Positions 1 through 64,000 of a stretch of DNA of 64,000 nt are shown here, piece after piece. The position numbers and the translations under genes were made by a program. Numbering within the stretch: the stretch's first letter is position 1; each line of letters starts with the position of its first letter. The stretch comes from Maribacter vaceletii (lineage in GTDB: Bacteria > Bacteroidota > Bacteroidia > Flavobacteriales > Flavobacteriaceae): positions 186,001 to 250,000 of the forward strand of contig NZ_RBIQ01000007.1 in NCBI RefSeq assembly GCF_003634105.1, written 5' to 3'. The notes beneath the pieces are model-generated. The model worked only from the letters and a program-made list of their open reading frames with translations. It made no database searches and was not told the origin of the DNA.

Positions 1-3000
1 ATTTCTGCTAGTACACTAACCGAATTTTTCATTTCAAAATCTACTCGCATTAATGGATTAAACTGATCTGTTAAAACCACATTACTAATAATATTATCTG
101 GCAATACATCTCCATTTTCTAAATTTATATTCCCATTTTGCTTTTCTAAATTGGTCTGAAAAGAGTTTATACTATACGAAGCTCTATACCCATGACTTAA
201 TGAGAAACGTTTAAATTTCTTTTTAAACCATTTGTTGCGCATTAAACCAGTATACTTAAGATTCCAATTTGGGATAGGAATAGACCTAAAAGCATCTAAA
301 TTTACTCTATCTACTTTTTGCCCAGTATATGCTGCAAAGAAAGCTGGCAACAACACTTCTTGCTGTGTTTTACCATAACGCTCTGGAAAACCATCTGCAT
401 CTACTGCTCCAATTGTTTCTCCACGATCACTAACCAACCTATTAGCAACTGTTATTCTATTTTGTTTAAACTCTTGGAATGTCTCTGAATCAAACTCATC
501 ACTTTTTCCAAAAGCAGTACCAATCATTATGGTTGATATACTAAAGTTTCCAAAATTATTTCCTAATAAGTTTTCATATTGATAATCTCCGTTCCCTAAA
601 TCATTAACTTGAAAACTTTCTTGATAACTATTAGAATATTGCCTATCTGCAGATAAATCTATTGTTAAATCTTTTATTGGCTGTGCTGTCGCGGTAATAT
701 TTAGCTGCTTATTTGTTCGCTCTACGTATTGTTCATTAAATTCTTGAAAAGGAGTTAACCAACCATTACGAGCAGCCTCAAAACGAACATCTGCTTGACT
801 ACCAAAAATAAATCCTATAGATGGTCTTGTTGTTCCTATAAATCCTATAGATTGTGTATATCCTGGAAGCACTTTACCATTACTCTCATTGTAATTTATA
901 TTTAAACGCTTCACCATAGTCAAAACATCTACAGCTGTATTAAACAAACCACTTGTTTTTCCTTTTTCCTTTTTAGTATCCTTTGTATTTCCTGCTTTAT
1001 CTTTTCTTGCAAGTGCATTTTTTGCAGATGCCTTACCTGTTCGCTTCTTAAGTCCTAAAAGGTCATAGAACTTCTGCATAGTTAAAGACGCTGTAAGGTT
1101 ATGTGTATTTGCATTTTGAATTGTGTTAATTGAAGCTTGGTAGCCTAATGCATCTGAAGCTACTTCTGCCAAGGCATCACCACCGCGCTGCCAATCAAAA
1201 TTACTGGTGTAACTATACTGTGCACTAATAAAATCTAATGCAGGAATCTTATTGAATGGAATTTCATAATTCAATTGCATTTCTTGTGCATGTCTATTTG
1301 GTTCTCCTATATCAAAGAAACCATCCCATAATTCTAAAGTTTCGTCTATTCTAGAATCTGGATTACCTTCTTCTTCAAAATAATTACGAACAATACTATT
1401 ATTAGAACCCGTTAAATTTAATCTAAGTGATTTTGTTAAACTATAATTTACAGCATATTGCCAGTTAAATTGATAATTTCTTTGTTGTAATTCTGGCAAC
1501 TCTAATTTATCTACACCTTCCTCTAATACATCTCTAAAACGCTGTTTATTAAACTGCCTATTAATATTAGAGTTCACGGATATACTACTTGGCAAAAGAT
1601 TTAAGTTCAGATCTTTTAACCACTGAAAATACTTTCCATTAAACAAAGAGTCTTTCTTTTTAAAAGGTGCTACCTCGACTGGTTTAAAATTGTGATTGTA
1701 AACAAAACCTGTATTAACGTTTTGATCTCTTAATTCTGAAATTTCAAAATCTCTATGGTTTGTTTCGTTATAAGAATAGTTAAATGTAAAATTTTCAATA
1801 TCATAAAAATTAGCATCTGCTTCTTCTCCTCTATTTTTACGAACACCTATTAAGTTAATACTTGTACGTTTTGTATAATCTTCTGCTTGTTCTAAAAGAT
1901 CATCTGCTTGTTGCTCTGTATCTGCAGCATCTACTAAATCATCTAACTTTAAATCATCATAAACAGGATCAAACTCTGGAGTAACTAGTTGTTCTGATAT
2001 TCCATAATTAAAAGGAACTTGAATTCCCCATTTTTTTGGAAGTAATTGCCCTACATTCACATTTGTAACTACGTCATAAGAAATAGCATCTTCTCTAGCT
2101 CTTTCATTTGGCATTTGGTCTACTGCACCAAAACCAGAAGTACTTCTGCTACCTGTAGCAGATACATTAGCAAAGTCTGCAATATTAGCATCTACGGCAG
2201 CTACAGCAGCCCAACCTCCATTATTATCTAAACCAGCTAAACGAAGTTCATTAAACCATACTTCTCCACGTGCTCTTAAATTATCTAAGTTTTTTATACC
2301 TACCATCATGGAACGTATACTACCTAAAGATGGATTTCCTTTTATACCAACACGTATTCTTCCTAACGTTCTTGGCGCAAATTCTGTTGTTGGAATTATA
2401 GTGCCATTTTCTACTTCAAAATATTGTGCTTCGTTAAAATTACCGCTTGCTATTAATTCTGATTTTATTTTATTTAAATCGCTAACAGAAACTTCTAATT
2501 GATTAACATCTGGCCAAATTTCGCTTTCCGATGTTGCGTTAAAAGGTGTAAACTGTAACGGTAGTTCTATTTGATAGTAATTCTCAGAAAAATCTGTACC
2601 TATTCTTAAAAAACCAACTAGTGGCGTAGCATTATCAGAGTAATCTCCATCATTAATTTTCTCCGCATGCATAAACATTTTAAGTTTTTTATACTGACGG
2701 ATATCTATATTTAAGTTTTTGAAAACACCTCTAGAATCTTCCGACTCTAAATTTTCAACTTTAAAAGACAAGGACTGTTCGTTCTGACGGATAATAGTAT
2801 TGTTATTATTTAATTGTTCCCTTACTACACCTGGAGGCAACACATAAGGTATAGGGTTTCTTGTACTATTCTCTTCTACATTTACTGTATTTACATCTAT
2901 TATTGTACCGTCATCTGCTGCATTATTATCAATATCATCTTCTTGTAAAGATTTTGTATACGTACGCCAATCGCCACGAACTAAATCTAAGGTAGCAAAA

Positions 3001-6000
3001 CGCAATACAGTTGGACTTGTAAAGCCAGTCATATACATACGCATAAAACTAACAGACCTAAAATCATTAATACCCCCAACAGCTTCCGAAAAATCACTTA
3101 ATGGAATTTTATATTGAATCCATCTACGATTTAAATTAGTACCATCTGGTAATTCTGGAGTAACCCCTTCTTTTATATCCGTTACGTATTTATCATTAAC
3201 AGAAGTGTTAGGTTTTATCTCTATTCTATATTCATAGTAGCTATTTACCGTATTCATGGTTAAATCTCTATCTATATCTTCTACATCTGGTAAAGTTGTA
3301 GAACCTCTATTGGTATTAGAAACACCTACAGGAGAGTTACCATCTGGGTTATTAAAATTTAAATAACGCTCTAAAATACTACCTTCTCTATTTAAATAAT
3401 ATTGATAATTATCTAATGCAGGGTCATTACCTGAATTATTACTAAAAACAGTACCTTCATTAGTATCGCTTAAACCATCAAAACCAACATCTTGTATAGC
3501 TCTATTAGCCTCTTCGGCATCAAACGCATAAACCAAAGCTTGTGTTTGCGGAACTTCTCCCCAGGAAGTAGGAGCTGTAGACTCTGTATTATTTGTATCT
3601 GGCAAACCATTTTCATATTGCTTTTTACCATCTCTTAATACATCTTCCGATATATTCCCTAAATTTAAAACTAACTCTCCAGGACTTGTAGCGATACCAT
3701 CTACATATGGATCTAACACCCAAAATTGAACGAATTCTACATTAGACTGCTCAAAATCTGTACTACTTAAAGAACGCATAATTCCCGCCCATTTATCTGC
3801 AGGGTTTTCTGCATTAAAATCTGGATTATTATTATATGGCCCTTTATCATCAGGATAATATGCCATATCTAAAGTACTTTGCACTCTAGTTTGTCCTTGC
3901 GCTTGATCCGTCTCTGGAAAAACTTCATCTATAAAAACTCTACGAGTAGGGTTTGTAGATAAATCACTATCACTAATGCCAGAAGGTCTTTGGTTTGTAT
4001 AAAAAATTGGATCAATAGTATACCATGCCATTTTTGCTCTACCATGACCATTTAAAAGGTTATCAGGATCTGTAACTCCAGAACCATACAACCTTACATT
4101 TTCAACTTCCCCAAATTCTAAAGGTGTACTAGCAAGTGTCCATCCTAAGGATGCTCTAATGTCTATTAAAGCTTGCGCTCCTTCAAAATCATCTAAATAA
4201 GTGGTAGTTTCTCCTTGAAAATCTGCATTCTTTGGCGAGTTTGGTTTTAACCAAGCTATTTCTGCACGCATAGAAACATTGGAAGGAACATCGGTATCTA
4301 TATTTGGAAGCTTATTTACCATTCTAGTTAAGAAAGGAACTTCTGTAGAGAAATTCCCATTTAACCCAAAAATAGTATTGTTAACTGGCTCTACACCATA
4401 ATTAGATTTTTGCGTTAACGGTCTTTCATTTAAATTTAAAAATGTACCCCCTAAAACAAAGTTCTTATTAAATTGATGTTCTACGTTTACACCAGTAAAC
4501 CTTCTAGTTTGTTGTCCAAATACTGCATTATTTTCTACAGAAATATTTATTGGCGTGTTTGATGCCTCTAAACTTGGATCTAAAATTTGTACGGTACCTG
4601 CTTGATAATTTACGGTATAATCTATTCCTTCTTGTAATTGACGACCACCAGCGGTTACACGAACAGAACCTCTAGGCACATTAAAAGCTCCAATAGGAAT
4701 ACCATTATTACCTTCCGATTTATAACGCCCTTTTAATAAGAATTTATTTTTTTCTGGATCTTGAAGTGCAGCTGCTTTAGTTAACTCATACATGTCTTTA
4801 AAGACATATTTTTCTTGGTTTTGATTAAATGAATTTTCATCTGTATAATCTCCGCTTCCTAATTCTTCAAACAAAAACTCTCCAAATGGTTCTACTTTTG
4901 TAAAAATTATTCTACCACTCTCTGTGTCTACTGTTAAACCTGGGATAAAATCAAAGAAACCATCCCCACCTTTTTGGACATCATTATACGTATTTAATCT
5001 ATCTAAATTAAACACATCTAATAATATTCTTTCTTGTAAATCTTTATTTCCATTAATTGGAGCTGGAAAAGGTTCTACTGGTGTAATATAGTTTCTTGGT
5101 GTAGGGTCTGAATATAAAATATTCATTTTAAAATCTTCCTGACTTAATCTATATGCTCCAGTAGCATAAATATTTTTCATCATTAAATCCCAAATAGGGT
5201 CTGTAATATTGGTAATATTACTTTTTAATAATTTAAGAACTAACGTATTATTTTCTATTATTGGGTTTACTCCTCCAGATACTGTTGTTGCATCTACACC
5301 ACCATTTGCAAATTCCCCAACTTGATACACTTCTCCGTTATAGGTGTATTGAAATGCTACCCCTAAAACTTCATCATTACTAAGTCTTTGATTTAAAGAA
5401 ATATACCCTAACTGTGTATTATACTCATAATCTCTATTAGGTTCTAATTTTCTAGCATTTTCTAAAATAGCATAATCAAATCCCTGATTTACTTGATAGC
5501 CTGGAACATTAAAACCAGCTTCTACCGTTGCTATATCTCTAATAGATTCTGTTAAAGCACCAGAACCTATTGCCATAGGGTTATAATCATTGGCATCATT
5601 CCTAGGCAGTCTATTACTAGGGTTATTAAAAAACCCAGATGGATCTCCATTTTGAGAACCAATTCTTGTTTTATCCTCCAAAGCTTCCCCTAAATCCTGT
5701 ATTGCTACAACATTTCTAACATTTAATGTTTGTTGGCTACGATTAGTTACCCAAACTTCTAAACGAGTTATTTGTATTTGACTACGTATGTATGGGTAAT
5801 TTTCTAAAGCTTCATCATAATTATCTCTAAAATAGTGTGATAAGAAAAAGTGCTTATCCTCATCATAATCTAAAGCCGTAATAGAAAATTCATTTACGGT
5901 ACCACCGCCTTGCGCTACAACGGTATTATTTTGCGAACGTTGTTCTGAAAAAACTGCGGTTACTCTAGTTTTACCAAACTGCAACTGCGTTTTTACACCA

Positions 6001-6776
6001 AATAAACTTTGTGCTCCAGTTATTAATGAACTATTTAAAGGCATATTTACATTACCAACTTCTATAGATTGTATAATATCATCTTCGGTTGGTGTGTAAT
6101 CTAATTTTACAATATTCTGAAAATCAAAAGTTGCCTCGGTATCGTAATTTGCTGTTACTTGTAAACGCTCTCCAATTTTTCCAAGCATACTTAAACTAAT
6201 ACGCTGATCAAAATCAAAAGATAAGTTTGTTCTATTTCTTGGCGATAAAGATGGGTTATCATTTTTTTGCCAAATAACGCCCAAATCCATTGCCACAGAA
6301 CCTTGTGGTATTACCTCTATACCACCTTCTCCAAATATGGATTGAAAAAATTTATTGTCTTTATAAAAAACCGGAAGTAAGTTTTTCTTAGCCTCTTTGC
6401 TCCCTGCTTTTTTACCCGCAAAGGCATCTGATTTTTCTTTGAAGTAAGACTTAATGCCTTCTCTTTTTACTAATTCTAAATATTCTGCAGGAGTAAGTAT
6501 TATTGGGTACCCTATATCAAAATCTCCAATACTTTCATTATAAACATAACGATCTAGTTCTGTATCATAAATATACTTAGAGACTATACTTTCTGGGTTT
6601 TCAAGTAAAATTTTACCCAAATCAAATCCTGTTTTCACAGAATCTACCTGTTGCTCATTAGCTGTTTCCCCTGTATTGTCCTGCGCAACAGTTGTTGTAA
6701 CTGTTCCAAAAAACAAAACAAATAGGAAAGCAAACTTAAATGATAATTTAAGATTTTTTTTTGCCCCTTGTTTCAA
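1..6776 (-). CDS. sprA: SprA, T9SS outer-membrane translocon / gliding motility protein (3' end outside window)
   Basis: About 2258 codons of one uninterrupted minus-strand frame run off the left edge; I checked the frame near 6660, 3390 and 30 and all agree. SprA forms the giant outer-membrane beta-barrel of the type IX secretion system, through which proteins with C-terminal sorting domains and gliding adhesins cross. The N-terminus is an export signal ending in TVTTTVAQ about 30 residues in, followed by family-typical text (DLGKILLENPESIVSKYIYD, then NLSFDFDQRISLSMLGKIGE). The family is about 2400 residues, so roughly 100-150 C-terminal residues are missing. No ATG exists between the in-frame TAA at 6792-6794 and the signal peptide, so the start is most likely TTG at 6776, five bases after the ruvA stop. 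It is probably co-transcribed with ruvA, an arrangement common in Flavobacteriaceae. Confidence 0.93.
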   Translation of the reverse strand, partial: MKQGAKKNLKLSFKFAFLFVLFFGTVTTTVAQDNTGETANEQQVDSVKTGFDLGKILLENPESIVSKYIYDTELDRYVYNESIGDFDIGYPIILTPAEYLELVKREGIKSYFKEKSDAFAGKKAGSKEAKKNLLPVFYKDNKFFQSIFGEGGIEVIPQGSVAMDLGVIWQKNDNPSLSPRNRTNLSFDFDQRISLSMLGKIGERLQVTANYDTEATFDFQNIVKLDYTPTEDDIIQSIEVGNVNMPLNSSLITGAQSLFGVKTQLQFGKTRVTAVFSEQRSQNNTVVAQGGGTVNEFSITALDYDEDKHFFLSHYFRDNYDEALENYPYIRSQIQITRLEVWVTNRSQQTLNVRNVVAIQDLGEALEDKTRIGSQNGDPSGFFNNPSNRLPRNDANDYNPMAIGSGALTESIRDIATVEAGFNVPGYQVNQGFDYAILENARKLEPNRDYEYNTQLGYISLNQRLSNDEVLGVAFQYTYNGEVYQVGEFANGGVDATTVSGGVNPIIENNTLVLKLLKSNITNITDPIWDLMMKNIYATGAYRLSQEDFKMNILYSDPTPRNYITPVEPFPAPINGNKDLQERILLDVFNLDRLNTYNDVQKGGDGFFDFIPGLTVDTESGRIIFTKVEPFGEFLFEELGSGDYTDENSFNQNQEKYVFKDMYELTKAAALQDPEKNKFLLKGRYKSEGNNGIPIGAFNVPRGSVRVTAGGRQLQEGIDYTVNYQAGTVQILDPSLEASNTPINISVENNAVFGQQTRRFTGVNVEHQFNKNFVLGGTFLNLNERPLTQKSNYGVEPVNNTIFGLNGNFSTEVPFLTRMVNKLPNIDTDVPSNVSMRAEIAWLKPNSPKNADFQGETTTYLDDFEGAQALIDIRASLGWTLASTPLEFGEVENVRLYGSGVTDPDNLLNGHGRAKMAWYTIDPIFYTNQRPSGISDSDLSTNPTRRVFIDEVFPETDQAQGQTRVQSTLDMAYYPDDKGPYNNNPDFNAENPADKWAGIMRSLSSTDFEQSNVEFVQFWVLDPYVDGIATSPGELVLNLGNISEDVLRDGKKQYENGLPDTNNTESTAPTSWGEVPQTQALVYAFDAEEANRAIQDVGFDGLSDTNEGTVFSNNSGNDPALDNYQYYLNREGSILERYLNFNNPDGNSPVGVSNTNRGSTTLPDVEDIDRDLTMNTVNSYYEYRIEIKPNTSVNDKYVTDIKEGVTPELPDGTNLNRRWIQYKIPLSDFSEAVGGINDFRSVSFMRMYMTGFTSPTVLRFATLDLVRGDWRTYTKSLQEDDIDNNAADDGTIIDVNTVNVEENSTRNPIPYVLPPGVVREQLNNNNTIIRQNEQSLSFKVENLESEDSRGVFKNLNIDIRQYKKLKMFMHAEKINDGDYSDNATPLVGFLRIGTDFSENYYQIELPLQFTPFNATSESEIWPDVNQLEVSVSDLNKIKSELIASGNFNEAQYFEVENGTIIPTTEFAPRTLGRIRVGIKGNPSLGSIRSMMVGIKNLDNLRARGEVWFNELRLAGLDNNGGWAAVAAVDANIADFANVSATGSRSTSGFGAVDQMPNERAREDAISYDVVTNVNVGQLLPKKWGIQVPFNYGISEQLVTPEFDPVYDDLKLDDLVDAADTEQQADDLLEQAEDYTKRTSINLIGVRKNRGEEADANFYDIENFTFNYSYNETNHRDFEISELRDQNVNTGFVYNHNFKPVEVAPFKKKDSLFNGKYFQWLKDLNLNLLPSSISVNSNINRQFNKQRFRDVLEEGVDKLELPELQQRNYQFNWQYAVNYSLTKSLRLNLTGSNNSIVRNYFEEEGNPDSRIDETLELWDGFFDIGEPNRHAQEMQLNYEIPFNKIPALDFISAQYSYTSNFDWQRGGDALAEVASDALGYQASINTIQNANTHNLTASLTMQKFYDLLGLKKRTGKASAKNALARKDKAGNTKDTKKEKGKTSGLFNTAVDVLTMVKRLNINYNESNGKVLPGYTQSIGFIGTTRPSIGFIFGSQADVRFEAARNGWLTPFQEFNEQYVERTNKQLNITATAQPIKDLTIDLSADRQYSNSYQESFQVNDLGNGDYQYENLLGNNFGNFSISTIMIGTAFGKSDEFDSETFQEFKQNRITVANRLVSDRGETIGAVDADGFPERYGKTQQEVLLPAFFAAYTGQKVDRVNLDAFRSIPIPNWNLKYTGLMRNKWFKKKFKRFSLSHGYRASYSINSFQTNLEKQNGNINLENGDVLPDNIISNVVLTDQFNPLMRVDFEMKNSVSVLAE

Positions 6777-6781
6777 ACTTT

Positions 6782-7363
6782 TTACAAATTTTTAAGCGCA
6801 AGTTTTATAATGTTCTCTACGCTAAGTGTAGGATCTTGGGTCATGATTTTGTCAATCACTTTTTCTGCTTGTCTTCTGACAAATCCAAGAACCTCTAAAG
6901 CAGATAACGCTTCATCTTTATTTGTATTGTTTGAACTGGTGGAAACTTCGTCTATATCATAAACTTTCAAAATCTTATCTCTAAGATCTAAAATAACTCG
7001 TTGAGCAGTTTTTGCTCCAATCCCCTTTACAGACTGTATTAAAGCCACATCTCCATTAGCAATAGCATTTCTTAATTGCAAAGGTTCTAATGAGGACAAC
7101 ATGGTTCTTGCTGTACTAGAACCAATTCCCGAAACAGATAATAACAATCTAAATATTTCTCTCTCGGACTTTTCTACAAACCCATACAAGGTGTGGGAAT
7201 CTTCTTTAATTTGTAAATGTGTTAATAGCCTAATGTTTTCTGCATCGGTAATTTTAGAAAATGTATGTAAAGATATGTTTACAAAATACCCAACTCCTGC
7301 ACATTCTATTATTACATAAGTTGGATTTTTCTCTATTAATTTTCCATTTAAATGCGTAATCAT
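6782..7363 (-). CDS. ruvA: Holliday junction DNA helicase subunit RuvA
   Basis: 193 residues, the normal length of RuvA, the tetrameric protein that binds four-way DNA junctions and loads the RuvB motor. The N-terminal OB-fold begins MITHLNGKLIEKNPTYVIIE. Two helix-hairpin-helix motifs are visible in the middle (LLLSVSGIGSSTARTML near residue 72 and ALIQSVKGIGAKTAQRVILD near residue 108). The C-terminal domain III (DEALSALEVLGFVRRQAEKV), which contacts RuvB, is present. It sits between maeB and sprA on the same strand, with five bases to sprA. Its partner ruvB is about 3.5 kb upstream on the same strand, separated by queG and maeB, rather than adjacent as in many proteobacteria. Confidence 0.96.
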   Translation of the reverse strand: MITHLNGKLIEKNPTYVIIECAGVGYFVNISLHTFSKITDAENIRLLTHLQIKEDSHTLYGFVEKSEREIFRLLLSVSGIGSSTARTMLSSLEPLQLRNAIANGDVALIQSVKGIGAKTAQRVILDLRDKILKVYDIDEVSTSSNNTNKDEALSALEVLGFVRRQAEKVIDKIMTQDPTLSVENIIKLALKNL

Positions 7364-7381
7364 AAACTATGTATTAACTTT

Positions 7382-7476
7382 TTACTCGATAATCGAGATT
7401 TAAATGCTCCGAGGCTTGCCTCGAAATCAAAATTAGTTTCCAAATAAATGCCTTGCGGGATTGCCCCAAGGTAGTT
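7382..7476 (-). repeat. 95-bp dispersed palindromic repeat, copy 1
   Basis: One of three near-identical 95-bp elements, the others at 44855-44949 and 49073-49167. This copy is inverted relative to them on the map. Read on the minus strand it starts 9 bases after the maeB stop with AACTACCTTGGGGCAATCCC and ends with CTCGATTATCGAGTAA. It holds three hairpins: CCTTG...CAAGG, CGAGGC-AA-GCCTCG, and CTCGAT-T-ATCGAG. It occupies almost the whole gap between maeB and ruvA. Confidence 0.9.
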
Positions 7477-7484
7477 TACTCTAT

Positions 7485-9779
7485 TTATTCTACTTGTTTT
7501 GCTTGTTTTCTTTTCTCTCTTTCCTGAGCGTCTATTACAGTAACTGCTGTCATATTTACAATCTCATCTACACTAGCTCCAAGTTGCACAATATGAACTG
7601 CTTTTTTTAAACCAACTACAATTGGGCCTATAGAATCTGCACCATTAAGCTCTTTTAATAACTTATACGTAATGTTTGCGGATTCTAAGTTTGGGAAAAT
7701 TAGCGTGTTTACTTTTTTTCCAGCTAATTTTGAAAATGGAAATTTGCTTTCTAACAACTCCTTATTTAGTGCAAAATCAGTTTGAATTTCTCCATCTACA
7801 ATTAAATCTGGATTAGATTGATGCAGCATACTAACAGCCTCTTTTACTTTTTTAGCTTTTGGATTAACAGAAGACCCAAAGTTTGCATAGGAAAGCATTG
7901 CAATTACTGGAGTAAAACCAAATGTAGTTGCTACGTTAGCTGTCATTTGTGTAATTTCTGCAAGTTCTTCTGCGTTTGGATCTATGTTTATAGAGGTATC
8001 TGCTAAAAACATTGGCCCTCTTTTTGTATCCATAATATGTACAGTAGATACTCTTTTAACATTAGCCGCTCTACCAATTATCTCAAAAATAGGTTTTACA
8101 ACAGAAGGGTATGCACGTGAATAGCCTGTAACCATCCCATCTGCATCTCCTACTACAACCATCATAGAGCCATAATACGTACGTTCTCTCATTTTTCTTA
8201 GAGCCCCATACATACCTACACCATTTCGCTGTCTTTTCTCAAAATAAGTTTTAGCATAAAGCTCTCTTTTTTCTTGAGCTTCATCTAGTTTTGGGTCAAT
8301 TATTTCTATATCAGCATCAAACTCTAATTCCTTTTTCAGCTCATTAATAATTTCTTTTCTTCCCAATAAAATTGGAATAGCTATTCCTTCATCATAAGAA
8401 ATTTGGGCTGCTTTTAAAACATCTAAATGTTCTGCTTCAGCAAAAACAATTCGCTTAGGATTTCTTCTAGCACGATCATGCAATAATCTTACTATTTTAT
8501 TATCACTTCCAGAACGTTGTAAAAGCTCTTCTCTATAACGATCCCAATCTTCTATTGGTTCTCTAGCAACTCCACTTTCTATTGCTGCTTTTGCTACTGC
8601 TGGTGGTATTTCGGAAATTAATCTTGGATCAAAAGGTTTTGGAATTATATAATCCTTACCAAAAGCTAATCGTGTTTTTCCATAAGCAATATTTACTTGC
8701 TCTGGAACAGGTTCTTTTGTTAAATCTGCCAACGCTTTTACAGCAGCCATTTTCATAGCCTCATTAATCTTAGTTGCCCTAACATCTAAAGCTCCTCTAA
8801 AAATAAAAGGAAAGCCTAGCACATTATTTACTTGGTTAGGATGGTCTGATCTACCGGTTGCCATAACCACATCTTCCCTTGTTCTACAAGCTAAATCATA
8901 CCCTATTTCTGGATTTGGATTTGCCATTGCAAAAACTATAGGATTCTTTGCCATAGAAAGCAACATTTTAGGATCTACTATATCTGCTATAGAAAGACCA
9001 ACAAAAACATCTGCACCTACCATTGCTTCTGTTAACGTATCTATTTTACGGTCCGATGCAAACTCTAACTTTTCTTTTGTTAAATTCTCACGGTCTTTAC
9101 GAATTACCCCTTTACTATCTAACATTACAATATTCTCTGCACTTGCACCAAAAGCCTTATACAATCTTGTACAAGACACTGCTGCCGCTCCAGCACCACT
9201 TACAACAATACGAGCCTCTTCAATTTTTCTTCCTGTAAGCTCTAATGCATTTAATAAAGCTGCTGCAGAAATAATTGCAGTTCCATGCTGATCATCATGC
9301 ATTACAGGAATATCTAACTCCTCTTTTAATCTTCTCTCTATCTCAAAAGCTTCTGGAGCTTTTATATCCTCTAAATTTATTCCTCCAAATGTAGGTGCTA
9401 TATTTTTTACGGTTTGTATAAACTCCTCCACATTTTCGGTATCTACTTCAATATCAAAAACATCAATATCTGCAAAAATCTTAAAAAGCAATCCTTTCCC
9501 TTCCATTACTGGTTTGGATGCTTCTGGACCAATGTTACCCAACCCTAAAACTGCAGTACCGTTAGATATTACTGCTACTAAATTTCCTTTTGCTGTATAT
9601 TTATAAGCATTATTCTTATCCTTCTCTATTTCTAAACATGGTTCTGCAACACCAGGAGAATACGCAAGTGCTAAATCTCTCTGGGTTGTATAAGGTTTTG
9701 TAGGAACAACTTTTATTTTACCAGGAATTGGCTTTGCATGATATATTAATGCTTCTCTTCTATTTCTTTGTTTACTCAT
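7485..9779 (-). CDS. maeB: NADP-dependent malic enzyme with C-terminal phosphotransacetylase-like domain
   Basis: 764 residues, the usual size of the MaeB-type fused enzyme, which oxidatively decarboxylates malate to pyruvate with NADP+ and so supplies NADPH and links the TCA cycle to pyruvate. Residues 1-420 are the malic enzyme part: catalytic-region text AKPIPGKIKVVPTKPY and LALAYSPGVAEPC near the start, the metal-site segment PVMHDDQHGTA near residue 160, and the dinucleotide fold IVVSGAGAAAVSC near residue 190. Residues 430-760 resemble phosphate acetyltransferase (RIVFAEAEHLDVLKAAQ, TGYSRAYPSV, ADTSINIDPNAEELAEI). In this family the C-terminal domain is thought to be regulatory, binding acetyl-CoA, rather than catalytic. 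A -7-like element TAAATTTG lies at 9798-9805. Repeat copy 1 follows the stop codon. Confidence 0.95.
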   Translation of the reverse strand: MSKQRNRREALIYHAKPIPGKIKVVPTKPYTTQRDLALAYSPGVAEPCLEIEKDKNNAYKYTAKGNLVAVISNGTAVLGLGNIGPEASKPVMEGKGLLFKIFADIDVFDIEVDTENVEEFIQTVKNIAPTFGGINLEDIKAPEAFEIERRLKEELDIPVMHDDQHGTAIISAAALLNALELTGRKIEEARIVVSGAGAAAVSCTRLYKAFGASAENIVMLDSKGVIRKDRENLTKEKLEFASDRKIDTLTEAMVGADVFVGLSIADIVDPKMLLSMAKNPIVFAMANPNPEIGYDLACRTREDVVMATGRSDHPNQVNNVLGFPFIFRGALDVRATKINEAMKMAAVKALADLTKEPVPEQVNIAYGKTRLAFGKDYIIPKPFDPRLISEIPPAVAKAAIESGVAREPIEDWDRYREELLQRSGSDNKIVRLLHDRARRNPKRIVFAEAEHLDVLKAAQISYDEGIAIPILLGRKEIINELKKELEFDADIEIIDPKLDEAQEKRELYAKTYFEKRQRNGVGMYGALRKMRERTYYGSMMVVVGDADGMVTGYSRAYPSVVKPIFEIIGRAANVKRVSTVHIMDTKRGPMFLADTSINIDPNAEELAEITQMTANVATTFGFTPVIAMLSYANFGSSVNPKAKKVKEAVSMLHQSNPDLIVDGEIQTDFALNKELLESKFPFSKLAGKKVNTLIFPNLESANITYKLLKELNGADSIGPIVVGLKKAVHIVQLGASVDEIVNMTAVTVIDAQEREKRKQAKQVE

Positions 9780-9797
9780 ACCTAAAGTTTAGAACTA

Positions 9798-9805
9798 CAA
9801 ATTTA
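9798..9805 (-). promoter_or_regulatory. Putative -7 promoter element for maeB
   Basis: On the minus strand TAAATTTG matches the Bacteroidota -7 consensus TAnnTTTG and lies 18 bases before the maeB ATG. No clear -33 TTTG is seen about 20 bases upstream, so this is a partial match only. Confidence 0.45.
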
Positions 9806-9892
9806 AGTGTATTCTTTTATTTTTAATGCTTAAATATTAGTTAAGTATATTAATTTTTTTGAAAACGAGTAATTACAAGTTAGCCCCTGTAA

Positions 9893-10816
9893 TTACTTAA
9901 GGAATTTTATATTTCTTTGAAGCCCTGAAAATTTAGTTCTTTTCACTGCCGATTTTTGAAAGACTTTTTTAAACACATCCTCTGTAACTTCTTCCCAGTC
10001 CTTTTTATTCATACTTAGCAATTCAGGATGCGGATTAAATAATGGTTCTGAATGCGGTTTTGAAAATCTATTCCAAGGACAAACATCTTGACAAACATCG
10101 CACCCAAACATCCAATCATCCATTTTGTTCTGAAACTCTGATGGCATTTCATTCTTCAACTCTATTGTTAAGTACGATATACACTTACTACCATCTACTT
10201 TATATGGCTCTACTATTGCCTGTGTTGGGCAAGCATCTATACATGCCGTACAGGTACCGCAATGATCAGTTACTTTAGCATCATAAGCCAAATCAATATC
10301 TAAAATTAGTTCTGCTATAAAATAAAAAGAACCTACTTGCTGGGTTAACAAATTACTATGCTTCCCAATCCAACCTAAACCACTTTTTGCTGCCCAAGCT
10401 TTATCCAAAACAGGAGCAGAATCTACAAAAGCTCTACCCCCAACTTCTCCTATTTCTGTGTTAATAAAATTCTGAAGTTCCTTAAGTTTAGATTTTATTA
10501 CATGATGGTAATCGTTACCATACGCATATTTAGAAATTTTATAGGAATTTGTATTTTGCTGTTCTTCTGGAAAGTAATTGAGCAATAAAGAAACTACAGA
10601 TTTGGAACCTTCTACTAATAAACGTGGATCTAAACGTTTATCAAAATGGTTTTCCATGTATTGCATTTGCCCATGTCTATTCTCTTGCAACCATTTTTCT
10701 AACCGAGGAGCTTCTTCTTCTAAAAAATCTGCCTTAGATATACCGCAAGAAAGAAAACCAAGGCGCTTGGCTTCTTCTTTAATTAATGCACTATGCTTTT
10801 CTTTTATATCTATCAA
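9893..10816 (-). CDS. queG: Epoxyqueuosine reductase QueG
   Basis: 307 residues. QueG carries out the last step of queuosine synthesis, reducing epoxyqueuosine in the wobble position of tRNA; it is a cytoplasmic cobalamin and iron-sulfur enzyme related to reductive dehalogenases. The two 4Fe-4S motifs are visible: [16 protein letters not shown] near residue 187 and [12 protein letters not shown] near residue 237. The N-terminal half carries the family text [20 protein letters not shown] and [14 protein letters not shown], and [20 protein letters not shown] lies near the middle. The start appears to be TTG at 10816, since no in-frame ATG occurs upstream before the ruvB stop and the protein aligns with the family from there. 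It follows ruvB by 18 bases and is probably in the same transcript. Confidence 0.94.
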
Positions 10817-10834
10817 AAGTGCTATTACTAATTT

Positions 10835-11857
10835 CTAAAACAATCCTCCTTGAATATTTCCTTTTATTCTACCTAGATGTTTATAGGCTTGCTCGGTAAC
10901 TTCTCTTCCTCTTGGAGTACGCATTATAAAACCTTGTTGTATTAAAAAAGGTTCATACACTTCCTCTATTGTTTCAGGGCTTTCAGAAACTGCCGTTGCA
11001 ATAGTAGAAATTCCTACCGGACCACCTTTAAATTTATCAATAATGGTAGTTAGTATTTTATTATCCATTTCATCTAAACCATGTGCATCTACATTTAATG
11101 CTTTTAGGCTAAACTTAGAAATAGCAATATCTATACTACCATTACCTTTAATTTGCGCAAAATCTCTTACCCTTCTTAAAAGGGAATTACATATTCTTGG
11201 TGTACCTCTACTTCTGCCTGCAATTTCTATAGCTGCTTCATTAGTTATAGGTACGTTTAAAATTTCTGAACTTCGTTCTACGATGGTAGATAATAACTCT
11301 GTAGAGTAATATTGCAACCTACTTTGAATTCCAAAACGAGCACGCATAGGTGCTGTAAGTAAACCAGACCTTGTAGTTGCCCCTATTAAAGTAAACGGAT
11401 TTAAGTTTATTTGTACTGTTCGTGCATTTGGCCCAGTTTCAATCATAATATCAATCTTATAATCTTCCATTGCAGAATACAAGTATTCTTCTACAATTGG
11501 GCTTAATCTATGAATTTCATCAATAAACAAGACATCTCGTTCTTCTAAATTTGTTAACAAACCAGCTAAATCTCCTGGTTTATCTAACACAGGACCCGAT
11601 GTAATTTTTATACCCACACCAAGTTCATTTGCTAAAATATGAGCCAAAGTTGTTTTTCCTAATCCCGGAGGACCATGAAATAAAGTATGATCCAACGCTT
11701 CTCCTCTTTGGTTAGCTGCTTCCACAAAAATCTTAAGATTCTCTAGAACCTGTTCCTGCCCAGTAAAATCATTAAAAGTAACCGGCCTTAAAGCTCTTTC
11801 TATATCAAACTCTTCCGAAGAAAAATTACCAGTAGTTGGATCCAAATTTTCGTTCAT
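10835..11857 (-). CDS. ruvB: Holliday junction branch migration ATPase RuvB
   Basis: 340 residues from the chosen ATG. RuvB is the hexameric AAA+ motor that drives branch migration on RuvA-bound junctions. Walker A (GPPGLGKTT) is near residue 62, Walker B with its DEIHR box near residue 112, the sensor 1 segment GATTRSG near residue 159, and the winged-helix C-terminus contains [10 protein letters not shown] and [18 protein letters not shown]. The frame can be extended six codons to a TTG at 11875, but that extension runs through the TATCTTTG promoter element, and flavobacterial RuvB proteins begin MNENLDP. I therefore prefer the ATG at 11857. queG follows 18 bases downstream. Confidence 0.96.
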
Positions 11858-11863
11858 AGTAAA

Positions 11864-11871
11864 CAAAGATA
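11864..11871 (-). promoter_or_regulatory. Putative -7 promoter element for ruvB-queG
   Basis: TATCTTTG on the minus strand matches TAnnTTTG and ends six bases before the ruvB ATG. If used, the transcript would have an extremely short or no leader. It also argues against the longer TTG-started reading of ruvB. Confidence 0.5.
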
Positions 11872-11977
11872 GCAAAAATCAAATGCTAATAACTCAATAG
11901 AATTAACAACTATCATAACATTCTAATTTTTTAAATAACCATAAAAAAGTATTTAATTATTATCGTAAATTCATTTC

Positions 11978-14239
11978 ATGAAAAATATACAATACTCTAA
12001 AGGCGTAACGCAATACCTTCCTTTTTTTTATATTATTTGGGCAGATGATTTATTATCTGTTTCTGAGATTAATGTTGTGAAACATGCTTTAGAAGAAGAT
12101 ACAACGCTTGAGGACCAAGAAAAAGAACTACTACTTTCTTGGTTAAAAAATGAAAACTCTCTTAAAGACAAAGAAGTTAAAATTTGGAAGCAAATTATTG
12201 ATGCATCTAAAATTAAAATAATAGAAAATGAGTCTTATCCACTAACTTTTTTTAGTCAAAAAGTAACTGCTTCCTACTTTTCCGATAGCTCATTTAACGA
12301 AAGTCTTAAAAAAATAGAGGTTAATCTAGGCATGCAACCCAACCACTACAATCATTTATTTGAGGTTAAAATAAGTACTAACAAAACATCTAAAGAATAT
12401 GACAGTGCAATAATAGATTCTATTTTAAAAGGCAAACAAGCCAAAGTGGTTGATACTTTTAGAAAAGATTTATCTGCTACAATATTTAACTGGGAAACTA
12501 TTCGCGATAAAAGCACACACAGAAAAAAAGTTTTAGAACAGGTAAAACATCTTGCAAATAAAGGGTATGGAGCAATGGCATACCCTAGAGTTTATAATGG
12601 AACCGAAGACATGGAAGGTTACGCTGCAATTTTTGAACACATGATGTATGTAGATGGCAGTATGGCCATTAAATTTGGTGTTCAATTTGGATTATTTGGC
12701 GGAAGTATTCAAAAACTTGGCACAAAAAAGCATCATGATTTATATCTAAAAAACACAGGAGAAGCATCTTTATTAGGGTGTTTTGCAATGACAGAAACTG
12801 GACATGGCTCTAATGTAAGAGGCGTAAAAACAACTGCAACGTATGACAAAAAATCAAACCAGATAACTATACACACCCCTGGTAAAATTGACAACAAAGA
12901 ATATATAGGAAATGCTTTAGATTCGAAAATGGCTTCTGTTTTTGCACAACTTATTGTAAATGGAAAAAATGAAGGCGTGCATGCTATTCTTGTTCCTCTA
13001 AGAGATAAAAACCACAACTTACTACCAGGAATAAATGTGGTTGACAATGGGTACAAATTAGGGCTTAATGGTGTAGACAATGGCAAAATATGGTTTAACC
13101 AAGTTGCCGTACCAAAAGACAATTTATTAGACAAATATGGCTCTATTACAAATGACGGTTCTTATTATTCTAAGATTGAAAATCCTAATAAAAGATTTTT
13201 TACCATGCTTGGAACCCTTGTTGGCGGAAGAATTTGTGTTGCCAGAGCTGGTTTAGGTGGTGCAAAAATGGCATTAACAATTGCTATAAAACATGCTTTA
13301 CAAAGAAGGCAGTTTAATGACAATAAAAAAATGCAGGAAGATTTGTTGATGGATTATCCATCACACCAGTTACGATTAATCCCTTTAGTAGCTAAAGCGT
13401 ATGTATATCATTTTACTTTAGACAAAATGATGTATGAGTATTGTAATGAAGCTTCTGACAAAAGAAAAGTAGAAACACAAGCTGCAGGTTTAAAATCGAT
13501 TATAACATGGTATGCCAATGCTACTATCCAAGAATGTAGAGAAGCTTGTGGAGGAAAAGGATACCTAATAGAGAACAGAATAGCCGATTTAAAGAATGAT
13601 GTGGACATTTTCACAACTTTTGAAGGAGATAACACAGTTTTACTACAATTAGCAGCAAAAGGGGTGTTATCCGATTTTAAGGCAGAGTTTAATAGTGCTG
13701 GTTTTTTATCTGTTTTAAAACTATTAAGTAACCAAATAAATGATAGCGTTACTACTGCTAATCCTTTGTACACTAACAAAGTAGATAAAGATCATTTATA
13801 TGATCCAGAATTTCATAAAAATGCTCTAAACTATAGAACAAGAAGATTAACGTATTCTATTGCAAAACGCATACAAGGGTATATTAAAAAAGGCGTACCA
13901 TCTTATCAAGCTTTTTTAAAAGTACAAACACATTTAATAAGCTTAGGAAAAGCCTATAGCATAGCAAAAGCTTACGAAGCTTACTATACTTCTATTAGTA
14001 TAATTAAAGATGAAAAATATGCAGACCTATTTAAAAAACTAGGTGTTTTATATGCGTTACATGAAATAAGAATTGATGCAAGTTGGTATTTAGAACAAAG
14101 CTATATAGGAGCCACAAAATCAAAGGCAATACGACAACGCGTGGAAAGACTTAGTACAGAGTTAAGACCTCATATAAATACCCTTATAGATGGTTTTGGA
14201 ATACCAGAACATTGCTTAACTGCTCCGATTAGTAAATAA
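11978..14239 (+). CDS. Acyl-CoA oxidase / long acyl-CoA dehydrogenase-like flavoprotein
   Basis: 753 residues, much longer than ordinary acyl-CoA dehydrogenases (about 380) and close to the acyl-CoA oxidase family, which introduces the trans-2 double bond into acyl-CoA with FAD and passes electrons to oxygen. Diagnostic text includes CFAMTETGHGSNVRGVKTTA near residue 268, the FAD-binding region before it (GSMAIKFGVQFGLFGGSIQK), RICVARAGLGGAKMALTIAI near residue 421 and the C-terminal-domain signature CREACGGKGYLIENRI near residue 523, followed by FTTFEGDNTVLLQLAAKGVL. The C-terminal 180 residues match the extra oxidase domain. It is monocistronic, facing the GIN-domain gene. Whether it acts as an oxidase or a dehydrogenase cannot be settled from sequence. 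It would feed beta-oxidation. Confidence 0.85.
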   Translation: MKNIQYSKGVTQYLPFFYIIWADDLLSVSEINVVKHALEEDTTLEDQEKELLLSWLKNENSLKDKEVKIWKQIIDASKIKIIENESYPLTFFSQKVTASYFSDSSFNESLKKIEVNLGMQPNHYNHLFEVKISTNKTSKEYDSAIIDSILKGKQAKVVDTFRKDLSATIFNWETIRDKSTHRKKVLEQVKHLANKGYGAMAYPRVYNGTEDMEGYAAIFEHMMYVDGSMAIKFGVQFGLFGGSIQKLGTKKHHDLYLKNTGEASLLGCFAMTETGHGSNVRGVKTTATYDKKSNQITIHTPGKIDNKEYIGNALDSKMASVFAQLIVNGKNEGVHAILVPLRDKNHNLLPGINVVDNGYKLGLNGVDNGKIWFNQVAVPKDNLLDKYGSITNDGSYYSKIENPNKRFFTMLGTLVGGRICVARAGLGGAKMALTIAIKHALQRRQFNDNKKMQEDLLMDYPSHQLRLIPLVAKAYVYHFTLDKMMYEYCNEASDKRKVETQAAGLKSIITWYANATIQECREACGGKGYLIENRIADLKNDVDIFTTFEGDNTVLLQLAAKGVLSDFKAEFNSAGFLSVLKLLSNQINDSVTTANPLYTNKVDKDHLYDPEFHKNALNYRTRRLTYSIAKRIQGYIKKGVPSYQAFLKVQTHLISLGKAYSIAKAYEAYYTSISIIKDEKYADLFKKLGVLYALHEIRIDASWYLEQSYIGATKSKAIRQRVERLSTELRPHINTLIDGFGIPEHCLTAPISK

Positions 14240-14252
14240 AATCGGAGCAGTT
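14218..14252. terminator. Hairpin overlapping the acyl-CoA oxidase stop codon
   Basis: A 12-bp perfect stem, AACTGCTCCGAT (14218-14229) with ATCGGAGCAGTT (14241-14252), encloses the stop codon of the upstream gene. It lies between two convergent genes. The following bases are not a clean T-run on either strand, so it is a weaker terminator candidate, or a 3' end stabiliser. Confidence 0.6.
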
Positions 14253-14274
14253 ACAATTAGGTTATTGCATAAAA

Positions 14275-15099
14275 TTAATCCTTTTTTTTATGCAATTCTG
14301 AGGTATCTAAAAAATCTAATAGTACCATTTTACCATCTCCATAAAAATAAGTCTTAGAAGACCCGGATGAAGATAATTCTATAGTATCTGATGCATAAAC
14401 TCTTGCACTAGGAGATTCAGATAAAGTGACCGAAACAGCACTTGCCTGAAGCTTCTCTGCTTTTAAGTTAGAAGACCCTAAAAGTTTTACTTTCAAAACA
14501 TCTGTAGTACCATCCATTTTAGCAGAAGATGTATCTGTCATAAAAATTGAATTTGTAGAACTTGTAGAATAAATAGAAACATCTATACGGTCTTTTAAAT
14601 TTATTTGTAGTGAATCACTATCTATGTTAAAATTACCAGAACTATTGTCCTCCATATTAATATCTACATAAGGAGATTGTGCATTTAGTTCTAATTTAGA
14701 ATTTTCATAAGTATTTACATAAAGTTCTTCAGACTCTACAATATCCTCCATTCGTATTCTTCCTCCTCTCATAACAATAGCATCCAATTCTACAAAACTT
14801 ACAATAATATCTAATTTCTTTTTTCTTGTGATTTTATAAAAAGAACTAATTTTAAGTGTTCCGTTTACTACTCGAAATTTTAAAACATCAATTAAATTAT
14901 CATCAGCTGTAATGCTATACCCTTCAACATCTCCTCTTTTTAAAGTAATATCTAAGTCATCATTTAATTCTATTTCTGTAAACGAGGGTAGGTCTTGGAC
15001 AACATCAATTACATTCTTATTCCCTTTTATTTTAGGTTTACGTTGTGCATAGGTATAAGCACAAAAAAATAATAATGTGCCAATTAATATTCTTTTCAT
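14275..15099 (-). CDS. Exported GIN-domain (DUF2807) protein
   Basis: 274 residues with a clear signal peptide (MKRILIGTLLFFCAYTYAQ). The mature protein has the repetitive beta-helix-like pattern of the putative auto-transporter adhesin head GIN domain: LPSFTEIELNDDLDITLKRG, NTYENSKLELNAQSPYVDIN and a tail of short strands separated by Ser, Asp and Gly. The family is abundant in Bacteroidota; its function is not established and it is thought to be a periplasmic or surface protein. It has no same-strand partner: the cox operon terminator lies downstream of a different transcript, and the acyl-CoA oxidase faces it. No lipobox is seen. Confidence 0.8.
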   Translation of the reverse strand: MKRILIGTLLFFCAYTYAQRKPKIKGNKNVIDVVQDLPSFTEIELNDDLDITLKRGDVEGYSITADDNLIDVLKFRVVNGTLKISSFYKITRKKKLDIIVSFVELDAIVMRGGRIRMEDIVESEELYVNTYENSKLELNAQSPYVDINMEDNSSGNFNIDSDSLQINLKDRIDVSIYSTSSTNSIFMTDTSSAKMDGTTDVLKVKLLGSSNLKAEKLQASAVSVTLSESPSARVYASDTIELSSSGSSKTYFYGDGKMVLLDFLDTSELHKKKD

Positions 15100-15171
15100 T
15101 ATAGATAAATTTTAGCGTTAATGGTAACTGTAAGATATTACAAAAAAGCCATATACATTTAAAATAAGTCC

Positions 15172-15204
15172 AAAAAAAAAGTCTAACTATAAAAGTTAGA
15201 CTTT
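15172..15204 (-). terminator. Terminator of the act-cox operon
   Basis: Stem AAAGTCTAAC (15178-15187) with GTTAGACTTT (15195-15204) and a seven-base loop. Read on the minus strand the stem is followed by an uninterrupted run of T, a typical intrinsic terminator 23 bases after the cox1 stop. Confidence 0.85.
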
Positions 15205-15226
15205 ACTATTTTTAATACAAAACTAA

Positions 15227-17053
15227 TTAGTGATGCATTTCTTCTTCATCTGGCTGTAAAGGTACAGTTTGCGGAACAAAATCTTGTCCAGGAATAATAT
15301 ACTCTCCATTTGCATCTACCTTACTATAATCATAAGCCCAACGATGAACTTCTGGAATTGGACCATGCCAGTTTCCATGAAAATGTTCATGTGGAGTAGT
15401 CCATTCTAATGTATTTGAACTCCATGGATTTAAAGAACCTTTTTTACCATTAAAAATGCTATTAACAAAATTGTATAAGAATATTAATTGCGCTCCTGCA
15501 GCAATTATTGCAAATACCGTCATTAAAACTTGTACATCAGTTAATTCATCAAACATTGGAAATGCTGTATTCTGGTAATATCTTCTAGGAACACCTGCCA
15601 TACCAACAAAGTGCATTGGGAAGAACACCCCATAAGCACAAACTGCAGTTATCCAAAAGTGTACATACCCTAAATTTTTGTTCATCATCTTACCTTCAAA
15701 CATTTTTGGGAACCAGTGATAAACACCAGCAAATAAACCATACAATGCAGATATACCCATTACTAAGTGGAAGTGTGCTACAACAAAATAGGTATCATGA
15801 ACATTAATATCTAAAGTACTATCTCCTAAAACAATACCTGTTAAACCTCCAGTTATAAAGGTAGAAACCAAACCAATAGAAAATAACATTCCAGGATTTA
15901 ATTGTAAGTTACCTTTCCAAAGTGTGGTTATATAATTAAATGCTTTTACTGCAGATGGTATTGCAATTAATAATGTTGTAAATGTAAATACGGAACCTAA
16001 GAATGGGTTCATTCCAGAAATAAACATGTGGTGCCCCCAAACAATTGTAGATAAAAATGCAATTGCTATTATTGATGCAATCATAGCTCGATACCCAAAA
16101 ATTGGTTTACGAGCATTGGTAGACATAACTTCTGATGTAATACCCAATGCAGGTAATAATACAATATATACTTCAGGGTGACCTAAGAACCAGAATAAGT
16201 GTTCATATAGAACAGGGGAACCTCCTTGATAATGTAAAACTTCTCCTTGAATAAAAATATCTGATAAAAAGAATGATGTACCAAAACTTCTATCCATTAT
16301 AAGTAATAATGCTGCTGATAAAAGAACTGGGAAAGAAATAACACCAATAATTGCTGTTACAAAGAATGCCCATATTGTTAATGGCAATCTTGTCATTGAC
16401 ATACCTTTTGTACGTAAGTTAATAACTGTAACTATATAGTTTAATGATCCAAGTAAAGAAGATGCAATAAATATAGCCATAGAAACCAACCATAATGTCA
16501 TACCCATTCCAGAACCAGGTTGTGCCATAGGTAATGCACTTAATGGTGGGTAAATTGTCCATCCAGCTGCTGCAGGTCCTGCCTCTACAAATAAAGAGCA
16601 AACCATTATTACACTAGATAAAAAGAATAACCAATAAGACACCATATTAAGAAAACCAGATGCCATATCTCTAGCTCCAATTTGCAAAGGAATAAGCAAG
16701 TTACTAAACGTACCACTTAAACCTGCAGTAAGTACAAAGAATACCATTATAGTACCATGTATAGTAACTAATGCTAAATAAATATCAGCATCCATTACAC
16801 CTCCTGGAGCCCATTTTCCTAAAACAGCCTCAAATATTGGAAAAGATTCTCCTGGCCAAGCAATTTGCATTCTAAATAAAATAGACATTGCTATACCAAT
16901 AGTACCCATGATTAAACCAGTAATTAAATACTGCTTAGAAATCATTTTATGGTCTGTACTAAATATATATTTTGTTACAAAGGTTTCTTTGTGATGATGA
17001 TGTCCATGATCCTCTTCGTGACCATCTACTTGTGCATGTGCTGTTGCTGACAT
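15227..17053 (-). CDS. ctaD: Cytochrome c oxidase subunit I (aa3-type)
   Basis: 608 residues, a twelve-helix heme-copper oxidase subunit holding heme a and the heme a3-CuB centre, which reduces oxygen to water and pumps protons. Ligand motifs are visible: TIHGTIMVFF for a heme a histidine, GHPEVYIVLLPALG for the CuB histidine and cross-linked tyrosine, GHHMFISG for two further CuB histidines, and HDTYFVVAHFHLVMG for the heme a3 and second heme a histidines. The presence of the HPEVY tyrosine marks an A-family oxidase. The cytoplasmic N-terminus has a short histidine cluster (seven His within residues 6-21), which is unusual. It is the last gene of the operon, 44 bases after cox2, with the terminator just downstream. 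Confidence 0.97.
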   Translation of the reverse strand: MSATAHAQVDGHEEDHGHHHHKETFVTKYIFSTDHKMISKQYLITGLIMGTIGIAMSILFRMQIAWPGESFPIFEAVLGKWAPGGVMDADIYLALVTIHGTIMVFFVLTAGLSGTFSNLLIPLQIGARDMASGFLNMVSYWLFFLSSVIMVCSLFVEAGPAAAGWTIYPPLSALPMAQPGSGMGMTLWLVSMAIFIASSLLGSLNYIVTVINLRTKGMSMTRLPLTIWAFFVTAIIGVISFPVLLSAALLLIMDRSFGTSFFLSDIFIQGEVLHYQGGSPVLYEHLFWFLGHPEVYIVLLPALGITSEVMSTNARKPIFGYRAMIASIIAIAFLSTIVWGHHMFISGMNPFLGSVFTFTTLLIAIPSAVKAFNYITTLWKGNLQLNPGMLFSIGLVSTFITGGLTGIVLGDSTLDINVHDTYFVVAHFHLVMGISALYGLFAGVYHWFPKMFEGKMMNKNLGYVHFWITAVCAYGVFFPMHFVGMAGVPRRYYQNTAFPMFDELTDVQVLMTVFAIIAAGAQLIFLYNFVNSIFNGKKGSLNPWSSNTLEWTTPHEHFHGNWHGPIPEVHRWAYDYSKVDANGEYIIPGQDFVPQTVPLQPDEEEMHH

Positions 17054-17097
17054 AATCGTACTTTATTTTTTTTATTAATTTATTATCTTACTTGTAA

Positions 17098-18156
17098 TTA
17101 GTTTACAGAAGCTATAGCTGGCTTAAAAGTCTTTTGTTCTTTTATCCATTTATTATATTCTTCTTCTGTTTCCACTATAATTTTCATTTGCATATTGTAA
17201 TGCGATTTTCCACAAATCTTATTACAAAGTAAAATATAATCAAACTCCCATGGATCAGAATTGTCTTCGCCAAGAGCAGCCTTTTTAGCTCTTATAGCAT
17301 TTGTTCTTTTAACCTTATCAACTACATCAGGATCTAATCTCATTTCAGCAGTTGTTGTAATAGGCGTAAAAGAGAATTCAGTTATCATTCCAGGAACACA
17401 ATTCATCTGTGCTCTAAAATGAGGCATATAAGCAGAATGCAAAACATCTTGCGAACGCATTTTAAAATTAACTTTTCTACCTACTGGTAAGTGTAATTCT
17501 TTTACAATAATATCATCTGCAGCATAACTATCCGAAGGATCTAATCCTAATATATTAGCATTATCAATATCAATCATTCTTACATTAGCACCACCAAGTA
17601 CATTATCATCTCCAGCATATCTAGCTGTCCAGTTAAATTGCTGCGCATATAATTCTACAATAATAGGATCATCTTCATCATTAACATCCATTATTTCAGT
17701 CCAAGTGTATAGTCCCCAAAGAATTAAACCTGCTAATACAATTACAGGGATAATAGTCCATATAAATTCTAGCTTATCGTTATCTGCATAGAACAATGCT
17801 TTATTCCCTTTTTTACCACTATACTTATAACCAAAGTAATGTAATAATGCTTGTGTTAATGTTTGTACTATAAATATGATTATAAAAGACACCAACATTA
17901 AATAGTCATACTCTGCACCATGTGCAGAAGCAGCTGTTGGTAATAATACTTTAGTGTATTTCCAAAAACTAAAAATGGTAATACCATAAATAAATATTAA
18001 AAAAGCAAATAATAAATAACCATTGATTTTATTATCCTGATCATTTGCAATTTGAGAATTCTCCGTAGTGAGTTGTGAGAGTTCGAACATTTTGGTCATT
18101 TGCGAAATTGCAATTGCCACTAGAACTAATACAACTAAAGTTAATAATGTAGTCAT
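17098..18156 (-). CDS. ctaC: Cytochrome c oxidase subunit II
   Basis: 352 residues. Subunit II carries the binuclear CuA centre that accepts electrons from cytochrome c or directly from complex III. An N-terminal hydrophobic segment (residues 1-20) and two membrane helices (about 48-70 and 84-106, then 130-150) precede the cupredoxin domain. CuA ligands are visible in VLHSAYMPHFRAQMNCVPG and, near residue 312, CNKICGKSHYNMQM, giving the Cys-x3-Cys-x3-His-x2-Met pattern. It lies between actF (28 bases) and cox1 (44 bases), so the oxidase is expressed with alternative complex III. The extra N-terminal hydrophobic segment is common in Bacteroidota homologues. Confidence 0.95.
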   Translation of the reverse strand: MTTLLTLVVLVLVAIAISQMTKMFELSQLTTENSQIANDQDNKINGYLLFAFLIFIYGITIFSFWKYTKVLLPTAASAHGAEYDYLMLVSFIIIFIVQTLTQALLHYFGYKYSGKKGNKALFYADNDKLEFIWTIIPVIVLAGLILWGLYTWTEIMDVNDEDDPIIVELYAQQFNWTARYAGDDNVLGGANVRMIDIDNANILGLDPSDSYAADDIIVKELHLPVGRKVNFKMRSQDVLHSAYMPHFRAQMNCVPGMITEFSFTPITTTAEMRLDPDVVDKVKRTNAIRAKKAALGEDNSDPWEFDYILLCNKICGKSHYNMQMKIIVETEEEYNKWIKEQKTFKPAIASVN

Positions 18157-18184
18157 TGTATGATTTAATATTATACCTTACTAA

Positions 18185-19519
18185 TTAATAATGAAAATGT
18201 CTACTTTCCTCTATAAAAGGATTTCGTTTTGGTTGCAATGGTGCTTTACTTAATGCTCTAAACACCCAGAATATGAATAAGCCTGCAAAAAACAACACAG
18301 CTCCTATCTCAGGGATTCCAATAAACCACTGATTACCTACTGTTGAAGGCATAATCATATTAAATATATCTAAATAGTGCCCTGCTAAAATAACAACACC
18401 TGCCATTACTACAAACCAATTTACTCGTTTATAATCACTGTTCATTAATAATAAAACAGGAAACAAAAAGTTCATTACTATCATACCAAAAAATGGTAAT
18501 CTAAAATCTTGTATACGTGTAACATAATAGGTTACTTCCTCAGGAATATCAGAATACCATATTAGCATAAACTGTGAAAACCACAAGTATGTCCAGAAAA
18601 CACTAATACCAAACATAAATTTTGCTAAATCATGTATATGACTATCATTTACATCTTCTAAATACCCTTTAGATTTTAAATATATAGTTACTAATGCAAT
18701 TACTGTAATACCAGAAACAAACATACTTGCAAATACATACCATCCAAATAAGGTGCTAAACCAATGTGGATCCACACTCATTATCCAATCCCAAGACATT
18801 ATAGATTCTGAAATAAGATAGAATACTAAAAACCCTGCAGAAATTCTAAAGTTTAATTTAAAGTTAGAATCATCATTAGATTCATCTTGTTTTAAAGATA
18901 ATTTTCTTGAATACTCACGATATAAAATCCACCCTGCCAAAAATATAGCAGCACGTATTAAGAAGAATATAGGATTTAAATACCCCTTTTTTCCTTGTAA
19001 TAAATGATCATGTGCAACAACATCTGCATCCATCCAAACAAATAAATGGTTCATATGCATAACAGACAATACTAAAATTACAAATACAATAATACCACCT
19101 GGAACTAAGTAAGAAGTAATACCTTCCATTACTCTAAATAATAGTGGTGACCAACCTGCTTGTGCCGCTCTTTGGATAGCATAAAAAGCTAAAACCCCCA
19201 AAGCAATCATCATAAAGAAGAATGCCGCAACATATAATGCTGCCCATGGTTTGTTTTGCAATTGGTGTAATAAATGCTCATCATGAGAAGAACCATGTCC
19301 ATCATCATGCGCATCTACTGTTGCGTGTTCATTATGAGCATCAACAGCACTATGAGATTCTGTGGCATGACTATCTCCATGAGTATCATGACTTGCAACT
19401 ATTGCTTTAGCTTCTTCAACTGTAGATGGCGCAGAGATAAATCCTACTGCTATACCTATAAGTCCAACTGCCATTAATATAAATGAAGCAATTTTTAATC
19501 TATTTGAAAACGTGTACAT
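18185..19519 (-). CDS. actF: Alternative complex III subunit ActF (NrfD-like quinol:cytochrome c oxidoreductase membrane subunit)
   Basis: 444 residues with about ten hydrophobic helices. ActF is the second, smaller NrfD-type membrane subunit of alternative complex III, which oxidises menaquinol in place of cytochrome bc1. Family text includes WSPLLFRVMEGITSYLVPGG, DWIMSVDPHWFSTLFGWYVF near residue 250 and FWTYLWFSQFMLIWYSDIPEEV. Between the first helix and the second, residues 43-86 form a strongly histidine-rich segment with 11 His, flanked by Asp, Ser and Glu. Its role is unknown; metal binding is possible. The gene follows actE by 15 bases. Confidence 0.93.
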   Translation of the reverse strand: MYTFSNRLKIASFILMAVGLIGIAVGFISAPSTVEEAKAIVASHDTHGDSHATESHSAVDAHNEHATVDAHDDGHGSSHDEHLLHQLQNKPWAALYVAAFFFMMIALGVLAFYAIQRAAQAGWSPLLFRVMEGITSYLVPGGIIVFVILVLSVMHMNHLFVWMDADVVAHDHLLQGKKGYLNPIFFLIRAAIFLAGWILYREYSRKLSLKQDESNDDSNFKLNFRISAGFLVFYLISESIMSWDWIMSVDPHWFSTLFGWYVFASMFVSGITVIALVTIYLKSKGYLEDVNDSHIHDLAKFMFGISVFWTYLWFSQFMLIWYSDIPEEVTYYVTRIQDFRLPFFGMIVMNFLFPVLLLMNSDYKRVNWFVVMAGVVILAGHYLDIFNMIMPSTVGNQWFIGIPEIGAVLFFAGLFIFWVFRALSKAPLQPKRNPFIEESRHFHY

Positions 19520-19534
19520 ATTCTTATCTATGTA

Positions 19535-20095
19535 TTATTTTATTAAATCTTGTTTCAATGCCATTACATACTCAGAAACTTGCCACATTTCTTCTGTATT
19601 CATTTGGGAAGCATACGAACCCATTGAGTTTAAACCATATTGTACAGTATGAAAAGCTGTACCTACAGTTATGTTTCTAGCAGCATCTGCATAACTAGGA
19701 ACACCTAATATTTTTTCTCTCTTTACCAAAGTACCTTGCCCTTTTCCTTTTGGCCCATGGCAAATAGCACAATATATGCCATATAACTCTTTACCTTTTG
19801 ATAAATTAGACACACTTTGCAAGGAATCTAATGGACTAGGGTTTATTCTTGCAATTTCTTTACCTTCAGGCGTGTTTTCAATTCCATAAGGAATCCAACC
19901 TCTAGAAATTGTATTTTCTACTGGCATTTTTGCTTCCATCCCATAAGGTAAAAAATCTGCTTCACCATACGCTTCATACCCAACAGATTCATACATGTTT
20001 GGCATATATTGATAATTAGGTTTGCTTTTATCAGCGCATGATACTGCTAATAGCGCCAATCCAAATACAACTATTAATTTATTAAAACTGTTCAT
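19535..20095 (-). CDS. actE: Alternative complex III subunit ActE, mono-heme cytochrome c lipoprotein
   Basis: 186 residues. A lipoprotein signal ends in LLAVSCADK, placing the protein on the membrane outer face. One c-type heme site, CAICH, lies near residue 133, followed by GPKGKGQGTL, and the distal Met is probably in GLNSMGSY or a neighbouring segment near the C-terminus. In alternative complex III this subunit passes electrons from ActA toward the oxidase. The gene is two bases from actD and 15 from actF, within the operon. Confidence 0.94.
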   Translation of the reverse strand: MNSFNKLIVVFGLALLAVSCADKSKPNYQYMPNMYESVGYEAYGEADFLPYGMEAKMPVENTISRGWIPYGIENTPEGKEIARINPSPLDSLQSVSNLSKGKELYGIYCAICHGPKGKGQGTLVKREKILGVPSYADAARNITVGTAFHTVQYGLNSMGSYASQMNTEEMWQVSEYVMALKQDLIK

Positions 20096-20097
20096 AT

Positions 20098-20628
20098 TTA
20101 ATGACTGTTTTTTTCTGATATATTAATTTCAACGGCTCCACTCTCTGCTAACAAATCTCTTAACTCTGATTCATTTTCATGAATCTCTATTTCCATTAAG
20201 AAAAGATCGTCTGTTGTTCTAACATCTGGATTTTCAGCTTTCTTAAATGGCCATAATCTACTTCTTAAATAAAAAGTAATTACCATTAAGTGAGCTGCAA
20301 AAAACACAGTAAGTTCAAACATTATAGGCACAAAAGCCGGCATATTTTCAATATAACTAAAGCTTGGCTTTCCACCAATATCTTGTGGCCAATCTTCAAT
20401 CATTATAAAATTCATCATTAAGGTTGCAACAGAAATACCAACACAACCATATAAAAAAGCTGTAATAGCCAATCTTGTAGGTTCTAAGCCCATAGCCTTA
20501 TCTAAACCATGAACCGGAAAAGGACAAAACACTTCTTCTATATGATGCTTAGCTGCCTTAACTTTCTTGACTGCATGCATTAGCACTTCATCATCATTAT
20601 AATAAGCATGTATAACTTTAGATGCCAT
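20098..20628 (-). CDS. actD: Alternative complex III subunit ActD (DUF3341)
   Basis: 176 residues. The DUF3341 pattern is clear: an N-terminal soluble part with YNDDEVLMHAVKKVKAAKHH and the conserved EVFCPFPVHGLDKAMGL, then two membrane helices (about residues 56-78 and 102-122) and a charged C-terminus ending in the ESGAVEINI segment, which in homologues gives the signature for a short strand. ActD is a structural, cofactor-free subunit that packs against the two NrfD-type subunits. It lies four bases after actC. Confidence 0.94.
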   Translation of the reverse strand: MASKVIHAYYNDDEVLMHAVKKVKAAKHHIEEVFCPFPVHGLDKAMGLEPTRLAITAFLYGCVGISVATLMMNFIMIEDWPQDIGGKPSFSYIENMPAFVPIMFELTVFFAAHLMVITFYLRSRLWPFKKAENPDVRTTDDLFLMEIEIHENESELRDLLAESGAVEINISEKNSH

Positions 20629-20632
20629 ATTC

Positions 20633-22369
20633 TTATTTATTTGAATTTAATTTATTGGCTTGACCCGCCCAATCATCTCTTTGTGCTCTACCTGGAAATG
20701 AACCTGTGATAGAATCTAATAGATTATATTCCTTTTCTGTCATTTTACCAACTTGCGCAAAAGTATATATCCCAATTTGGTTTAATGTAACTTCCATTTT
20801 TGGTCCAATACCTTTAACTTTTTTCAAATCATCAGCAGTATCCGTATCCGCATTAAAAGCCCCTAGAGTTCCTAGTAAATCAGAAACATCCTTTTCATTT
20901 GGCTCTAAAACCTCCGCAACTTCTTCAGCAACAACCTCAGAAACATTATTACCTACAAGAGGCCTAGTTATCTCATATGTTGGTAAACCAGCATCTCTAA
21001 GTTTTTTATACTTTTCTCCAGAAGATTTTAAAATAGATTTAACTTCTGCTTGTGCTATTACTGGGAAAGTTCTAGCATACAATAAGAATAACACAAAGAA
21101 AAATCCAATAGTACCTATAAATATTCCAATATCTACAAACGTAGGAGAGAACATTGTCCATGAAGAAGGTAAATAATCTCTATGCAATGATGTTACAATA
21201 ATTACAAATCTTTCAAACCACATTCCTATGTTTACAACAATAGAAATAAAGAAAGAGAACATAATACTAGTTCTTAACTTCTTAAACCACATAAATTGCG
21301 GAGAAAAAACATTGCAAGTCATCATTGACCAATATGCCCACCAGTAAGGTCCTGTTGCTCTATTTAAGAATGCATACTGCTCATACTCTACACCTGAATA
21401 CCAAGCCATAAATAGCTCCGTTATATATGCACAACCTACAATAGAACCTGTTAACATAATTACTATGTTCATAAGTTCAATATGCTGTACTGTAATATAC
21501 GCTTCTAAGTGACATACTTTTCTCATAATGATTAACAAGGTGTTTACCATTGCAAATCCGGAGAAAATTGCTCCTGCCACAAAGTATGGAGGAAATATAG
21601 TTGTATGCCATCCTGGTATTACCGAGGTTGCAAAATCAAAAGATACAATTGTATGTACAGAAAGTACTAAAGGTGTAGCTAAACCTGCTAAAACCAAAGA
21701 CACCTCTTCAAAACGTTGCCAATCTTTAGCACGACCACTCCAACCAAAACTTAACAGACCATATATTTTCTTTTGGAATGGCAAAATAGCTCTATCTCTA
21801 AGCATTGCAAAATCTGGCAATAAACCTGTCCACCAGAATACTAATGATACAGATAAATAGGTAGAAATTGCAAATACATCCCAAAGTAAAGGCGAATTAA
21901 AGTTTACCCATAAAGAACCAAATTGATTTGGTATAGGTAACACCCAATATGCTAACCATGGACGACCCATGTGGATAATAGGAAATAAACCTGCCTGAAC
22001 AACCGAGAAGATTGTCATTGCTTCTGCAGAACGGTTAATTGCCATTCTCCATTTCTGTCTAAAAAGTAATAGTACTGCTGAAATTAATGTTCCTGCATGA
22101 CCAATACCTACCCACCAAACAAAGTTAGTAATATCCCATGCCCAGTTAACAGACTTATTAAGTCCCCAAGTTCCAATACCCGTAGAAATGGTATAAATGA
22201 TACAACCTAATCCCCAAAGGAATGCTACCAATGCAATGGAAAAAACAATCCACCAATGCTTATTAGCTCTTCCTTCTACAGGAGCAGCAATATCCACTGT
22301 TACATCATGGTAACCTTTATCACCAACAACTAGGGCTTTTCTTATAGGTGCTTCGTAATGCGACGCCAT
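20633..22369 (-). CDS. actC: Alternative complex III subunit ActC (NrfD-like) with helix-hairpin-helix C-terminal tail
   Basis: 578 residues. The first 480 form the ten-helix NrfD-like quinol-binding subunit (NFVWWVGIGHAGTLISAVLL near residue 85, FPIIHMGRPWLAYWVLPIPN, GPYWWAYWSMMTCNVFSPQF). After an acidic linker, the last 65-70 residues form an extra domain with DDLKKVKGIGPKMEVTLNQI and a tail containing FPGRAQRDDWAGQA. This resembles the helix-hairpin-helix domain (COG3743/DUF4332-like) that is appended to varied proteins. The same domain type closes ribosomal protein S2 in this window. The tail is presumably soluble; its function is unknown. The gene lies between actB (35 bases) and actD (4 bases). 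Confidence 0.94.
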   Translation of the reverse strand: MASHYEAPIRKALVVGDKGYHDVTVDIAAPVEGRANKHWWIVFSIALVAFLWGLGCIIYTISTGIGTWGLNKSVNWAWDITNFVWWVGIGHAGTLISAVLLLFRQKWRMAINRSAEAMTIFSVVQAGLFPIIHMGRPWLAYWVLPIPNQFGSLWVNFNSPLLWDVFAISTYLSVSLVFWWTGLLPDFAMLRDRAILPFQKKIYGLLSFGWSGRAKDWQRFEEVSLVLAGLATPLVLSVHTIVSFDFATSVIPGWHTTIFPPYFVAGAIFSGFAMVNTLLIIMRKVCHLEAYITVQHIELMNIVIMLTGSIVGCAYITELFMAWYSGVEYEQYAFLNRATGPYWWAYWSMMTCNVFSPQFMWFKKLRTSIMFSFFISIVVNIGMWFERFVIIVTSLHRDYLPSSWTMFSPTFVDIGIFIGTIGFFFVLFLLYARTFPVIAQAEVKSILKSSGEKYKKLRDAGLPTYEITRPLVGNNVSEVVAEEVAEVLEPNEKDVSDLLGTLGAFNADTDTADDLKKVKGIGPKMEVTLNQIGIYTFAQVGKMTEKEYNLLDSITGSFPGRAQRDDWAGQANKLNSNK

Positions 22370-22404
22370 AGACTTTAATTATAGTTACTTTCTTATTTGT
22401 TTGA

Positions 22405-25400
22405 TTATGCTTCGTTTGTATTTCTTACCTGTACATGGTAAAATACGTTTGGCTTAGTTCCCACGTGTTCCAATAAGTGATACATACGATCACTTTCTTT
22501 TAAATGAGCCACTTTACTCTCCTTATCATTAACATCTCCAAAGACAATTGCCCCATCTCCACATGCCAAAGAACAAGCTGTTTGGAATTCTCCATCTTTA
22601 ATAACACGTCCATCTCTCTTAGCATCTAGAATAGTTTTTTGTGTTTTTTGAATACACATAGAACATTTTTCTATAACACCTCTAGATCTAACATTAACAT
22701 CAGGGTTAAGAACCATCTTACCTAAGTCATTATTCATATGATAATCGAACTCATCATTGTTGTTATACAAGAACCAGTTAAATCTTCTCACTTTATAAGG
22801 ACAGTTGTTTGCACAATACCTTGTACCAACACATCTGTTATATGCCATTTGATTTTGACCTTGACGACCATGCGATGTTGCAGCAACAGGGCAAACAGTC
22901 TCACAAGGAGCATGATTACAGTGCTGACACATTACTGGTTGAAAAGCTACTTGCGGATTAGCAGAAGGATCCTCTAACTCTCCAAAACCTCCTAAAGAGC
23001 CTTTTTCACCCCAAAGGCCATCAAATTCTTCTTTCTTAGTATCATCTGCCTCAAAACTTTCTTCTGATGAATAATATCTATCAATACGCAACCAATGCAT
23101 ATCTCTAGATTTACGCACCTCTTGTTTACCAACAACAGGAACATTATTTTCAGCATGACACGCAATTACACAAGCACCACAACCGGTACAAGCATTCAAA
23201 TCTATAGACATATTAAAATGATGCCCAATAGACCTATCAAAACTATCCCATAAATCTACAGATGTAGCAGGAACCTCTTGGTGATCCAGCGATACCACTG
23301 GCTGAGGATTCCATTCTTTATGATTTTTAGTATTAAAAATTTCTAAGCTAGTTTCCTTAATAATATCCCCTCTTCCCATAAGTGTTTTATGCAACTGCAC
23401 ACAAGCAAACTCATGATTACCAGCAGCTTTTTCAATAGCTACCGACTGTATATTATTAAATCCTTGATACAAAGCAAAAGCATTAACTCCCGTCTGCATC
23501 TCTTCTTTTAATCCTACTTTTTTACCGTACCCTAATGAAAGACCAATAGACTTATTTGCCTGTCCCGGCTGTACAACAACAGGAACTCTATCAATAGCAA
23601 CACCGTTAACTGTTACTTTTGCATAGCTACCATCCATACCTCCATTAGCAACATTATGATTTTCTAAACCTAAGGCCTCAGCATCCGCTTTAGAAATAGT
23701 AATATAATTATCCCAAGAAACTCTTGTAATTGGATCTGGAAACTCCTGTAACCAAGGGTTACTAGCCTGCTGTCCATCACCCATTCCTGTTTTTGAATAT
23801 AGTGTTAATTCATAATCACCTCCACTAGTTGCATTAGACAAACTTCTAACTGCAGAGGATATTCCAAAAACATCTACTTCTTCTTCCCCTTCTACAATCG
23901 CAGTAGGAACAATAAGTTCTTCTATATTTTCAACAACAAAAACACCATCATGCAAAGCCTTACTCCAATCGCTTCCATTTAAAACAGCAGAAGTCCAAGT
24001 CTCCTTTATAAAGTCATAATAAGCAACATCATTACCCACCCACTTTAATAAAGAACTTTGAAATTGTCTCGTATCAAACAATTCTTTTATCGCAGGTTGC
24101 GTTAAACTATAATATCCTTTTTTAATCTCAACATCACCCCAAGATTCCAGGTAATGATTTGAAGCAGCTGTATATGTAGCCAACTCCGTAGTTTCATTCC
24201 AATTTGTAGAAAAAGCAACTGATAACGAAACTTTCTCTAAACCAGATTTAAAATCAGCCGCATTAGGCAAAGAATACATAGGATTAACCCCATCCATTAC
24301 CAAAACACCAACTTTTCCTGCATTCATATCAGATAGTAAAGCATTAACAGCTTTAACACTTCCCTGCCTTATATACTTAGGAGCTACAGCATCATATGCC
24401 TTACTCTGTAACATCTCATTAATAGCAAGAACAACCGCTTGCGCATTAACATCATCCAAACCTGTTACTACAACAGATCCTTTTTTGTTCTTTTTAATTG
24501 CAGAAGCAATACTATCTACTGCCTGTTCAGCATAAGCAGGAATTTCCCCACTTGCAGAAGACCCAGACAACTTAGCATACAATTTAGCTAAAGCAACTTT
24601 CTGCTGCATTGGAGTTAAAGGAACTCTCTTATCTGCGTTTGCACCAGATAAAGACATATTAGCCTCAAACTGCACATGCTTAGACATTTTTCCATTTTTA
24701 GGAACACGTCCTTTAGAATATCCTGCATTATACCCTCCACCTTGCCAATCTCCAATAAAATCGGCTCCGAAAGAAACTATAATATCCGCTTTCTCAAAAT
24801 CATAATCTGCTAATGCTCTTTCTCCATATCTTTTCTCAAATGCATTTAAAGCTGCATCTTGAGAAATAGCATCATACACTACATGATTAATATTTGGATT
24901 AGAAGCCTTATACTGTTCTATTAATCTAGAAGTAGATGGACTAGCATAAGATTGTGTCAAAAACACTACTTGCTTTCCTGAATCTTTTAAACTATTTATT
25001 TTAGAAACAACCTCTGCATCTAATACACTCCAAGCAACAGCCTCTCCTCCTTTAGAAGGACCTTGCAATCTTGTACTATCATACAATGACAAAACAGAAG
25101 CTTGCACCCTTGCATTTGCAAAGCCACCAACCTTAGCATCTGTATTGTTCTCAATTTTAATTGGCCTACCCTCTCTTGTTTTCACCAAGATATTTGCAAA
25201 ATCAAATCCATTTGCAATAGTAGTAGCATAATAATTAGCCACACCAGGAATAATATTTTCCGGTTGCACTACATAAGGAATAGACTTAACAACAGGACCC
25301 TCACATGCCGCTAACGATGCTGCCGCTGTACTAAAACCAACATACTTTAGAAAATCTCTTCTATTCGTATTCGTTTCAGACAAATTTTCTTTATCCCCCA

Positions 25401-25515
25401 AAAAATCATCTACTGGAATTTCTTCCGCAAATTCATTTTGCTTTAAGGTCTCAACAATGGAATCGTTAGGATTTAACTCCGCTTCGCTTTTCCAATATTT
25501 TTTATTTGATGCCAT
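22405..25515 (-). CDS. actB: Alternative complex III subunit ActB (molybdopterin-like plus iron-sulfur domains)
   Basis: 1036 residues. A twin-arginine signal (TNRRDFLKYVGFSTAAASLA near residue 52) begins the exported part. Residues 60-740 resemble molybdopterin oxidoreductases, but in alternative complex III this domain has lost the cofactor. Residues 770-1020 are a ferredoxin domain with several clusters: CTGCGACVIACHAENNVP, CQHCNHAPCETVCPVAA, CVGTRYCANNCPYKVRRFNW, CSMCIQKTQ and CSLACGDGAI. ActB passes electrons from the quinol site toward the ActA hemes on the periplasmic face. It follows actA by 34 bases. Confidence 0.95.
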   Translation of the reverse strand: MASNKKYWKSEAELNPNDSIVETLKQNEFAEEIPVDDFLGDKENLSETNTNRRDFLKYVGFSTAAASLAACEGPVVKSIPYVVQPENIIPGVANYYATTIANGFDFANILVKTREGRPIKIENNTDAKVGGFANARVQASVLSLYDSTRLQGPSKGGEAVAWSVLDAEVVSKINSLKDSGKQVVFLTQSYASPSTSRLIEQYKASNPNINHVVYDAISQDAALNAFEKRYGERALADYDFEKADIIVSFGADFIGDWQGGGYNAGYSKGRVPKNGKMSKHVQFEANMSLSGANADKRVPLTPMQQKVALAKLYAKLSGSSASGEIPAYAEQAVDSIASAIKKNKKGSVVVTGLDDVNAQAVVLAINEMLQSKAYDAVAPKYIRQGSVKAVNALLSDMNAGKVGVLVMDGVNPMYSLPNAADFKSGLEKVSLSVAFSTNWNETTELATYTAASNHYLESWGDVEIKKGYYSLTQPAIKELFDTRQFQSSLLKWVGNDVAYYDFIKETWTSAVLNGSDWSKALHDGVFVVENIEELIVPTAIVEGEEEVDVFGISSAVRSLSNATSGGDYELTLYSKTGMGDGQQASNPWLQEFPDPITRVSWDNYITISKADAEALGLENHNVANGGMDGSYAKVTVNGVAIDRVPVVVQPGQANKSIGLSLGYGKKVGLKEEMQTGVNAFALYQGFNNIQSVAIEKAAGNHEFACVQLHKTLMGRGDIIKETSLEIFNTKNHKEWNPQPVVSLDHQEVPATSVDLWDSFDRSIGHHFNMSIDLNACTGCGACVIACHAENNVPVVGKQEVRKSRDMHWLRIDRYYSSEESFEADDTKKEEFDGLWGEKGSLGGFGELEDPSANPQVAFQPVMCQHCNHAPCETVCPVAATSHGRQGQNQMAYNRCVGTRYCANNCPYKVRRFNWFLYNNNDEFDYHMNNDLGKMVLNPDVNVRSRGVIEKCSMCIQKTQKTILDAKRDGRVIKDGEFQTACSLACGDGAIVFGDVNDKESKVAHLKESDRMYHLLEHVGTKPNVFYHVQVRNTNEA

Positions 25516-25549
25516 ACTTATATATGTAATTAGCTTCTTTTACTTAAGA

Positions 25550-26890
25550 TTAATAGTGACATTTTCCACATTCCAAACCACCCATTTGAGCAGCAGTAAG
25601 CTTATCCACACCATATTTTTTTGAAAGTTCTGAATGTATTTTTTCATAATAAGCATTCCCTTCCACTTTTACATTTGTTTCCCTATGACAATTCACACAC
25701 CAACCCATTGTTAATGGCGCAAATTGCTCCATGATTTCCATTTCCTCCACAGGACCGTGACATGTTTGACATTCCACTCCTGCCACACTTACGTGTTGCG
25801 AGTGATTAAAATATGCAAAATCTGGAAGATTATGTATACGAACCCACTCTACTGGTTTACTTTCTCCTGTATATTTCTGAGACTCTTCATCCCACCCAAC
25901 AGCAGCATACAACTTTTTAATTTCACCAGTATAAAATTCATTTGTATACCCATTAGCTATATCTTCCGTAGAAGGCCCCTCAGGATTACCCTTATACTCA
26001 TATATAGACTTATGACAATTCATACACACATTTAAAGCAGGAATACCTGACGTCTTAGAAACTCTTGCCGAAGAGTGACAATATTTACACTCTATTTTAT
26101 TATCTCCAGCATGCACTTTATGCGAATAATGTATTGGCTGTATTGGAGCATAACCTTGATCAACACCTACTTGCATTAAATAACCATAGACAAAATAAGC
26201 CCCTCCTAACATCATAAAAATCACCGTTACTAAAACCAAAAATTGATTTTGAGCAAAAGCCTTCCAAATTGGTAATTTCTTTTTAGCATTCTCTTCTTCT
26301 AACTCTACACCATTTGCTTTTGCTATACGTTTTAATGTCTTATTCACTAAAAACAACATAACCACTAAAAGAGCAAACACAAAAACTAGCGCCCCTAAAA
26401 TAACATTATTAGAAATACTAGAAGACTGAGAACTTACTGCAGAAGCAGCAGTACCAGCAACAGGAACTACTGGCGCAGCAGGTGCAGCCGCAGTATACGC
26501 TAAAATATTATCAATATCAGCATTTGAAAGTGTTGGAAAAGCTGTCATCGCAGCCTTATTATACTCTGCATAAATTTTATTAGCATAAGTATCTCCAGAC
26601 TTAATAACACCAGGACTATTCTTAATCCAAGCATAAAGCCACTCCTTATCCAATCCTTCATCTTCAGATAAACGAGATTCCACTTTTTCCAAAGCAGGAC
26701 CAGTCATTTTACGAGTTAAGGAATGACAAGCAGCACAATTTTGATTAAACAATGCCTTACCTTTTACAGCATCTCCTTCTGATACAGAAGCATCATCTTG
26801 AGCTAAAAGAGAAACAGAAAAAAATAGAAAGAATACAAAACTTACTCCTAATACTTTACAAATCTGATTGCGGTATGTAACCTTTTTCAT
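25550..26890 (-). CDS. actA: Alternative complex III subunit ActA, multiheme cytochrome c
   Basis: 446 residues and six CXXCH heme sites. A signal peptide (SVSLLAQ near residue 30) precedes an N-terminal cytochrome c domain with CAACH near residue 55 and a likely Met ligand in MTGPALEKV. A Pro/Ala linker and a membrane helix (about 165-187), then a second helix near 220-240, lead to the C-terminal pentaheme domain with CKYCH, CMNCH, CQTCH, CVNCH and CGKCH, the last five residues from the end. ActA anchors the complex and relays electrons between ActB and ActE. As first gene of the operon it has a promoter candidate at 26972-27001. Confidence 0.95.
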   Translation of the reverse strand: MKKVTYRNQICKVLGVSFVFFLFFSVSLLAQDDASVSEGDAVKGKALFNQNCAACHSLTRKMTGPALEKVESRLSEDEGLDKEWLYAWIKNSPGVIKSGDTYANKIYAEYNKAAMTAFPTLSNADIDNILAYTAAAPAAPVVPVAGTAASAVSSQSSSISNNVILGALVFVFALLVVMLFLVNKTLKRIAKANGVELEEENAKKKLPIWKAFAQNQFLVLVTVIFMMLGGAYFVYGYLMQVGVDQGYAPIQPIHYSHKVHAGDNKIECKYCHSSARVSKTSGIPALNVCMNCHKSIYEYKGNPEGPSTEDIANGYTNEFYTGEIKKLYAAVGWDEESQKYTGESKPVEWVRIHNLPDFAYFNHSQHVSVAGVECQTCHGPVEEMEIMEQFAPLTMGWCVNCHRETNVKVEGNAYYEKIHSELSKKYGVDKLTAAQMGGLECGKCHY

Positions 26891-26971
26891 ATATAGAATG
26901 TTTCAATCGGTATTTGGCACGATAATGGCTTTATCATTTTAGAGCAACCATATCTTCACCTAAATCGATGG

Positions 26972-27001
26972 CAAAAATACAACATAGACTTTATTTTGAA
27001 A
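26972..27001 (-). promoter_or_regulatory. Putative promoter of the act-cox operon
   Basis: On the minus strand TTTC (27001-26998), an 18-base spacer and TATTTTTG (26979-26972) resemble the Bacteroidota housekeeping promoter TTTG-N17-23-TAnnTTTG. The -33 has one mismatch. It would give an untranslated leader of roughly 75 bases before actA. Confidence 0.6.
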
Positions 27002-27078
27002 ATGTTAAGGTATTTATAATTTGTAATTTATAACAATTCTAAATAAAGATAAAAAACACATAAATCATTTTTAAAAAT

Positions 27079-27086
27079 TACTTTTG
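27079..27086 (+). promoter_or_regulatory. Putative -7 promoter element for the SPOR-domain gene
   Basis: TACTTTTG matches TAnnTTTG, 31 bases before the ATG at 27118. No convincing -33 element is visible. Confidence 0.45.
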
Positions 27087-27117
27087 CAAAGCTACTATTT
27101 ACGCTAAACTAATCAAT

Positions 27118-27501
27118 ATGAAAACATTACTAACAATTATAGCTTTTACTTCTATTACAACAGCTACATTTGGTCAAAACGATCAAATAACTATAAGTCA
27201 AGACGATAGGATTACAGAGCTTCTTAAGCTATACAAATCATCAAACTCTGATACTAACTCTAGCTCTAATTACTACAGGATTCAAGTTGGTTTTGGAAAC
27301 CACGCTAGGGCACAAAGAATAAAATCTAATGTTGAAGTAGACTTCCCAACCTTATCCTCTAAAATAGATTTTGACTCCCCAACATACAGAGTTAGATTAG
27401 GTAGATTTAAATCTAAATTAGAAGCAGAAAGAAAGTTCAAAGAAGTACGGAAAAAATATCCCGAAGCAATATTATTAAAACCAAAAAAATCGACCAAATA
27501 G
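27118..27501 (+). CDS. Small exported SPOR-domain protein
   Basis: 127 residues. A signal peptide (MKTLLTIIAFTSITTATFGQ) is followed by a short Ser/Asn-rich stretch and one SPOR-like domain (YYRIQVGFGNHARAQRIKSN, then YRVRLGRFKSKLEAERKFKE). SPOR domains bind denuded peptidoglycan strands, so a cell-envelope or septal location is likely. The Bacteroidota have many such small SPOR proteins without a known partner. The gene is monocistronic and convergent with infB, and its stop codon lies inside the loop of the terminator hairpin. Confidence 0.8.
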   Translation: MKTLLTIIAFTSITTATFGQNDQITISQDDRITELLKLYKSSNSDTNSSSNYYRIQVGFGNHARAQRIKSNVEVDFPTLSSKIDFDSPTYRVRLGRFKSKLEAERKFKEVRKKYPEAILLKPKKSTK

Positions 27502-27514
27502 GTCGATTTTTTTT
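27486..27514. terminator. Bidirectional terminator between SPOR gene and infB
   Basis: Stem AAAATCGACC (27486-27495) with GGTCGATTTT (27501-27510), loop AAATA, flanked by A-run and T-run so that it can act on both strands. The loop contains the start of the SPOR gene stop codon, and the 5' arm is made of its last codons. Confidence 0.85.
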
Positions 27515-27540
27515 ATTCTCTAAATATATTAAACTACTAC

Positions 27541-30366
27541 TTATTTAAGCTTTTTCTTAACTGCTACTTCTTGGAAAGCTTCTACTATATCTCCTTCCTT
27601 TATATCATTGTAGTTTTTAATTTGAAGACCACAATCATATCCTTTAGCAACTTCCTTAACATCATCTTTAAATCGTTTTAAAGAAGCAAACTCTCCAGTA
27701 TAAATCACTACACTATCTCTAATTAACCTAATACTAGAGTTTCTGAATATCTTACCTGTTGTAACCATACAACCGGCAATTGTTCCAATCTTAGAAATCT
27801 TAAAGGTCTCACGAATTTCCGCTGTTCCTGTAATTTCCTCTTTCATCTCTGGAGACAACATTCCTTCCATTGCATCTTTAAGATCATTTATAGCATCATA
27901 AATGATAGAATACATTCTGATATCTATTTCTTCTTTTTCTGCAACCTGCCTAGCATTACCCATTGGACGAACATTAAACCCTATAATAACGGCATCTGAT
28001 GCGGATGCAAGCAACACATCTGATTCTGTTATTGGACCAACTCCTTTATGAATAATATTTACTTGTATTTCATCAGTAGATAATTTTTGGAAAGAATCTG
28101 TTAAAGCTTCTACAGAACCATCCACATCACCCTTAAGGATAATATTAAGCTCTTTAAAGTCTCCAAGTGCAATTCTTCGACCAATTTCATCTAATGTAAT
28201 ATGTCTTTGTGTTCTTACAGACTGTTCCCTTTGTAATTGAGAACGCCTTGTAGCTATTTGTTTAGCCTCACGCTCATCTTCCAGAACATTAAACTTATCT
28301 CCAGCCTGAGGAGCACCATCTAAACCAAGAATAGATATTGGAGTTGAAGGACCAGCCGCCTTAATACTATTACCTCTTTCATCATGCATTGCTTTTATTT
28401 TACCACTAGTGGTACCCGCTAATACATAATCTCCAATTTTTAAAGTTCCGGCCTGTACTAAAATGGTAGACACATACCCTTTTCCTTTATCAAGAAAAGC
28501 TTCCACAACAGTACCATTTGCCAACTTCTTAGGATTTGCTTGTAACTCTAACAACTCCGCTTCTAATAATACTTTTTCTAAAAGCTCTTTTACTCCTGCA
28601 CCTGTTTTAGCAGAAATATCGTGAGATTGTATTTTACCCCCCCAATCTTCTACTAATAAATTCATCTGTGCAAGACCTTCTTTAATCTTATCTGGATTAG
28701 CCGTTGGCCTATCTATCTTATTTATTGCAAAAACTATTGGCACACCAGCAGCTTGTGCATGACTAATTGCCTCTTTAGTTTGCGGCATTATATCATCATC
28801 AGCAGCAACAACAATAATAGCTATATCTGTTACTTGAGCACCTCTAGCACGCATTGCCGTAAAGGCCTCGTGACCAGGAGTATCTAAAAATGCTATTTTT
28901 TGACCATTTTCCAAACTAACACCATAAGCACCTATATGCTGGGTAATACCACCACTTTCTCCTGCAATTACATTCTCCTTACGAATATAATCTAACAACG
29001 AAGTTTTACCATGATCTACATGCCCCATTACTGTAACAATAGGAGCTCTTGCTTCTAAATCTTCAGGAGCATCTACCTCTTCAACAATACTTTCCTCAAT
29101 GTCTGCAGTTATAAACTCCACTTCATAGCCAAACTCATCTGCAACAATAGATAATGTTTCCGCATCTAATCTTTGATTCATTGTAACCATCATACCTAAA
29201 GACATACATGCAGAAATAATTTCTGTTGTACTAACCTCCATCATGGTAGCAACTTCACTAGCCGTAACAAACTCTGTTACTTTTAATACTTTACTTTCCT
29301 GTTCTTGCTTCTCAAGATCTTTCTCCGTTTGTTGACGGTGTTGATCCCTTTTATCTCTTCTATACTTAGCTCCTTTGCCTTTTTTAGACTTACCTTGAAG
29401 TTTCTCTAAGGTTTCACGCACTTGTTTTTGTACATCCTCCTCTGTAGGCTCTACTTTAGCAACAGGCGTAAAACGCTTACCACCTTTATTATTATTACCT
29501 CTTGGACCTGTTCCTCTAGCTCCCGGTCTTGCCAGACCTCTATTATTAGATCCTGCCCCACCAGAATTATTACTTACAATTCTCCTTCTTCTCTTTTTCT
29601 TATCTCCTCCTGCATTAGAATCTTTAGCATCTTCTTTCTTTTTCTTTGGCTTTTGGAATTTAGATAAATCTATTTTATCACCAGTAATTTTTGGCCCACT
29701 AAGTTTTTTATACTGTGTGGTTATTTTCTCATTTTCTGGAGATGCCTCTTCTTCTTGCTCTGTAGCTTCTTTATCTTCTACCTTAGCAGCAACTTTTTCC
29801 TGCACCTCTTCTTTCTTTGGTTGGGGTTTTTCAACCTCCTTTACAACCTCAACAGGCTTTACCTCCTCTTTTACATCAAGCTTGGCTTCAGCAACCTCAA
29901 CATTTTTCTCTGGTACAGGTTCTTCCTTTACCGAAGCTTCTGGTTGTTTTTCTGGAGCCGATTTTTCTTCAACAGGCTCCACTTTTGCAACTTTCTTCTT
30001 AGGGTTTAAATCTATCTTACCAACAGTTTTAGGTCCCGAAAGTTCTACTTTAGCTTTTATGATACGCTCTGAAGCATTTCTCTTTTCCCTTACAAGTCTT
30101 CTTTCTTCTTGCTCTTGCTCTAACTGAACACGAATTGCCTCTTTCTCTTTCCTTTTCTCTTCTCCTACTTCCTTAGATGCAACTTTTTTACTCATATCCG
30201 TTTGGAATTCATCCAAAAGAACCTGGTAAACTTCATCAGAAATTTTAGTAGTAGGCCTTGCTTCTATAGAATGCCCCTTAGAACTAAGGTGATCTACCGC
30301 CCTGTCTAATGAAATATTAAGTTCACGAAGAACTTTATTAAGTCTTATTTTTGCATTATCTGCCAT
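27541..30366 (-). CDS. infB: Translation initiation factor IF-2
   Basis: 941 residues. IF-2 is the GTPase that brings initiator tRNA to the 30S subunit and drives subunit joining. The N-terminal 430 residues are a low-complexity, Lys/Glu/Pro/Val-rich region including many [11 protein letters not shown] and PEKN segments, then basic Gly/Asn-rich text, as in other Bacteroidota IF-2. The G domain begins near residue 445 with [20 protein letters not shown], followed by [19 protein letters not shown] and the NKID box. The C-terminal domains ([38 protein letters not shown]) are intact. It is last in rimP-nusA-infB, 41 bases after nusA, and meets the shared terminator. Confidence 0.97.
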
Positions 30367-30407
30367 AAATACTGATTGCCGTTCTTAAAATTACTGCTAA
30401 TATATAG

Positions 30408-31640
30408 TTAATCTTCTAATTCTTCTTTTAGAATACGAACAACTTCTACAATTGTTTCTTCTTCTAAATCGGTTCTTTTTACCAAATCATTAACATCTTG
30501 CTCTAAAACACTTCTTGCAGTGTCCATACCTATCTTCTTGAATTCTTCAATAATCCAAGCATCTATTTCATCAGAGAACTCTGTTAATTCTACATCTTCT
30601 TCCACTCCTTCACGGAACACATCTATCTCATAACCAGTTAATTGTCCTGCCAATCTAATGTTATGACCGCCTCTACCAATTGCCTTTGAAACTTCTTCCG
30701 GTCTTAAATAAACTTGAGCTGTCATTTTCTCATCATCTAACTTTACAGAAGAAACTCTTGCTGGACTTAATGCTCTTGTAACTAATAATTGCGGATTTGT
30801 TGTAAAATTAATAACATCTATATTCTCGTTACCTAATTCCCTAACAATTCCATGAATACGAGAGCCTTTCATACCTACACAAGCTCCTACCGGATCTATA
30901 CGATCATCATAAGAATCTACAGCAACTTTTGCTTTTTCTCCAGGAATACGAACTGCTTTTTTAACGGTAATTAAACCATCAAAAACTTCTGGTATTTCCT
31001 GAAAAAACAATGCCTCTAAAAACTTAGGAGAGGTTCTAGACATTATAATTGTAGGTTTACTTCCTTTAAGCTCTACACTTTCTATTATACCTCTTACATT
31101 ATCTCCTTTACGAAAGAAATCTGAAGGTATTTGCCTGTCTTTTGGTAAAATTATTTCATTTCCTTCATCATCTAACATAATAATAGCTTTATGTCTAATA
31201 TGATGAACTTCTGCCGTATATATTTCGCCTTCTAAATCTTTAAACTGCTTATATATAGTTGTATTATCATGTTCATGGATTTTAGAAATAAGATTTTGAC
31301 GTAATGCCAAAATTGCTCTTCTTCCTAAATCTATCAATTTTACCTCTTCAGACACATCTTCTCCAACTTCAAAATCTGGCTCAATTTTACGAGCTTCTGC
31401 TAAAGATATTTCTTCATTAGGCTCTTCTACCTCACCATCTTCAACTACTATTCTATTTCTCCAAATTTCTAAATCTCCTTTATCTGGATTAATAATAATA
31501 TCAAAGTTATCATCCGAACCGAATTTCTTTTTCAGAGCATTTCTAAAAACATCCTCTAAAATCGCCATTAGCGTTACTCGGTCTATAAATTTATCATCTT
31601 TAAATTCCGAGAAAGATTCAATCAGCGCAATATTTTCCAT
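30408..31640 (-). CDS. nusA: Transcription termination/antitermination factor NusA
   Basis: 410 residues, shorter than E. coli NusA (495) because the C-terminal acidic repeats are absent, as is usual in Bacteroidota. The N-terminal RNA-polymerase-binding domain begins NIALIESFSEFKDDKFIDRV, the S1 domain is near residues 130-200 (EGEIYTAEVHHIRHKAIIML), and two KH domains follow, including VGACVGMKGSRIHGIVRELG and AIGRGGHNIRLAGQLTGYEI. NusA modulates pausing and intrinsic termination. It lies 13 bases after rimP, and a terminator-like hairpin is found in the operon leader. Confidence 0.96.
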   Translation of the reverse strand: MENIALIESFSEFKDDKFIDRVTLMAILEDVFRNALKKKFGSDDNFDIIINPDKGDLEIWRNRIVVEDGEVEEPNEEISLAEARKIEPDFEVGEDVSEEVKLIDLGRRAILALRQNLISKIHEHDNTTIYKQFKDLEGEIYTAEVHHIRHKAIIMLDDEGNEIILPKDRQIPSDFFRKGDNVRGIIESVELKGSKPTIIMSRTSPKFLEALFFQEIPEVFDGLITVKKAVRIPGEKAKVAVDSYDDRIDPVGACVGMKGSRIHGIVRELGNENIDVINFTTNPQLLVTRALSPARVSSVKLDDEKMTAQVYLRPEEVSKAIGRGGHNIRLAGQLTGYEIDVFREGVEEDVELTEFSDEIDAWIIEEFKKIGMDTARSVLEQDVNDLVKRTDLEEETIVEVVRILKEELED

Positions 31641-31653
31641 TTTTACTTATCTA

Positions 31654-32115
31654 TTAAAATTTTAATACAACTTTTGCTTTCCTAATATCAGAAAAAGGGA
31701 TTTCCATTTTTTTCTGAACTGTAACTTTACCCTTACCAATAGGTTTGGGTTCTCTTGCTTTCCACTCTAAAGTAATAGACTCATCATTTGCAACTGTCAA
31801 ATTACCCTCATAAGAAGTGTTTTCGGTCTCTACCTCTACTTTTCTTCCTATGTTTTTTTTATACTGTCTTGGCATAACAAACGGAGAAGCTGCTCCTGCC
31901 GAAGCTACTTCTAAAGAAAAATCTTCTTCTTCTCTATCCAAATTATGCTCAATTGCTCTACTTACTCTTACACAATCTTTAACTGTAACGCCGTTATCAC
32001 CATCAATAACTACGTTAATTTTATTGTCTAATGTAATTGCTAAATCTATCAAAAAAATAGACTCATCTTCTTGCAAAGCAACCTCTAGCAACTCTTTAAC
32101 TCTATGTTTAAGCAT
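31654..32115 (-). CDS. rimP: Ribosome maturation factor RimP
   Basis: 153 residues from ATG 32115. RimP assists maturation of the 30S subunit. Family text includes DNKINVVIDGDNGVTVKDCV, SRAIEHNLDREEEDFSLEVA and SAGAASPFVMPRQYKKNIGR; the C-terminal Sm-like half ends in IPFSDIRKAKVVLKF. The frame can be opened nine codons upstream from a TTG at 32142, but that codon lies in the loop of a strong hairpin and flavobacterial RimP proteins start close to MLKHRVKELL, so the ATG is preferred. First gene of rimP-nusA-infB. Confidence 0.93.
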   Translation of the reverse strand: MLKHRVKELLEVALQEDESIFLIDLAITLDNKINVVIDGDNGVTVKDCVRVSRAIEHNLDREEEDFSLEVASAGAASPFVMPRQYKKNIGRKVEVETENTSYEGNLTVANDESITLEWKAREPKPIGKGKVTVQKKMEIPFSDIRKAKVVLKF

Positions 32116-32120
32116 AATTT

Positions 32121-32153
32121 TAAGTAATAAAAGAGGGGACAAAATGTCCCCTC
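32121..32153 (-). promoter_or_regulatory. Terminator-like hairpin in the rimP-nusA-infB leader
   Basis: On the minus strand GAGGGGACA (32153-32145), loop TTT, TGTCCCCTC (32141-32133) and then TTTTATTA: a 9-bp, GC-rich perfect stem with a T-tract, oriented with the operon. It ends 17 bases before the rimP ATG. Since the divergent antiporter gene starts at 32350, no minus-strand gene upstream needs terminating here, so attenuation of the operon is the natural suggestion. Confidence 0.7.
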
Positions 32154-32349
32154 ATGAATACTTTACATCCTTTCAGTTTTGCAAATATACAAATAATTTT
32201 ATTTTCCTACACATGCTTAAGACACTAAATTAACATCCTAAAAACAAGTTAACTAGTAAAATATTTTAATCCATCGCTAATTATTGTAAAATTACAATTT
32301 AGAAATACTATTTTTAAACCAACATTAACTAACCATTACATCTAATTTT

Positions 32350-33684
32350 ATGGAAATCTTTTCTTCATACAACCTAATTATAGGAGCCTCTTTAATTGTT
32401 GTCCTTTCATTTTGGTTTAACGGAATTTCTAAAAAAACCAACATCCCATCTGTACTAATGCTAATTGTACTTGGCATAATTTTACAATACGCCTTAAAAT
32501 ATTTTGTTCCTAATTTACCAAATTTTGATGGTGCACTAGAACTTCTTGGTATTGTTGGACTTATTATGATTGTTTTAGAAGCTGCATTAGAATTAGAACT
32601 TAAAAAAAGTAAGATAATCCCCATACTAAAGGCCACCGCCATTGCACTACTAGGTTTAATAGGTTCTGCGTGGGTTGCAGCGCTAATATTACATTATTTT
32701 ATTGAAGATATGACTATGCAATCTGCTTGGCTTTACGCTACGCCACTATCTATACTCTCTAGCGCTATAATTATTCCTAGTGTTAGCGGGCTATCTGAAC
32801 ATAAAAGAGAATTTCATATTTACGAAAGTACTTTTTCTGATATTATGGGGATAATGATGTTCTATTTCTTAATAGGAGGCTTAAATCCTTCTGAAGATTC
32901 CGGGGTTGCAGGTTTTGCTGGCAACATTGCACTAACAATTGCAATTGCATTAATAGCTAGTTATGCCATAATACTTATTTTTCAACGGATAAAAAGTCAA
33001 GCAAAACAATTTTTATTAATTGCTGTTTTATTGCTTTTATATGCTATTGGCAAGAAAATGCACCTTTCTTCTTTACTAATAATTTTAATATTTGGACTTG
33101 TAATAGCAAACGTAAAACTATTCTTTCCTGGAAAAACTAAAGTTTTTCTAGAGAACGAAAAAATACATCAAATATACCATGAATTACATATTATAACCCT
33201 AGAAACTGCCTTTATTGTTCGCACCTTTTTCTTTGTAATCTTTGGAATAACAATTTTTCTTTCTTCTCTATTTAACTTTACAGTAGTATTTGTAAGTTTA
33301 TTAATTATAGCATCTATATACATTATCCGATTTATAATTCTTAAAATATTTTTAGGAAAAGATATTACACCACAACTTTTTATTGCTCCTAGAGGACTTA
33401 TTACGGTTCTTTTGTTTTATAATATACCAAAAGAAGCACAAGTAGCAACTTTTGAATCCGGGATATTACTTTTTGTTATAATAGCCACAAGTTTAGTAAT
33501 GACATGGGCTATGATTAAAGACAAACGGAAAATGAATACTATGCTCGATGAGATTGACGAAGAAATATTAGAAAGAAATGAAGCGGAAGACATTCTTAAT
33601 AATTTAGATGAACACCAAGAAGAACTTCCAGAAAAAGACAATTCTTTTAGAGCAACAGAAGGAGACCCTCCAAAAGAAAATTAA
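32350..33684 (+). CDS. Cation:proton antiporter (CPA family membrane protein)
   Basis: 444 residues, about twelve hydrophobic helices through residue 390, then a hydrophilic, acidic C-terminal tail of about 50 residues (EEILERNEAEDILNNLDEHQ). Sequence features of monovalent cation/H+ antiporters are visible: FWFNGISKKTNIPSVLMLIV near the start, the repeated LELLGIVGLIMIVLEAALEL region, ATPLSILSSAIIIPSVSGLS, and APRGLITVLLFYNIPKEAQV near residue 345. It likely exchanges Na+ or K+ for protons in the inner membrane; the exact ion cannot be read. The methyltransferase gene starts 16 bases downstream, so the two are probably co-transcribed. Confidence 0.85.
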   Translation: MEIFSSYNLIIGASLIVVLSFWFNGISKKTNIPSVLMLIVLGIILQYALKYFVPNLPNFDGALELLGIVGLIMIVLEAALELELKKSKIIPILKATAIALLGLIGSAWVAALILHYFIEDMTMQSAWLYATPLSILSSAIIIPSVSGLSEHKREFHIYESTFSDIMGIMMFYFLIGGLNPSEDSGVAGFAGNIALTIAIALIASYAIILIFQRIKSQAKQFLLIAVLLLLYAIGKKMHLSSLLIILIFGLVIANVKLFFPGKTKVFLENEKIHQIYHELHIITLETAFIVRTFFFVIFGITIFLSSLFNFTVVFVSLLIIASIYIIRFIILKIFLGKDITPQLFIAPRGLITVLLFYNIPKEAQVATFESGILLFVIIATSLVMTWAMIKDKRKMNTMLDEIDEEILERNEAEDILNNLDEHQEELPEKDNSFRATEGDPPKEN

Positions 33685-33700
33685 ATAGCTATTATTTTAG

Positions 33701-34162
33701 ATGCAACCTAACAATTTTACAACAACCTTTTTTGGCATAGGTATTCAGAACGGGAAAACACCTGAAAACTTAGGCGTTTTATGGCGCACTGCTCAAAACT
33801 TAGGAGCTAGTTTTATTTTTACTATCGGAAAACGATATGCCAATCAAGCATGCGACACCCATAATGCAGTAAAATCACTTCCCTACTACCACTATAAAGA
33901 TTTTGATGATTTTTTTGAACACCTACCAAAAGGAGTACGCATTGTTGGCGTAGAAAAAACCAAAAATGCAGTAAACCTAGAAACCTTTTCTCATCCTAAA
34001 CGTTGTGTTTACTTATTAGGTGCAGAAGATAATGGCCTAACTATTGAAGCCATGGAACGTTGTCATTTTTTAATTCAATTTGATTCAGAATTTAGCTTAA
34101 ACGTAGCTGTAGCAGGAAGCATAGTGCTCTATGATAGAAGCAGAAACAAACCTATGCAGTAA
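33701..34162 (+). CDS. SPOUT-family RNA 2'-O-methyltransferase (TrmH/SpoU-like)
   Basis: 153 residues, only the catalytic SPOUT knot without an N-terminal RNA-binding extension. Motif 1 is NLGVLWRTAQNLGASFIFTI near residue 23, motif 2 YLLGAEDNGLTIEAMERCHF near residue 108, motif 3 SLNVAVAGSIVLYDRSRN near the C-terminus. These proteins methylate a ribose 2'-OH in tRNA or rRNA with S-adenosylmethionine, binding it in a trefoil knot. Length and motifs fit tRNA methyltransferases such as TrmL or TrmH; the target cannot be assigned. It shares a transcript with the antiporter, ending at a strong bidirectional terminator. Confidence 0.85.
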   Translation: MQPNNFTTTFFGIGIQNGKTPENLGVLWRTAQNLGASFIFTIGKRYANQACDTHNAVKSLPYYHYKDFDDFFEHLPKGVRIVGVEKTKNAVNLETFSHPKRCVYLLGAEDNGLTIEAMERCHFLIQFDSEFSLNVAVAGSIVLYDRSRNKPMQ

Positions 34163-34179
34163 AATCCCTATAAAAACAA

Positions 34180-34208
34180 AAATCCTAACATCTAGGATGT
34201 TAGGATTT
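34180..34208. terminator. Bidirectional terminator between methyltransferase gene and tRNA-Gln
   Basis: Stem AAATCCTAACATC (34180-34192) with GATGTTAGGATTT (34196-34208), 13 bp, loop TAG. Minus-strand transcription leaving tRNA-Gln meets a T-rich run (TTTTTGTTTTTAT) after the stem. On the plus strand the run is shorter. Confidence 0.85.
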
Positions 34209-34224
34209 AATCTTAAACTTTAAG

Positions 34225-34296
34225 TTGGCCCACAAGGACTCGAACCTTGAATGACGGTACCAAAAACCGGAGTGTTGCCAATTACACCATGGGCCA
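34225..34296 (-). tRNA. tRNA-Gln (anticodon TTG)
   Basis: Minus strand, 72 bases without encoded CCA. The acceptor stem is TGGCCCA with TGGGCCA and discriminator A. D-stem GTG/CAC, anticodon stem CCGGT/ACCGT with loop TTTTGGT giving anticodon TTG, T-arm CAAGG-TTCGAGT-CCTTG. The first base pair of the anticodon stem is a C-T mismatch. It lies between plus-strand genes. Confidence 0.95.
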
Positions 34297-34409
34297 ATAA
34301 TCATTAAGAGCGTGCAAATTTAAAACAAACTTTCATTTGCACAAGCATTTTTTAAATAATAATTTAAAAAATACATAAAAAGCCTGTTAAGGTTTATAAA
34401 AATTATTCC

Positions 34410-34437
34410 TTTGTATCTATATTAATTAGTAAATTCG
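34410..34437 (+). promoter_or_regulatory. Possible promoter of the GT117/DUF2723 gene
   Basis: TTTG (34410-34413), 16-base spacer, TAAATTCG (34430-34437). The -7 has one mismatch to TAnnTTTG and the spacer is slightly short for the consensus. It lies 24 bases before the ATG. Confidence 0.35.
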
Positions 34438-34461
34438 CCATCAGGTAAAACTTAGAATTAC

Positions 34462-37400
34462 ATGTTTTCTAAAAACTTCAAAAAATGGGACACCATCTTA
34501 GGATGGGTAGTTTTCTCCATAGCACTTATTACATATTTTTTAACTGTAGAACCTACAAGTAGTTTCTGGGACGCAGGAGAGTATATAGCCACATCTGCTA
34601 AACTACAGGTTGGTCACCCTCCAGGAGCTCCATTATTACAAATGATAGGTGCTTTCTTTGCAATGTTTGCATTTGAGCCAGAACAAGTAGCTCGTATGGT
34701 AAACTTTGTATCTGGTGTATCTAGTGCCTTTACCATATTATTTATGTTTTGGACCATTACTAATTTAACTAGAAAACTAATAAACCCAGATAAGAAATTT
34801 ACCAACAGCAAAGCTATTGCTGTTTTAGGAAGTGGTGTAGTTGGCGCTTTAACTTTTACGTATTCTGATAGTTTTTGGTTTAATGCTGTAGAGACAGAGG
34901 TTTACTCAATGGCAAGCTTCATAATGGCAGTATTATTATGGATGGGGCTTAAATGGACTGATGATTTAGAAAATCCCAGAGGAAACAAATGGATTATCCT
35001 CATTTCTTTTGTAGTAGGGCTTACCTTCGGAATACAATTTATGGGCTTTTTGGCCATACCTTCTATAGGGTTACTTTACTATTTTAAGAAATACAAAAAA
35101 ACCACTGTAAAAAACTTTCTTATTGCCAATGTGGTTGTTATTGCCATTTTAATGTTGGTATATAAATTTTCTTTAACCTATGTTCTAAAAGTTTTTGGTT
35201 GGGGAGAAGTTTTCTTTGTAAACAATTTAGGCTTACCATTTAACTCTGGCTCTATAATTATTGGAATATTATTTATTGGGGCTTTCTATTTTGGATTAAA
35301 TTACACTAGAAAAAACAACTTTAAAACAGCAAACACCTTAGTTTTATGTCTTTTATTTTTATTCCTAGGGTTTTCTTCTTGGTTAATGCTACCTATTAGA
35401 GCTAATGCAAATGTTGTTATTAATGAAAATAATCCATCAGACGCTAGATCCTTATTAGCATATTACAACAGGGAGCAATACCCAGGCGTAGACAGTCCAT
35501 TTTTTGGAGGTTATTATTCTGATGCTTTTGCAGAAGCTGGCCCGGAAAGAGATGAAAAACCAAAATATGAAAAAGATTACACTTTAGGTAAATACGTAAT
35601 TGTAAATCATTATAAAAATGCATTACCTGGACCTAATGAAAAACATGTAGGTTTTTTACCTAGAATGTGGAGCACACAACATACCGAAAATTATATGCGT
35701 TATTTTGGACCGTTAGATTTTAAAATGACCCAATCTAATGATGAATTAAGAAAAGCCGTAAGTCAGGTTAAAGAAGGATTAAGAACTGGCGAGATAGACA
35801 CAGAACAATATATTAGCTTCCTAAGAAGGTTTAGTGAATATATAGAAGTACAACCACCAAGTGTTTGGCAAAACATTAAATACATGATAGAGTTTCAATT
35901 TAACTACATGTATACACGCTACTTTATGTGGAATTTTGTTGGCAAACAAAATGATATTCAAGGTAGATATAATGAAAATGGGAATTGGATTAGTGGTTTT
36001 ACCCCTATAGATAGCTGGCGCCTAGGAAGTCAAGAAAACCTGCCTTCTGATGTTTTAAATAACAAAGGAAGAAACACGTATTTCTTTTTACCTTTAATTC
36101 TTGGAATAATAGGTTTGTTCTTTCAAATTTCTAAAAACCCAAAACACTTCTGGGCGTTATTAGTATTTTTCTTATTTACTGGTTTAGCCATTCAATTTTA
36201 TACAAATCCGTATATATTTCAACCCAGAGAAAGAGATTACTCCCTTGTAGGGTCTTTTTATATTTTTGCCATTTGGGTAGGCATTGGCGTATACGCATTG
36301 TTCTTTGAACTTAAAAAATTCATAACTCCAAAAGTTTTAGCCCCAGCAATAACTATTATATGCCTTTTAGCAGTACCCACATTAATGGCATATCAAAACT
36401 GGGACGACCATGATCGTTCCGGAAAGTTCACCGCAAATTCATCGGCCAAAGCATATTTAGATTCTTGTCAAAAAGATGCTGGAGCAATATTATTTACTAT
36501 TGGAGATAACGATACATTTCCACTATGGTATGCACAAGAAATAGAAAAATACCGTACCGATGTTCGTATTATATGTACAAGCCTTTTTGAAACAGATTGG
36601 TATGTAGACCAAATGAAGAGAAAAGCATATGATAGTGATGCCATACCATCACAAATTACACACAACAAATACCGTTGGGGGTCTAGAGATGTTTTATACC
36701 ACCAAAGCATGACAGAAAACAGGTGGTCTATAAATGATTTTATAAACTGGATAGATAGTGACAAACCACGCACTAAACTAAAATACATTTTACAACAACA
36801 AGGCGGAGACCTTAGTGCTTATTCTGAAAATACACAGAATATGGTGTATTATCCAACTAATAAAATACGCATCCCTGTAAACAAAAAAAATGTTCTTGAA
36901 AACGGACTGGTAAAAGAAAAAGACACTGCTTTAATAGTAGACTATATTGATATAGATTTACCTTCTGCTATTACTAAAAAGAGCATGATGATGTTAGATA
37001 TTCTAGCTAATAACGACTGGAAAAGACCTATATATTTTTCTGGAGGAAGTTTTGATGATGCTGAATTTATATGGATGAAAGATTATTTACAATTAGATGG
37101 TCTTGCCTACAAATTAGTTCCTATTAAAACAGAAAGAAAAAATTCTTTTGATATGGGACGCATAGATACCGATTTAATGTATTCTATAGTAAAAGGTTGG
37201 GACTGGGGAAATTCTGGCGCAGATATTTATCATGACACACAAACAAGAATACAAGGCTTATCTTTTAGAGGCAATTTAGCACGACTTACTGAGGCTTTAC
37301 TACAAGAAAATAAGATTGACAAAGCAAAGGAAATAATAGACCTTTCTATTACGCAGATGCCGGTAGATTATTTTGGATATTATACTTTTGTAGAACCTTT

Positions 37401-37770
37401 TGTAGATGGTTATTACAAAGTAGGCGAAACAACAAAAGCAAGAGATTTATTTAACAAGCTAAAAACCAAATACCAAGAACGTTTAGATTATTATGCTGGC
37501 ACTACCCTAGATGAACAATACAGTAAGATTGATGAAATCATAACGGATATGGAAGCTTATAGAAGAAATATAGATATTCTTATATCTAATAACGATCGCG
37601 AGATGGCCGAAAAAGAAACGCTAATATTTAATGAATATATAGATAAGTTTCAGCATTTTTATAAAGATGAAATAGTAGAAGAACCTATTATAGAGACTAA
37701 CACAACTAACCCTGATTTAAAAGATACTGTACAAATAAAAGATACTACTTTACAAACCGTTAGCGAATAA
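34462..37770 (+). CDS. Large membrane protein of the DUF2723 / glycosyltransferase 117 family
   Basis: 1102 residues. The N-terminal half has about a dozen hydrophobic helices and the family signatures FWDAGEYIATSAKLQVGHPP, GAPLLQMIGAFFAMF and FTYSDSFWFNAVETEVYSMA. A central region lies near residues 300-520 (NPSDARSLLAYYNREQYPG). The soluble C-terminal half contains GAILFTIGDNDTFPLWYAQE, DILANNDWKRPIYFSGG and a helical tail. The fold is GT-C-like, distantly related to protein O-mannosyltransferases, and the family is assigned by databases as GT117; the sugar donor and acceptor are not known to me. Bacteroidota O-glycosylate many exported proteins, which makes periplasmic glycosylation a plausible role. 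Monocistronic, with its own terminator at 37801. Confidence 0.85.
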   Translation: MFSKNFKKWDTILGWVVFSIALITYFLTVEPTSSFWDAGEYIATSAKLQVGHPPGAPLLQMIGAFFAMFAFEPEQVARMVNFVSGVSSAFTILFMFWTITNLTRKLINPDKKFTNSKAIAVLGSGVVGALTFTYSDSFWFNAVETEVYSMASFIMAVLLWMGLKWTDDLENPRGNKWIILISFVVGLTFGIQFMGFLAIPSIGLLYYFKKYKKTTVKNFLIANVVVIAILMLVYKFSLTYVLKVFGWGEVFFVNNLGLPFNSGSIIIGILFIGAFYFGLNYTRKNNFKTANTLVLCLLFLFLGFSSWLMLPIRANANVVINENNPSDARSLLAYYNREQYPGVDSPFFGGYYSDAFAEAGPERDEKPKYEKDYTLGKYVIVNHYKNALPGPNEKHVGFLPRMWSTQHTENYMRYFGPLDFKMTQSNDELRKAVSQVKEGLRTGEIDTEQYISFLRRFSEYIEVQPPSVWQNIKYMIEFQFNYMYTRYFMWNFVGKQNDIQGRYNENGNWISGFTPIDSWRLGSQENLPSDVLNNKGRNTYFFLPLILGIIGLFFQISKNPKHFWALLVFFLFTGLAIQFYTNPYIFQPRERDYSLVGSFYIFAIWVGIGVYALFFELKKFITPKVLAPAITIICLLAVPTLMAYQNWDDHDRSGKFTANSSAKAYLDSCQKDAGAILFTIGDNDTFPLWYAQEIEKYRTDVRIICTSLFETDWYVDQMKRKAYDSDAIPSQITHNKYRWGSRDVLYHQSMTENRWSINDFINWIDSDKPRTKLKYILQQQGGDLSAYSENTQNMVYYPTNKIRIPVNKKNVLENGLVKEKDTALIVDYIDIDLPSAITKKSMMMLDILANNDWKRPIYFSGGSFDDAEFIWMKDYLQLDGLAYKLVPIKTERKNSFDMGRIDTDLMYSIVKGWDWGNSGADIYHDTQTRIQGLSFRGNLARLTEALLQENKIDKAKEIIDLSITQMPVDYFGYYTFVEPFVDGYYKVGETTKARDLFNKLKTKYQERLDYYAGTTLDEQYSKIDEIITDMEAYRRNIDILISNNDREMAEKETLIFNEYIDKFQHFYKDEIVEEPIIETNTTNPDLKDTVQIKDTTLQTVSE

Positions 37771-37800
37771 CTAATGTTTTACTCTTAAACAAAAGCGCAA

Positions 37801-37837
37801 AAAAAAGCAAGGTGTACATGCACCTTGTTTTTGTTTT
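37801..37837 (+). terminator. Terminator after the GT117/DUF2723 gene
   Basis: Stem CAAGGTG (37808-37814) with CACCTTG (37821-37827), loop TACATG, A-run on the 5' side and TTTTTGTTTTT on the 3' side. It can serve both this gene and the convergent thioredoxin-fold gene. Confidence 0.8.
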
Positions 37838-37853
37838 TAATAAATAGAAGAAT

Positions 37854-38150
37854 TTATAAATACTCGTTTAAAATACCAATAAGTGTATTGGCATCTTGCT
37901 CACCACTTTGTCGCCAAACCATTTCTCCTTTTTTGTATATCATTAAAGTAGGCAAGCCTTTTACTCTTAAAGCCTGAGCCAGCTCTTTATTCTTATCTAC
38001 ATCAATTTTTATAACCTTTCCCTTATCTCCTAAGGCAGCGGCCACATCTCTTAAAATAGCATGCATGGCAGTAGATTGATCATTCCATTCTGCGTAAAAA
38101 TCAAGCAGTACGGGAACGTTTAAATCTATTAATTCACCAAATTTAGACAT
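37854..38150 (-). CDS. Thioredoxin-fold protein without active-site cysteines
   Basis: 98 residues, the length of thioredoxin, with the thioredoxin pattern VPVLLDFYAEW near residue 13, VIKIDVDKNKELAQALRVKG, the cis-proline segment GLPTLMIYKKGEMVWRQSGE and a C-terminal helix. Where thioredoxins have WCGPC the sequence reads WNDQSTAM, and no cysteine occurs anywhere in the protein. It therefore cannot do dithiol-disulfide exchange and may act as a binding or chaperone-like module. No signal peptide is present, so it is cytoplasmic. It lies beside a metallophosphoesterase on the same strand (92 bases apart) and close to polA. Confidence 0.85.
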   Translation of the reverse strand: MSKFGELIDLNVPVLLDFYAEWNDQSTAMHAILRDVAAALGDKGKVIKIDVDKNKELAQALRVKGLPTLMIYKKGEMVWRQSGEQDANTLIGILNEYL

Positions 38151-38242
38151 ATGTTTAACTTTGCATTATTAGCCAAATGTAATAAAAAATGTTAAAATAC
38201 AGCTAATACATAGGCATTTGCAAGCTACACAATAGGTTAAAT

Positions 38243-39472
38243 TCATGTTAACTTTTTCTTCTTTAAGGTTATTACTGTGATTTCTGGCCATATTCCTACC
38301 CTACCTGGGTATCCTAAAAATCCAAACCCACGGTTTACATTTATGAACTGCCCCATTTCTTTATAAATTCCTGCCCAATATGTATAACGCCACTTTACCG
38401 GACTCCATTTTATCCATCCAGGAATCTCAATTCCAAACTGCATACCGTGAGTATGCCCACTTAAAGTTAAATGATAATGGTAAGGGTCTTTTATAACTTT
38501 TTGCTCCCAATGCGATGGGTCATGACTTAGTAATATTTTAAAATCGTCATTATTAATTTTTGAAGCAGCCTTATGTAAATCACCCGCTTTTTTAAATCCA
38601 CCTTTCCCCCAATTTTCAACTCCTACTAAAGCTATTTTATCCTCACCTTTAGTTATATATTCACTATCATTCAACAAAAGATGAAAACCCATTTCCTTTT
38701 GTATTTTTTTTAAATCCTTAAGATTTTCTTTTTTAGCTTCATCAGAAGGCCACTGTATATAGTCTCCATAATCATGATTTCCTAAAACCGAAAACTTTCC
38801 ATCTTTAGCTTCCAAAGTAGAAAAAAGGTCTTTCCAAGGATACATTTCCTCTGCTTTATTATTTACCATATCCCCCGTAAACAATAAAACATCACTTTTC
38901 TGCTCATTAATTAAGTTTATAGCATATTCAATCTTTTCACGATTATCAAAACTTCCACTATGAACATCGGATATTTGAGTAATTTGATAGCCATTAAAAG
39001 AATCTGGCAAATCATCATACTCTAAATCGTACTTTAAAACTTTAAAGTTATATTTTCCTTTATACATTCCATAAAGTAATGCCCCAAAAGGAATTGCTGC
39101 TATACCTAATGCTAGTGTGCTTATAAACTTACGCCTATCGGGCATATTAAACACTTTAGCTTCTCCAAAAAACTTATTATAAATAGCAATTAAAAAACGA
39201 AAAATATCTTCAGAAAACAGAAAAATAACTGTCACTAGTTTAAACACCAATAGAATCACAAAAAAACTAAAAGCATATGTTTTTACCCTAGTTAAAGTCC
39301 CACCAGAACCCTCTACAATTACAAACTGATATAAAAAATTAAGCAACACCAATACAGACAAACCAATATACAGATAAACTATCCATGGATTTTTTGTTAT
39401 AGTTTTAAAGCCCTGTACAACATATAATCCTAAAATTAAATAGAGTAATGTAAATAGTACTATACGAATCAT
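38243..39472 (-). CDS. Membrane-anchored metallophosphoesterase
   Basis: 409 residues. Residues 1-150 hold about four hydrophobic helices; residues 155-405 are a calcineurin-like phosphoesterase domain. The metal-binding motifs are complete: ITQISDVHSGSFDN (D-x-H), LLFTGDMVNNKAEE (GD), SVLGNHDYGDY (GNHD), ILLSHDPSHWE (H) and LTLSGHTHGMQFGIEI (GHTH). The arrangement matches YaeI/YkuE-type phosphodiesterases in which the domain is tethered to the membrane; lipid-phosphate substrates have been proposed for relatives. It is divergent from polA, and the 307 bases between contain their promoters. Confidence 0.88.
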   Translation of the reverse strand: MIRIVLFTLLYLILGLYVVQGFKTITKNPWIVYLYIGLSVLVLLNFLYQFVIVEGSGGTLTRVKTYAFSFFVILLVFKLVTVIFLFSEDIFRFLIAIYNKFFGEAKVFNMPDRRKFISTLALGIAAIPFGALLYGMYKGKYNFKVLKYDLEYDDLPDSFNGYQITQISDVHSGSFDNREKIEYAINLINEQKSDVLLFTGDMVNNKAEEMYPWKDLFSTLEAKDGKFSVLGNHDYGDYIQWPSDEAKKENLKDLKKIQKEMGFHLLLNDSEYITKGEDKIALVGVENWGKGGFKKAGDLHKAASKINNDDFKILLSHDPSHWEQKVIKDPYHYHLTLSGHTHGMQFGIEIPGWIKWSPVKWRYTYWAGIYKEMGQFINVNRGFGFLGYPGRVGIWPEITVITLKKKKLT

Positions 39473-39779
39473 TCTTATTATATTTTTTTTGCAAATGTAT
39501 TTGATTAGAATACTCTTTATTGCTATTTTACCTTTTATTTAACGCTTAACAATTCTGTTGTTTTAATACGCAAACTCACCAATACCACATTACAAAACTT
39601 TATTAGAAAGCAACATAGCTTCATTTTTTTGTCGAAAACTCTTTCCTTTCCTTAAAAAACACACCTCTGTTTCACCTTCATTATTCCTAAACTAGATATA
39701 AAATCTTATTTTAAAAACACAATATTTTATACCTTACCACATTAATTCGTAGTTTTGAAATTCTACAACAATAACACTA
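39473..39779. other. 307-bp divergent intergenic region (metallophosphoesterase / polA)
   Basis: AT-rich sequence between divergent genes. The only signal I can support is the -7 element of polA at 39750-39757. No hairpin with a T-run, no open reading frame of note and no repeat was seen. Confidence 0.5.
39750..39757 (+). promoter_or_regulatory. Putative -7 promoter element for polA
   Basis: TAGTTTTG matches TAnnTTTG and lies 22 bases before the polA ATG. A weak -33 (TTTT at 39725-39728) sits about 21 bases upstream. Confidence 0.5.
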
Positions 39780-42620
39780 ATGGCAGAACAAAAAAGACTT
39801 TTTTTACTAGACGCATTTGCATTAATCTTTAGAGGATATTATGCACTCATAAAAAACCCTAGAATAAATTCTAAAGGAATGGACACTTCCGCAATTATGG
39901 GTTTTATGAATTCACTTTTAGATGTTATTAGAAGAGAAAAACCCGATTATTTAGCTGTTTGTTTTGACAAAGGTGGTAGTGTAGAAAGAACGGAAATGTT
40001 CCCGGAATACAAAGCAAATAGAGACGAAACGCCAGATGCTATTCGTATAGCCGTTCCTTATATTCAAGATATTTTAAATGCTATGGATATTCCTGTTGTT
40101 GTTTTACCAGGTTATGAGGCCGATGATATTATAGGGACATTAGCAAAACAAGCTGAAAAAGAAGATTATAAAGTCTACATGGTTACTCCTGATAAGGATT
40201 TTGGGCAATTAGTTTCCGATAATATTTTCATGTACAGACCCGCACGAATGGGCAATGGTATTGAAATTTGGGGAATTCCAGAAATTCAAAAAAGATTTGG
40301 AGTACAAAGACCGGAACAAGTTATAGATTATTTAGGGATGATGGGAGATGCCAGTGATAATATTCCTGGATTACCAGGTGTGGGAGATAAAACCGCCAAA
40401 AAATTCATTGAACAGTTTGATTCTATGGAAGGGCTTTTAGCCAATACCGATAAGCTAAAAGGTAAAATGAAAGAAAAGGTAGAAGCTAATGGAGAATTAG
40501 GATTGCTTTCTAAAAAACTTGCTACAATAGATGTTAATTGCGATGTTACCTTTAAAGCAGATGACTACAAGCTATCTGCCCCTGATAGTGAAAAAGTTCA
40601 GGAAATTTTTGAAGAACTAGAATTTAGAAGGCTAAGAGACCAATTTCTAAAGCTTTTTGCTCCAAAACAAGAAGAAAGCGTTGCAGAAAGCCCTTCTAAA
40701 AAAGAAAAAGCAGCTCCTAAAAAAGCCTCCCCTGCTGGGCAAGGACAATTTTCTCTTTTTGGGAATGATGGAGATTCTCCTGCAACATTAGAAGCTATTT
40801 CTAGCAGAAAAACCATAAAAGATATTGCGCATTCCTACCAAAGTATTGCTCAGGGAATGGCTATGAAACTTTTTGTTCAAAATTTAATGAAACAAACTTC
40901 TGTATGTTTTGATACAGAAACTACGGGTTTAAACCCACTAACAGCAGAACTAGTAGGTATTGCATTTTCATGGGAAGCAACAAAAGGCTTTTATATTCCT
41001 TTTCCTGAAAACAAAGAAGAAGCGCAAAAACTTATAGAACAATTACGCCCTTTCTTTGAAGCAGAAAATATTGAAAAAATAGGTCAGAATTTGAAGTATG
41101 ATATTAAAGTGCTTCGTAAATACGATATAAAAGTTAAAGGACCTTGCTTTGATACGATGTTGGCACATTATTTAATTAATCCGGATATGCGTCATAATAT
41201 GGATGTTTTAGCAGAAACCTATTTAAACTACACTCCAGTTTCTATAACGGAATTAATTGGAAAAAAAGGTAAAAATCAGTTATCTATGCGAGATGTTCCG
41301 TTAGAAAAACAAACGGAATATGCGGTGGAAGATGCAGATATTACTTACCAATTAGCACAACACTTTAGACCAGAATTAGCAGAAGCTAAAACAGACGGGC
41401 TTTTTAAAGATATTGAAATTCCACTTTTACATGTTTTAGCAGAAATGGAATTAGAAGGAATAAACCTTGATAAAACATTCTTAAACTCTCTTTCCGAAGA
41501 TCTTGATAATGATATTAATAATCTAGTGTCAAAAATATATGAAGCTGCTGGCGAAGAATTTAATATTGCATCTCCTAAACAACTAGGAGAAATTTTATTT
41601 AATAAACTAAAACTAGTAGACAAACCTAAAAAAACCAAAACAGGCCAATTTTCAACTGCAGAAGATGTTTTATCTTATTTAGCTAAAGACCATGAGATTA
41701 TTCAAAATGTATTGGATTATCGTGGACTTGCAAAACTAAAAAGTACCTATGTAGATGCTTTACCAGAACAGATAGAAGAAAGCACTGGCCGTGTACATAC
41801 AGATTATATGCAAACTGTAGCTGCAACAGGAAGGTTAAGTAGCAACAACCCTAACCTACAAAATATTCCTATACGTACAGAAAGAGGAAGACAGGTACGT
41901 AAAGCTTTTGTTCCAAGAAATGAAGATTACACCTTATTAGCTGCAGATTATTCACAAATAGAACTTCGTATTATTGCTGCTTTAAGTGAAGAAACCACCA
42001 TGATTGAAGCTTTTAAAAATGGAGAAGATATTCATGCTTCTACCGCTTCAAAAGTATTTAATGTTCCCATAGAAGAAGTTACAAGAGAACAGCGTAGCAA
42101 TGCAAAAACGGTGAATTTTGGAATAATATATGGGGTTTCCGCCTTTGGACTAAGCAACCAAACTGACCTTTCTAGAAGTGAAGCAAAAGAACTTATAGAC
42201 ACCTATTACAAAACCTATCCCAAATTACGAAACTACATGAGCGAGCTAGTAAATTTTGCTCGCGATAATGGGTATGTACAAACCGTTTTAGGTCGTCGTA
42301 GGTATTTAAAAGATATTAATGGTAGTAATGCTATTGTTCGTGGCGCAGCAGAACGTAATGCAGTGAATGCACCTATTCAAGGTAGTGCCGCAGATATTAT
42401 AAAAATTGCCATGATTAATATTCATAAGAAATTAGAGCAAGGTACTTACAAATCTAAAATGCTTTTACAAGTACATGATGAATTGGTTTTTGACGTATAC
42501 AAACCAGAACTAGAAGAACTACAAACTTTAATTAAAGGCGAAATGGAAAATGCGTATAAAATTGCAGTTCCGTTAGATGTAGAAGTTGGTTTAGGAACTA
42601 ATTGGTTAGAAGCGCACTAA
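39780..42620 (+). CDS. polA: DNA polymerase I
   Basis: 946 residues with all three domains. The 5'-3' exonuclease is residues 1-300 (FLLDAFALIFRGYYALIKNP, YEADDIIGTLA, VTPDKDFGQLV, LGMMGDASDNIPGLPGVGDK). After a Lys/Ala/Pro linker, an intact 3'-5' exonuclease begins near residue 378 with CFDTETTGLNPLTAELVGIA. The polymerase domain contains TGRLSSNNPNLQNIPIRTE, motif A LLAADYSQIELRIIA, motif B RSNAKTVNFGIIYGVSAFGL and motif C QVHDELVF. It functions in Okazaki-fragment processing and repair. No terminator is obvious after it before the next gene at 42729. Confidence 0.98.
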   Translation: MAEQKRLFLLDAFALIFRGYYALIKNPRINSKGMDTSAIMGFMNSLLDVIRREKPDYLAVCFDKGGSVERTEMFPEYKANRDETPDAIRIAVPYIQDILNAMDIPVVVLPGYEADDIIGTLAKQAEKEDYKVYMVTPDKDFGQLVSDNIFMYRPARMGNGIEIWGIPEIQKRFGVQRPEQVIDYLGMMGDASDNIPGLPGVGDKTAKKFIEQFDSMEGLLANTDKLKGKMKEKVEANGELGLLSKKLATIDVNCDVTFKADDYKLSAPDSEKVQEIFEELEFRRLRDQFLKLFAPKQEESVAESPSKKEKAAPKKASPAGQGQFSLFGNDGDSPATLEAISSRKTIKDIAHSYQSIAQGMAMKLFVQNLMKQTSVCFDTETTGLNPLTAELVGIAFSWEATKGFYIPFPENKEEAQKLIEQLRPFFEAENIEKIGQNLKYDIKVLRKYDIKVKGPCFDTMLAHYLINPDMRHNMDVLAETYLNYTPVSITELIGKKGKNQLSMRDVPLEKQTEYAVEDADITYQLAQHFRPELAEAKTDGLFKDIEIPLLHVLAEMELEGINLDKTFLNSLSEDLDNDINNLVSKIYEAAGEEFNIASPKQLGEILFNKLKLVDKPKKTKTGQFSTAEDVLSYLAKDHEIIQNVLDYRGLAKLKSTYVDALPEQIEESTGRVHTDYMQTVAATGRLSSNNPNLQNIPIRTERGRQVRKAFVPRNEDYTLLAADYSQIELRIIAALSEETTMIEAFKNGEDIHASTASKVFNVPIEEVTREQRSNAKTVNFGIIYGVSAFGLSNQTDLSRSEAKELIDTYYKTYPKLRNYMSELVNFARDNGYVQTVLGRRRYLKDINGSNAIVRGAAERNAVNAPIQGSAADIIKIAMINIHKKLEQGTYKSKMLLQVHDELVFDVYKPELEELQTLIKGEMENAYKIAVPLDVEVGLGTNWLEAH

Positions 42621-42728
42621 TACATATAAAACATTAGAGGGTTACATCATTTCATCGAAAAATTGTAGGGTTTGCAAAGCAAAGTGTTAAATTTACAAAC
42701 AACTATTTAACCACTAACCAACATTTTC

Positions 42729-44363
42729 ATGAAGAAAAATATCTTTTTTCTAACCTTTATTTCTCTATTATCTTTATACATAGCAAAAGCACAAAGCACA
42801 GATATAGACAAAGAACCAATTGAAATAAGTTACGTAAGATTACCTGACAAACCAGTTTTAAATGATGCCAACCGAACTTTTTCGGTTTTATCCTTGAACT
42901 CACAAGTACTTACCCAATCTTTACCCGAATTATATTTTGAAAGTGAAATAAAATTATCTGGTTTCACTAAATTAAATAATGATGCTTTTATAGCCATTCA
43001 AAGCAAATTAATAGATGTTACTTTAATTAGTAATGATATAAATTCTACTCCAAAGAGCAGAACCGACGATGATGGAAAAGTTACCCGCTGGACTGAGTAT
43101 AAAACAATTATTAAATACAGAACAGAAGGCAGTGTTACAGTTACCTCTGCAGACCAATCTATAAATGAAGTTTTTACTTTTAATGGAAACAAAACAAAAA
43201 GCAGTAAAGTATTTGATAATTATGAAAGTGCCAGAGCTTTTAGAAACAGCAACTCTATAAAAACATTACGCATAAACTTTATTAAAAGCGTAATAAGCAC
43301 TGTTAACTCTAGAATATCAAGTCTTTTTGGTTATAAAGAAATAAAATCCAAAAAAAACTTATGGGTTTTGGACTCTAAAAAGCACCCAGAGTACGAGAAC
43401 CATAAAGCTAATTTTAAAATAGTGGAAAAAGCTTTTTCTAAAATGAAAAGCTATGAATCCTTAGATAATTTAAAAATAGAGGTGAAACCCGCCCTGGAGT
43501 ACTACAAAAGCATTCTCTCTAAATATGAAGGCAAAGACAGAAAATCTAAAAAACTACGATATGCTTCACTTTATAATTTAGGGTGGATAAATTATTATTT
43601 AGACAATCCAGATGAAACTGCTACTTATGGCGCAAAAATAATTGAAAATGATTATGATAAATCCGATGGAAAGTCTTTAGACAAAAAAGCTATAAAACTG
43701 AGAGATGTATTTGCAACAAACAAAACAGATACGCGCCATCTTAACGTTTTAACAGAAGACAAAACGGATTATTATGGAGCATCTTCTAATCAATTTATGG
43801 ATGCTAATGACCCTAACAAACCGTTTGATCCCAAAACGGATCCAGACTACTCCCTCTCTTTTGTAATAACAAACTCTGGAGATACCATACCAGGTTATAT
43901 TAACATGAAAAAAATTGACAAATTAGCTGGTATTTTAAAAACCTATGTTAAAGATCTAGAAGGCAAACCAGTACTTAGGAATTTTGGTGCTCATGAAGTA
44001 AACACTTTAGTCTTAGGAAATGGAGAAAAAAGATATACGCTACCTTTTAAAGAAGCAGATGATGCTGTAACAATGTCTAGTTTTGATAGAGCTAGCTATA
44101 AATATGTAAAGCGTATTTACGCGTCTAAAAAAATTAATCTTTATGAATATCAGTCTAGAGAATTAATCATTAAAAAGAATACTGACAAAAAAGGGTATTC
44201 CACTTCAGGCTCTGGTTGGTTAATGGCATTTAGAAAAAAACTTGGGAATTTATTAGGAGAAGACTGCCCAGAACTAAAAGAGCGTGTAAAAGAAAAAGAA
44301 TTTGAAAATAATGCTAATAGCATAATAGAGTTTATAAAAGCATATGAAAATTGCGAGAAGTAA
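42729..44363 (+). CDS. Exported protein of unknown function
   Basis: 544 residues with a clear signal peptide (MKKNIFFLTFISLLSLYIAKAQ). I do not recognise the family. Residues 30-190 look like alternating beta strands; residues 205-330 are helical and charged with a stretch resembling a single TPR-like pair (LRYASLYNLGWINYYLDNPD). The last third contains SGDTIPGYINMKKIDKLAGI, which recalls the NGDTI-x-G-x-I strand found in many unnamed Bacteroidota exported proteins; this is a weak resemblance. There is no C-terminal sorting domain and no lipobox, so a periplasmic location is likely. The tail has two cysteines (DCPEL, ENCEK). A terminator at 44391 ends the transcript. Confidence 0.7.
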   Translation: MKKNIFFLTFISLLSLYIAKAQSTDIDKEPIEISYVRLPDKPVLNDANRTFSVLSLNSQVLTQSLPELYFESEIKLSGFTKLNNDAFIAIQSKLIDVTLISNDINSTPKSRTDDDGKVTRWTEYKTIIKYRTEGSVTVTSADQSINEVFTFNGNKTKSSKVFDNYESARAFRNSNSIKTLRINFIKSVISTVNSRISSLFGYKEIKSKKNLWVLDSKKHPEYENHKANFKIVEKAFSKMKSYESLDNLKIEVKPALEYYKSILSKYEGKDRKSKKLRYASLYNLGWINYYLDNPDETATYGAKIIENDYDKSDGKSLDKKAIKLRDVFATNKTDTRHLNVLTEDKTDYYGASSNQFMDANDPNKPFDPKTDPDYSLSFVITNSGDTIPGYINMKKIDKLAGILKTYVKDLEGKPVLRNFGAHEVNTLVLGNGEKRYTLPFKEADDAVTMSSFDRASYKYVKRIYASKKINLYEYQSRELIIKKNTDKKGYSTSGSGWLMAFRKKLGNLLGEDCPELKERVKEKEFENNANSIIEFIKAYENCEK

Positions 44364-44390
44364 ATAACCTTGAGTTAGTTTAAAAAAGTA

Positions 44391-44418
44391 AAAATAGCCA
44401 TAATATGGCTATTTTTTT
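44391..44418 (+). terminator. Terminator after the exported unknown protein
   Basis: Stem AAAATAGCCAT (44391-44401) with ATGGCTATTTT (44405-44415), three-base loop, followed by TTTT: a standard intrinsic terminator 28 bases after the stop codon. Confidence 0.88.
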
Positions 44419-44519
44419 ATAACAAAAGTTAAATGTCACTTAAAAAATTACCCTATAACTAATGTAACTATCCAGAATTTGTAACTTCAATGTTATAAAT
44501 TCACACGATTATTTTTACA

Positions 44520-44855
44520 ATGCGACTATACTTAATCCTAACAACTATTTTTTTGTGTATTTACTTTAATATAAATGCGCAGCAAAATAAAGAGGAGCGT
44601 ACACAAAAAATTACTCAAACTATAAAAGTATTTCCTAATCCAGCAACGAATGTTGTAAATATATTGGGTTTGCATAACTCTAGTAATGCAAATATTAAAG
44701 TATTAGACACCTATGGAAATATTGTATTAAAACATTCTTGGCAAATAAAAAACAACGCAATAAACATCCCCGTTTCTTCACTTGCTTCTGGCGTATACAT
44801 AATTATTATACATTCCAACAAAGAACAAGTACAAGCAAAAATTTTTAAAAAGTAA
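44520..44855 (+). CDS. Small exported protein consisting mainly of a T9SS type A sorting domain
   Basis: 111 residues. A signal peptide (MRLYLILTTIFLCIYFNINA) is followed by only about ten polar residues and then a typical type A C-terminal sorting domain: IKVFPNPATNVVNILGL, IKVLDTYGNIVLKHSW, INIPVSSLASGVYIIII, ending in AKIFKK. Such domains direct cargo through the type IX system (SprA is encoded at the left of this window) and are normally removed and found behind large effector regions. Here no cargo region exists. It could be a remnant of a larger gene, a decoy or a small surface protein. The 95-bp repeat begins at the last base of its stop codon. Confidence 0.8.
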   Translation: MRLYLILTTIFLCIYFNINAQQNKEERTQKITQTIKVFPNPATNVVNILGLHNSSNANIKVLDTYGNIVLKHSWQIKNNAINIPVSSLASGVYIIIIHSNKEQVQAKIFKK

Positions 44856-44949
44856 ACTAACTCGGGGCAAGCCCACGAGGCATTTATTAGGAAACTAATT
44901 TTGATTTCGAAGCAAGCCTCGGAGCAGTAAAATCTCGATTATCGAGTAA
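44855..44949 (+). repeat. 95-bp dispersed palindromic repeat, copy 2
   Basis: Begins at the last base of the stop codon of the sorting-domain gene (AACTAACTCGGGGCAAGCCC) and ends CTCGATTATCGAGTAA. The central hairpin here has an A-C mismatch (CGAAGC-AA-GCCTCG). It is followed after six bases by an ordinary terminator. Same orientation as copy 3, opposite on the map to copy 1. Confidence 0.9.
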
Positions 44950-44955
44950 TTAAAA

Positions 44956-44983
44956 AAACCGTTAAGAAAATTCTTAACGGTTT
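44956..44983. terminator. Bidirectional terminator
   Basis: Stem AAACCGTTAAGAA (44956-44968) with TTCTTAACGGTTT (44971-44983), 13 bp, two-base loop, with flanking A-rich and T-rich ends. It separates the convergent sorting-domain gene and the lipoprotein gene. Confidence 0.85.
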
Positions 44984-45008
44984 ATTATATATTATAAAAT
45001 GAGCGTAC

Positions 45009-45515
45009 TTATTTTCTATTAAATATAAGCTCGCCTTTAGTATTAAAATTAGGTAAATCTAAGCCTTCTGCATCTACTGTCATTACATCTGCCTCTATAG
45101 AAGCTTTTGCACTAATTTCTTCTCCGTTTTTATCTTTGAATTTTAGTACTCCGTCTACATAAGTGTACATTGTTGTTTCAATATCTTTTTCACTTGGACA
45201 ATCAACTATTAATCCTGTAGGACCAGCATTGAACTCTAGATAATCAATTGCATTCTCAGTTACTAAAGTTGCATCTTCCTTAAACTCAAAAGTTACAATA
45301 GCACAATCTTCTTCAATAAGTTTCTCTAAAGCATCCTCTGCTAAATTTAAATATGTACCTGCAGCTTCTTCATCTACATTAAACTCTACAAGTTCCCATT
45401 TTCCTACGAGAGCATCTTTACCCGTTAATTCATCTAATTTATCAGAAATTGCATCTTTTGAACAAGAAGAAAAAAGAACACCTATTGCAATTATAGTTAA
45501 AGATAATTTTTTCAT
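45009..45515 (-). CDS. Small lipocalin-like lipoprotein
   Basis: 168 residues. The lipoprotein signal is MKKLSLTIIAIGVLFSSCSK, with Cys at about residue 19. After a short helical stretch (AISDKLDELTGKDALV) comes GKWELVEFNVDEEAAG, the first strand typical of the lipocalin-like (DUF4923/lipocalin_4-type) domains that are common in Bacteroidota, then FEFKEDATLVTENAI and VDGVLKFKDKNGEEI strands. The protein is strongly acidic. The function is unknown; ligand binding in the periplasm or on the outer membrane is a family-level guess. It is monocistronic and divergent from rplM. Confidence 0.7.
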   Translation of the reverse strand: MKKLSLTIIAIGVLFSSCSKDAISDKLDELTGKDALVGKWELVEFNVDEEAAGTYLNLAEDALEKLIEEDCAIVTFEFKEDATLVTENAIDYLEFNAGPTGLIVDCPSEKDIETTMYTYVDGVLKFKDKNGEEISAKASIEADVMTVDAEGLDLPNFNTKGELIFNRK

Positions 45516-45689
45516 TGGTTTGGTATTTGGTTATTTATTTTACTGGTAACTAGAACAAAACGTAAACAAATAAACAATATTGCACTGGCTAAACAATATA
45601 AAAACAACAACAAACTGTATATAAAATAAAGGAAAATCGATAATTTTACAATCTTGAATAAAAAAATAAAAAATAATAAGAAACAACCA

Positions 45690-45720
45690 TTTGTATTTCA
45701 ACTTAATAGTTGTACATTTG
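45690..45720 (+). promoter_or_regulatory. Promoter of rplM-rpsI
   Basis: TTTG (45690-45693), 19-base spacer, TACATTTG (45713-45720): an exact match to the Bacteroidota housekeeping promoter at both boxes. Transcription would start near 45727, leaving a leader of roughly 40 bases. Confidence 0.8.
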
Positions 45721-45722
45721 CA

Positions 45723-45735
45723 GCCCTCTTAAAGG
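45723..45735 (+). promoter_or_regulatory. Small hairpin at the predicted 5' end of the rplM transcript
   Basis: CCCT-CTTAA-AGGG lies directly after the promoter -7 box. If transcription starts at or before it, the transcript would begin with a short stem. Ribosomal-protein leaders often carry such structures, but this stem is only four pairs. Confidence 0.3.
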
Positions 45736-45768
45736 GAAAGAAGTGTATAATAGAAAAAAATAGCAGTA

Positions 45769-46224
45769 GTGGATACATTAAGTTATAAGACTGTTTCAGC
45801 AAATAGAACAACCGTAGACAAGCAATGGGTATTGGTTGATGCTGAAGGAGAAACGTTAGGGCGACTTGCTTCTAAAGTAGCAAAAATACTTAGAGGAAAG
45901 CATAAAACAAATTACACTCCTCATGTTGATTGTGGAGATAACGTAGTTATTATTAATGCAGAAAAAATTACCCTTTCTGGTAACAAATGGGATACTAAAT
46001 CTTATAGTCGTTATACAGAATATCCTGGAGGTCAACGTCATACATCTGTAAAAGATATGTTATCTAAGACTCCTGAGCGTATTGTGGAAAAGGCTGTTAA
46101 AGGAATGCTTCCAAAAACTAGGTTGGGTGCTGAGTTATTCAGAAACCTTAAAGTAAACGTAGGTCCTAATCACGGACAAGAAGCACAAAAACCAACTGTT
46201 ATTAATTTAAACGAATTTAAATAA
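45769..46224 (+). CDS. rplM: 50S ribosomal protein L13
   Basis: 151 residues. L13 is an early-assembling large-subunit protein. It begins [20 protein letters not shown] with family text [39 protein letters not shown] and [20 protein letters not shown]. The start codon is GTG at 45769; related flavobacterial L13 proteins begin at the same residue. Its stop codon TAA shares its last base with the ATG of rpsI, so the two are translationally coupled. It is driven by the strong promoter at 45690. Confidence 0.97.
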
Positions 46225-46610
46225 TGGAGATAATTCATAAAATTGGCAGAAGAAAAACAGCTGTTGCTCGTGTTTATCTTTCTGAAGGAACAGGAAATAT
46301 TACTATAAACTCTAGAGATTTAAAAGAATATTTTCCAACTGCAACTTTACAATACAAAATTAAGCAAGCTTTTGCATTAACTGACACTGTTGATAGTTAT
46401 GATGTTAAAGCAAATGTTTATGGTGGTGGTAACACTGGCCAAGCTGAAGCTATTCGTTTAGCTTTATCTAGAGCTATGTGCGAAGTAGACGCTGAAAACA
46501 GATTATCTCTTAAACCAGAAGGTCTTTTAACAAGAGACCCAAGAATGGTAGAACGTAAGAAATTTGGTCAGAAGAAAGCACGTAAGAAATTCCAGTTCTC
46601 TAAACGTTAA
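46224..46610 (+). CDS. rpsI: 30S ribosomal protein S9
   Basis: 128 residues. S9 has a long C-terminal tail that reaches the P-site tRNA; here it ends in [12 protein letters not shown], with the arginine at the end that contacts the tRNA anticodon. N-terminal text is [20 protein letters not shown], followed by [20 protein letters not shown] and [20 protein letters not shown]. The ATG overlaps the rplM stop by one base. A terminator follows at 46623. Confidence 0.97.
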
Positions 46611-46622
46611 TACAGAATCACC

Positions 46623-46650
46623 AGGGTATTCTTTCGAATACCCTTTTTTA
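46623..46650 (+). terminator. Terminator of rplM-rpsI
   Basis: Stem AGGGTATTC (46623-46631) with GAATACCCT (46636-46644), loop TTTC, followed by TTTTTT. Confidence 0.9.
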
Positions 46651-46659
46651 TATTTTATA

Positions 46660-46830
46660 ACTAGTTCATTGAAAGTCTCAAAAAAGAGACACTTAAAAAT
46701 CTTATTACCATTTCTAATAGTAATAAGTAAGGGTAGGTTTTTAAAATCGCCCATTTAGTTTAGCATCTAAATAGTAGAGGCTTGCATGTATATGCATACC
46801 ACTCTAGTATTGCTAATTCATAAGAACGTA
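46660..46830 (+). promoter_or_regulatory. Structured region upstream of rpsB (possible ribosomal leader)
   Basis: Three hairpins occur between the rpsI terminator and rpsB: GTCTC-AAAAAA-GAGAC (46674-46689), CTTATTAC...GTAATAAG (about 46702-46728), and AGAG...TGCAT-GTAT-ATGCA...CTCT (about 46777-46805). The last is just upstream of the rpsB ATG. No promoter matching TAnnTTTG was found in this stretch, so the transcript start is unknown. Confidence 0.45.
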
Positions 46831-46843
46831 AACTAAAACAAAA

Positions 46844-47914
46844 ATGGCGAAAGTCGAAGTAAAACAATTATTAGAAGCAGGTGTACACTTTGGACACCTT
46901 ACAAGAAAATGGAATCCAAACATGGCTCCTTACATCTACATGGAGCGTAATGGAATTCACGTAATTAACCTTTACAAAACGGTTGCAAAATTAGACGAAA
47001 CTAACGAAGCGCTACATAAAATAGCTGCATCTGGAAGAAAAATCTTATTTGTAGCAACAAAAAAACAAGCTAAAGACATAGTTGCTGACAAAGTATCTAA
47101 GGTAAACATGCCTTATATTACAGAAAGATGGCCAGGCGGAATGTTAACAAACTTTGTTACTATTCGTAAAGCTGTTAAAAAAATGGCTTCTATTGATCGT
47201 ATGAAGAAAGATGGTACCTTCATGACTCTTTCTAAAAAAGAACGTTTACAAGTAGACCGTTTAAGAGCTAAATTAGAAAAGAACTTAGGTTCTATTTCTG
47301 AAATGACTCGTTTACCAGGCGCTCTTTTTATTGTAGATACAATGAGAGAACACATTGCTGTTAAAGAAGCTCAAAAATTGAATATTCCAATTTTTGCTAT
47401 GGTAGATACAAATTGTGACCCAAGAGATATTGATTATGTAGTACCAGCAAATGATGATGCATCTAAATCTATAGACATTATTATGGAGCAAGTTACTGCT
47501 GCAATTGCAGAAGGATTAGCAGAACGTAAATCTAGCAAGCAAGAAGCACCAAAGAAAGATACTCCTAAAAAAGAAGCAGCTCCAAAAGCAGAAGCTCCTA
47601 AGAAAGAAGAAGCTAAGGCCGAAGCACCTGCTGCTCCAGTAGCTAAAGCTGCTCCTGCAAAAGCAGACGATTTAACAAAAGTAGAAGGAATTGGACCTAA
47701 AGCTGCTGAAGCTTTAGTGAACGCTGGATTTGTTACTTTCGCTGACTTAGCTAAAGGTGATGCTGAAAAGATTAAAACAATCTTAACTGAAGCAAGCTCA
47801 AGAATGGCTCATTTAGATCCAACTTCTTGGCCAAAGCAAGCACAAATGGCTGCTGATGGTAAGTGGGACGAACTTAAAGAATGGCAAGATAACGTAAAAG
47901 GTGGTGTAGAATAA
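46844..47914 (+). CDS. rpsB: 30S ribosomal protein S2 with C-terminal helix-hairpin-helix extension
   Basis: 356 residues, about 110 more than typical bacterial S2. The S2 domain is residues 1-230 (LLEAGVHFGHLTRKWNPNMA, ERWPGGMLTNFVTIRKAVKK, GALFIVDTMREHIAVKEAQK, PIFAMVDTNCDPRDIDYVVP). Residues 231-272 form a flexible Lys/Ala/Pro/Glu linker. The last 85 residues are a separate domain with DDLTKVEGIGPKAAEALVNA, a helix-hairpin-helix signature, ending in a tryptophan-rich helical part (WPKQAQMAADGKWDELKEWQ). The first part of this domain parallels the ActC tail in this window. tsf follows 98 bases downstream, the usual rpsB-tsf order. Confidence 0.96.
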   Translation: MAKVEVKQLLEAGVHFGHLTRKWNPNMAPYIYMERNGIHVINLYKTVAKLDETNEALHKIAASGRKILFVATKKQAKDIVADKVSKVNMPYITERWPGGMLTNFVTIRKAVKKMASIDRMKKDGTFMTLSKKERLQVDRLRAKLEKNLGSISEMTRLPGALFIVDTMREHIAVKEAQKLNIPIFAMVDTNCDPRDIDYVVPANDDASKSIDIIMEQVTAAIAEGLAERKSSKQEAPKKDTPKKEAAPKAEAPKKEEAKAEAPAAPVAKAAPAKADDLTKVEGIGPKAAEALVNAGFVTFADLAKGDAEKIKTILTEASSRMAHLDPTSWPKQAQMAADGKWDELKEWQDNVKGGVE

Positions 47915-48012
47915 ATTTATAGATACATCAAAATATCTATAATTTAACATTACCCTAAAACTGGATACAATAATTGTGTCTTATTTTACATAATCAAAAA
48001 AAATAAAAGAAA

Positions 48013-48969
48013 ATGGCTAAAATTACCGCCGCAGAAGTAAATAAATTAAGAAAAGCTACAGGTGCAGGAATGATGGACTGCAAAAAAGCCTTAGTAGAAG
48101 CAGAAGGAGATTTTGACAAAGCAATTGAAGTTCTTCGTAAAAAAGGACAAAAAGTTGCTGCTAAAAGAGCAGATAGAGATTCATCTGAAGGTGCTGCAGT
48201 TTCTAAAGTAAATGCAGATAACACTGTTGGTGTTGCAATTGTACTAGGTTGTGAAACTGACTTTGTTGGTAAAAACGAAAACTTTCTTGCTTTAGCAAAT
48301 GAACTTGCTGACAAAGCAATAAATTTTGACAACAAAGAAGATTTTTTAGCTTCTGATTTCGGAGGAATGACAGTTGCTGATAAATTGATAGAACAAACAG
48401 GTGTAATTGGCGAAAAATTAGAAATTAACTCTTTCGAGAAGTTAGAAGCTCCTTATGTTGGCACTTATGTTCACATTAACAAAATTGCTGCTTTAGTTGG
48501 TTTAACTTCTAAGAACGAAGTAGTTGCTAAAGATGTTGCTATGCAAGTAGCTTCTATGGGCGCAACAACTTTATCTTATAAGGATTTTGACCCTGCATAC
48601 ATTGCTTCTGAAACCGAAGCTAGAATTGCAGTTATAGAAAAAGATAATATTGAATTAGGTCGTTTAGGTAAAACTCTTAAAAACGTACCTCAATATATTT
48701 CTATGGCACAATTAACTGATGAAGCCTTAGCTAAAGCTGAAGAAGCTGCAAAAGCAGAACTTACCGCAGAAGGAAAACCAGAGAAAATCTGGGATAAAAT
48801 TCTTCCTGGTAAAATGCAAAGATTTATTGCAGATAACACTACTTTAGATCAAGAACAATGTTTATTAGATCAGAACTTTATTAAGGATGAGAAAATAAAT
48901 GTTGCTAAATATGTTGCTTCTGCTGGAGATTTATCTGTAACAAGCTTTAAGCGTGTTGCTTTAGGATAA
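48013..48969 (+). CDS. tsf: Elongation factor Ts
   Basis: 318 residues. EF-Ts exchanges GDP for GTP on EF-Tu. The N-terminal UBA-like domain begins AKITAAEVNKLRKATGAGMM and includes DCKKALVEAEGDFDKAIEVL; the core domain contains GVAIVLGCETDFVGKNENFL near residue 76. The length is slightly over E. coli's 283 owing to an extended dimerisation region. It sits behind rpsB and is followed by two successive terminators. Confidence 0.97.
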   Translation: MAKITAAEVNKLRKATGAGMMDCKKALVEAEGDFDKAIEVLRKKGQKVAAKRADRDSSEGAAVSKVNADNTVGVAIVLGCETDFVGKNENFLALANELADKAINFDNKEDFLASDFGGMTVADKLIEQTGVIGEKLEINSFEKLEAPYVGTYVHINKIAALVGLTSKNEVVAKDVAMQVASMGATTLSYKDFDPAYIASETEARIAVIEKDNIELGRLGKTLKNVPQYISMAQLTDEALAKAEEAAKAELTAEGKPEKIWDKILPGKMQRFIADNTTLDQEQCLLDQNFIKDEKINVAKYVASAGDLSVTSFKRVALG

Positions 48970-48996
48970 GTAAACCACAACAATATATCAATTATT

Positions 48997-49023
48997 AAAA
49001 CCGTCTCTAGAGACGGTTTTTTT
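48997..49023 (+). terminator. Terminator after tsf
   Basis: Perfect palindrome AAAACCGTCTCT (48997-49008) / AGAGACGGTTTT (49009-49020), with a T-run of seven through 49023. Confidence 0.88.
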
Positions 49024-49030
49024 ATGCAAA

Positions 49031-49060
49031 AAAAATGCTGCTTTATAAAGCAGCATTTTT
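49031..49060. terminator. Second, bidirectional terminator after tsf
   Basis: A 30-base perfect palindrome: AAAAATGCTGCTTTA (49031-49045) and TAAAGCAGCATTTTT (49046-49060). It follows the first terminator by seven bases and can also act on minus-strand transcripts from the M61 gene. Confidence 0.85.
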
Positions 49061-49072
49061 AATTTTTTAGTG

Positions 49073-49167
49073 AACTACCTCGGGGCAAGCCCACGAGGCA
49101 TTTATTAGGAAACTAATTTTGATTTCGAGGCAAGCCCCGGAGCTTTTAAATCTCGATTATCGAGTAA
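49073..49167 (+). repeat. 95-bp dispersed palindromic repeat, copy 3
   Basis: AACTACCTCGGGGCAAGCCC at the left and CTCGATTATCGAGTAA at the right. Here the left stem is CCTCG...CGAGG, where copy 1 has CCTTG...CAAGG. Its right end is four bases from the stop codon of the M61 peptidase gene. Confidence 0.9.
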
Positions 49168-49171
49168 CCAA

Positions 49172-51043
49172 TTAATTCTTTAACCAAGCCTCTCTAAGAC
49201 TTAGACTATTTTCTGATACAGAATCCAAACTAGATAGTTTAGTTACATTCAAAATTGGAGAGCCAACTTTTCCTTCAATAGAAATCTCTTCTCCATTACG
49301 AATCACAACCATCTTAATTAAGGTTTCAGGAGTCCAACCAAAGCTCTCTCCTATTATAGGTCTTATTGCTTCTAAATTAATTGGAGTACCATTAATACTT
49401 TTTATAACATCTCCTCCTTGCATACCTAAATCCGTATAAAAAGAACTCAACTCTATCCCTTCCCTTACAAAAACGGCATTATTATTTTCTTGGTCAATAC
49501 CTATAAATGGCATTTCTCCAGCCAAAAAATAGCCAGTTTGTTGTTGCTCTGTAACATTTCCCAAACCAACTTTAGTAAAATAAGTAGTATAATCTATTGG
49601 AGTATTCCCAATAACATAAGTATCAAAAAAGGTGCGTAGTTCCGGGTACGTCATCTTTACAATTTCATCAATTAATTTCTCATCCTCAAAAGGAGTAGAA
49701 ACATCATATTTTTTAGAAAGTTCTTTCATTAACCATAAAATTCCTTTTTCACCATTACTTAATTCACGCAATGTAATATCTAAAGCCATGTTTATTAAAG
49801 CTCCTTTTTCATACACATTTGCATAGTTTTTTTCATAAGGTTCTTTTAATATATTTTTACTCATAATGGTAAAAGACATAGCATCATCATAACTTTTAGA
49901 GTTTGCTATCTTATCCATTATCCTTTTATAAAATTCATCCTCGGTAATTAGACCTTGTTGAATTTGAAATAGGTTAGCAAAATACTCTGTTGTTCCCTCA
50001 TACATCCATAAATGCTGTGACATTTTTGGATCATTAAAGTCAAAATACTGCACTTCTTTAGAGTGTACATTTAAAGGTGTTACTATATGAAAGAACTCAT
50101 GAGAAACAACATCTACCATTGCTTGTTCTAATCTTTCTCTAGGCATAGCTTCTGGCAAAACAACTACCGTTGAAGTATGGTGCTCTAAAGCACCAAAACC
50201 ACTTGCGTCTGTATTATCCATTTTAGATAAATACAAAAGAATGTTATATTCTTTTGTTCCATCTATATCTCCTAGGAATGCTTTTTGAGCTGTCATCATT
50301 TTCTCCATACGCTCTTTTAAACTAGCAGCAGTATATACATTATTAGGAGAGTATACACTTAAAGTAACCGTAATATCATTAATCTGAAAACTTTCGGTAT
50401 TTGCTTTAGCATATAATATTGGATTATCAATAACATCAAAATACCTATTAGCAGTAAAAACATCTTTCTCTAATTGTAAACTTTTAGTACTCTTAGCCTT
50501 TAATGATGTAGTAGAAAAAAGAGATTTAGGCTTTGTTATATGCAACTCATAAGGCACCTCTTTTAAATTCTGAAAATAACCAACAAAACCATGAAGATTA
50601 AGTACAAAATTGTCGTTTTTTAAAATATTTGTTCCCGCGGGAGAAAAAACGGCATCAGATACTTGTGCCTCGGTATCGTAAGTATCATTTACATAATACA
50701 TAATTTTATCCATTTTTTTTGCATCGGATATTACCCAAGAATTAACATCATTATGTGTAAAAGATAATTCGTTTCCATTATAATCTATCGCCCTAAAACC
50801 CTCAATATACTTACCATAATCATCTATACTATACGTACCAGGAATTGTTTTAGGAATTAAAAATGTTGTCTTATCTGTATGTATTACTCCTGGATCAATG
50901 GTAACTAAAACTTTATCCTCTACAACATTTAAAATATCTATATTCGTTATTATAGTAGAATTAGTAACCGTACTTACATTTTTTGTTGCACCACAACTAT
51001 ATAACAACATCCCCAACATTACTACAAAAATTATTTTTCTCAT
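49172..51043 (-). CDS. M61-family (glycyl aminopeptidase-like) zinc peptidase, lipoprotein, with PDZ domain
   Basis: 623 residues. A lipoprotein signal ends in GMLLYSCGATK. Residues 30-200 form the beta-rich N-terminal domain of the M61 family. The gluzincin active site is visible: VSHEFFHIVTP near residue 315 gives HExxH, and LWMYEGTTEYFANLFQIQQG supplies the third zinc ligand. A PDZ-like domain lies near residues 530-600 (LGMQGGDVIKSINGTPINLE). The enzyme presumably acts in the periplasm or at the outer membrane. It is monocistronic, with repeat copy 3 just beyond its stop codon. Confidence 0.88.
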   Translation of the reverse strand: MRKIIFVVMLGMLLYSCGATKNVSTVTNSTIITNIDILNVVEDKVLVTIDPGVIHTDKTTFLIPKTIPGTYSIDDYGKYIEGFRAIDYNGNELSFTHNDVNSWVISDAKKMDKIMYYVNDTYDTEAQVSDAVFSPAGTNILKNDNFVLNLHGFVGYFQNLKEVPYELHITKPKSLFSTTSLKAKSTKSLQLEKDVFTANRYFDVIDNPILYAKANTESFQINDITVTLSVYSPNNVYTAASLKERMEKMMTAQKAFLGDIDGTKEYNILLYLSKMDNTDASGFGALEHHTSTVVVLPEAMPRERLEQAMVDVVSHEFFHIVTPLNVHSKEVQYFDFNDPKMSQHLWMYEGTTEYFANLFQIQQGLITEDEFYKRIMDKIANSKSYDDAMSFTIMSKNILKEPYEKNYANVYEKGALINMALDITLRELSNGEKGILWLMKELSKKYDVSTPFEDEKLIDEIVKMTYPELRTFFDTYVIGNTPIDYTTYFTKVGLGNVTEQQQTGYFLAGEMPFIGIDQENNNAVFVREGIELSSFYTDLGMQGGDVIKSINGTPINLEAIRPIIGESFGWTPETLIKMVVIRNGEEISIEGKVGSPILNVTKLSSLDSVSENSLSLREAWLKN

Positions 51044-51197
51044 TATGCTTTTTAATTTTAAATTAAAGTAGCCTAAAGGCTATATTATTTTCTTAAATGC
51101 AAGGATATAAAATTTAATAGAGTATTCCAGATGTATTTAGAAATAATTAAGGCAATCATATGCCAAAAACAATACTACAAGGATAAATATTTTTGAT

Positions 51198-51205
51198 TAT
51201 TTTTG
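51198..51205 (+). promoter_or_regulatory. Putative -7 promoter element for pyrH-frr
   Basis: TATTTTTG matches TAnnTTTG, 19 bases before the pyrH ATG. No clear -33 box. Confidence 0.45.
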
Positions 51206-51224
51206 CGGCAACTAATTATATAAC

Positions 51225-51932
51225 ATGCAATACAAAAGAATACTTTTAAAACTTAGTGGCGAAGCACTAATGGGAGAAAAGCAATACGGTATAGACCCAG
51301 TAAGACTATCGGAATATGCCGAAGAAATTAAAGAAGTTGTAGCAAAAGGTATTGAAGTTGCTATAGTAATTGGCGGTGGTAATATATTTAGAGGAGTAGC
51401 AGGTGCTGCCACAGGTATGGATCGCGTACAGGGTGACCATATGGGCATGTTAGCAACAGTAATAAATGGATTAGCTTTACAAAGCGCCTTAGAATTAAAA
51501 GATGTACAAACAAGATTACAAACTGCTATTAAAATAAATGAGGTTGCCGAGCCTTTTATTAGAAGAAGAGCTATGCGCCATTTAGAAAAAGGCCGTGTTG
51601 TTATTTTTGGAGGAGGAACAGGAAATCCTTATTTTACAACGGATTCTGCTGCTGTTCTTAGAGCTATTGAAATTGAAGCAGATGTAATTTTAAAAGGCAC
51701 TCGTGTAGATGGCATTTACACCTCTGACCCAGAAAAAGATAAAACTGCCACTAAGTTTGATACTATTTCTTTTAAAGAAGTATTAAACAAAGGCCTAAAA
51801 GTAATGGATACTACTGCTTTTACTCTAAGCCAAGAAAACGAATTACCAATTGTTGTTTTTGATATGAATACAAAAGGTAATTTAATAAAACTTGTAAACG
51901 GTGAAAACATTGGAACGGTAGTAAACTTATAA
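51225..51932 (+). CDS. pyrH: UMP kinase
   Basis: 235 residues. PyrH phosphorylates UMP to UDP, the hexameric bacterial enzyme of the amino-acid kinase family. Text: [17 protein letters not shown] at the start (phosphate loop), [48 protein letters not shown] and [17 protein letters not shown]. frr lies 40 bases downstream, giving the common pyrH-frr pair. Confidence 0.97.
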
Positions 51933-51972
51933 ATTTAGTTTTATTATTGTTAGATATATTAAAAATTAACTG

Positions 51973-52530
51973 ATGAACGAAGAAATACAATTTATACTAG
52001 ACGCTACTAAAGAAAGTATGGAATCTGCCTTATTACATTTAGAAAAAGCATTTTTAAAAATCCGTGCAGGAAAAGCAACTCCTGCAATGCTTTCTAGTGT
52101 AATGGTAGATTATTATGGATCACAAACACCATTATCTCAAGTTGCAAATGTAAACACTCCAGATGCAAGAACGCTTACAGTACAGCCTTGGGAAAAAAAC
52201 ATGTTGCAAGAAATAGAAAAAGCAATTATGATTGCAAATCTTGGGTTTAACCCTATGAATAATGGGGAAAGTATTATCATAAATGTTCCGCCCTTAACTG
52301 AAGAAAGAAGAAGAGATTTAGCTAAACAAGCAAAAGGGGAAGCTGAAGACGCAAAGGTTAGTATTCGTTCTGCAAGACAAGATGGTAACAAAGAAGTTAA
52401 AAATTTAGAGGATGCTTCTGAAGATGTAAAGAAAAACACAGAAGCAGACATACAAGAATTAACAGATACATACACTAAAAAAATTGATGCTTTTCTTGTG
52501 TTAAAAGAAGCAGAAATCATGAAAGTATAA
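51973..52530 (+). CDS. frr: Ribosome recycling factor
   Basis: 185 residues. RRF splits post-termination ribosomes with EF-G. Family text includes KIRAGKATPAMLSSVMVDYY, VQPWEKNMLQEIEKAIMIAN, VPPLTEERRRDLAKQAKGEA and the C-terminal helix ending EAEIMKV. It is followed by a terminator at 52551. Confidence 0.97.
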   Translation: MNEEIQFILDATKESMESALLHLEKAFLKIRAGKATPAMLSSVMVDYYGSQTPLSQVANVNTPDARTLTVQPWEKNMLQEIEKAIMIANLGFNPMNNGESIIINVPPLTEERRRDLAKQAKGEAEDAKVSIRSARQDGNKEVKNLEDASEDVKKNTEADIQELTDTYTKKIDAFLVLKEAEIMKV

Positions 52531-52550
52531 TCTATCTACAAATTTTTCTT

Positions 52551-52586
52551 ACAAAAGCGACTTTAATGGTCGCTTTTGTACTTTTA
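52551..52586 (+). terminator. Terminator of pyrH-frr
   Basis: Stem ACAAAAGCGAC (52551-52561) with GTCGCTTTTGT (52569-52579), loop TTTAATG; the following ACTTTTAA is a weak T-tract. Confidence 0.75.
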
Positions 52587-52685
52587 AGACTATTCTAACT
52601 AGGTAATTTTAGGAACAGAAGGTATCATTATTTACCTTTGCCTATGCAATTTTACAATGGCTTTTACAAAAACAAGTGTTAATTA

Positions 52686-55073
52686 ATGGTAGCTAAACTT
52701 ACAAAAGGATTTTGGGCTAAAACAGCAAACATAATCCTTAGAAATCGAATTTTAATTTTACTACTAATAGTAGCTTTCACTGTTTTTATGGGTATGCAAT
52801 GGAAAAATATGCGCTTTTCCAGTTCCCAAGCAAATTTATTACCAGATGACCACCCTGTAAATTTAGAATACAATTCTTTTTTAAAACAGTTTGGTGAAGA
52901 AGGTAATGCTGTTGTATTTGCAATAAAAGACAGTACCTTTTTTACTACAGATAATTTTAATCGTTGGAACAAACTTAGCAAGCAATTAGGTGCTTTTCCG
53001 GAAGTAGATTTTGTTTTATCTACAGATAATTTACAGGAACTAAAAAAAGACACTACTAAAATGCAGTTTGTAATGGAGCCATTATTAAAAAATGCCCCCA
53101 AAACGCAAGCCGCTGTAGATAGTATTAAAAATCATTTATTTAATAATTTACCATTTTACGAAAATTTATTATTCAATAAAAAAAGTGGAACACTACGTAC
53201 CGTAATGTACTTAGATAAAGACATTGTTAACACCTCGGTAAGAAAAGATTTTATCTTAAAAGATATGACACATCTTATAGATAATTTTGAAGAAGAAACT
53301 GGTTTAGATGTTCGCATATCAGGAATGCCCTATATACGCACCATGAACTCCCAAAACATTATTGATGAAATTGGGAAGTTTATATTAGCTGCTTTAGGAG
53401 TAACCTCTTTAATTTTCTTTTTCTTTTTTAGAAGTGTTAGAGCAACATTTATCTCTATGTGTGTTGTTATAATTGGTGTTATGTGGGCTTTTGGAATCTT
53501 AGGTCTTTTACAGTATGAGATTACTGTACTTACAGCTCTAATACCACCATTAATTATTGTAATAGGTATTCCAAATTGCATCTTCTTAATAAATAAATAC
53601 CAACAAGAAGTAAAAAAACATGGCAACCAAGCACTTTCTTTACAACGTGTAATTTCTAAAATTGGTAATGCTACATTAATGACAAATATTACCACTGCTT
53701 CTGGTTTTGCTACTTTTATTATTACAGACAGTAAACTTTTAAAAGAATTTGGTATTGTAGCTTCTATAAATATTATTGGGATTTTTATTTTATCATTGCT
53801 TATAATTCCTATTATTTATAGTTTTATGTCTTTACCTAAAACAAAACATTTAAAACATTTAAACAAACGATGGGTTGATGCTTTTGTAAATTGGACAGAA
53901 CGTATTGTTAGACACAAAAGAATTACAGTTTATATTACTTCTATAGTTTTATTAGTAGTTAGTATTATAGGAATTTATCAAATTGATATTTCTGGTAGCC
54001 CAATCGAGGATATGCCAAAAAAAGAACAATTTTTTAAAGACATTCGTTTCTTTGAAAAAGAGTTTGATGGTATAATGCCTGTAGAAATTGTTGTAGACAC
54101 AAAACGCCCTAAAGGTGTTTTAAAACCTGCAACATTAAAAAGAATAGATAGGCTAAGTACCGTTATAGAAGAAATTCCAGAACTCTCTAAACCAGTATCT
54201 GTAGTAAACTTAGTAAAATACTCTAAACAGGCTTTTTATAATGGTATTCCTAAATATTACCAATTGCCAACTACGCAAGAGAATAATTTTATCATGGATG
54301 TTGCTCGCAAATCTGCAGATAATGGCAACATGCTAAAAAGTTTTGTAGACAGTACTGGACAAACTGCAAGAATTACAACTTTTATGAAAGATGTAAAAAC
54401 TAGCAGAATGGAAGAGATTGAAGCAAGATTAAATGAAAATATTGCTAAAATATTCCCAAATGAAAGGTTTACAGTATACATGACTGGTAGCGCTTTAATT
54501 TTTTTAAAAGGCACAAAATACCTTGTAAAAAACTTAATTATGTCTTTAGCACTTGCAATTTTATTAATTGCATTATTTATGGCGTATTTGTTTCGCTCCT
54601 TTAGAATGATAGTTATTTCTTTAATACCTAATCTTTTACCGCTGGTTGTAACTGCTGGTGTTATGGGATTTGCTGGAGTACCAATAAAACCATCTACAAT
54701 TTTAGTATTTAGCATTGCTTTTGGCATATCTGTAGATGACACTATACACTTTTTAGCAAAATATAGACAAGAACTAATAGCAAATCGTTGGAGAATAAAA
54801 AAATCTGTATATGCCGCTTTAAAAGAAACTGGAGTTAGCATGTTTTACACCTCTATTGTTTTATTTTTTGGCTTTTCAGTTTTTATTATATCAAATTTTG
54901 GTGGTACGGTAGCCCTAGGGGCTTTAGTTTCTGCAACATTACTTTTTGCAATGCTTGCCAATTTAATACTACTCCCCTCTCTACTGCTTTCTTTAGAAAG
55001 AAGCATAGCAAACAAACAAGTATTAAAAAAGCCTCAGATAGACATTTTACCTAAAGAAGAGGATAGAAACTAA
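52686..55073 (+). CDS. RND/MMPL-superfamily membrane transporter
   Basis: 795 residues with two repeated halves of about six helices, each with a large extracytoplasmic loop, as in MMPL/RND proteins. The first loop begins MRFSSSQANLLPDDHPVNLE; TM clusters lie near residues 240-390 and 630-780. Conserved segments are NIIDEIGKFILAALGVTSLI, IPNCIFLINKYQQEVKKHGN and, in the second half, ILVFSIAFGISVDDTIHFLA followed by KYRQEL, the GxxxD signature of the family. Substrates of these proteins are lipids, hopanoids or hydrophobic compounds driven by the proton gradient; the one here is unknown. Monocistronic or read with asnS (81 bases to the ATG). Confidence 0.88.
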   Translation: MVAKLTKGFWAKTANIILRNRILILLLIVAFTVFMGMQWKNMRFSSSQANLLPDDHPVNLEYNSFLKQFGEEGNAVVFAIKDSTFFTTDNFNRWNKLSKQLGAFPEVDFVLSTDNLQELKKDTTKMQFVMEPLLKNAPKTQAAVDSIKNHLFNNLPFYENLLFNKKSGTLRTVMYLDKDIVNTSVRKDFILKDMTHLIDNFEEETGLDVRISGMPYIRTMNSQNIIDEIGKFILAALGVTSLIFFFFFRSVRATFISMCVVIIGVMWAFGILGLLQYEITVLTALIPPLIIVIGIPNCIFLINKYQQEVKKHGNQALSLQRVISKIGNATLMTNITTASGFATFIITDSKLLKEFGIVASINIIGIFILSLLIIPIIYSFMSLPKTKHLKHLNKRWVDAFVNWTERIVRHKRITVYITSIVLLVVSIIGIYQIDISGSPIEDMPKKEQFFKDIRFFEKEFDGIMPVEIVVDTKRPKGVLKPATLKRIDRLSTVIEEIPELSKPVSVVNLVKYSKQAFYNGIPKYYQLPTTQENNFIMDVARKSADNGNMLKSFVDSTGQTARITTFMKDVKTSRMEEIEARLNENIAKIFPNERFTVYMTGSALIFLKGTKYLVKNLIMSLALAILLIALFMAYLFRSFRMIVISLIPNLLPLVVTAGVMGFAGVPIKPSTILVFSIAFGISVDDTIHFLAKYRQELIANRWRIKKSVYAALKETGVSMFYTSIVLFFGFSVFIISNFGGTVALGALVSATLLFAMLANLILLPSLLLSLERSIANKQVLKKPQIDILPKEEDRN

Positions 55074-55119
55074 TACTATTTATACCTCTTAGAAAACATC
55101 AAATTTTTATTAAAAAGCA

Positions 55120-55127
55120 TATCTTTG
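55120..55127 (+). promoter_or_regulatory. Putative -7 promoter element for asnS
   Basis: TATCTTTG matches TAnnTTTG and lies 27 bases before the preferred ATG at 55155. Confidence 0.4.
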
Positions 55128-55154
55128 ACTTTTTAAATTTTGATGCATTTTAAT

Positions 55155-56588
55155 ATGAAATCTACTAGCGTAAAAGAACTCCTATCTGGCAACTTATTAT
55201 TACAAGAAGTAACTGTTAATGGATGGGTAAAAACATTTAGAAGTAATCGTTTTATTGCTTTAAATGATGGATCTACTATTAACAACATACAATGTGTAGT
55301 AGATTTTGAAGAATTTGATGACTCCATTTTAAAACAAATAGCAACTGGTGCTGCTTTAAAAATTACTGGAACTTTAGTGGAAAGTCAAGGTCGCGGTCAG
55401 AATGTAGAGATACAAACTAAAAATATTTATGTTCATGGTATTGCAGACCCAGAAACATATCCAATACAACCAAAAAAACACTCACTTGAGTTTTTAAGAG
55501 AAAAAGCTCATTTACGTATTCGTACTAATACTTTTGCGGCAGTAATGCGTGTGCGTTCCGCATTATCTTTTGCAATTCATAATTATTTTAGACAAAACGA
55601 TTTTAACTATTTTCATGCGCCAATCATTACTGGTTCAGATGCAGAAGGTGCTGGAGAAATGTTTAGAGTAACAACTCTAGATCAAAAAAATCCACCTTTA
55701 ACAGAAGAAGGAGAAATTAACCATAAAGAAGATTTTTTTGGAAAGGAAACCAACTTAACAGTATCTGGACAATTAGAAGCCGAAGCTTACGCAATGGCAT
55801 TAGGAAAAGTTTATACTTTTGGCCCTACTTTTAGAGCTGAAAACTCAAATACATCTAGGCATTTAGCAGAATTTTGGATGATAGAACCAGAAGTTGCTTT
55901 TAATGATTTAGATGCTAATATGGATTTAGCAGAAGATTTTATTAAAGATGTAATTAACTACATTTTAGAAAATTGTGCAGAAGATTTGGCTTTCTTAGAA
56001 AAGAGGTTACTAGACGAAGAAAAAACTAAGCCACAAGCAGAACGTAGTGACATGCCTCTTATAGAAAAATTAAAATTTGTTGCCGATAACAATTTTAAAA
56101 GAGTTAGTTATACCGAAGCTATAGACATTTTAAGAAATAGTAAACCAAATAAAAAGAAAAAATTTAGCTACCCAATAGATGGTTGGGGAGCAGATTTACA
56201 AAGTGAACATGAACGCTATTTAGTTGAAAAACACTTTAAATGCCCCGTAATTTTATTTGATTACCCAGCAGATATTAAAGCATTTTATATGCGTTTAAAT
56301 GAAGACGGTAAAACAGTAAGAGCTATGGACATTCTTTTCCCTGGTATTGGAGAAATAGTTGGTGGCTCTCAAAGAGAAGAACGTTTAGATGTTTTAAAAG
56401 AAAAAATAGCTGCTTTAGGAATTGATGAAAAAGAACTTTGGTGGTATTTAGATTTAAGAAAATTTGGAAGTGCTGTTCATAGCGGATTTGGATTAGGCTT
56501 TGAGCGTTTAGTGCTTTTTGCCACAGGAATGGGTAATATTAGAGATGTTATTCCTTTTCCGAGAACTCCACAAAATGCCGAATTTTAA
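55155..56588 (+). CDS. asnS: Asparaginyl-tRNA synthetase
   Basis: 477 residues. A class II synthetase with an N-terminal OB-fold anticodon-binding domain ([20 protein letters not shown]) and the catalytic core: [16 protein letters not shown] near residue 160, motif 2 [20 protein letters not shown] near residue 230, and motif 3 [21 protein letters not shown] near the C-terminus, with the closing [14 protein letters not shown] at 55140 and ATG at 55143 are alternative starts; flavobacterial AsnS proteins begin MK-x-T-x-VK-x-LL, which matches the ATG at 55155. The gene lies 40 bases before rpoN. Confidence 0.96.
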
Positions 56589-56628
56589 TTCAATTTCACT
56601 AATTTAGTAGATAGTACAAGATAAATAT

Positions 56629-58083
56629 ATGCTTAAACAACATTTACAGTTTAAATTATCTCAAAAGTTATCTCCACAGCAAATACAGCTGATGAAGTTA
56701 ATACAGCTACCTACACAAGCTTTTGAACAAAGACTAAAAAGAGAGTTAGAAGAAAATCCTGCATTAGAAAAGGGTAAAGAAGATACTGAAAATACTGAAG
56801 AGGATTATGACGATATTTATGAGGAAACGGATAGCGAAACTATAACTGCTGAAGACATAAATATTGATGATTATTTAAGTGATGATGAAACCCCTGATTA
56901 CCGCACAAAAGCAAATAACTATAGTGCAGATGAGGATGAAAAAAGTATTCCATATGCCGCAGGGACCACTTTTAATCAATATTTAATAAACCAATTAAAT
57001 ACAGTTAACCTAACAGAAGAGGAATGGTCTATTGCCGAATTTTTAGTCGGCAGTGTAGATGAGAGTGGCTATATAAGAAGACCCGTTGCCGATATTTTAG
57101 ACGATTTAGCTTTTACCCAGAATATATATACGGATGAAGACAAAATTGAAAAAGTATTTAAAATTGTTCAAGAATTAGACCCACCGGGTGTTGCTGCTAG
57201 ATCCTTAGAAGAATGTTTAGTAATACAACTAAAAAGAAAAGAAGCAACATTAAACATAGAACTAGCAATAACTATTCTTGAAAAGTCTTTTGACCAATTT
57301 ACAAAGAAGCACTACAAAAAACTTATTCAAAAGCATAATATAACAGAAGAGCAACTAAAAGATGCTATTTCCGAAATAGAGAAACTAAATCCAAAACCGG
57401 GAGGTTCTTTTGCAGGTAACAACAGACTTGTTGAACATGTGGTGCCAGATTTTTCTATTAGAATTGTAGAAGGCGAATTAGAGTTAACTTTAAATGGTAG
57501 AAATGCTCCTGAATTACATGTAAGCAGAGAGTATAACAACATGTTACAAGGCTATAAAGACTCTAAAGAGAAGTCTAAAGCGCAAAAAGATACCGTATTA
57601 TTTATTAAGCAAAAATTAGATGCTGCAAAATGGTTTATTGATGCTATTAGACAAAGACAACAAACTTTGTTTATTACTATGAATGCCATAATGCATTACC
57701 AAAAAGAATATTTTTTATCTGGAGATGAGCGCAGTTTAAGACCCATGATATTAAAAGATATTGCAGATGAAATTCAAATGGATGTATCTACAGTTTCTAG
57801 AGTTGCTAATAGCAAATATGTAGACACCCCATACGGCACAAAATTGATAAAAGAATACTTTTCCGAATCTATGAAAAATGAGCAAGGAGAAGATGTATCT
57901 ACAAAAGAAATTAAAAAAATCTTAGAAACTGTTATTAAGGAAGAAATAAAGAAAAAACCATTAACAGATGATAAATTAGCTGCAATTTTAAAAGAAAAAG
58001 GATATCCTATAGCTAGAAGAACTGTTGCAAAATATAGAGAACAGTTAGGAATCCCTGTAGCAAGATTACGTAAAAAGATTTAA
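56629..58083 (+). CDS. rpoN: RNA polymerase sigma-54 factor
   Basis: 484 residues. Sigma-54 directs polymerase to -24/-12 promoters that need an enhancer-binding ATPase. Region I is Gln/Leu-rich (LSQKLSPQQIQLMKLIQLPT), region II is acidic, the core-binding region contains LDPPGVAARSLEECLVIQLK, the helix-turn-helix is MDVSTVSRVANSKYVDTPYG, and the RpoN box ARRTVAKYREQLGIP lies near the C-terminus. Length and order are complete. The stop codon overlaps the next ATG by one base (TAATG), so the membrane protein is translationally coupled. Confidence 0.97.
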   Translation: MLKQHLQFKLSQKLSPQQIQLMKLIQLPTQAFEQRLKRELEENPALEKGKEDTENTEEDYDDIYEETDSETITAEDINIDDYLSDDETPDYRTKANNYSADEDEKSIPYAAGTTFNQYLINQLNTVNLTEEEWSIAEFLVGSVDESGYIRRPVADILDDLAFTQNIYTDEDKIEKVFKIVQELDPPGVAARSLEECLVIQLKRKEATLNIELAITILEKSFDQFTKKHYKKLIQKHNITEEQLKDAISEIEKLNPKPGGSFAGNNRLVEHVVPDFSIRIVEGELELTLNGRNAPELHVSREYNNMLQGYKDSKEKSKAQKDTVLFIKQKLDAAKWFIDAIRQRQQTLFITMNAIMHYQKEYFLSGDERSLRPMILKDIADEIQMDVSTVSRVANSKYVDTPYGTKLIKEYFSESMKNEQGEDVSTKEIKKILETVIKEEIKKKPLTDDKLAAILKEKGYPIARRTVAKYREQLGIPVARLRKKI

Positions 58084-58688
58084 TGAAGAATTTTCAAGAA
58101 GTAATTTCTTATATATTTCATCCATTATTTACACCTATAATTGGCACACTCTCTTATTTTTTATTGACCCCAAAATACAGTCCAATTCAGCTCCAAAGCA
58201 GTAGCATATTGCCAATTTTTATACTAACCATTGTTATCCCTATTATATCTTACTTTATCCTTAAAAACATAGGCATAGTAAATACTATATTTATGCCTTC
58301 TTTACAGGAAAGAAAATATCCTCTGTACATAAACATTACATTATTATTCATAATAGTCTATAAGGTCATACCATACAATTACACTAGTGAGTTATATTAT
58401 TTTTTTTTAGGGCTTATAGGTGCTTATTTTAGCTCTTTACTTTTACTGTTTTTTAACTTTAAAAGCAGCATGCATTTAATAAGCATGGGTAGCTTATTAA
58501 TGTATTTAATTAGCCTTAGCGTCCATTTTGAAATAAATATTATTCTTGGTCTTTGTTTTTTTACAATTGCTACCGGTCTAGTTGCTTCATCAAGGTTATA
58601 TTTAAAAGCACATAGTAAAGCGGAGATTCTAATAGGCTTTTTTGTAGGTGTATTTTCACAACTACTTACCATTAAATTTTGGCTATAA
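58083..58688 (+). CDS. PAP2-like integral membrane protein
   Basis: 201 residues with about six hydrophobic helices. The C-terminal segment SRLYLKAHSKAE has the spacing of the PAP2 phosphatase motif C3 (SR-x5-H-x3-D/E), and SMHLISMG earlier resembles a weak PSGH motif C2. The first motif is unclear. PAP2 enzymes dephosphorylate isoprenoid or phosphatidate lipids; this protein may be a divergent member or a non-catalytic relative. It follows rpoN with a one-base overlap, an arrangement that suggests conserved co-expression; no functional link is known to me. Confidence 0.65.
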   Translation: MKNFQEVISYIFHPLFTPIIGTLSYFLLTPKYSPIQLQSSSILPIFILTIVIPIISYFILKNIGIVNTIFMPSLQERKYPLYINITLLFIIVYKVIPYNYTSELYYFFLGLIGAYFSSLLLLFFNFKSSMHLISMGSLLMYLISLSVHFEINIILGLCFFTIATGLVASSRLYLKAHSKAEILIGFFVGVFSQLLTIKFWL

Positions 58689-58849
58689 TATAAATTACTA
58701 TTCAACAAAATATAAAACACCAATAACACCTGCGCTTTATAATAGCTTATAGTGCATTATAAGAGCTATAGAGAAGTTTTCTCCATTATTAAAGCTATCT
58801 GTTTGCAAAAGATAATGGGTTGAGCAAAAGAGTTATATTTTACACTTAC

Positions 58850-59533
58850 TTACAAAATATAAAAAATTAAACCCACTCTTAATGGTTTCATATTTATACT
58901 CTCTCCGTTTAAAACAGTAGAATCATTAAACAAATTACTTAACGAGTAGTGCATATGAATATTAAAGGTATTATACCCAAAATTAAAAGACACACCATAT
59001 TGAAAATTTGAAGTGTCTTTATTATAAAATGAAGATCTAATAATGTTGCCAATATACTTAGACCTTGTACTTAGCACATAACCTAGTTTTAGACCAGCAT
59101 AAATTCTCCAGAACTTATAATCCGTACCAGTAGCATTTCTCCAACGAAATTCTAAAGGCATTTCAATTACATGAGATTCTATTTTATTGCGCTTATAATT
59201 TCCAGTATTAGTTAATATAGAATACTCTATACCAGAATCAGTTTCAGTAGCCCTAAGATTAGAGTAGTAGTTATTTAAAGCATAGCCCAGACCAACACCT
59301 AAAGCTAACTTTCTAGATTTATTTAATGGTATATCTTTTATAAAACCACCTTGCAAACCGTAAGATAAATTTCTTTGGTTAATAGCATTATCTTTATTCA
59401 CTAAGAAATTATAGGTAACACCAATATAAAATTGGTCTTCCAAAAAATTAGGATCAACAAATGTTGAATCTATTTCTTTTTGTGCATTTACAAAAAAAGA
59501 AGAAAATACAAGAAAAAATAAAATCCGCAGCAT
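58850..59533 (-). CDS. Outer-membrane beta-barrel protein (PorT-like family)
   Basis: 227 residues with signal peptide (ILFFLVFSSFFVNAQ). The body is alternating strands with aromatic ends, as in the PF13568-type outer-membrane barrels: GVTYNFLVNKDNAINQRNL, GVGLGYALNNYYSNL, IESHVIEMPLEFRWR and YAGLKLGYVLSTRS, ending in FYIL with a terminal hydrophobic residue. Its role is unknown. It is downstream of the ExbB/ExbD cluster on the same strand, but a terminator-shaped hairpin lies between them. It is not clearly the T9SS component PorT. Confidence 0.75.
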   Translation of the reverse strand: MLRILFFLVFSSFFVNAQKEIDSTFVDPNFLEDQFYIGVTYNFLVNKDNAINQRNLSYGLQGGFIKDIPLNKSRKLALGVGLGYALNNYYSNLRATETDSGIEYSILTNTGNYKRNKIESHVIEMPLEFRWRNATGTDYKFWRIYAGLKLGYVLSTRSKYIGNIIRSSFYNKDTSNFQYGVSFNFGYNTFNIHMHYSLSNLFNDSTVLNGESINMKPLRVGLIFYIL

Positions 59534-59551
59534 AAGGTAAAGTTACAGAAA

Positions 59552-59586
59552 TAAAAAAAGCGCTTCAAACAAAATTTGAAGCGCTT
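59552..59586 (-). terminator. Hairpin between exbD and the beta-barrel gene
   Basis: Stem AAGCGCTTCAAA (59558-59569) with TTTGAAGCGCTT (59575-59586); on the minus strand it is followed by TTTTTTTATT. The next gene starts at 59533, only 19 bases beyond, so termination here would also control that gene. Confidence 0.85.
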
Positions 59587-59616
59587 ATAAAAGTTTGAAA
59601 AATTTTACTAACTAAT

Positions 59617-60093
59617 TTAATTTTTAAATGCATCTCCTTCGTAAGTAGTATAATTTACTTTAAGGGCATTTACTTTTCTTAATTCTAGTTTAATATCAGA
59701 TATTAAACCCATATTAGCATTCTTATCCACTTTTAAAGAAGTAGTTAATACATTCTGAAGTTCTTGCGATTTCTTAGCGCGCTCCATTAATATATAATCT
59801 CCAACTTCATTTGGATTAGCGAATTTATCATTCAATTGAATTTTAGGTTCTGTACCAAATGTCTTGGTGTACTCCTTTGTGGGCGCACCAACATATATAG
59901 TAATTACCCTATCTTTTTTCTCCAATTTCTTAATCTCATTAGCCTGTGGAAGTTCATTAGCAACTTTCACAGAACTATCTTTCATAACGGTAACCGTCAT
60001 AAAGAAGAATAAAAGCATAAATACAATATCTGGAAGGGATGCAGTAGATACTGCAGGCACTTCACCATCTTTCTTTTTTGCAAATTTTGACAT
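59617..60093 (-). CDS. exbD: ExbD/TolR-family biopolymer transport protein (second copy)
   Basis: 158 residues. A cytoplasmic N-terminus, one membrane helix near residues 18-40 (SLPDIVFMLLFFFMTVTVMK) carrying the conserved Asp at the helix start, and a periplasmic domain (VITIYVGAPTKEYTKT, MGLISDIKLELRKVNALKVN). ExbD works with ExbB to couple the proton gradient to TonB-dependent uptake or cell-envelope work. It follows the longer exbD copy by 20 bases. Confidence 0.9.
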   Translation of the reverse strand: MSKFAKKKDGEVPAVSTASLPDIVFMLLFFFMTVTVMKDSSVKVANELPQANEIKKLEKKDRVITIYVGAPTKEYTKTFGTEPKIQLNDKFANPNEVGDYILMERAKKSQELQNVLTTSLKVDKNANMGLISDIKLELRKVNALKVNYTTYEGDAFKN

Positions 60094-60113
60094 ACTGTTT
60101 TATTTAACTTTTA

Positions 60114-60740
60114 TTAATTAGATGAAGAAGAAGTTTCTGCTTCTGAAAGCTTTTGAGGAAACAATTCTTGTATTCTCTTAACTCTCTTCTTTAAATCCTC
60201 CTTTACACTTGCATCCGTTTCTGGATTAAGATATTCTGCCTCCATGTCTGTAAAATTTCTTTTATACAAACGCTGTGCTTCTCTATTTCTTAAATCGTTA
60301 TAAGCACCAACCAATTCGTTTTGTACTGTTATATAAGTACCATACTTGGTCTCTCTATCACTCTTTACAGAGATAATTGCTTTAGCAGGGCTATCTGATG
60401 AACTTGCATCTCTTTTCCCTTTGCAATAGTTACAATAATCAGGTGATCCTGAAACTGCTCCTCCATTATCTAGAAAAGCTGTTGCTTTTTCTCTTAACTG
60501 ATTTAAATTTACTAACTCTCCATCGGCTAGTAACTGACCATCTTTGTTTAAATTAACCTGAAAAATATTTTTCTGTTTAATTACAACATCGGTCTCTGGC
60601 GGCTCAATTGGCGGTAACATACGATCCAAACCTGCATCTGTTTCAATAGTAGTAGTTACTAAGAAAAAGATTAACAATAAGAATGCTATGTCTGCCATAG
60701 AACCGGCGCTTACTTCTGGTGCTCCCGCTCTTCTTGCCAT
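60114..60740 (-). CDS. exbD: ExbD/TolR-family biopolymer transport protein (first copy, with Cys-x2-Cys insert)
   Basis: 208 residues, longer than usual ExbD (about 140). The membrane segment GSMADIAFLLLIFFLVTTTI near residue 17 holds the conserved Asp. The periplasmic domain has VNLNKDGQLLADGELVNLNQ and then an insert SPDYCNYCKGKRDASSSDSP containing a Cys-x2-Cys pair before the strand AIISVKSDRETKYGTYITVQ. The C-terminal 60 residues are helical and charged. It is between the small membrane protein and the second exbD. Confidence 0.9.
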   Translation of the reverse strand: MARRAGAPEVSAGSMADIAFLLLIFFLVTTTIETDAGLDRMLPPIEPPETDVVIKQKNIFQVNLNKDGQLLADGELVNLNQLREKATAFLDNGGAVSGSPDYCNYCKGKRDASSSDSPAKAIISVKSDRETKYGTYITVQNELVGAYNDLRNREAQRLYKRNFTDMEAEYLNPETDASVKEDLKKRVKRIQELFPQKLSEAETSSSSN

Positions 60741-60758
60741 AGTTGTTCTGTTATTTTA

Positions 60759-61190
60759 TTATTTACTAAACATTTTTTTTACTGCTGGTACTACCAAAGA
60801 TCCTACTGCAATTATAGTAAGGATATAAAATATATTTAATCCCATTCCTATCTTCTTCACAGTACTCTCATCGCTCATAGCCATAGCCTTATCATCTACA
60901 TCTGTACCGCTAGCTAAAACGTAAGAAACAATTACAACTAAGAAAAATCCACCTATAACAAATAGAGCTTTCTTTATACCTTGAGGGTTTGATAATAAAT
61001 TCTTAATAGTAAATATTAAACTAAATACAACTGCTGCACCTAGCAATAAATAAGTAATTAAGAACATTGCGCCCATTGCGCCATTTTCAGCCGCCTCAGC
61101 AACTGGCATTTCACTATCTGGAAGCATAAACCACAATACAGCTCCAATAAGGCCTATTACGATTAATACTATTTTTAATATTTTATGCAT
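60759..61190 (-). CDS. Small integral membrane protein of the ExbB/ExbD cluster
   Basis: 143 residues with four hydrophobic helices (about 5-23, 42-65, 75-95 and 120-138) and a short loop with negative charge between the last two. I do not recognise a named family; such a protein recurs between ExbB and ExbD genes in Flavobacteriaceae, as far as I recall. The position suggests a partner or assembly factor for the motor complex. It lies 24 bases after the exbB gene. Confidence 0.7.
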   Translation of the reverse strand: MHKILKIVLIVIGLIGAVLWFMLPDSEMPVAEAAENGAMGAMFLITYLLLGAAVVFSLIFTIKNLLSNPQGIKKALFVIGGFFLVVIVSYVLASGTDVDDKAMAMSDESTVKKIGMGLNIFYILTIIAVGSLVVPAVKKMFSK

Positions 61191-61214
61191 GACATTATTT
61201 GAATTTAGTCCGAC

Positions 61215-61970
61215 TTATTTTTTGTGATCTACCAACATATCAATCAAAGAGATTGATGAATCTTCCATATCATTAACTATACTATCAATTTTAGCGATAA
61301 TGTAGTTATAAAAGATTTGTAGAATAATAGCCGTAATAAGACCAAATACTGTTGTTAATAATGCTACTTGAATATCACCTGCAATAAGAGACGCACTCAA
61401 GTTACCTACAGCCGCAATCTTTTGGAAGGCTTGAATCATACCAATTACCGTACCCATGAAACCAAGCATTGGAGCAATTGCGATAAATAAAGATAACCAA
61501 GAAACATTTTTTTCTAACTGACCCATTTGTACTCCACCATAAGCTACAACAGCTTTCTCAGCAGATTCTACACTTTCACCAGCTCTATCTAAACCTTGGT
61601 AGTATATAGAAGCAACAGGTCCTTTTGTATTTCTACAAACTTCCTTTGCAGCCTCAACACCACCTGAAGCTAAAGCATCTTCTACTTGCTGCTTTAACTT
61701 AGAAGAGTTTGTACTCGCCAAGTTTAAATAAATAATTCTTTCAATTGCAACCGCTAAACCTAAAATTAAACACAAAAGTACTATCCCCATGAAGCCAGCG
61801 CCCCCAGTGATAAACATTTCTTTTAATACTTGTGTAAAGCTTTTTGCTGCTTCAGCATCTCCTTGTAAAATTACAACTGCTGCTGATGTTTTTGCACTTA
61901 CTGTATTTGCACTTAGAACAAATAACCCAGTCATTGCTAGGGTAGAGAATAATCTTTTCATTTTTTTCAA
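61215..61970 (-). CDS. exbB: MotA/TolQ/ExbB proton channel family protein
   Basis: 251 residues. An N-terminal signal-like hydrophobic segment (LFSTLAMTGLFVLSANTVSA) precedes the first membrane helix of the channel near residue 58 (GIVLLCLILGLAVAIERIIY), and two more follow (VSWLSLFIAIAPMLGFMGTV and VALLTTVFGLITAIILQIFY). The signature AIAPMLGFMGTVIGMIQAFQ and the SASLIAGDIQVALLTTVFGL pattern mark the ExbB/TolQ channel. It heads the ExbB, membrane protein, ExbD, ExbD cluster and powers outer-membrane transport with the proton gradient. Confidence 0.92.
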   Translation of the reverse strand: MKKMKRLFSTLAMTGLFVLSANTVSAKTSAAVVILQGDAEAAKSFTQVLKEMFITGGAGFMGIVLLCLILGLAVAIERIIYLNLASTNSSKLKQQVEDALASGGVEAAKEVCRNTKGPVASIYYQGLDRAGESVESAEKAVVAYGGVQMGQLEKNVSWLSLFIAIAPMLGFMGTVIGMIQAFQKIAAVGNLSASLIAGDIQVALLTTVFGLITAIILQIFYNYIIAKIDSIVNDMEDSSISLIDMLVDHKK

Positions 61971-62037
61971 ACTTAAATTTAGTTAGTTAATAGGGTTAAA
62001 GATAATTAAAATTTATATTATAATTAAAAAAATTCTG

Positions 62038-62125
62038 CAGAGAGGAAGGGATTCGAACCCTCGATACCCTTTTGGGGTATACACACTTTCCAGGCGTGCG
62101 CCTTCGACCACTCGGCCACCTCTCT
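62038..62125 (-). tRNA. tRNA-Ser (anticodon GGA)
   Basis: Minus strand, 88 bases, no encoded CCA. Acceptor AGAGAGG with CCTCTCT pairs perfectly, discriminator G. Anticodon stem CACGC/GTGTG with loop CTGGAAA gives GGA. A long variable arm (TACCCC-AAAA-GGGTA) identifies a class II serine tRNA. T-arm AGGGTTCGAATCCCT. Confidence 0.95.
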
Positions 62126-62192
62126 AGATTAGCCTTAAAGGTGTGCCAAATAACAAAAAAAATATTAGTTAAAGAAATATTCTAAGTTATTT

Positions 62193-63230
62193 TTAACGCA
62201 TTTCTCCTCGAAGGGATGTTTCAAAAATAGTTTTAAAGGACTTTAAAGATACACCACTACCCAACATATACATAACCTTAGCTATAGCTGCTTCTGTTGT
62301 AATATCCTTACCACTAATAACTTGCATATCCTTTAACGCCTTACTAGTTTCGTACTGTCCCATTATTACACTACCTCCAGAACACTGTGTTATATTAATA
62401 ATTAATATGTTGTTTTTTTTTGCTTTTTTTAACAATTCTAAGAACCATTCTTCTGTAAAAACATTTCCTGCACCATAAGTCTCCAAAATTATTGCTCTTA
62501 AACCTGATGTTTTAACAACAGATTTTACAACTTGAGGGCTTAAACCTGGAAAAAGTTTTAATACAGCTATATTATTATTCATTTTTTTATGCACAAAAAA
62601 CTTTTTAGATGTTTTTTGTTTGAACAAATTTTCCTCATAAATCTTTAAATGAACTCCAGATTCAATTAACGGAGGGTGATTTAAAGATGCAAAAGCCTCA
62701 AAATGTTCCGCATTAATTTTTGTTGTACAATTAGCCCTATATAACTTATATTCAAAATACAAACCCACTTCTTGCACAACAGCTTTTCCTTTTTCCTTTA
62801 ATGCCGCAATTTGAATAGAAGTAATTAAATTCTCTTTAGCATCGGTTCGCAAATCCCCTATTGGTAATTGTGACCCCGTAAATATTACTGGTTTTGCTAA
62901 ATTTTCTAATAAAAAACTCAATGCAGAAGAAGTATAACTCATAGTATCACTACCATGCAACACAACAAATCCATCATGAGTACTATAATTATCTTCTATT
63001 ATAGAAGCTATACTTACCCAATGCTCTATATTCATATTTGATGAGTCTATTGGATTCTCAAAAGAAACAGTGCTTATGATACAATCTAATTGATTAAGTT
63101 CTGGTATTCTATTTAAGAGTTCATCAAAATTAAATGCTTTTAAAGCTCCAGTTTCATAATCTTTAACCATACCTATAGTACCACCGGTATAAATTAATAG
63201 TATTTTACTTTTGCTATTTATTAAACTCAT
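62193..63230 (-). CDS. ansA: Type I (cytoplasmic) L-asparaginase
   Basis: 345 residues, no signal peptide. Asparaginase hydrolyses asparagine to aspartate and ammonia. The first catalytic Thr is in LLIYTGGTIGMV near residue 15; the second motif, GFVVLHGSDTMSYTSSALSF near residue 87, carries the Thr/Asp pair; FTGSQLPIGDLRTDAKENLI follows. The C-terminal domain contains NITQCSGGSVIMGQYETS. tatD lies 29 bases upstream, so the pair is likely one transcript. Confidence 0.93.
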   Translation of the reverse strand: MSLINSKSKILLIYTGGTIGMVKDYETGALKAFNFDELLNRIPELNQLDCIISTVSFENPIDSSNMNIEHWVSIASIIEDNYSTHDGFVVLHGSDTMSYTSSALSFLLENLAKPVIFTGSQLPIGDLRTDAKENLITSIQIAALKEKGKAVVQEVGLYFEYKLYRANCTTKINAEHFEAFASLNHPPLIESGVHLKIYEENLFKQKTSKKFFVHKKMNNNIAVLKLFPGLSPQVVKSVVKTSGLRAIILETYGAGNVFTEEWFLELLKKAKKNNILIINITQCSGGSVIMGQYETSKALKDMQVISGKDITTEAAIAKVMYMLGSGVSLKSFKTIFETSLRGEMR

Positions 63231-63259
63231 GATTGTTCCTTCTTTTTTTAATCTAAAAT

Positions 63260-64000
63260 TTACACACCAAACACTTCTTTAGAATTTAATGTTGTTTGTA
63301 ACGCAATTTCTTCTTTTGTCTTTTCATATACCGCAGCTACTTTTTCTAACACATTTAAAACATACAAACTTTGGTTCCTTTTACCTCTATATGGCACTGG
63401 AGCCAAGTAGGGAGCATCTGTCTCCAAAACAATATATTTTAAGTCTATTTTATTTAAAAAAGTATCTATTTTTCCATTTTTAAAAGTAACCACACCACCT
63501 ATTCCTAGCTTCATATTATAAGAAATAGCTTTTTTAGCTTGCTCTAATGTTCCCGTAAAACAATGAAATACTCCAAACAAGTTTTCTCCTCTCTCTAGCT
63601 CTAAAACCTCAAAAACTTCATCAAAAGCATCTCTACAATGTATAACTATTGGAAGTTTATATTTTTTAGCCAACTGTATTTGAGCCCTAAAAGCCTCTTG
63701 CTGTTCTTTTAAAAAGGTTTTATCCCAATACAAATCTATACCAATTTCACCTACTGCATAATATTTTCTTTTTTCTAATTGTTCTTCTACATGTTGCAAT
63801 TCTTCTTTAAAATTTTCCTTAACATGCGTAGGATGCAATCCAGACATTAAAAAGACATTATCTGGGAAAGATTTCTCTAACTCTATCATTGATTGCGTAT
63901 AGGTTGAATCTATTGCTGGGATAAAAAATCTTTCTATTCCATTATCAATAGCATTTTGAACAACCTCAGCACGATCTTCATCAAAAGCTTCACTATATAA
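63260..64000 (-). CDS. tatD: TatD-family deoxyribonuclease (5' end outside window)
   Basis: 247 codons are present; the frame is open to the right edge, where it reads LYSEAFDEDRAEVVQNAIDN. TatD proteins usually begin with MI-x-DTHTHL or similar, so about eight residues, including the first metal-binding HxH, are missing. Visible ligand motifs are SGLHPTHVKE, AVGEIGIDLYW, PIVIHCRDAFDEV, GVFHCFTGTLEQA and LETDAPYLAP. These are metal-dependent DNases of the amidohydrolase fold (3'-5' exonuclease in relatives). asparaginase follows 29 bases downstream. Confidence 0.92.
   Translation of the reverse strand, partial: LYSEAFDEDRAEVVQNAIDNGIERFFIPAIDSTYTQSMIELEKSFPDNVFLMSGLHPTHVKENFKEELQHVEEQLEKRKYYAVGEIGIDLYWDKTFLKEQQEAFRAQIQLAKKYKLPIVIHCRDAFDEVFEVLELERGENLFGVFHCFTGTLEQAKKAISYNMKLGIGGVVTFKNGKIDTFLNKIDLKYIVLETDAPYLAPVPYRGKRNQSLYVLNVLEKVAAVYEKTKEEIALQTTLNSKEVFGV

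Follow-up and report, generated by a model that had tools for sequence, protein, structure and literature searches.

Genomic context and copy number of the repeat

Three copies of a 95-bp repeat are present in the window, the whole stretch of 64,000 nt analyzed here, and all of them are close to a stop codon. Copy 1, which occupies positions 7381 to 7480 on the minus strand when the AGTAAA-like repeats at its two ends are counted, begins 4 nt beyond the stop codon of the open reading frame 7485 to 9779. Copy 2 (44851 to 44949, plus strand) begins with an AGTAAA sequence, the TAA of which is the stop codon of the open reading frame 44520 to 44855, and 4 nt separate the end of copy 3 (49069 to 49167, plus strand) from the stop codon of the open reading frame 49172 to 51043. 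Terminator-like sites adjoin copies 2 and 3. The first-pass annotation had reported three near-identical copies next to stop codons, and both statements held, with coordinates that are slightly wider once the short end repeats are included. Rfam gave only two tRNAs in the window at the gathering score and no convincing match over the element at lax thresholds.

The search of this genome (G000) for further copies, which had been proposed together with the initial description, yielded at least 41 matches with identities of 80 to 99% and E values between 2e-45 and 9e-18; the number is a lower bound since 40 of 76 candidates were scored. Additional places of the element lie beyond this search, for instance, at C1:1443778 and C1:271251. 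Chance is excluded as the source of these copies. With a size of about 95 to 100 bp, the element is too short to encode a transposase.

Hairpins and compensatory changes

Three hairpins per copy had been postulated, which was correct for copy 1 but not in full for copies 2 and 3. Hairpin 1 is located at 7451 to 7471 on the minus strand in copy 1, and at 44860 to 44880 and 49078 to 49098 on the plus strand in copies 2 and 3, respectively. In the orientation of a transposase substrate, that of copy 1 is the right-end hairpin with a single extrahelical base, as indicated by folds and stem counts. Hairpin 2, the left-end hairpin in the same orientation according to fold and stem counts of copy 1, is at 7410 to 7423 (minus), 44908 to 44921 (plus), and 49126 to 49139 (plus). 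Its stem is perfect only in copy 1 and contains one mismatch each in copy 2 (CGAAGC..GCCTCG) and copy 3 (CGAGGC..GCCCCG). Hairpin 3, the terminal palindrome CTCGATTATCGAG, is found at 7385 to 7397 (minus), 44934 to 44946 (plus), and 49152 to 49164 (plus), as seen in the folds and in a survey of exact tails. Only for copy 1 did the minimum-energy DNA fold consist of three separate hairpins. The folds of copies 2 and 3 contained hairpin 3, and the arms of hairpins 1 and 2 paired with each other, so that hairpin 1 was visible in the stem counts but absent from the lowest-energy fold. The z values of the DNA folds of the window copies were between −2.2 and −3.3.

Copy 1 contains CCTTG..CAAGG in stem 1 and the other copies CTCG..CGAG, which is indeed the paired C-G to T-A change noted before. 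The conclusion drawn from it, that the structure is under selection, could be evaluated with copies from other genera. A total of 142 full-length hits gave 129 distinct sequences, of which 85 were left after dereplication and omission of those longer than 135 nt; 79 of these passed the length and score filters, and 55 representative copies were aligned. Pairing in the stem cells of the alignment was 88.1%, compared to 84.7% in shuffles and 25 to 39% when the stems were slid, and 41 two-sided stem changes were observed versus 16.7 in the shuffles. Stems 1 and 2 are thus kept by compensatory change, and the stems covary across genera. Conservation of helix 5 in this alignment is an effect of ascertainment because many loci had been chosen by their exact 21-nt tail. 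Palindromes are present near both termini of the element in the stem counts on the 55 sequences and in the folds; terminal inverted repeats are not, since a comparison by eye of the ends AGTAAACTACC.. and ..ATTATCGAGTAAA shows no inverted match.

Empty sites and the insertion target

Empty sites exist in congeners at the orthologous positions of all three window copies, with one AGTAAA-like target each: for copies 1 and 3 in G002 and G007 and for copy 2 in G007, which possesses AAG-TAA at the same place. This shows that the element is mobile and bears out the earlier suggestion of a MITE-like element. Five further sites among 12 queried were also empty in relatives; for 4 of the 12, no fetched relative contained the junction, and the junction was ambiguous at two sites (L002 and L018). 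At another site, L014, G002 and G007 hold about 65 extra bases. Each insertion adds a unit of about 94 bp, and the target resembles AGTAAA, or TTTACT when the opposite strand is read. The target is short and specific, present once in the empty sites, and a variable target duplication does not occur. AGTAAA is found at both ends of the element in G000, and the ends of the variant in the complete one-contig genome G028 have only TAAA in common.

Orientation relative to replication

All 15 full-length copies of the element variant in G028 follow the replichore (P = 6e-5), as do 24 of 27 partial matches when assigned by eye, with the remaining 3 running against it. The signal was weaker in G000, with 22 of 31 copies that could be assigned by hand in agreement with the direction of replication (P = 0.03) and 9, among them window copy 1, opposing the strand rule. 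The orientation corresponds to that expected for the lagging-strand template.

Gene ends and a possible role in RNA

The TAA of the element is the stop codon of a gene for 9 of 30 copies in G000 versus 13 of 106 noncoding AGTAAA sites (P = 0.008). Sense orientation to the upstream gene is seen for 23 of 29 copies versus 59 of 106 such sites (P = 0.007). Use of the element as a stop codon is real but moderate, and it is mostly explained by the target, which contains TAA, plus selection. Both biases would also fit a 3′ RNA element co-opted by the host for mRNA stability or processing and kept for this function at gene ends, with mobility being incidental. This is quite improbable: the empty sites in congeners represent lineage-specific insertions, and the orientation in G028 follows replication, with the upstream gene in sense orientation in only 8 of 14 cases.

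Relationship to IS200/IS605-type transposons

The ends of the element are related to those of transposons of the IS200/IS605 type. In the flavobacterial genome G426, a reading frame with the Y1-type motif YVENQ at its end lies immediately before the hairpin-1 end at 3 of 3 places; TnpA was called by eye here, the assembly breaks inside the insertion sequence (IS), and PF01797 gives no match there. A left end, an open tnpA, and a right end occur together as one IS in G198, another member of the Flavobacteriaceae. The G198 TnpA protein matches the transposases with PDB entries 2xm3 (E value 5e-18), presumably that of ISDra2, and 2a6m (ISHp608, E value 7.5e-12). The same type of right-end hairpin closes 20 of 23 printed loci of the G198-type tnpA clade by eye, and 8 of 15 folded right ends of this clade share the single-bulge fold of the element ends in G000 and G028 and of the G426 end. 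The right-end hairpin of the element is the one that closes IS copies with tnpA in related genera. Moreover, the G198-type tnpA clade is more common in genomes with the tail, 7 of 55, than in those lacking it, 12 of 342 (Fisher P = 0.009 from manual counts).

These data bear on the RAYT-type transposase that the first-pass annotation had considered as the mover. A REP or BIME element mobilized by a RAYT (TnpA_REP) would agree with the hairpins, the high copy number, and the intergenic location. It has nevertheless very little to recommend it, slightly less than the RNA element: model NF047646 gave 0 matches to a RAYT in G000, the hairpins around the RAYT of congener G001 (CACTAGT..ACTAGTGC) differ from those of the element, and it is IS200-type tnpA that has the right end in common with the element. 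As for the GTAG or GGAG tetranucleotide at the 5′ foot of REP hairpins, GGAG and CTAC are found next to hairpins of the element, though outside the canonical position as judged by eye. Descent from a DDE transposon, as a MITE with a 6-bp target site duplication, which AGTAAA at both ends in G000 might suggest, can be practically dismissed, given the lack of terminal inverted repeats, the fixed target sequence, the restriction of the common part of both ends to TAAA in G028, and the orientation relative to the replication strand. Integron/attC, Xer, and other recombinase readings were set aside by reasoning alone.

The presence of a cognate tnpA in element-bearing genomes is a different matter. 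G000 contains no tnpA of the G198-type clade at an E value of 1e-20 or below. Its only Y1 gene, with no other type shown by PF01797, belongs to an IS200 (L031), which was rejected as the mover because its own ends, TTTA/TTGGTC.. and ..GTGGTTTA, carry different hairpins. The cognate mover is therefore missing from or lost in G000. No convincing Y1 gene was found in the element-rich genomes G028 and G007, and PF01797 had no match in 7 of 13 element-bearing genomes among 15 examined. Left and right element ends far apart from each other did not occur among loci 1 to 232, and the largest family of recurrent open reading frames within 2.5 kb of 203 loci was present at 5 loci only, at scattered distances. 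One enzyme-like family of open reading frames, located 33 to 107 nt from the element at 4 loci, does not resemble a transposase.

A probable palindrome-associated transposable element

The repeat is very probably a palindrome-associated transposable element (PATE), which resembles a MITE and consists of only the ends of an IS of the Flavobacteriaceae that belongs to the IS200/IS605 family (Y1, HUH). A Y1 HUH transposase, TnpA, acting in trans would bind the subterminal hairpins on the single-stranded lagging-strand template and cut 3′ of TTTA at each element end. The cleaved strand is predicted to be the one reading TTTACTCGATAATCGAG.., and the excised strand may then be joined behind another TTTA. 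Copies would persist mostly at the 3′ ends of genes, where they should be least harmful, because the target contains TAA.

The element is a new family of an already known kind, transposase-less IS200/IS605 ends. The PATEs of Haloquadratum walsbyi likewise have no terminal inverted repeats, near-terminal palindromes, insufficient length to encode a transposase, a relationship of their ends to the IS605 type, several families, homogeneous expansions, and strain-specific insertions; their parents are archaeal IS605-type elements, whereas the flavobacterial element of about 95 to 100 bp contains an extra, near-invariant terminal palindrome (PMC3119063). Subterminal hairpins with an extrahelical base, a short specific target, and orientation to the lagging-strand template are shared with ISHp608 and ISDra2 of the IS200/IS605 family (PMC6006769, PMC7290912), but the element carries no tnpA. 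REP sequences and REPINs associated with RAYTs are also short palindromic intergenic repeats tied to Y1-type transposases (PMC3733652, PMC6006769); unlike those, the element has no detected RAYT link, and a hairpin foot with GTAG in its customary place was not evident by eye.

The ends of the parent IS read TTTA and TTCA, in contrast to IS608 with its end motifs TTAC and TCAA. The guide rule of IS608, AATG beside TTAC, fits some copies by eye, fails in the Kordia copies, and is not claimed for the element.

Conservation of the terminal palindrome

The 21-nt end of the element occurs exactly in 55 of 397 genomes of the family, representing 40 genera. The left half scored no better than the control in 48 of 136 exact tails, a set that includes some places present in two collections. 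L130 and L181 were omitted from the tail statistics as chance matches in frame within coding sequences, judged by eye. The 23-nt tail had no match in viral contigs, and the element sequence string had none in the literature. The palindrome CTCGATTATCGAG is near-invariant, whereas conservation of the TnpA-type hairpins concerns mostly their structure. The palindrome was not seen in the autonomous parent IS at the loci of the tnpA clade examined. This might tentatively, and with a low probability, be explained by sequence-specific selection on the 13-bp palindrome and its flanks that is exerted not by the parent TnpA but by another factor, such as a DNA-binding or replication protein of the host or a different transposase. 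Under this assumption, the palindrome could have been hijacked from the host, and the wide distribution and persistence of the PATE family in the absence of a resident transposase would be due to it.

Assignment of the repeat to PATEs explains widespread intergenic hairpin repeats of marine Flavobacteriaceae and ties them to single-strand Y1 transposition, with empty sites available in nature and an orientation that clearly reflects the replication strand. Hairpins that covary at the ends of genes are not necessarily regulatory RNAs, which advises caution in their interpretation. The element provides a tractable system for the spread and persistence of transposase-less elements in genomes with no detected cognate transposase and for their accumulation at stop codons.

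The repeat family and its empty sites

The three near-identical repeats of the window, at positions 7381 to 7480 (minus strand, copy 1), 44851 to 44949 (plus, copy 2) and 49069 to 49167 (plus, copy 3), are real and part of a genome-wide family. A search of the M. vaceletii genome (3.89 Mb, 15 contigs) gave at least 41 matches, with 40 of 76 candidates scored, and additional places surfaced when the window sequence served as query. Alignment of 30 loci fetched from this genome revealed sharply defined ends, AGTAAACTACC.. and ..CTCGATTATCGAGTAAA, outside of which the copies were unrelated in sequence. The consensus palindromes were CCTCGGGGCAAGCCCACGAGG with a single extrahelical A (palindrome 1), CGAGGCAAGCCTCG (palindrome 2) and CTCGATTATCGAG (palindrome 3).

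The flanks of 12 M. vaceletii copies were joined by script and searched in eight genomes of the genus. Among the 30 fetched loci, clean empty junctions were present at six of these sites (L009, L016, L022, L023, L024, L028), the junctions were ambiguous at two (L002, L018), and no fetched relative contained a junction for L004, L014, L026 and L030. L028 is copy 1, the site of which was empty in the congeners G002 and G007, reading ATAGAGTAAAAAGTT and ATAGAGTAACAAGTT. Searching with the window itself showed an empty copy 2 site in G007 (..AAAAAAGTAACCATAAAAAAG..) and empty copy 3 sites in G002 and G007 (..TTTTTAGCAACCGATT.. and ..TTTTTAGCAAACAATT..). The proposal of a mobile element in the first-pass annotation is thus supported by empty sites in congeners at all three window copies. 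Before insertion, the target was one hexamer resembling AGTAAA (TTTACT on the complementary strand), with AGTAAA, AGTAAC, AATAAA, AGCAAC and similar variants among relatives.

Structure and position relative to genes

The first-pass annotation had also assigned three hairpins to every copy, which held for copy 1 as the only one folding into three separate hairpins. In the lowest-energy single-strand fold of copies 2 and 3, the arms of palindrome 1 paired with those of palindrome 2, and stem 2 of each contained one mismatch. Selection for structure, suspected from a paired base change, was borne out by compensatory changes exceeding those of shuffles in 55 sequences. The paired stem cells amounted to 88.1% compared to 84.7% in shuffles and 25 to 39% in slid controls; 41 cells with two-sided changes compared to 16.7, and 12 pairs with such changes, a count reached by 13 of 500 shuffles, to 8.8. 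Variants in relatives included CGACGC..GCGTCG in stem 2 and CGGTGC..GCACACG in stem 1. Many rows of this alignment were picked via the exact 21-nt right end (tail), so that hairpin 3 was not assessable there; in the 30 M. vaceletii copies picked without the tail, mean column identity was 0.979 for hairpin 3, 0.957 for hairpin 2 and 0.949 for hairpin 1, a small gap.

The gaps holding 30 M. vaceletii copies were tandem (15), convergent (10), divergent (3) or undetermined (2) with a simple ORF caller. The TAA of AGTAAA was the stop codon of the upstream gene in nine of 30 copies, and 23 of 29 copies with a callable neighbor followed a gene of the same direction. Of 106 AGTAAA sites in non-coding sequence, drawn from 364 kb of the genome as a control sample that contains element copies, 13 were at stops and 59 in sense. 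The association with stop codons, initially seen for the three window copies, was a modest but significant excess (stops, p about 0.008; sense, p about 0.007). In G028, a one-contig genome, the nearest upstream gene was in sense for 8 of 14 copies. The stop codon at copy 2 is native because the empty site in G007 reads AAG-TAA. We read the excess as target sequence plus purifying selection.

The probable parent insertion sequence

The repeat was read as a PATE, an ends-only derivative of an insertion sequence (IS) of the IS200/IS605 family. PATEs are defined in PMC3119063, and one is described in PMC7290912; the accessible portions of the open-licence literature yielded no description of the present family.

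The 21-nt left end AAACTACCTCGGGGCAAGCCC was present in 12 of 397 genomes of the family. At three of three places in G426, it ran straight into a reading frame with the end ..YASKDVIQRYVENQGKEKEYKEVHSGQLKLF, a putative TnpA C terminus called by eye from its Y1 motif; the contigs ended within this frame, and a PF01797 search of the assembly gave no match. A complete IS in G198 comprised left-end hairpins, an open tnpA of 151 aa and a right end ..ACCTCGTATGCTTGCATCGAGGTAGTTCA. Its TnpA matched the PDB transposases 2xm3 (E = 5e-18), which we take to be that of ISDra2, and the ISHp608 transposase 2a6m (E = 7.5e-12). This tnpA clade (E ≤ 1e-20) occurred in 19 of the 397 genomes, and none was found in M. 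vaceletii at this threshold. Among 23 of the 30 loci fetched, 20 had by eye the same right-end hairpin type plus a TTCA/TTTA end, the others being L386, L397 (contig end) and L408. A single-bulge hairpin in 8 of 15 folded right ends was the same as in the element ends of M. vaceletii and G028 and the G426 end. The G028-type element retained the left-end block of the parent (..GGGTTTAATACCCCGAGGCTTGCCTCG in some relatives versus GGGTTTAATTCCCCGCTGCTTGCAGCG in the IS). The clade co-occurred with the tail above expectation, in 7 of the 55 genomes with the tail versus 12 of the 342 without it (Fisher p = 0.009, hand tally). G013 contained 14 PF01797 matches, and G171 and G192 numerous IS200-type tnpA matches, frequently at contig ends, which suggests that the parent clade or relatives of it were recently active.

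Orientation with respect to replication

The G028 variant, whose right side differs (..GGGGTATTATACCCTTTGGCGGTGCCAATAAA), was present in 15 full-length copies of 96 to 100% identity. All nine plus-strand copies were located in 3.2 to 4.04 or 0.4 to 0.8 Mb and all six minus-strand copies in 1.8 to 3.0 Mb. GC skew, sampled in 20 windows, was negative in two regions, 0 to 1.0 Mb and 3.2 to 3.8 Mb. Between 1.2 and 3.0 Mb it was positive apart from the value at 1.8 Mb (-0.04), and fourfold-site skew was in broad agreement. The TTTA..GTAGTTTA strand was thus the G-rich, lagging-template strand in 15 of 15 copies (p = 6e-5). By eye, 24 of 27 other partial matches fitted this rule; those at 837597, 2765395 and 3924530, and likewise an exact left end at 900812, were against it. 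In M. vaceletii, 31 of 41 copies were assigned by hand from sampled skew, and of these 22 agreed with the rule and 9 did not (p = 0.03); copies 2 and 3 agreed and copy 1 did not. Lagging-strand-template targeting is described for IS608 and ISDra2 in PMC6006769, and PMC7290912 reports that Halanaerobium IS605 shows no such bias.

The terminal palindrome and composite variants

Exact matches to the tail AAATCTCGATTATCGAGTAAA were present in 55 of 397 genomes, representing 40 genera, and its reversed control was absent from all 397. A collection of 85,000 species contained at least 112 stretches with the tail; among the matches listed, 112 of 112 titles were presumably of Flavobacteriaceae. The terminal palindrome was not seen in the parent IS at the tnpA-clade loci. 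The left half had at least 10 of 21 mismatches in 48 of 136 exact tails versus 116 of 123 control stretches. In reverse, the tail was found within three mismatches at 10 of 30 left-anchored places, the others having mostly the other right-end type. On these grounds, the palindrome and its flanks might be selected by a factor other than the parent TnpA, which we consider improbable.

At loci around the tail, the loop of hairpin 1 or 2 was extended by an extra palindrome of the GCCTGTCTG.. type (L106, L139, L148, L149, L167, L182, L187, L192, L196), which resembles the insertion of another repeat there. L175 contained near 474 to 494 a head-to-tail pair of elements with one common AGTAAA-like junction. 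A bigger composite repeat in G028 (L341, L352, L359), with the same left end followed by other palindromes (GGCCAAGCGTAAAG..), is apparently a further related family.

Candidate movers

The only PF01797 gene of M. vaceletii (L031, 1456 to 1929) resided in an IS200 with ends unlike those of the repeat, TTTA/TTGGTC and GTGGTTTA; similar ends occurred in copies in G005, G013 and G047. RAYT-like genes of the Bacteroidetes type in two congeners (L068, 1342 to 1857; L069, 1243 to 1815) adjoined a tyrosine-recombinase-like gene of 359 aa, and that of L069 had on its flanks hairpins of a separate repeat family, CACTAGT..ACTAGTGC. A profile search gave no convincing PF01797 gene in G028 and G007, two weak G028 matches being other proteins on inspection, and 7 of 13 element-bearing genomes were without any match. 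Draft assemblies may miss a multicopy IS. The simplest reading for M. vaceletii is that the transposase has since been lost or was supplied transiently by transfer.
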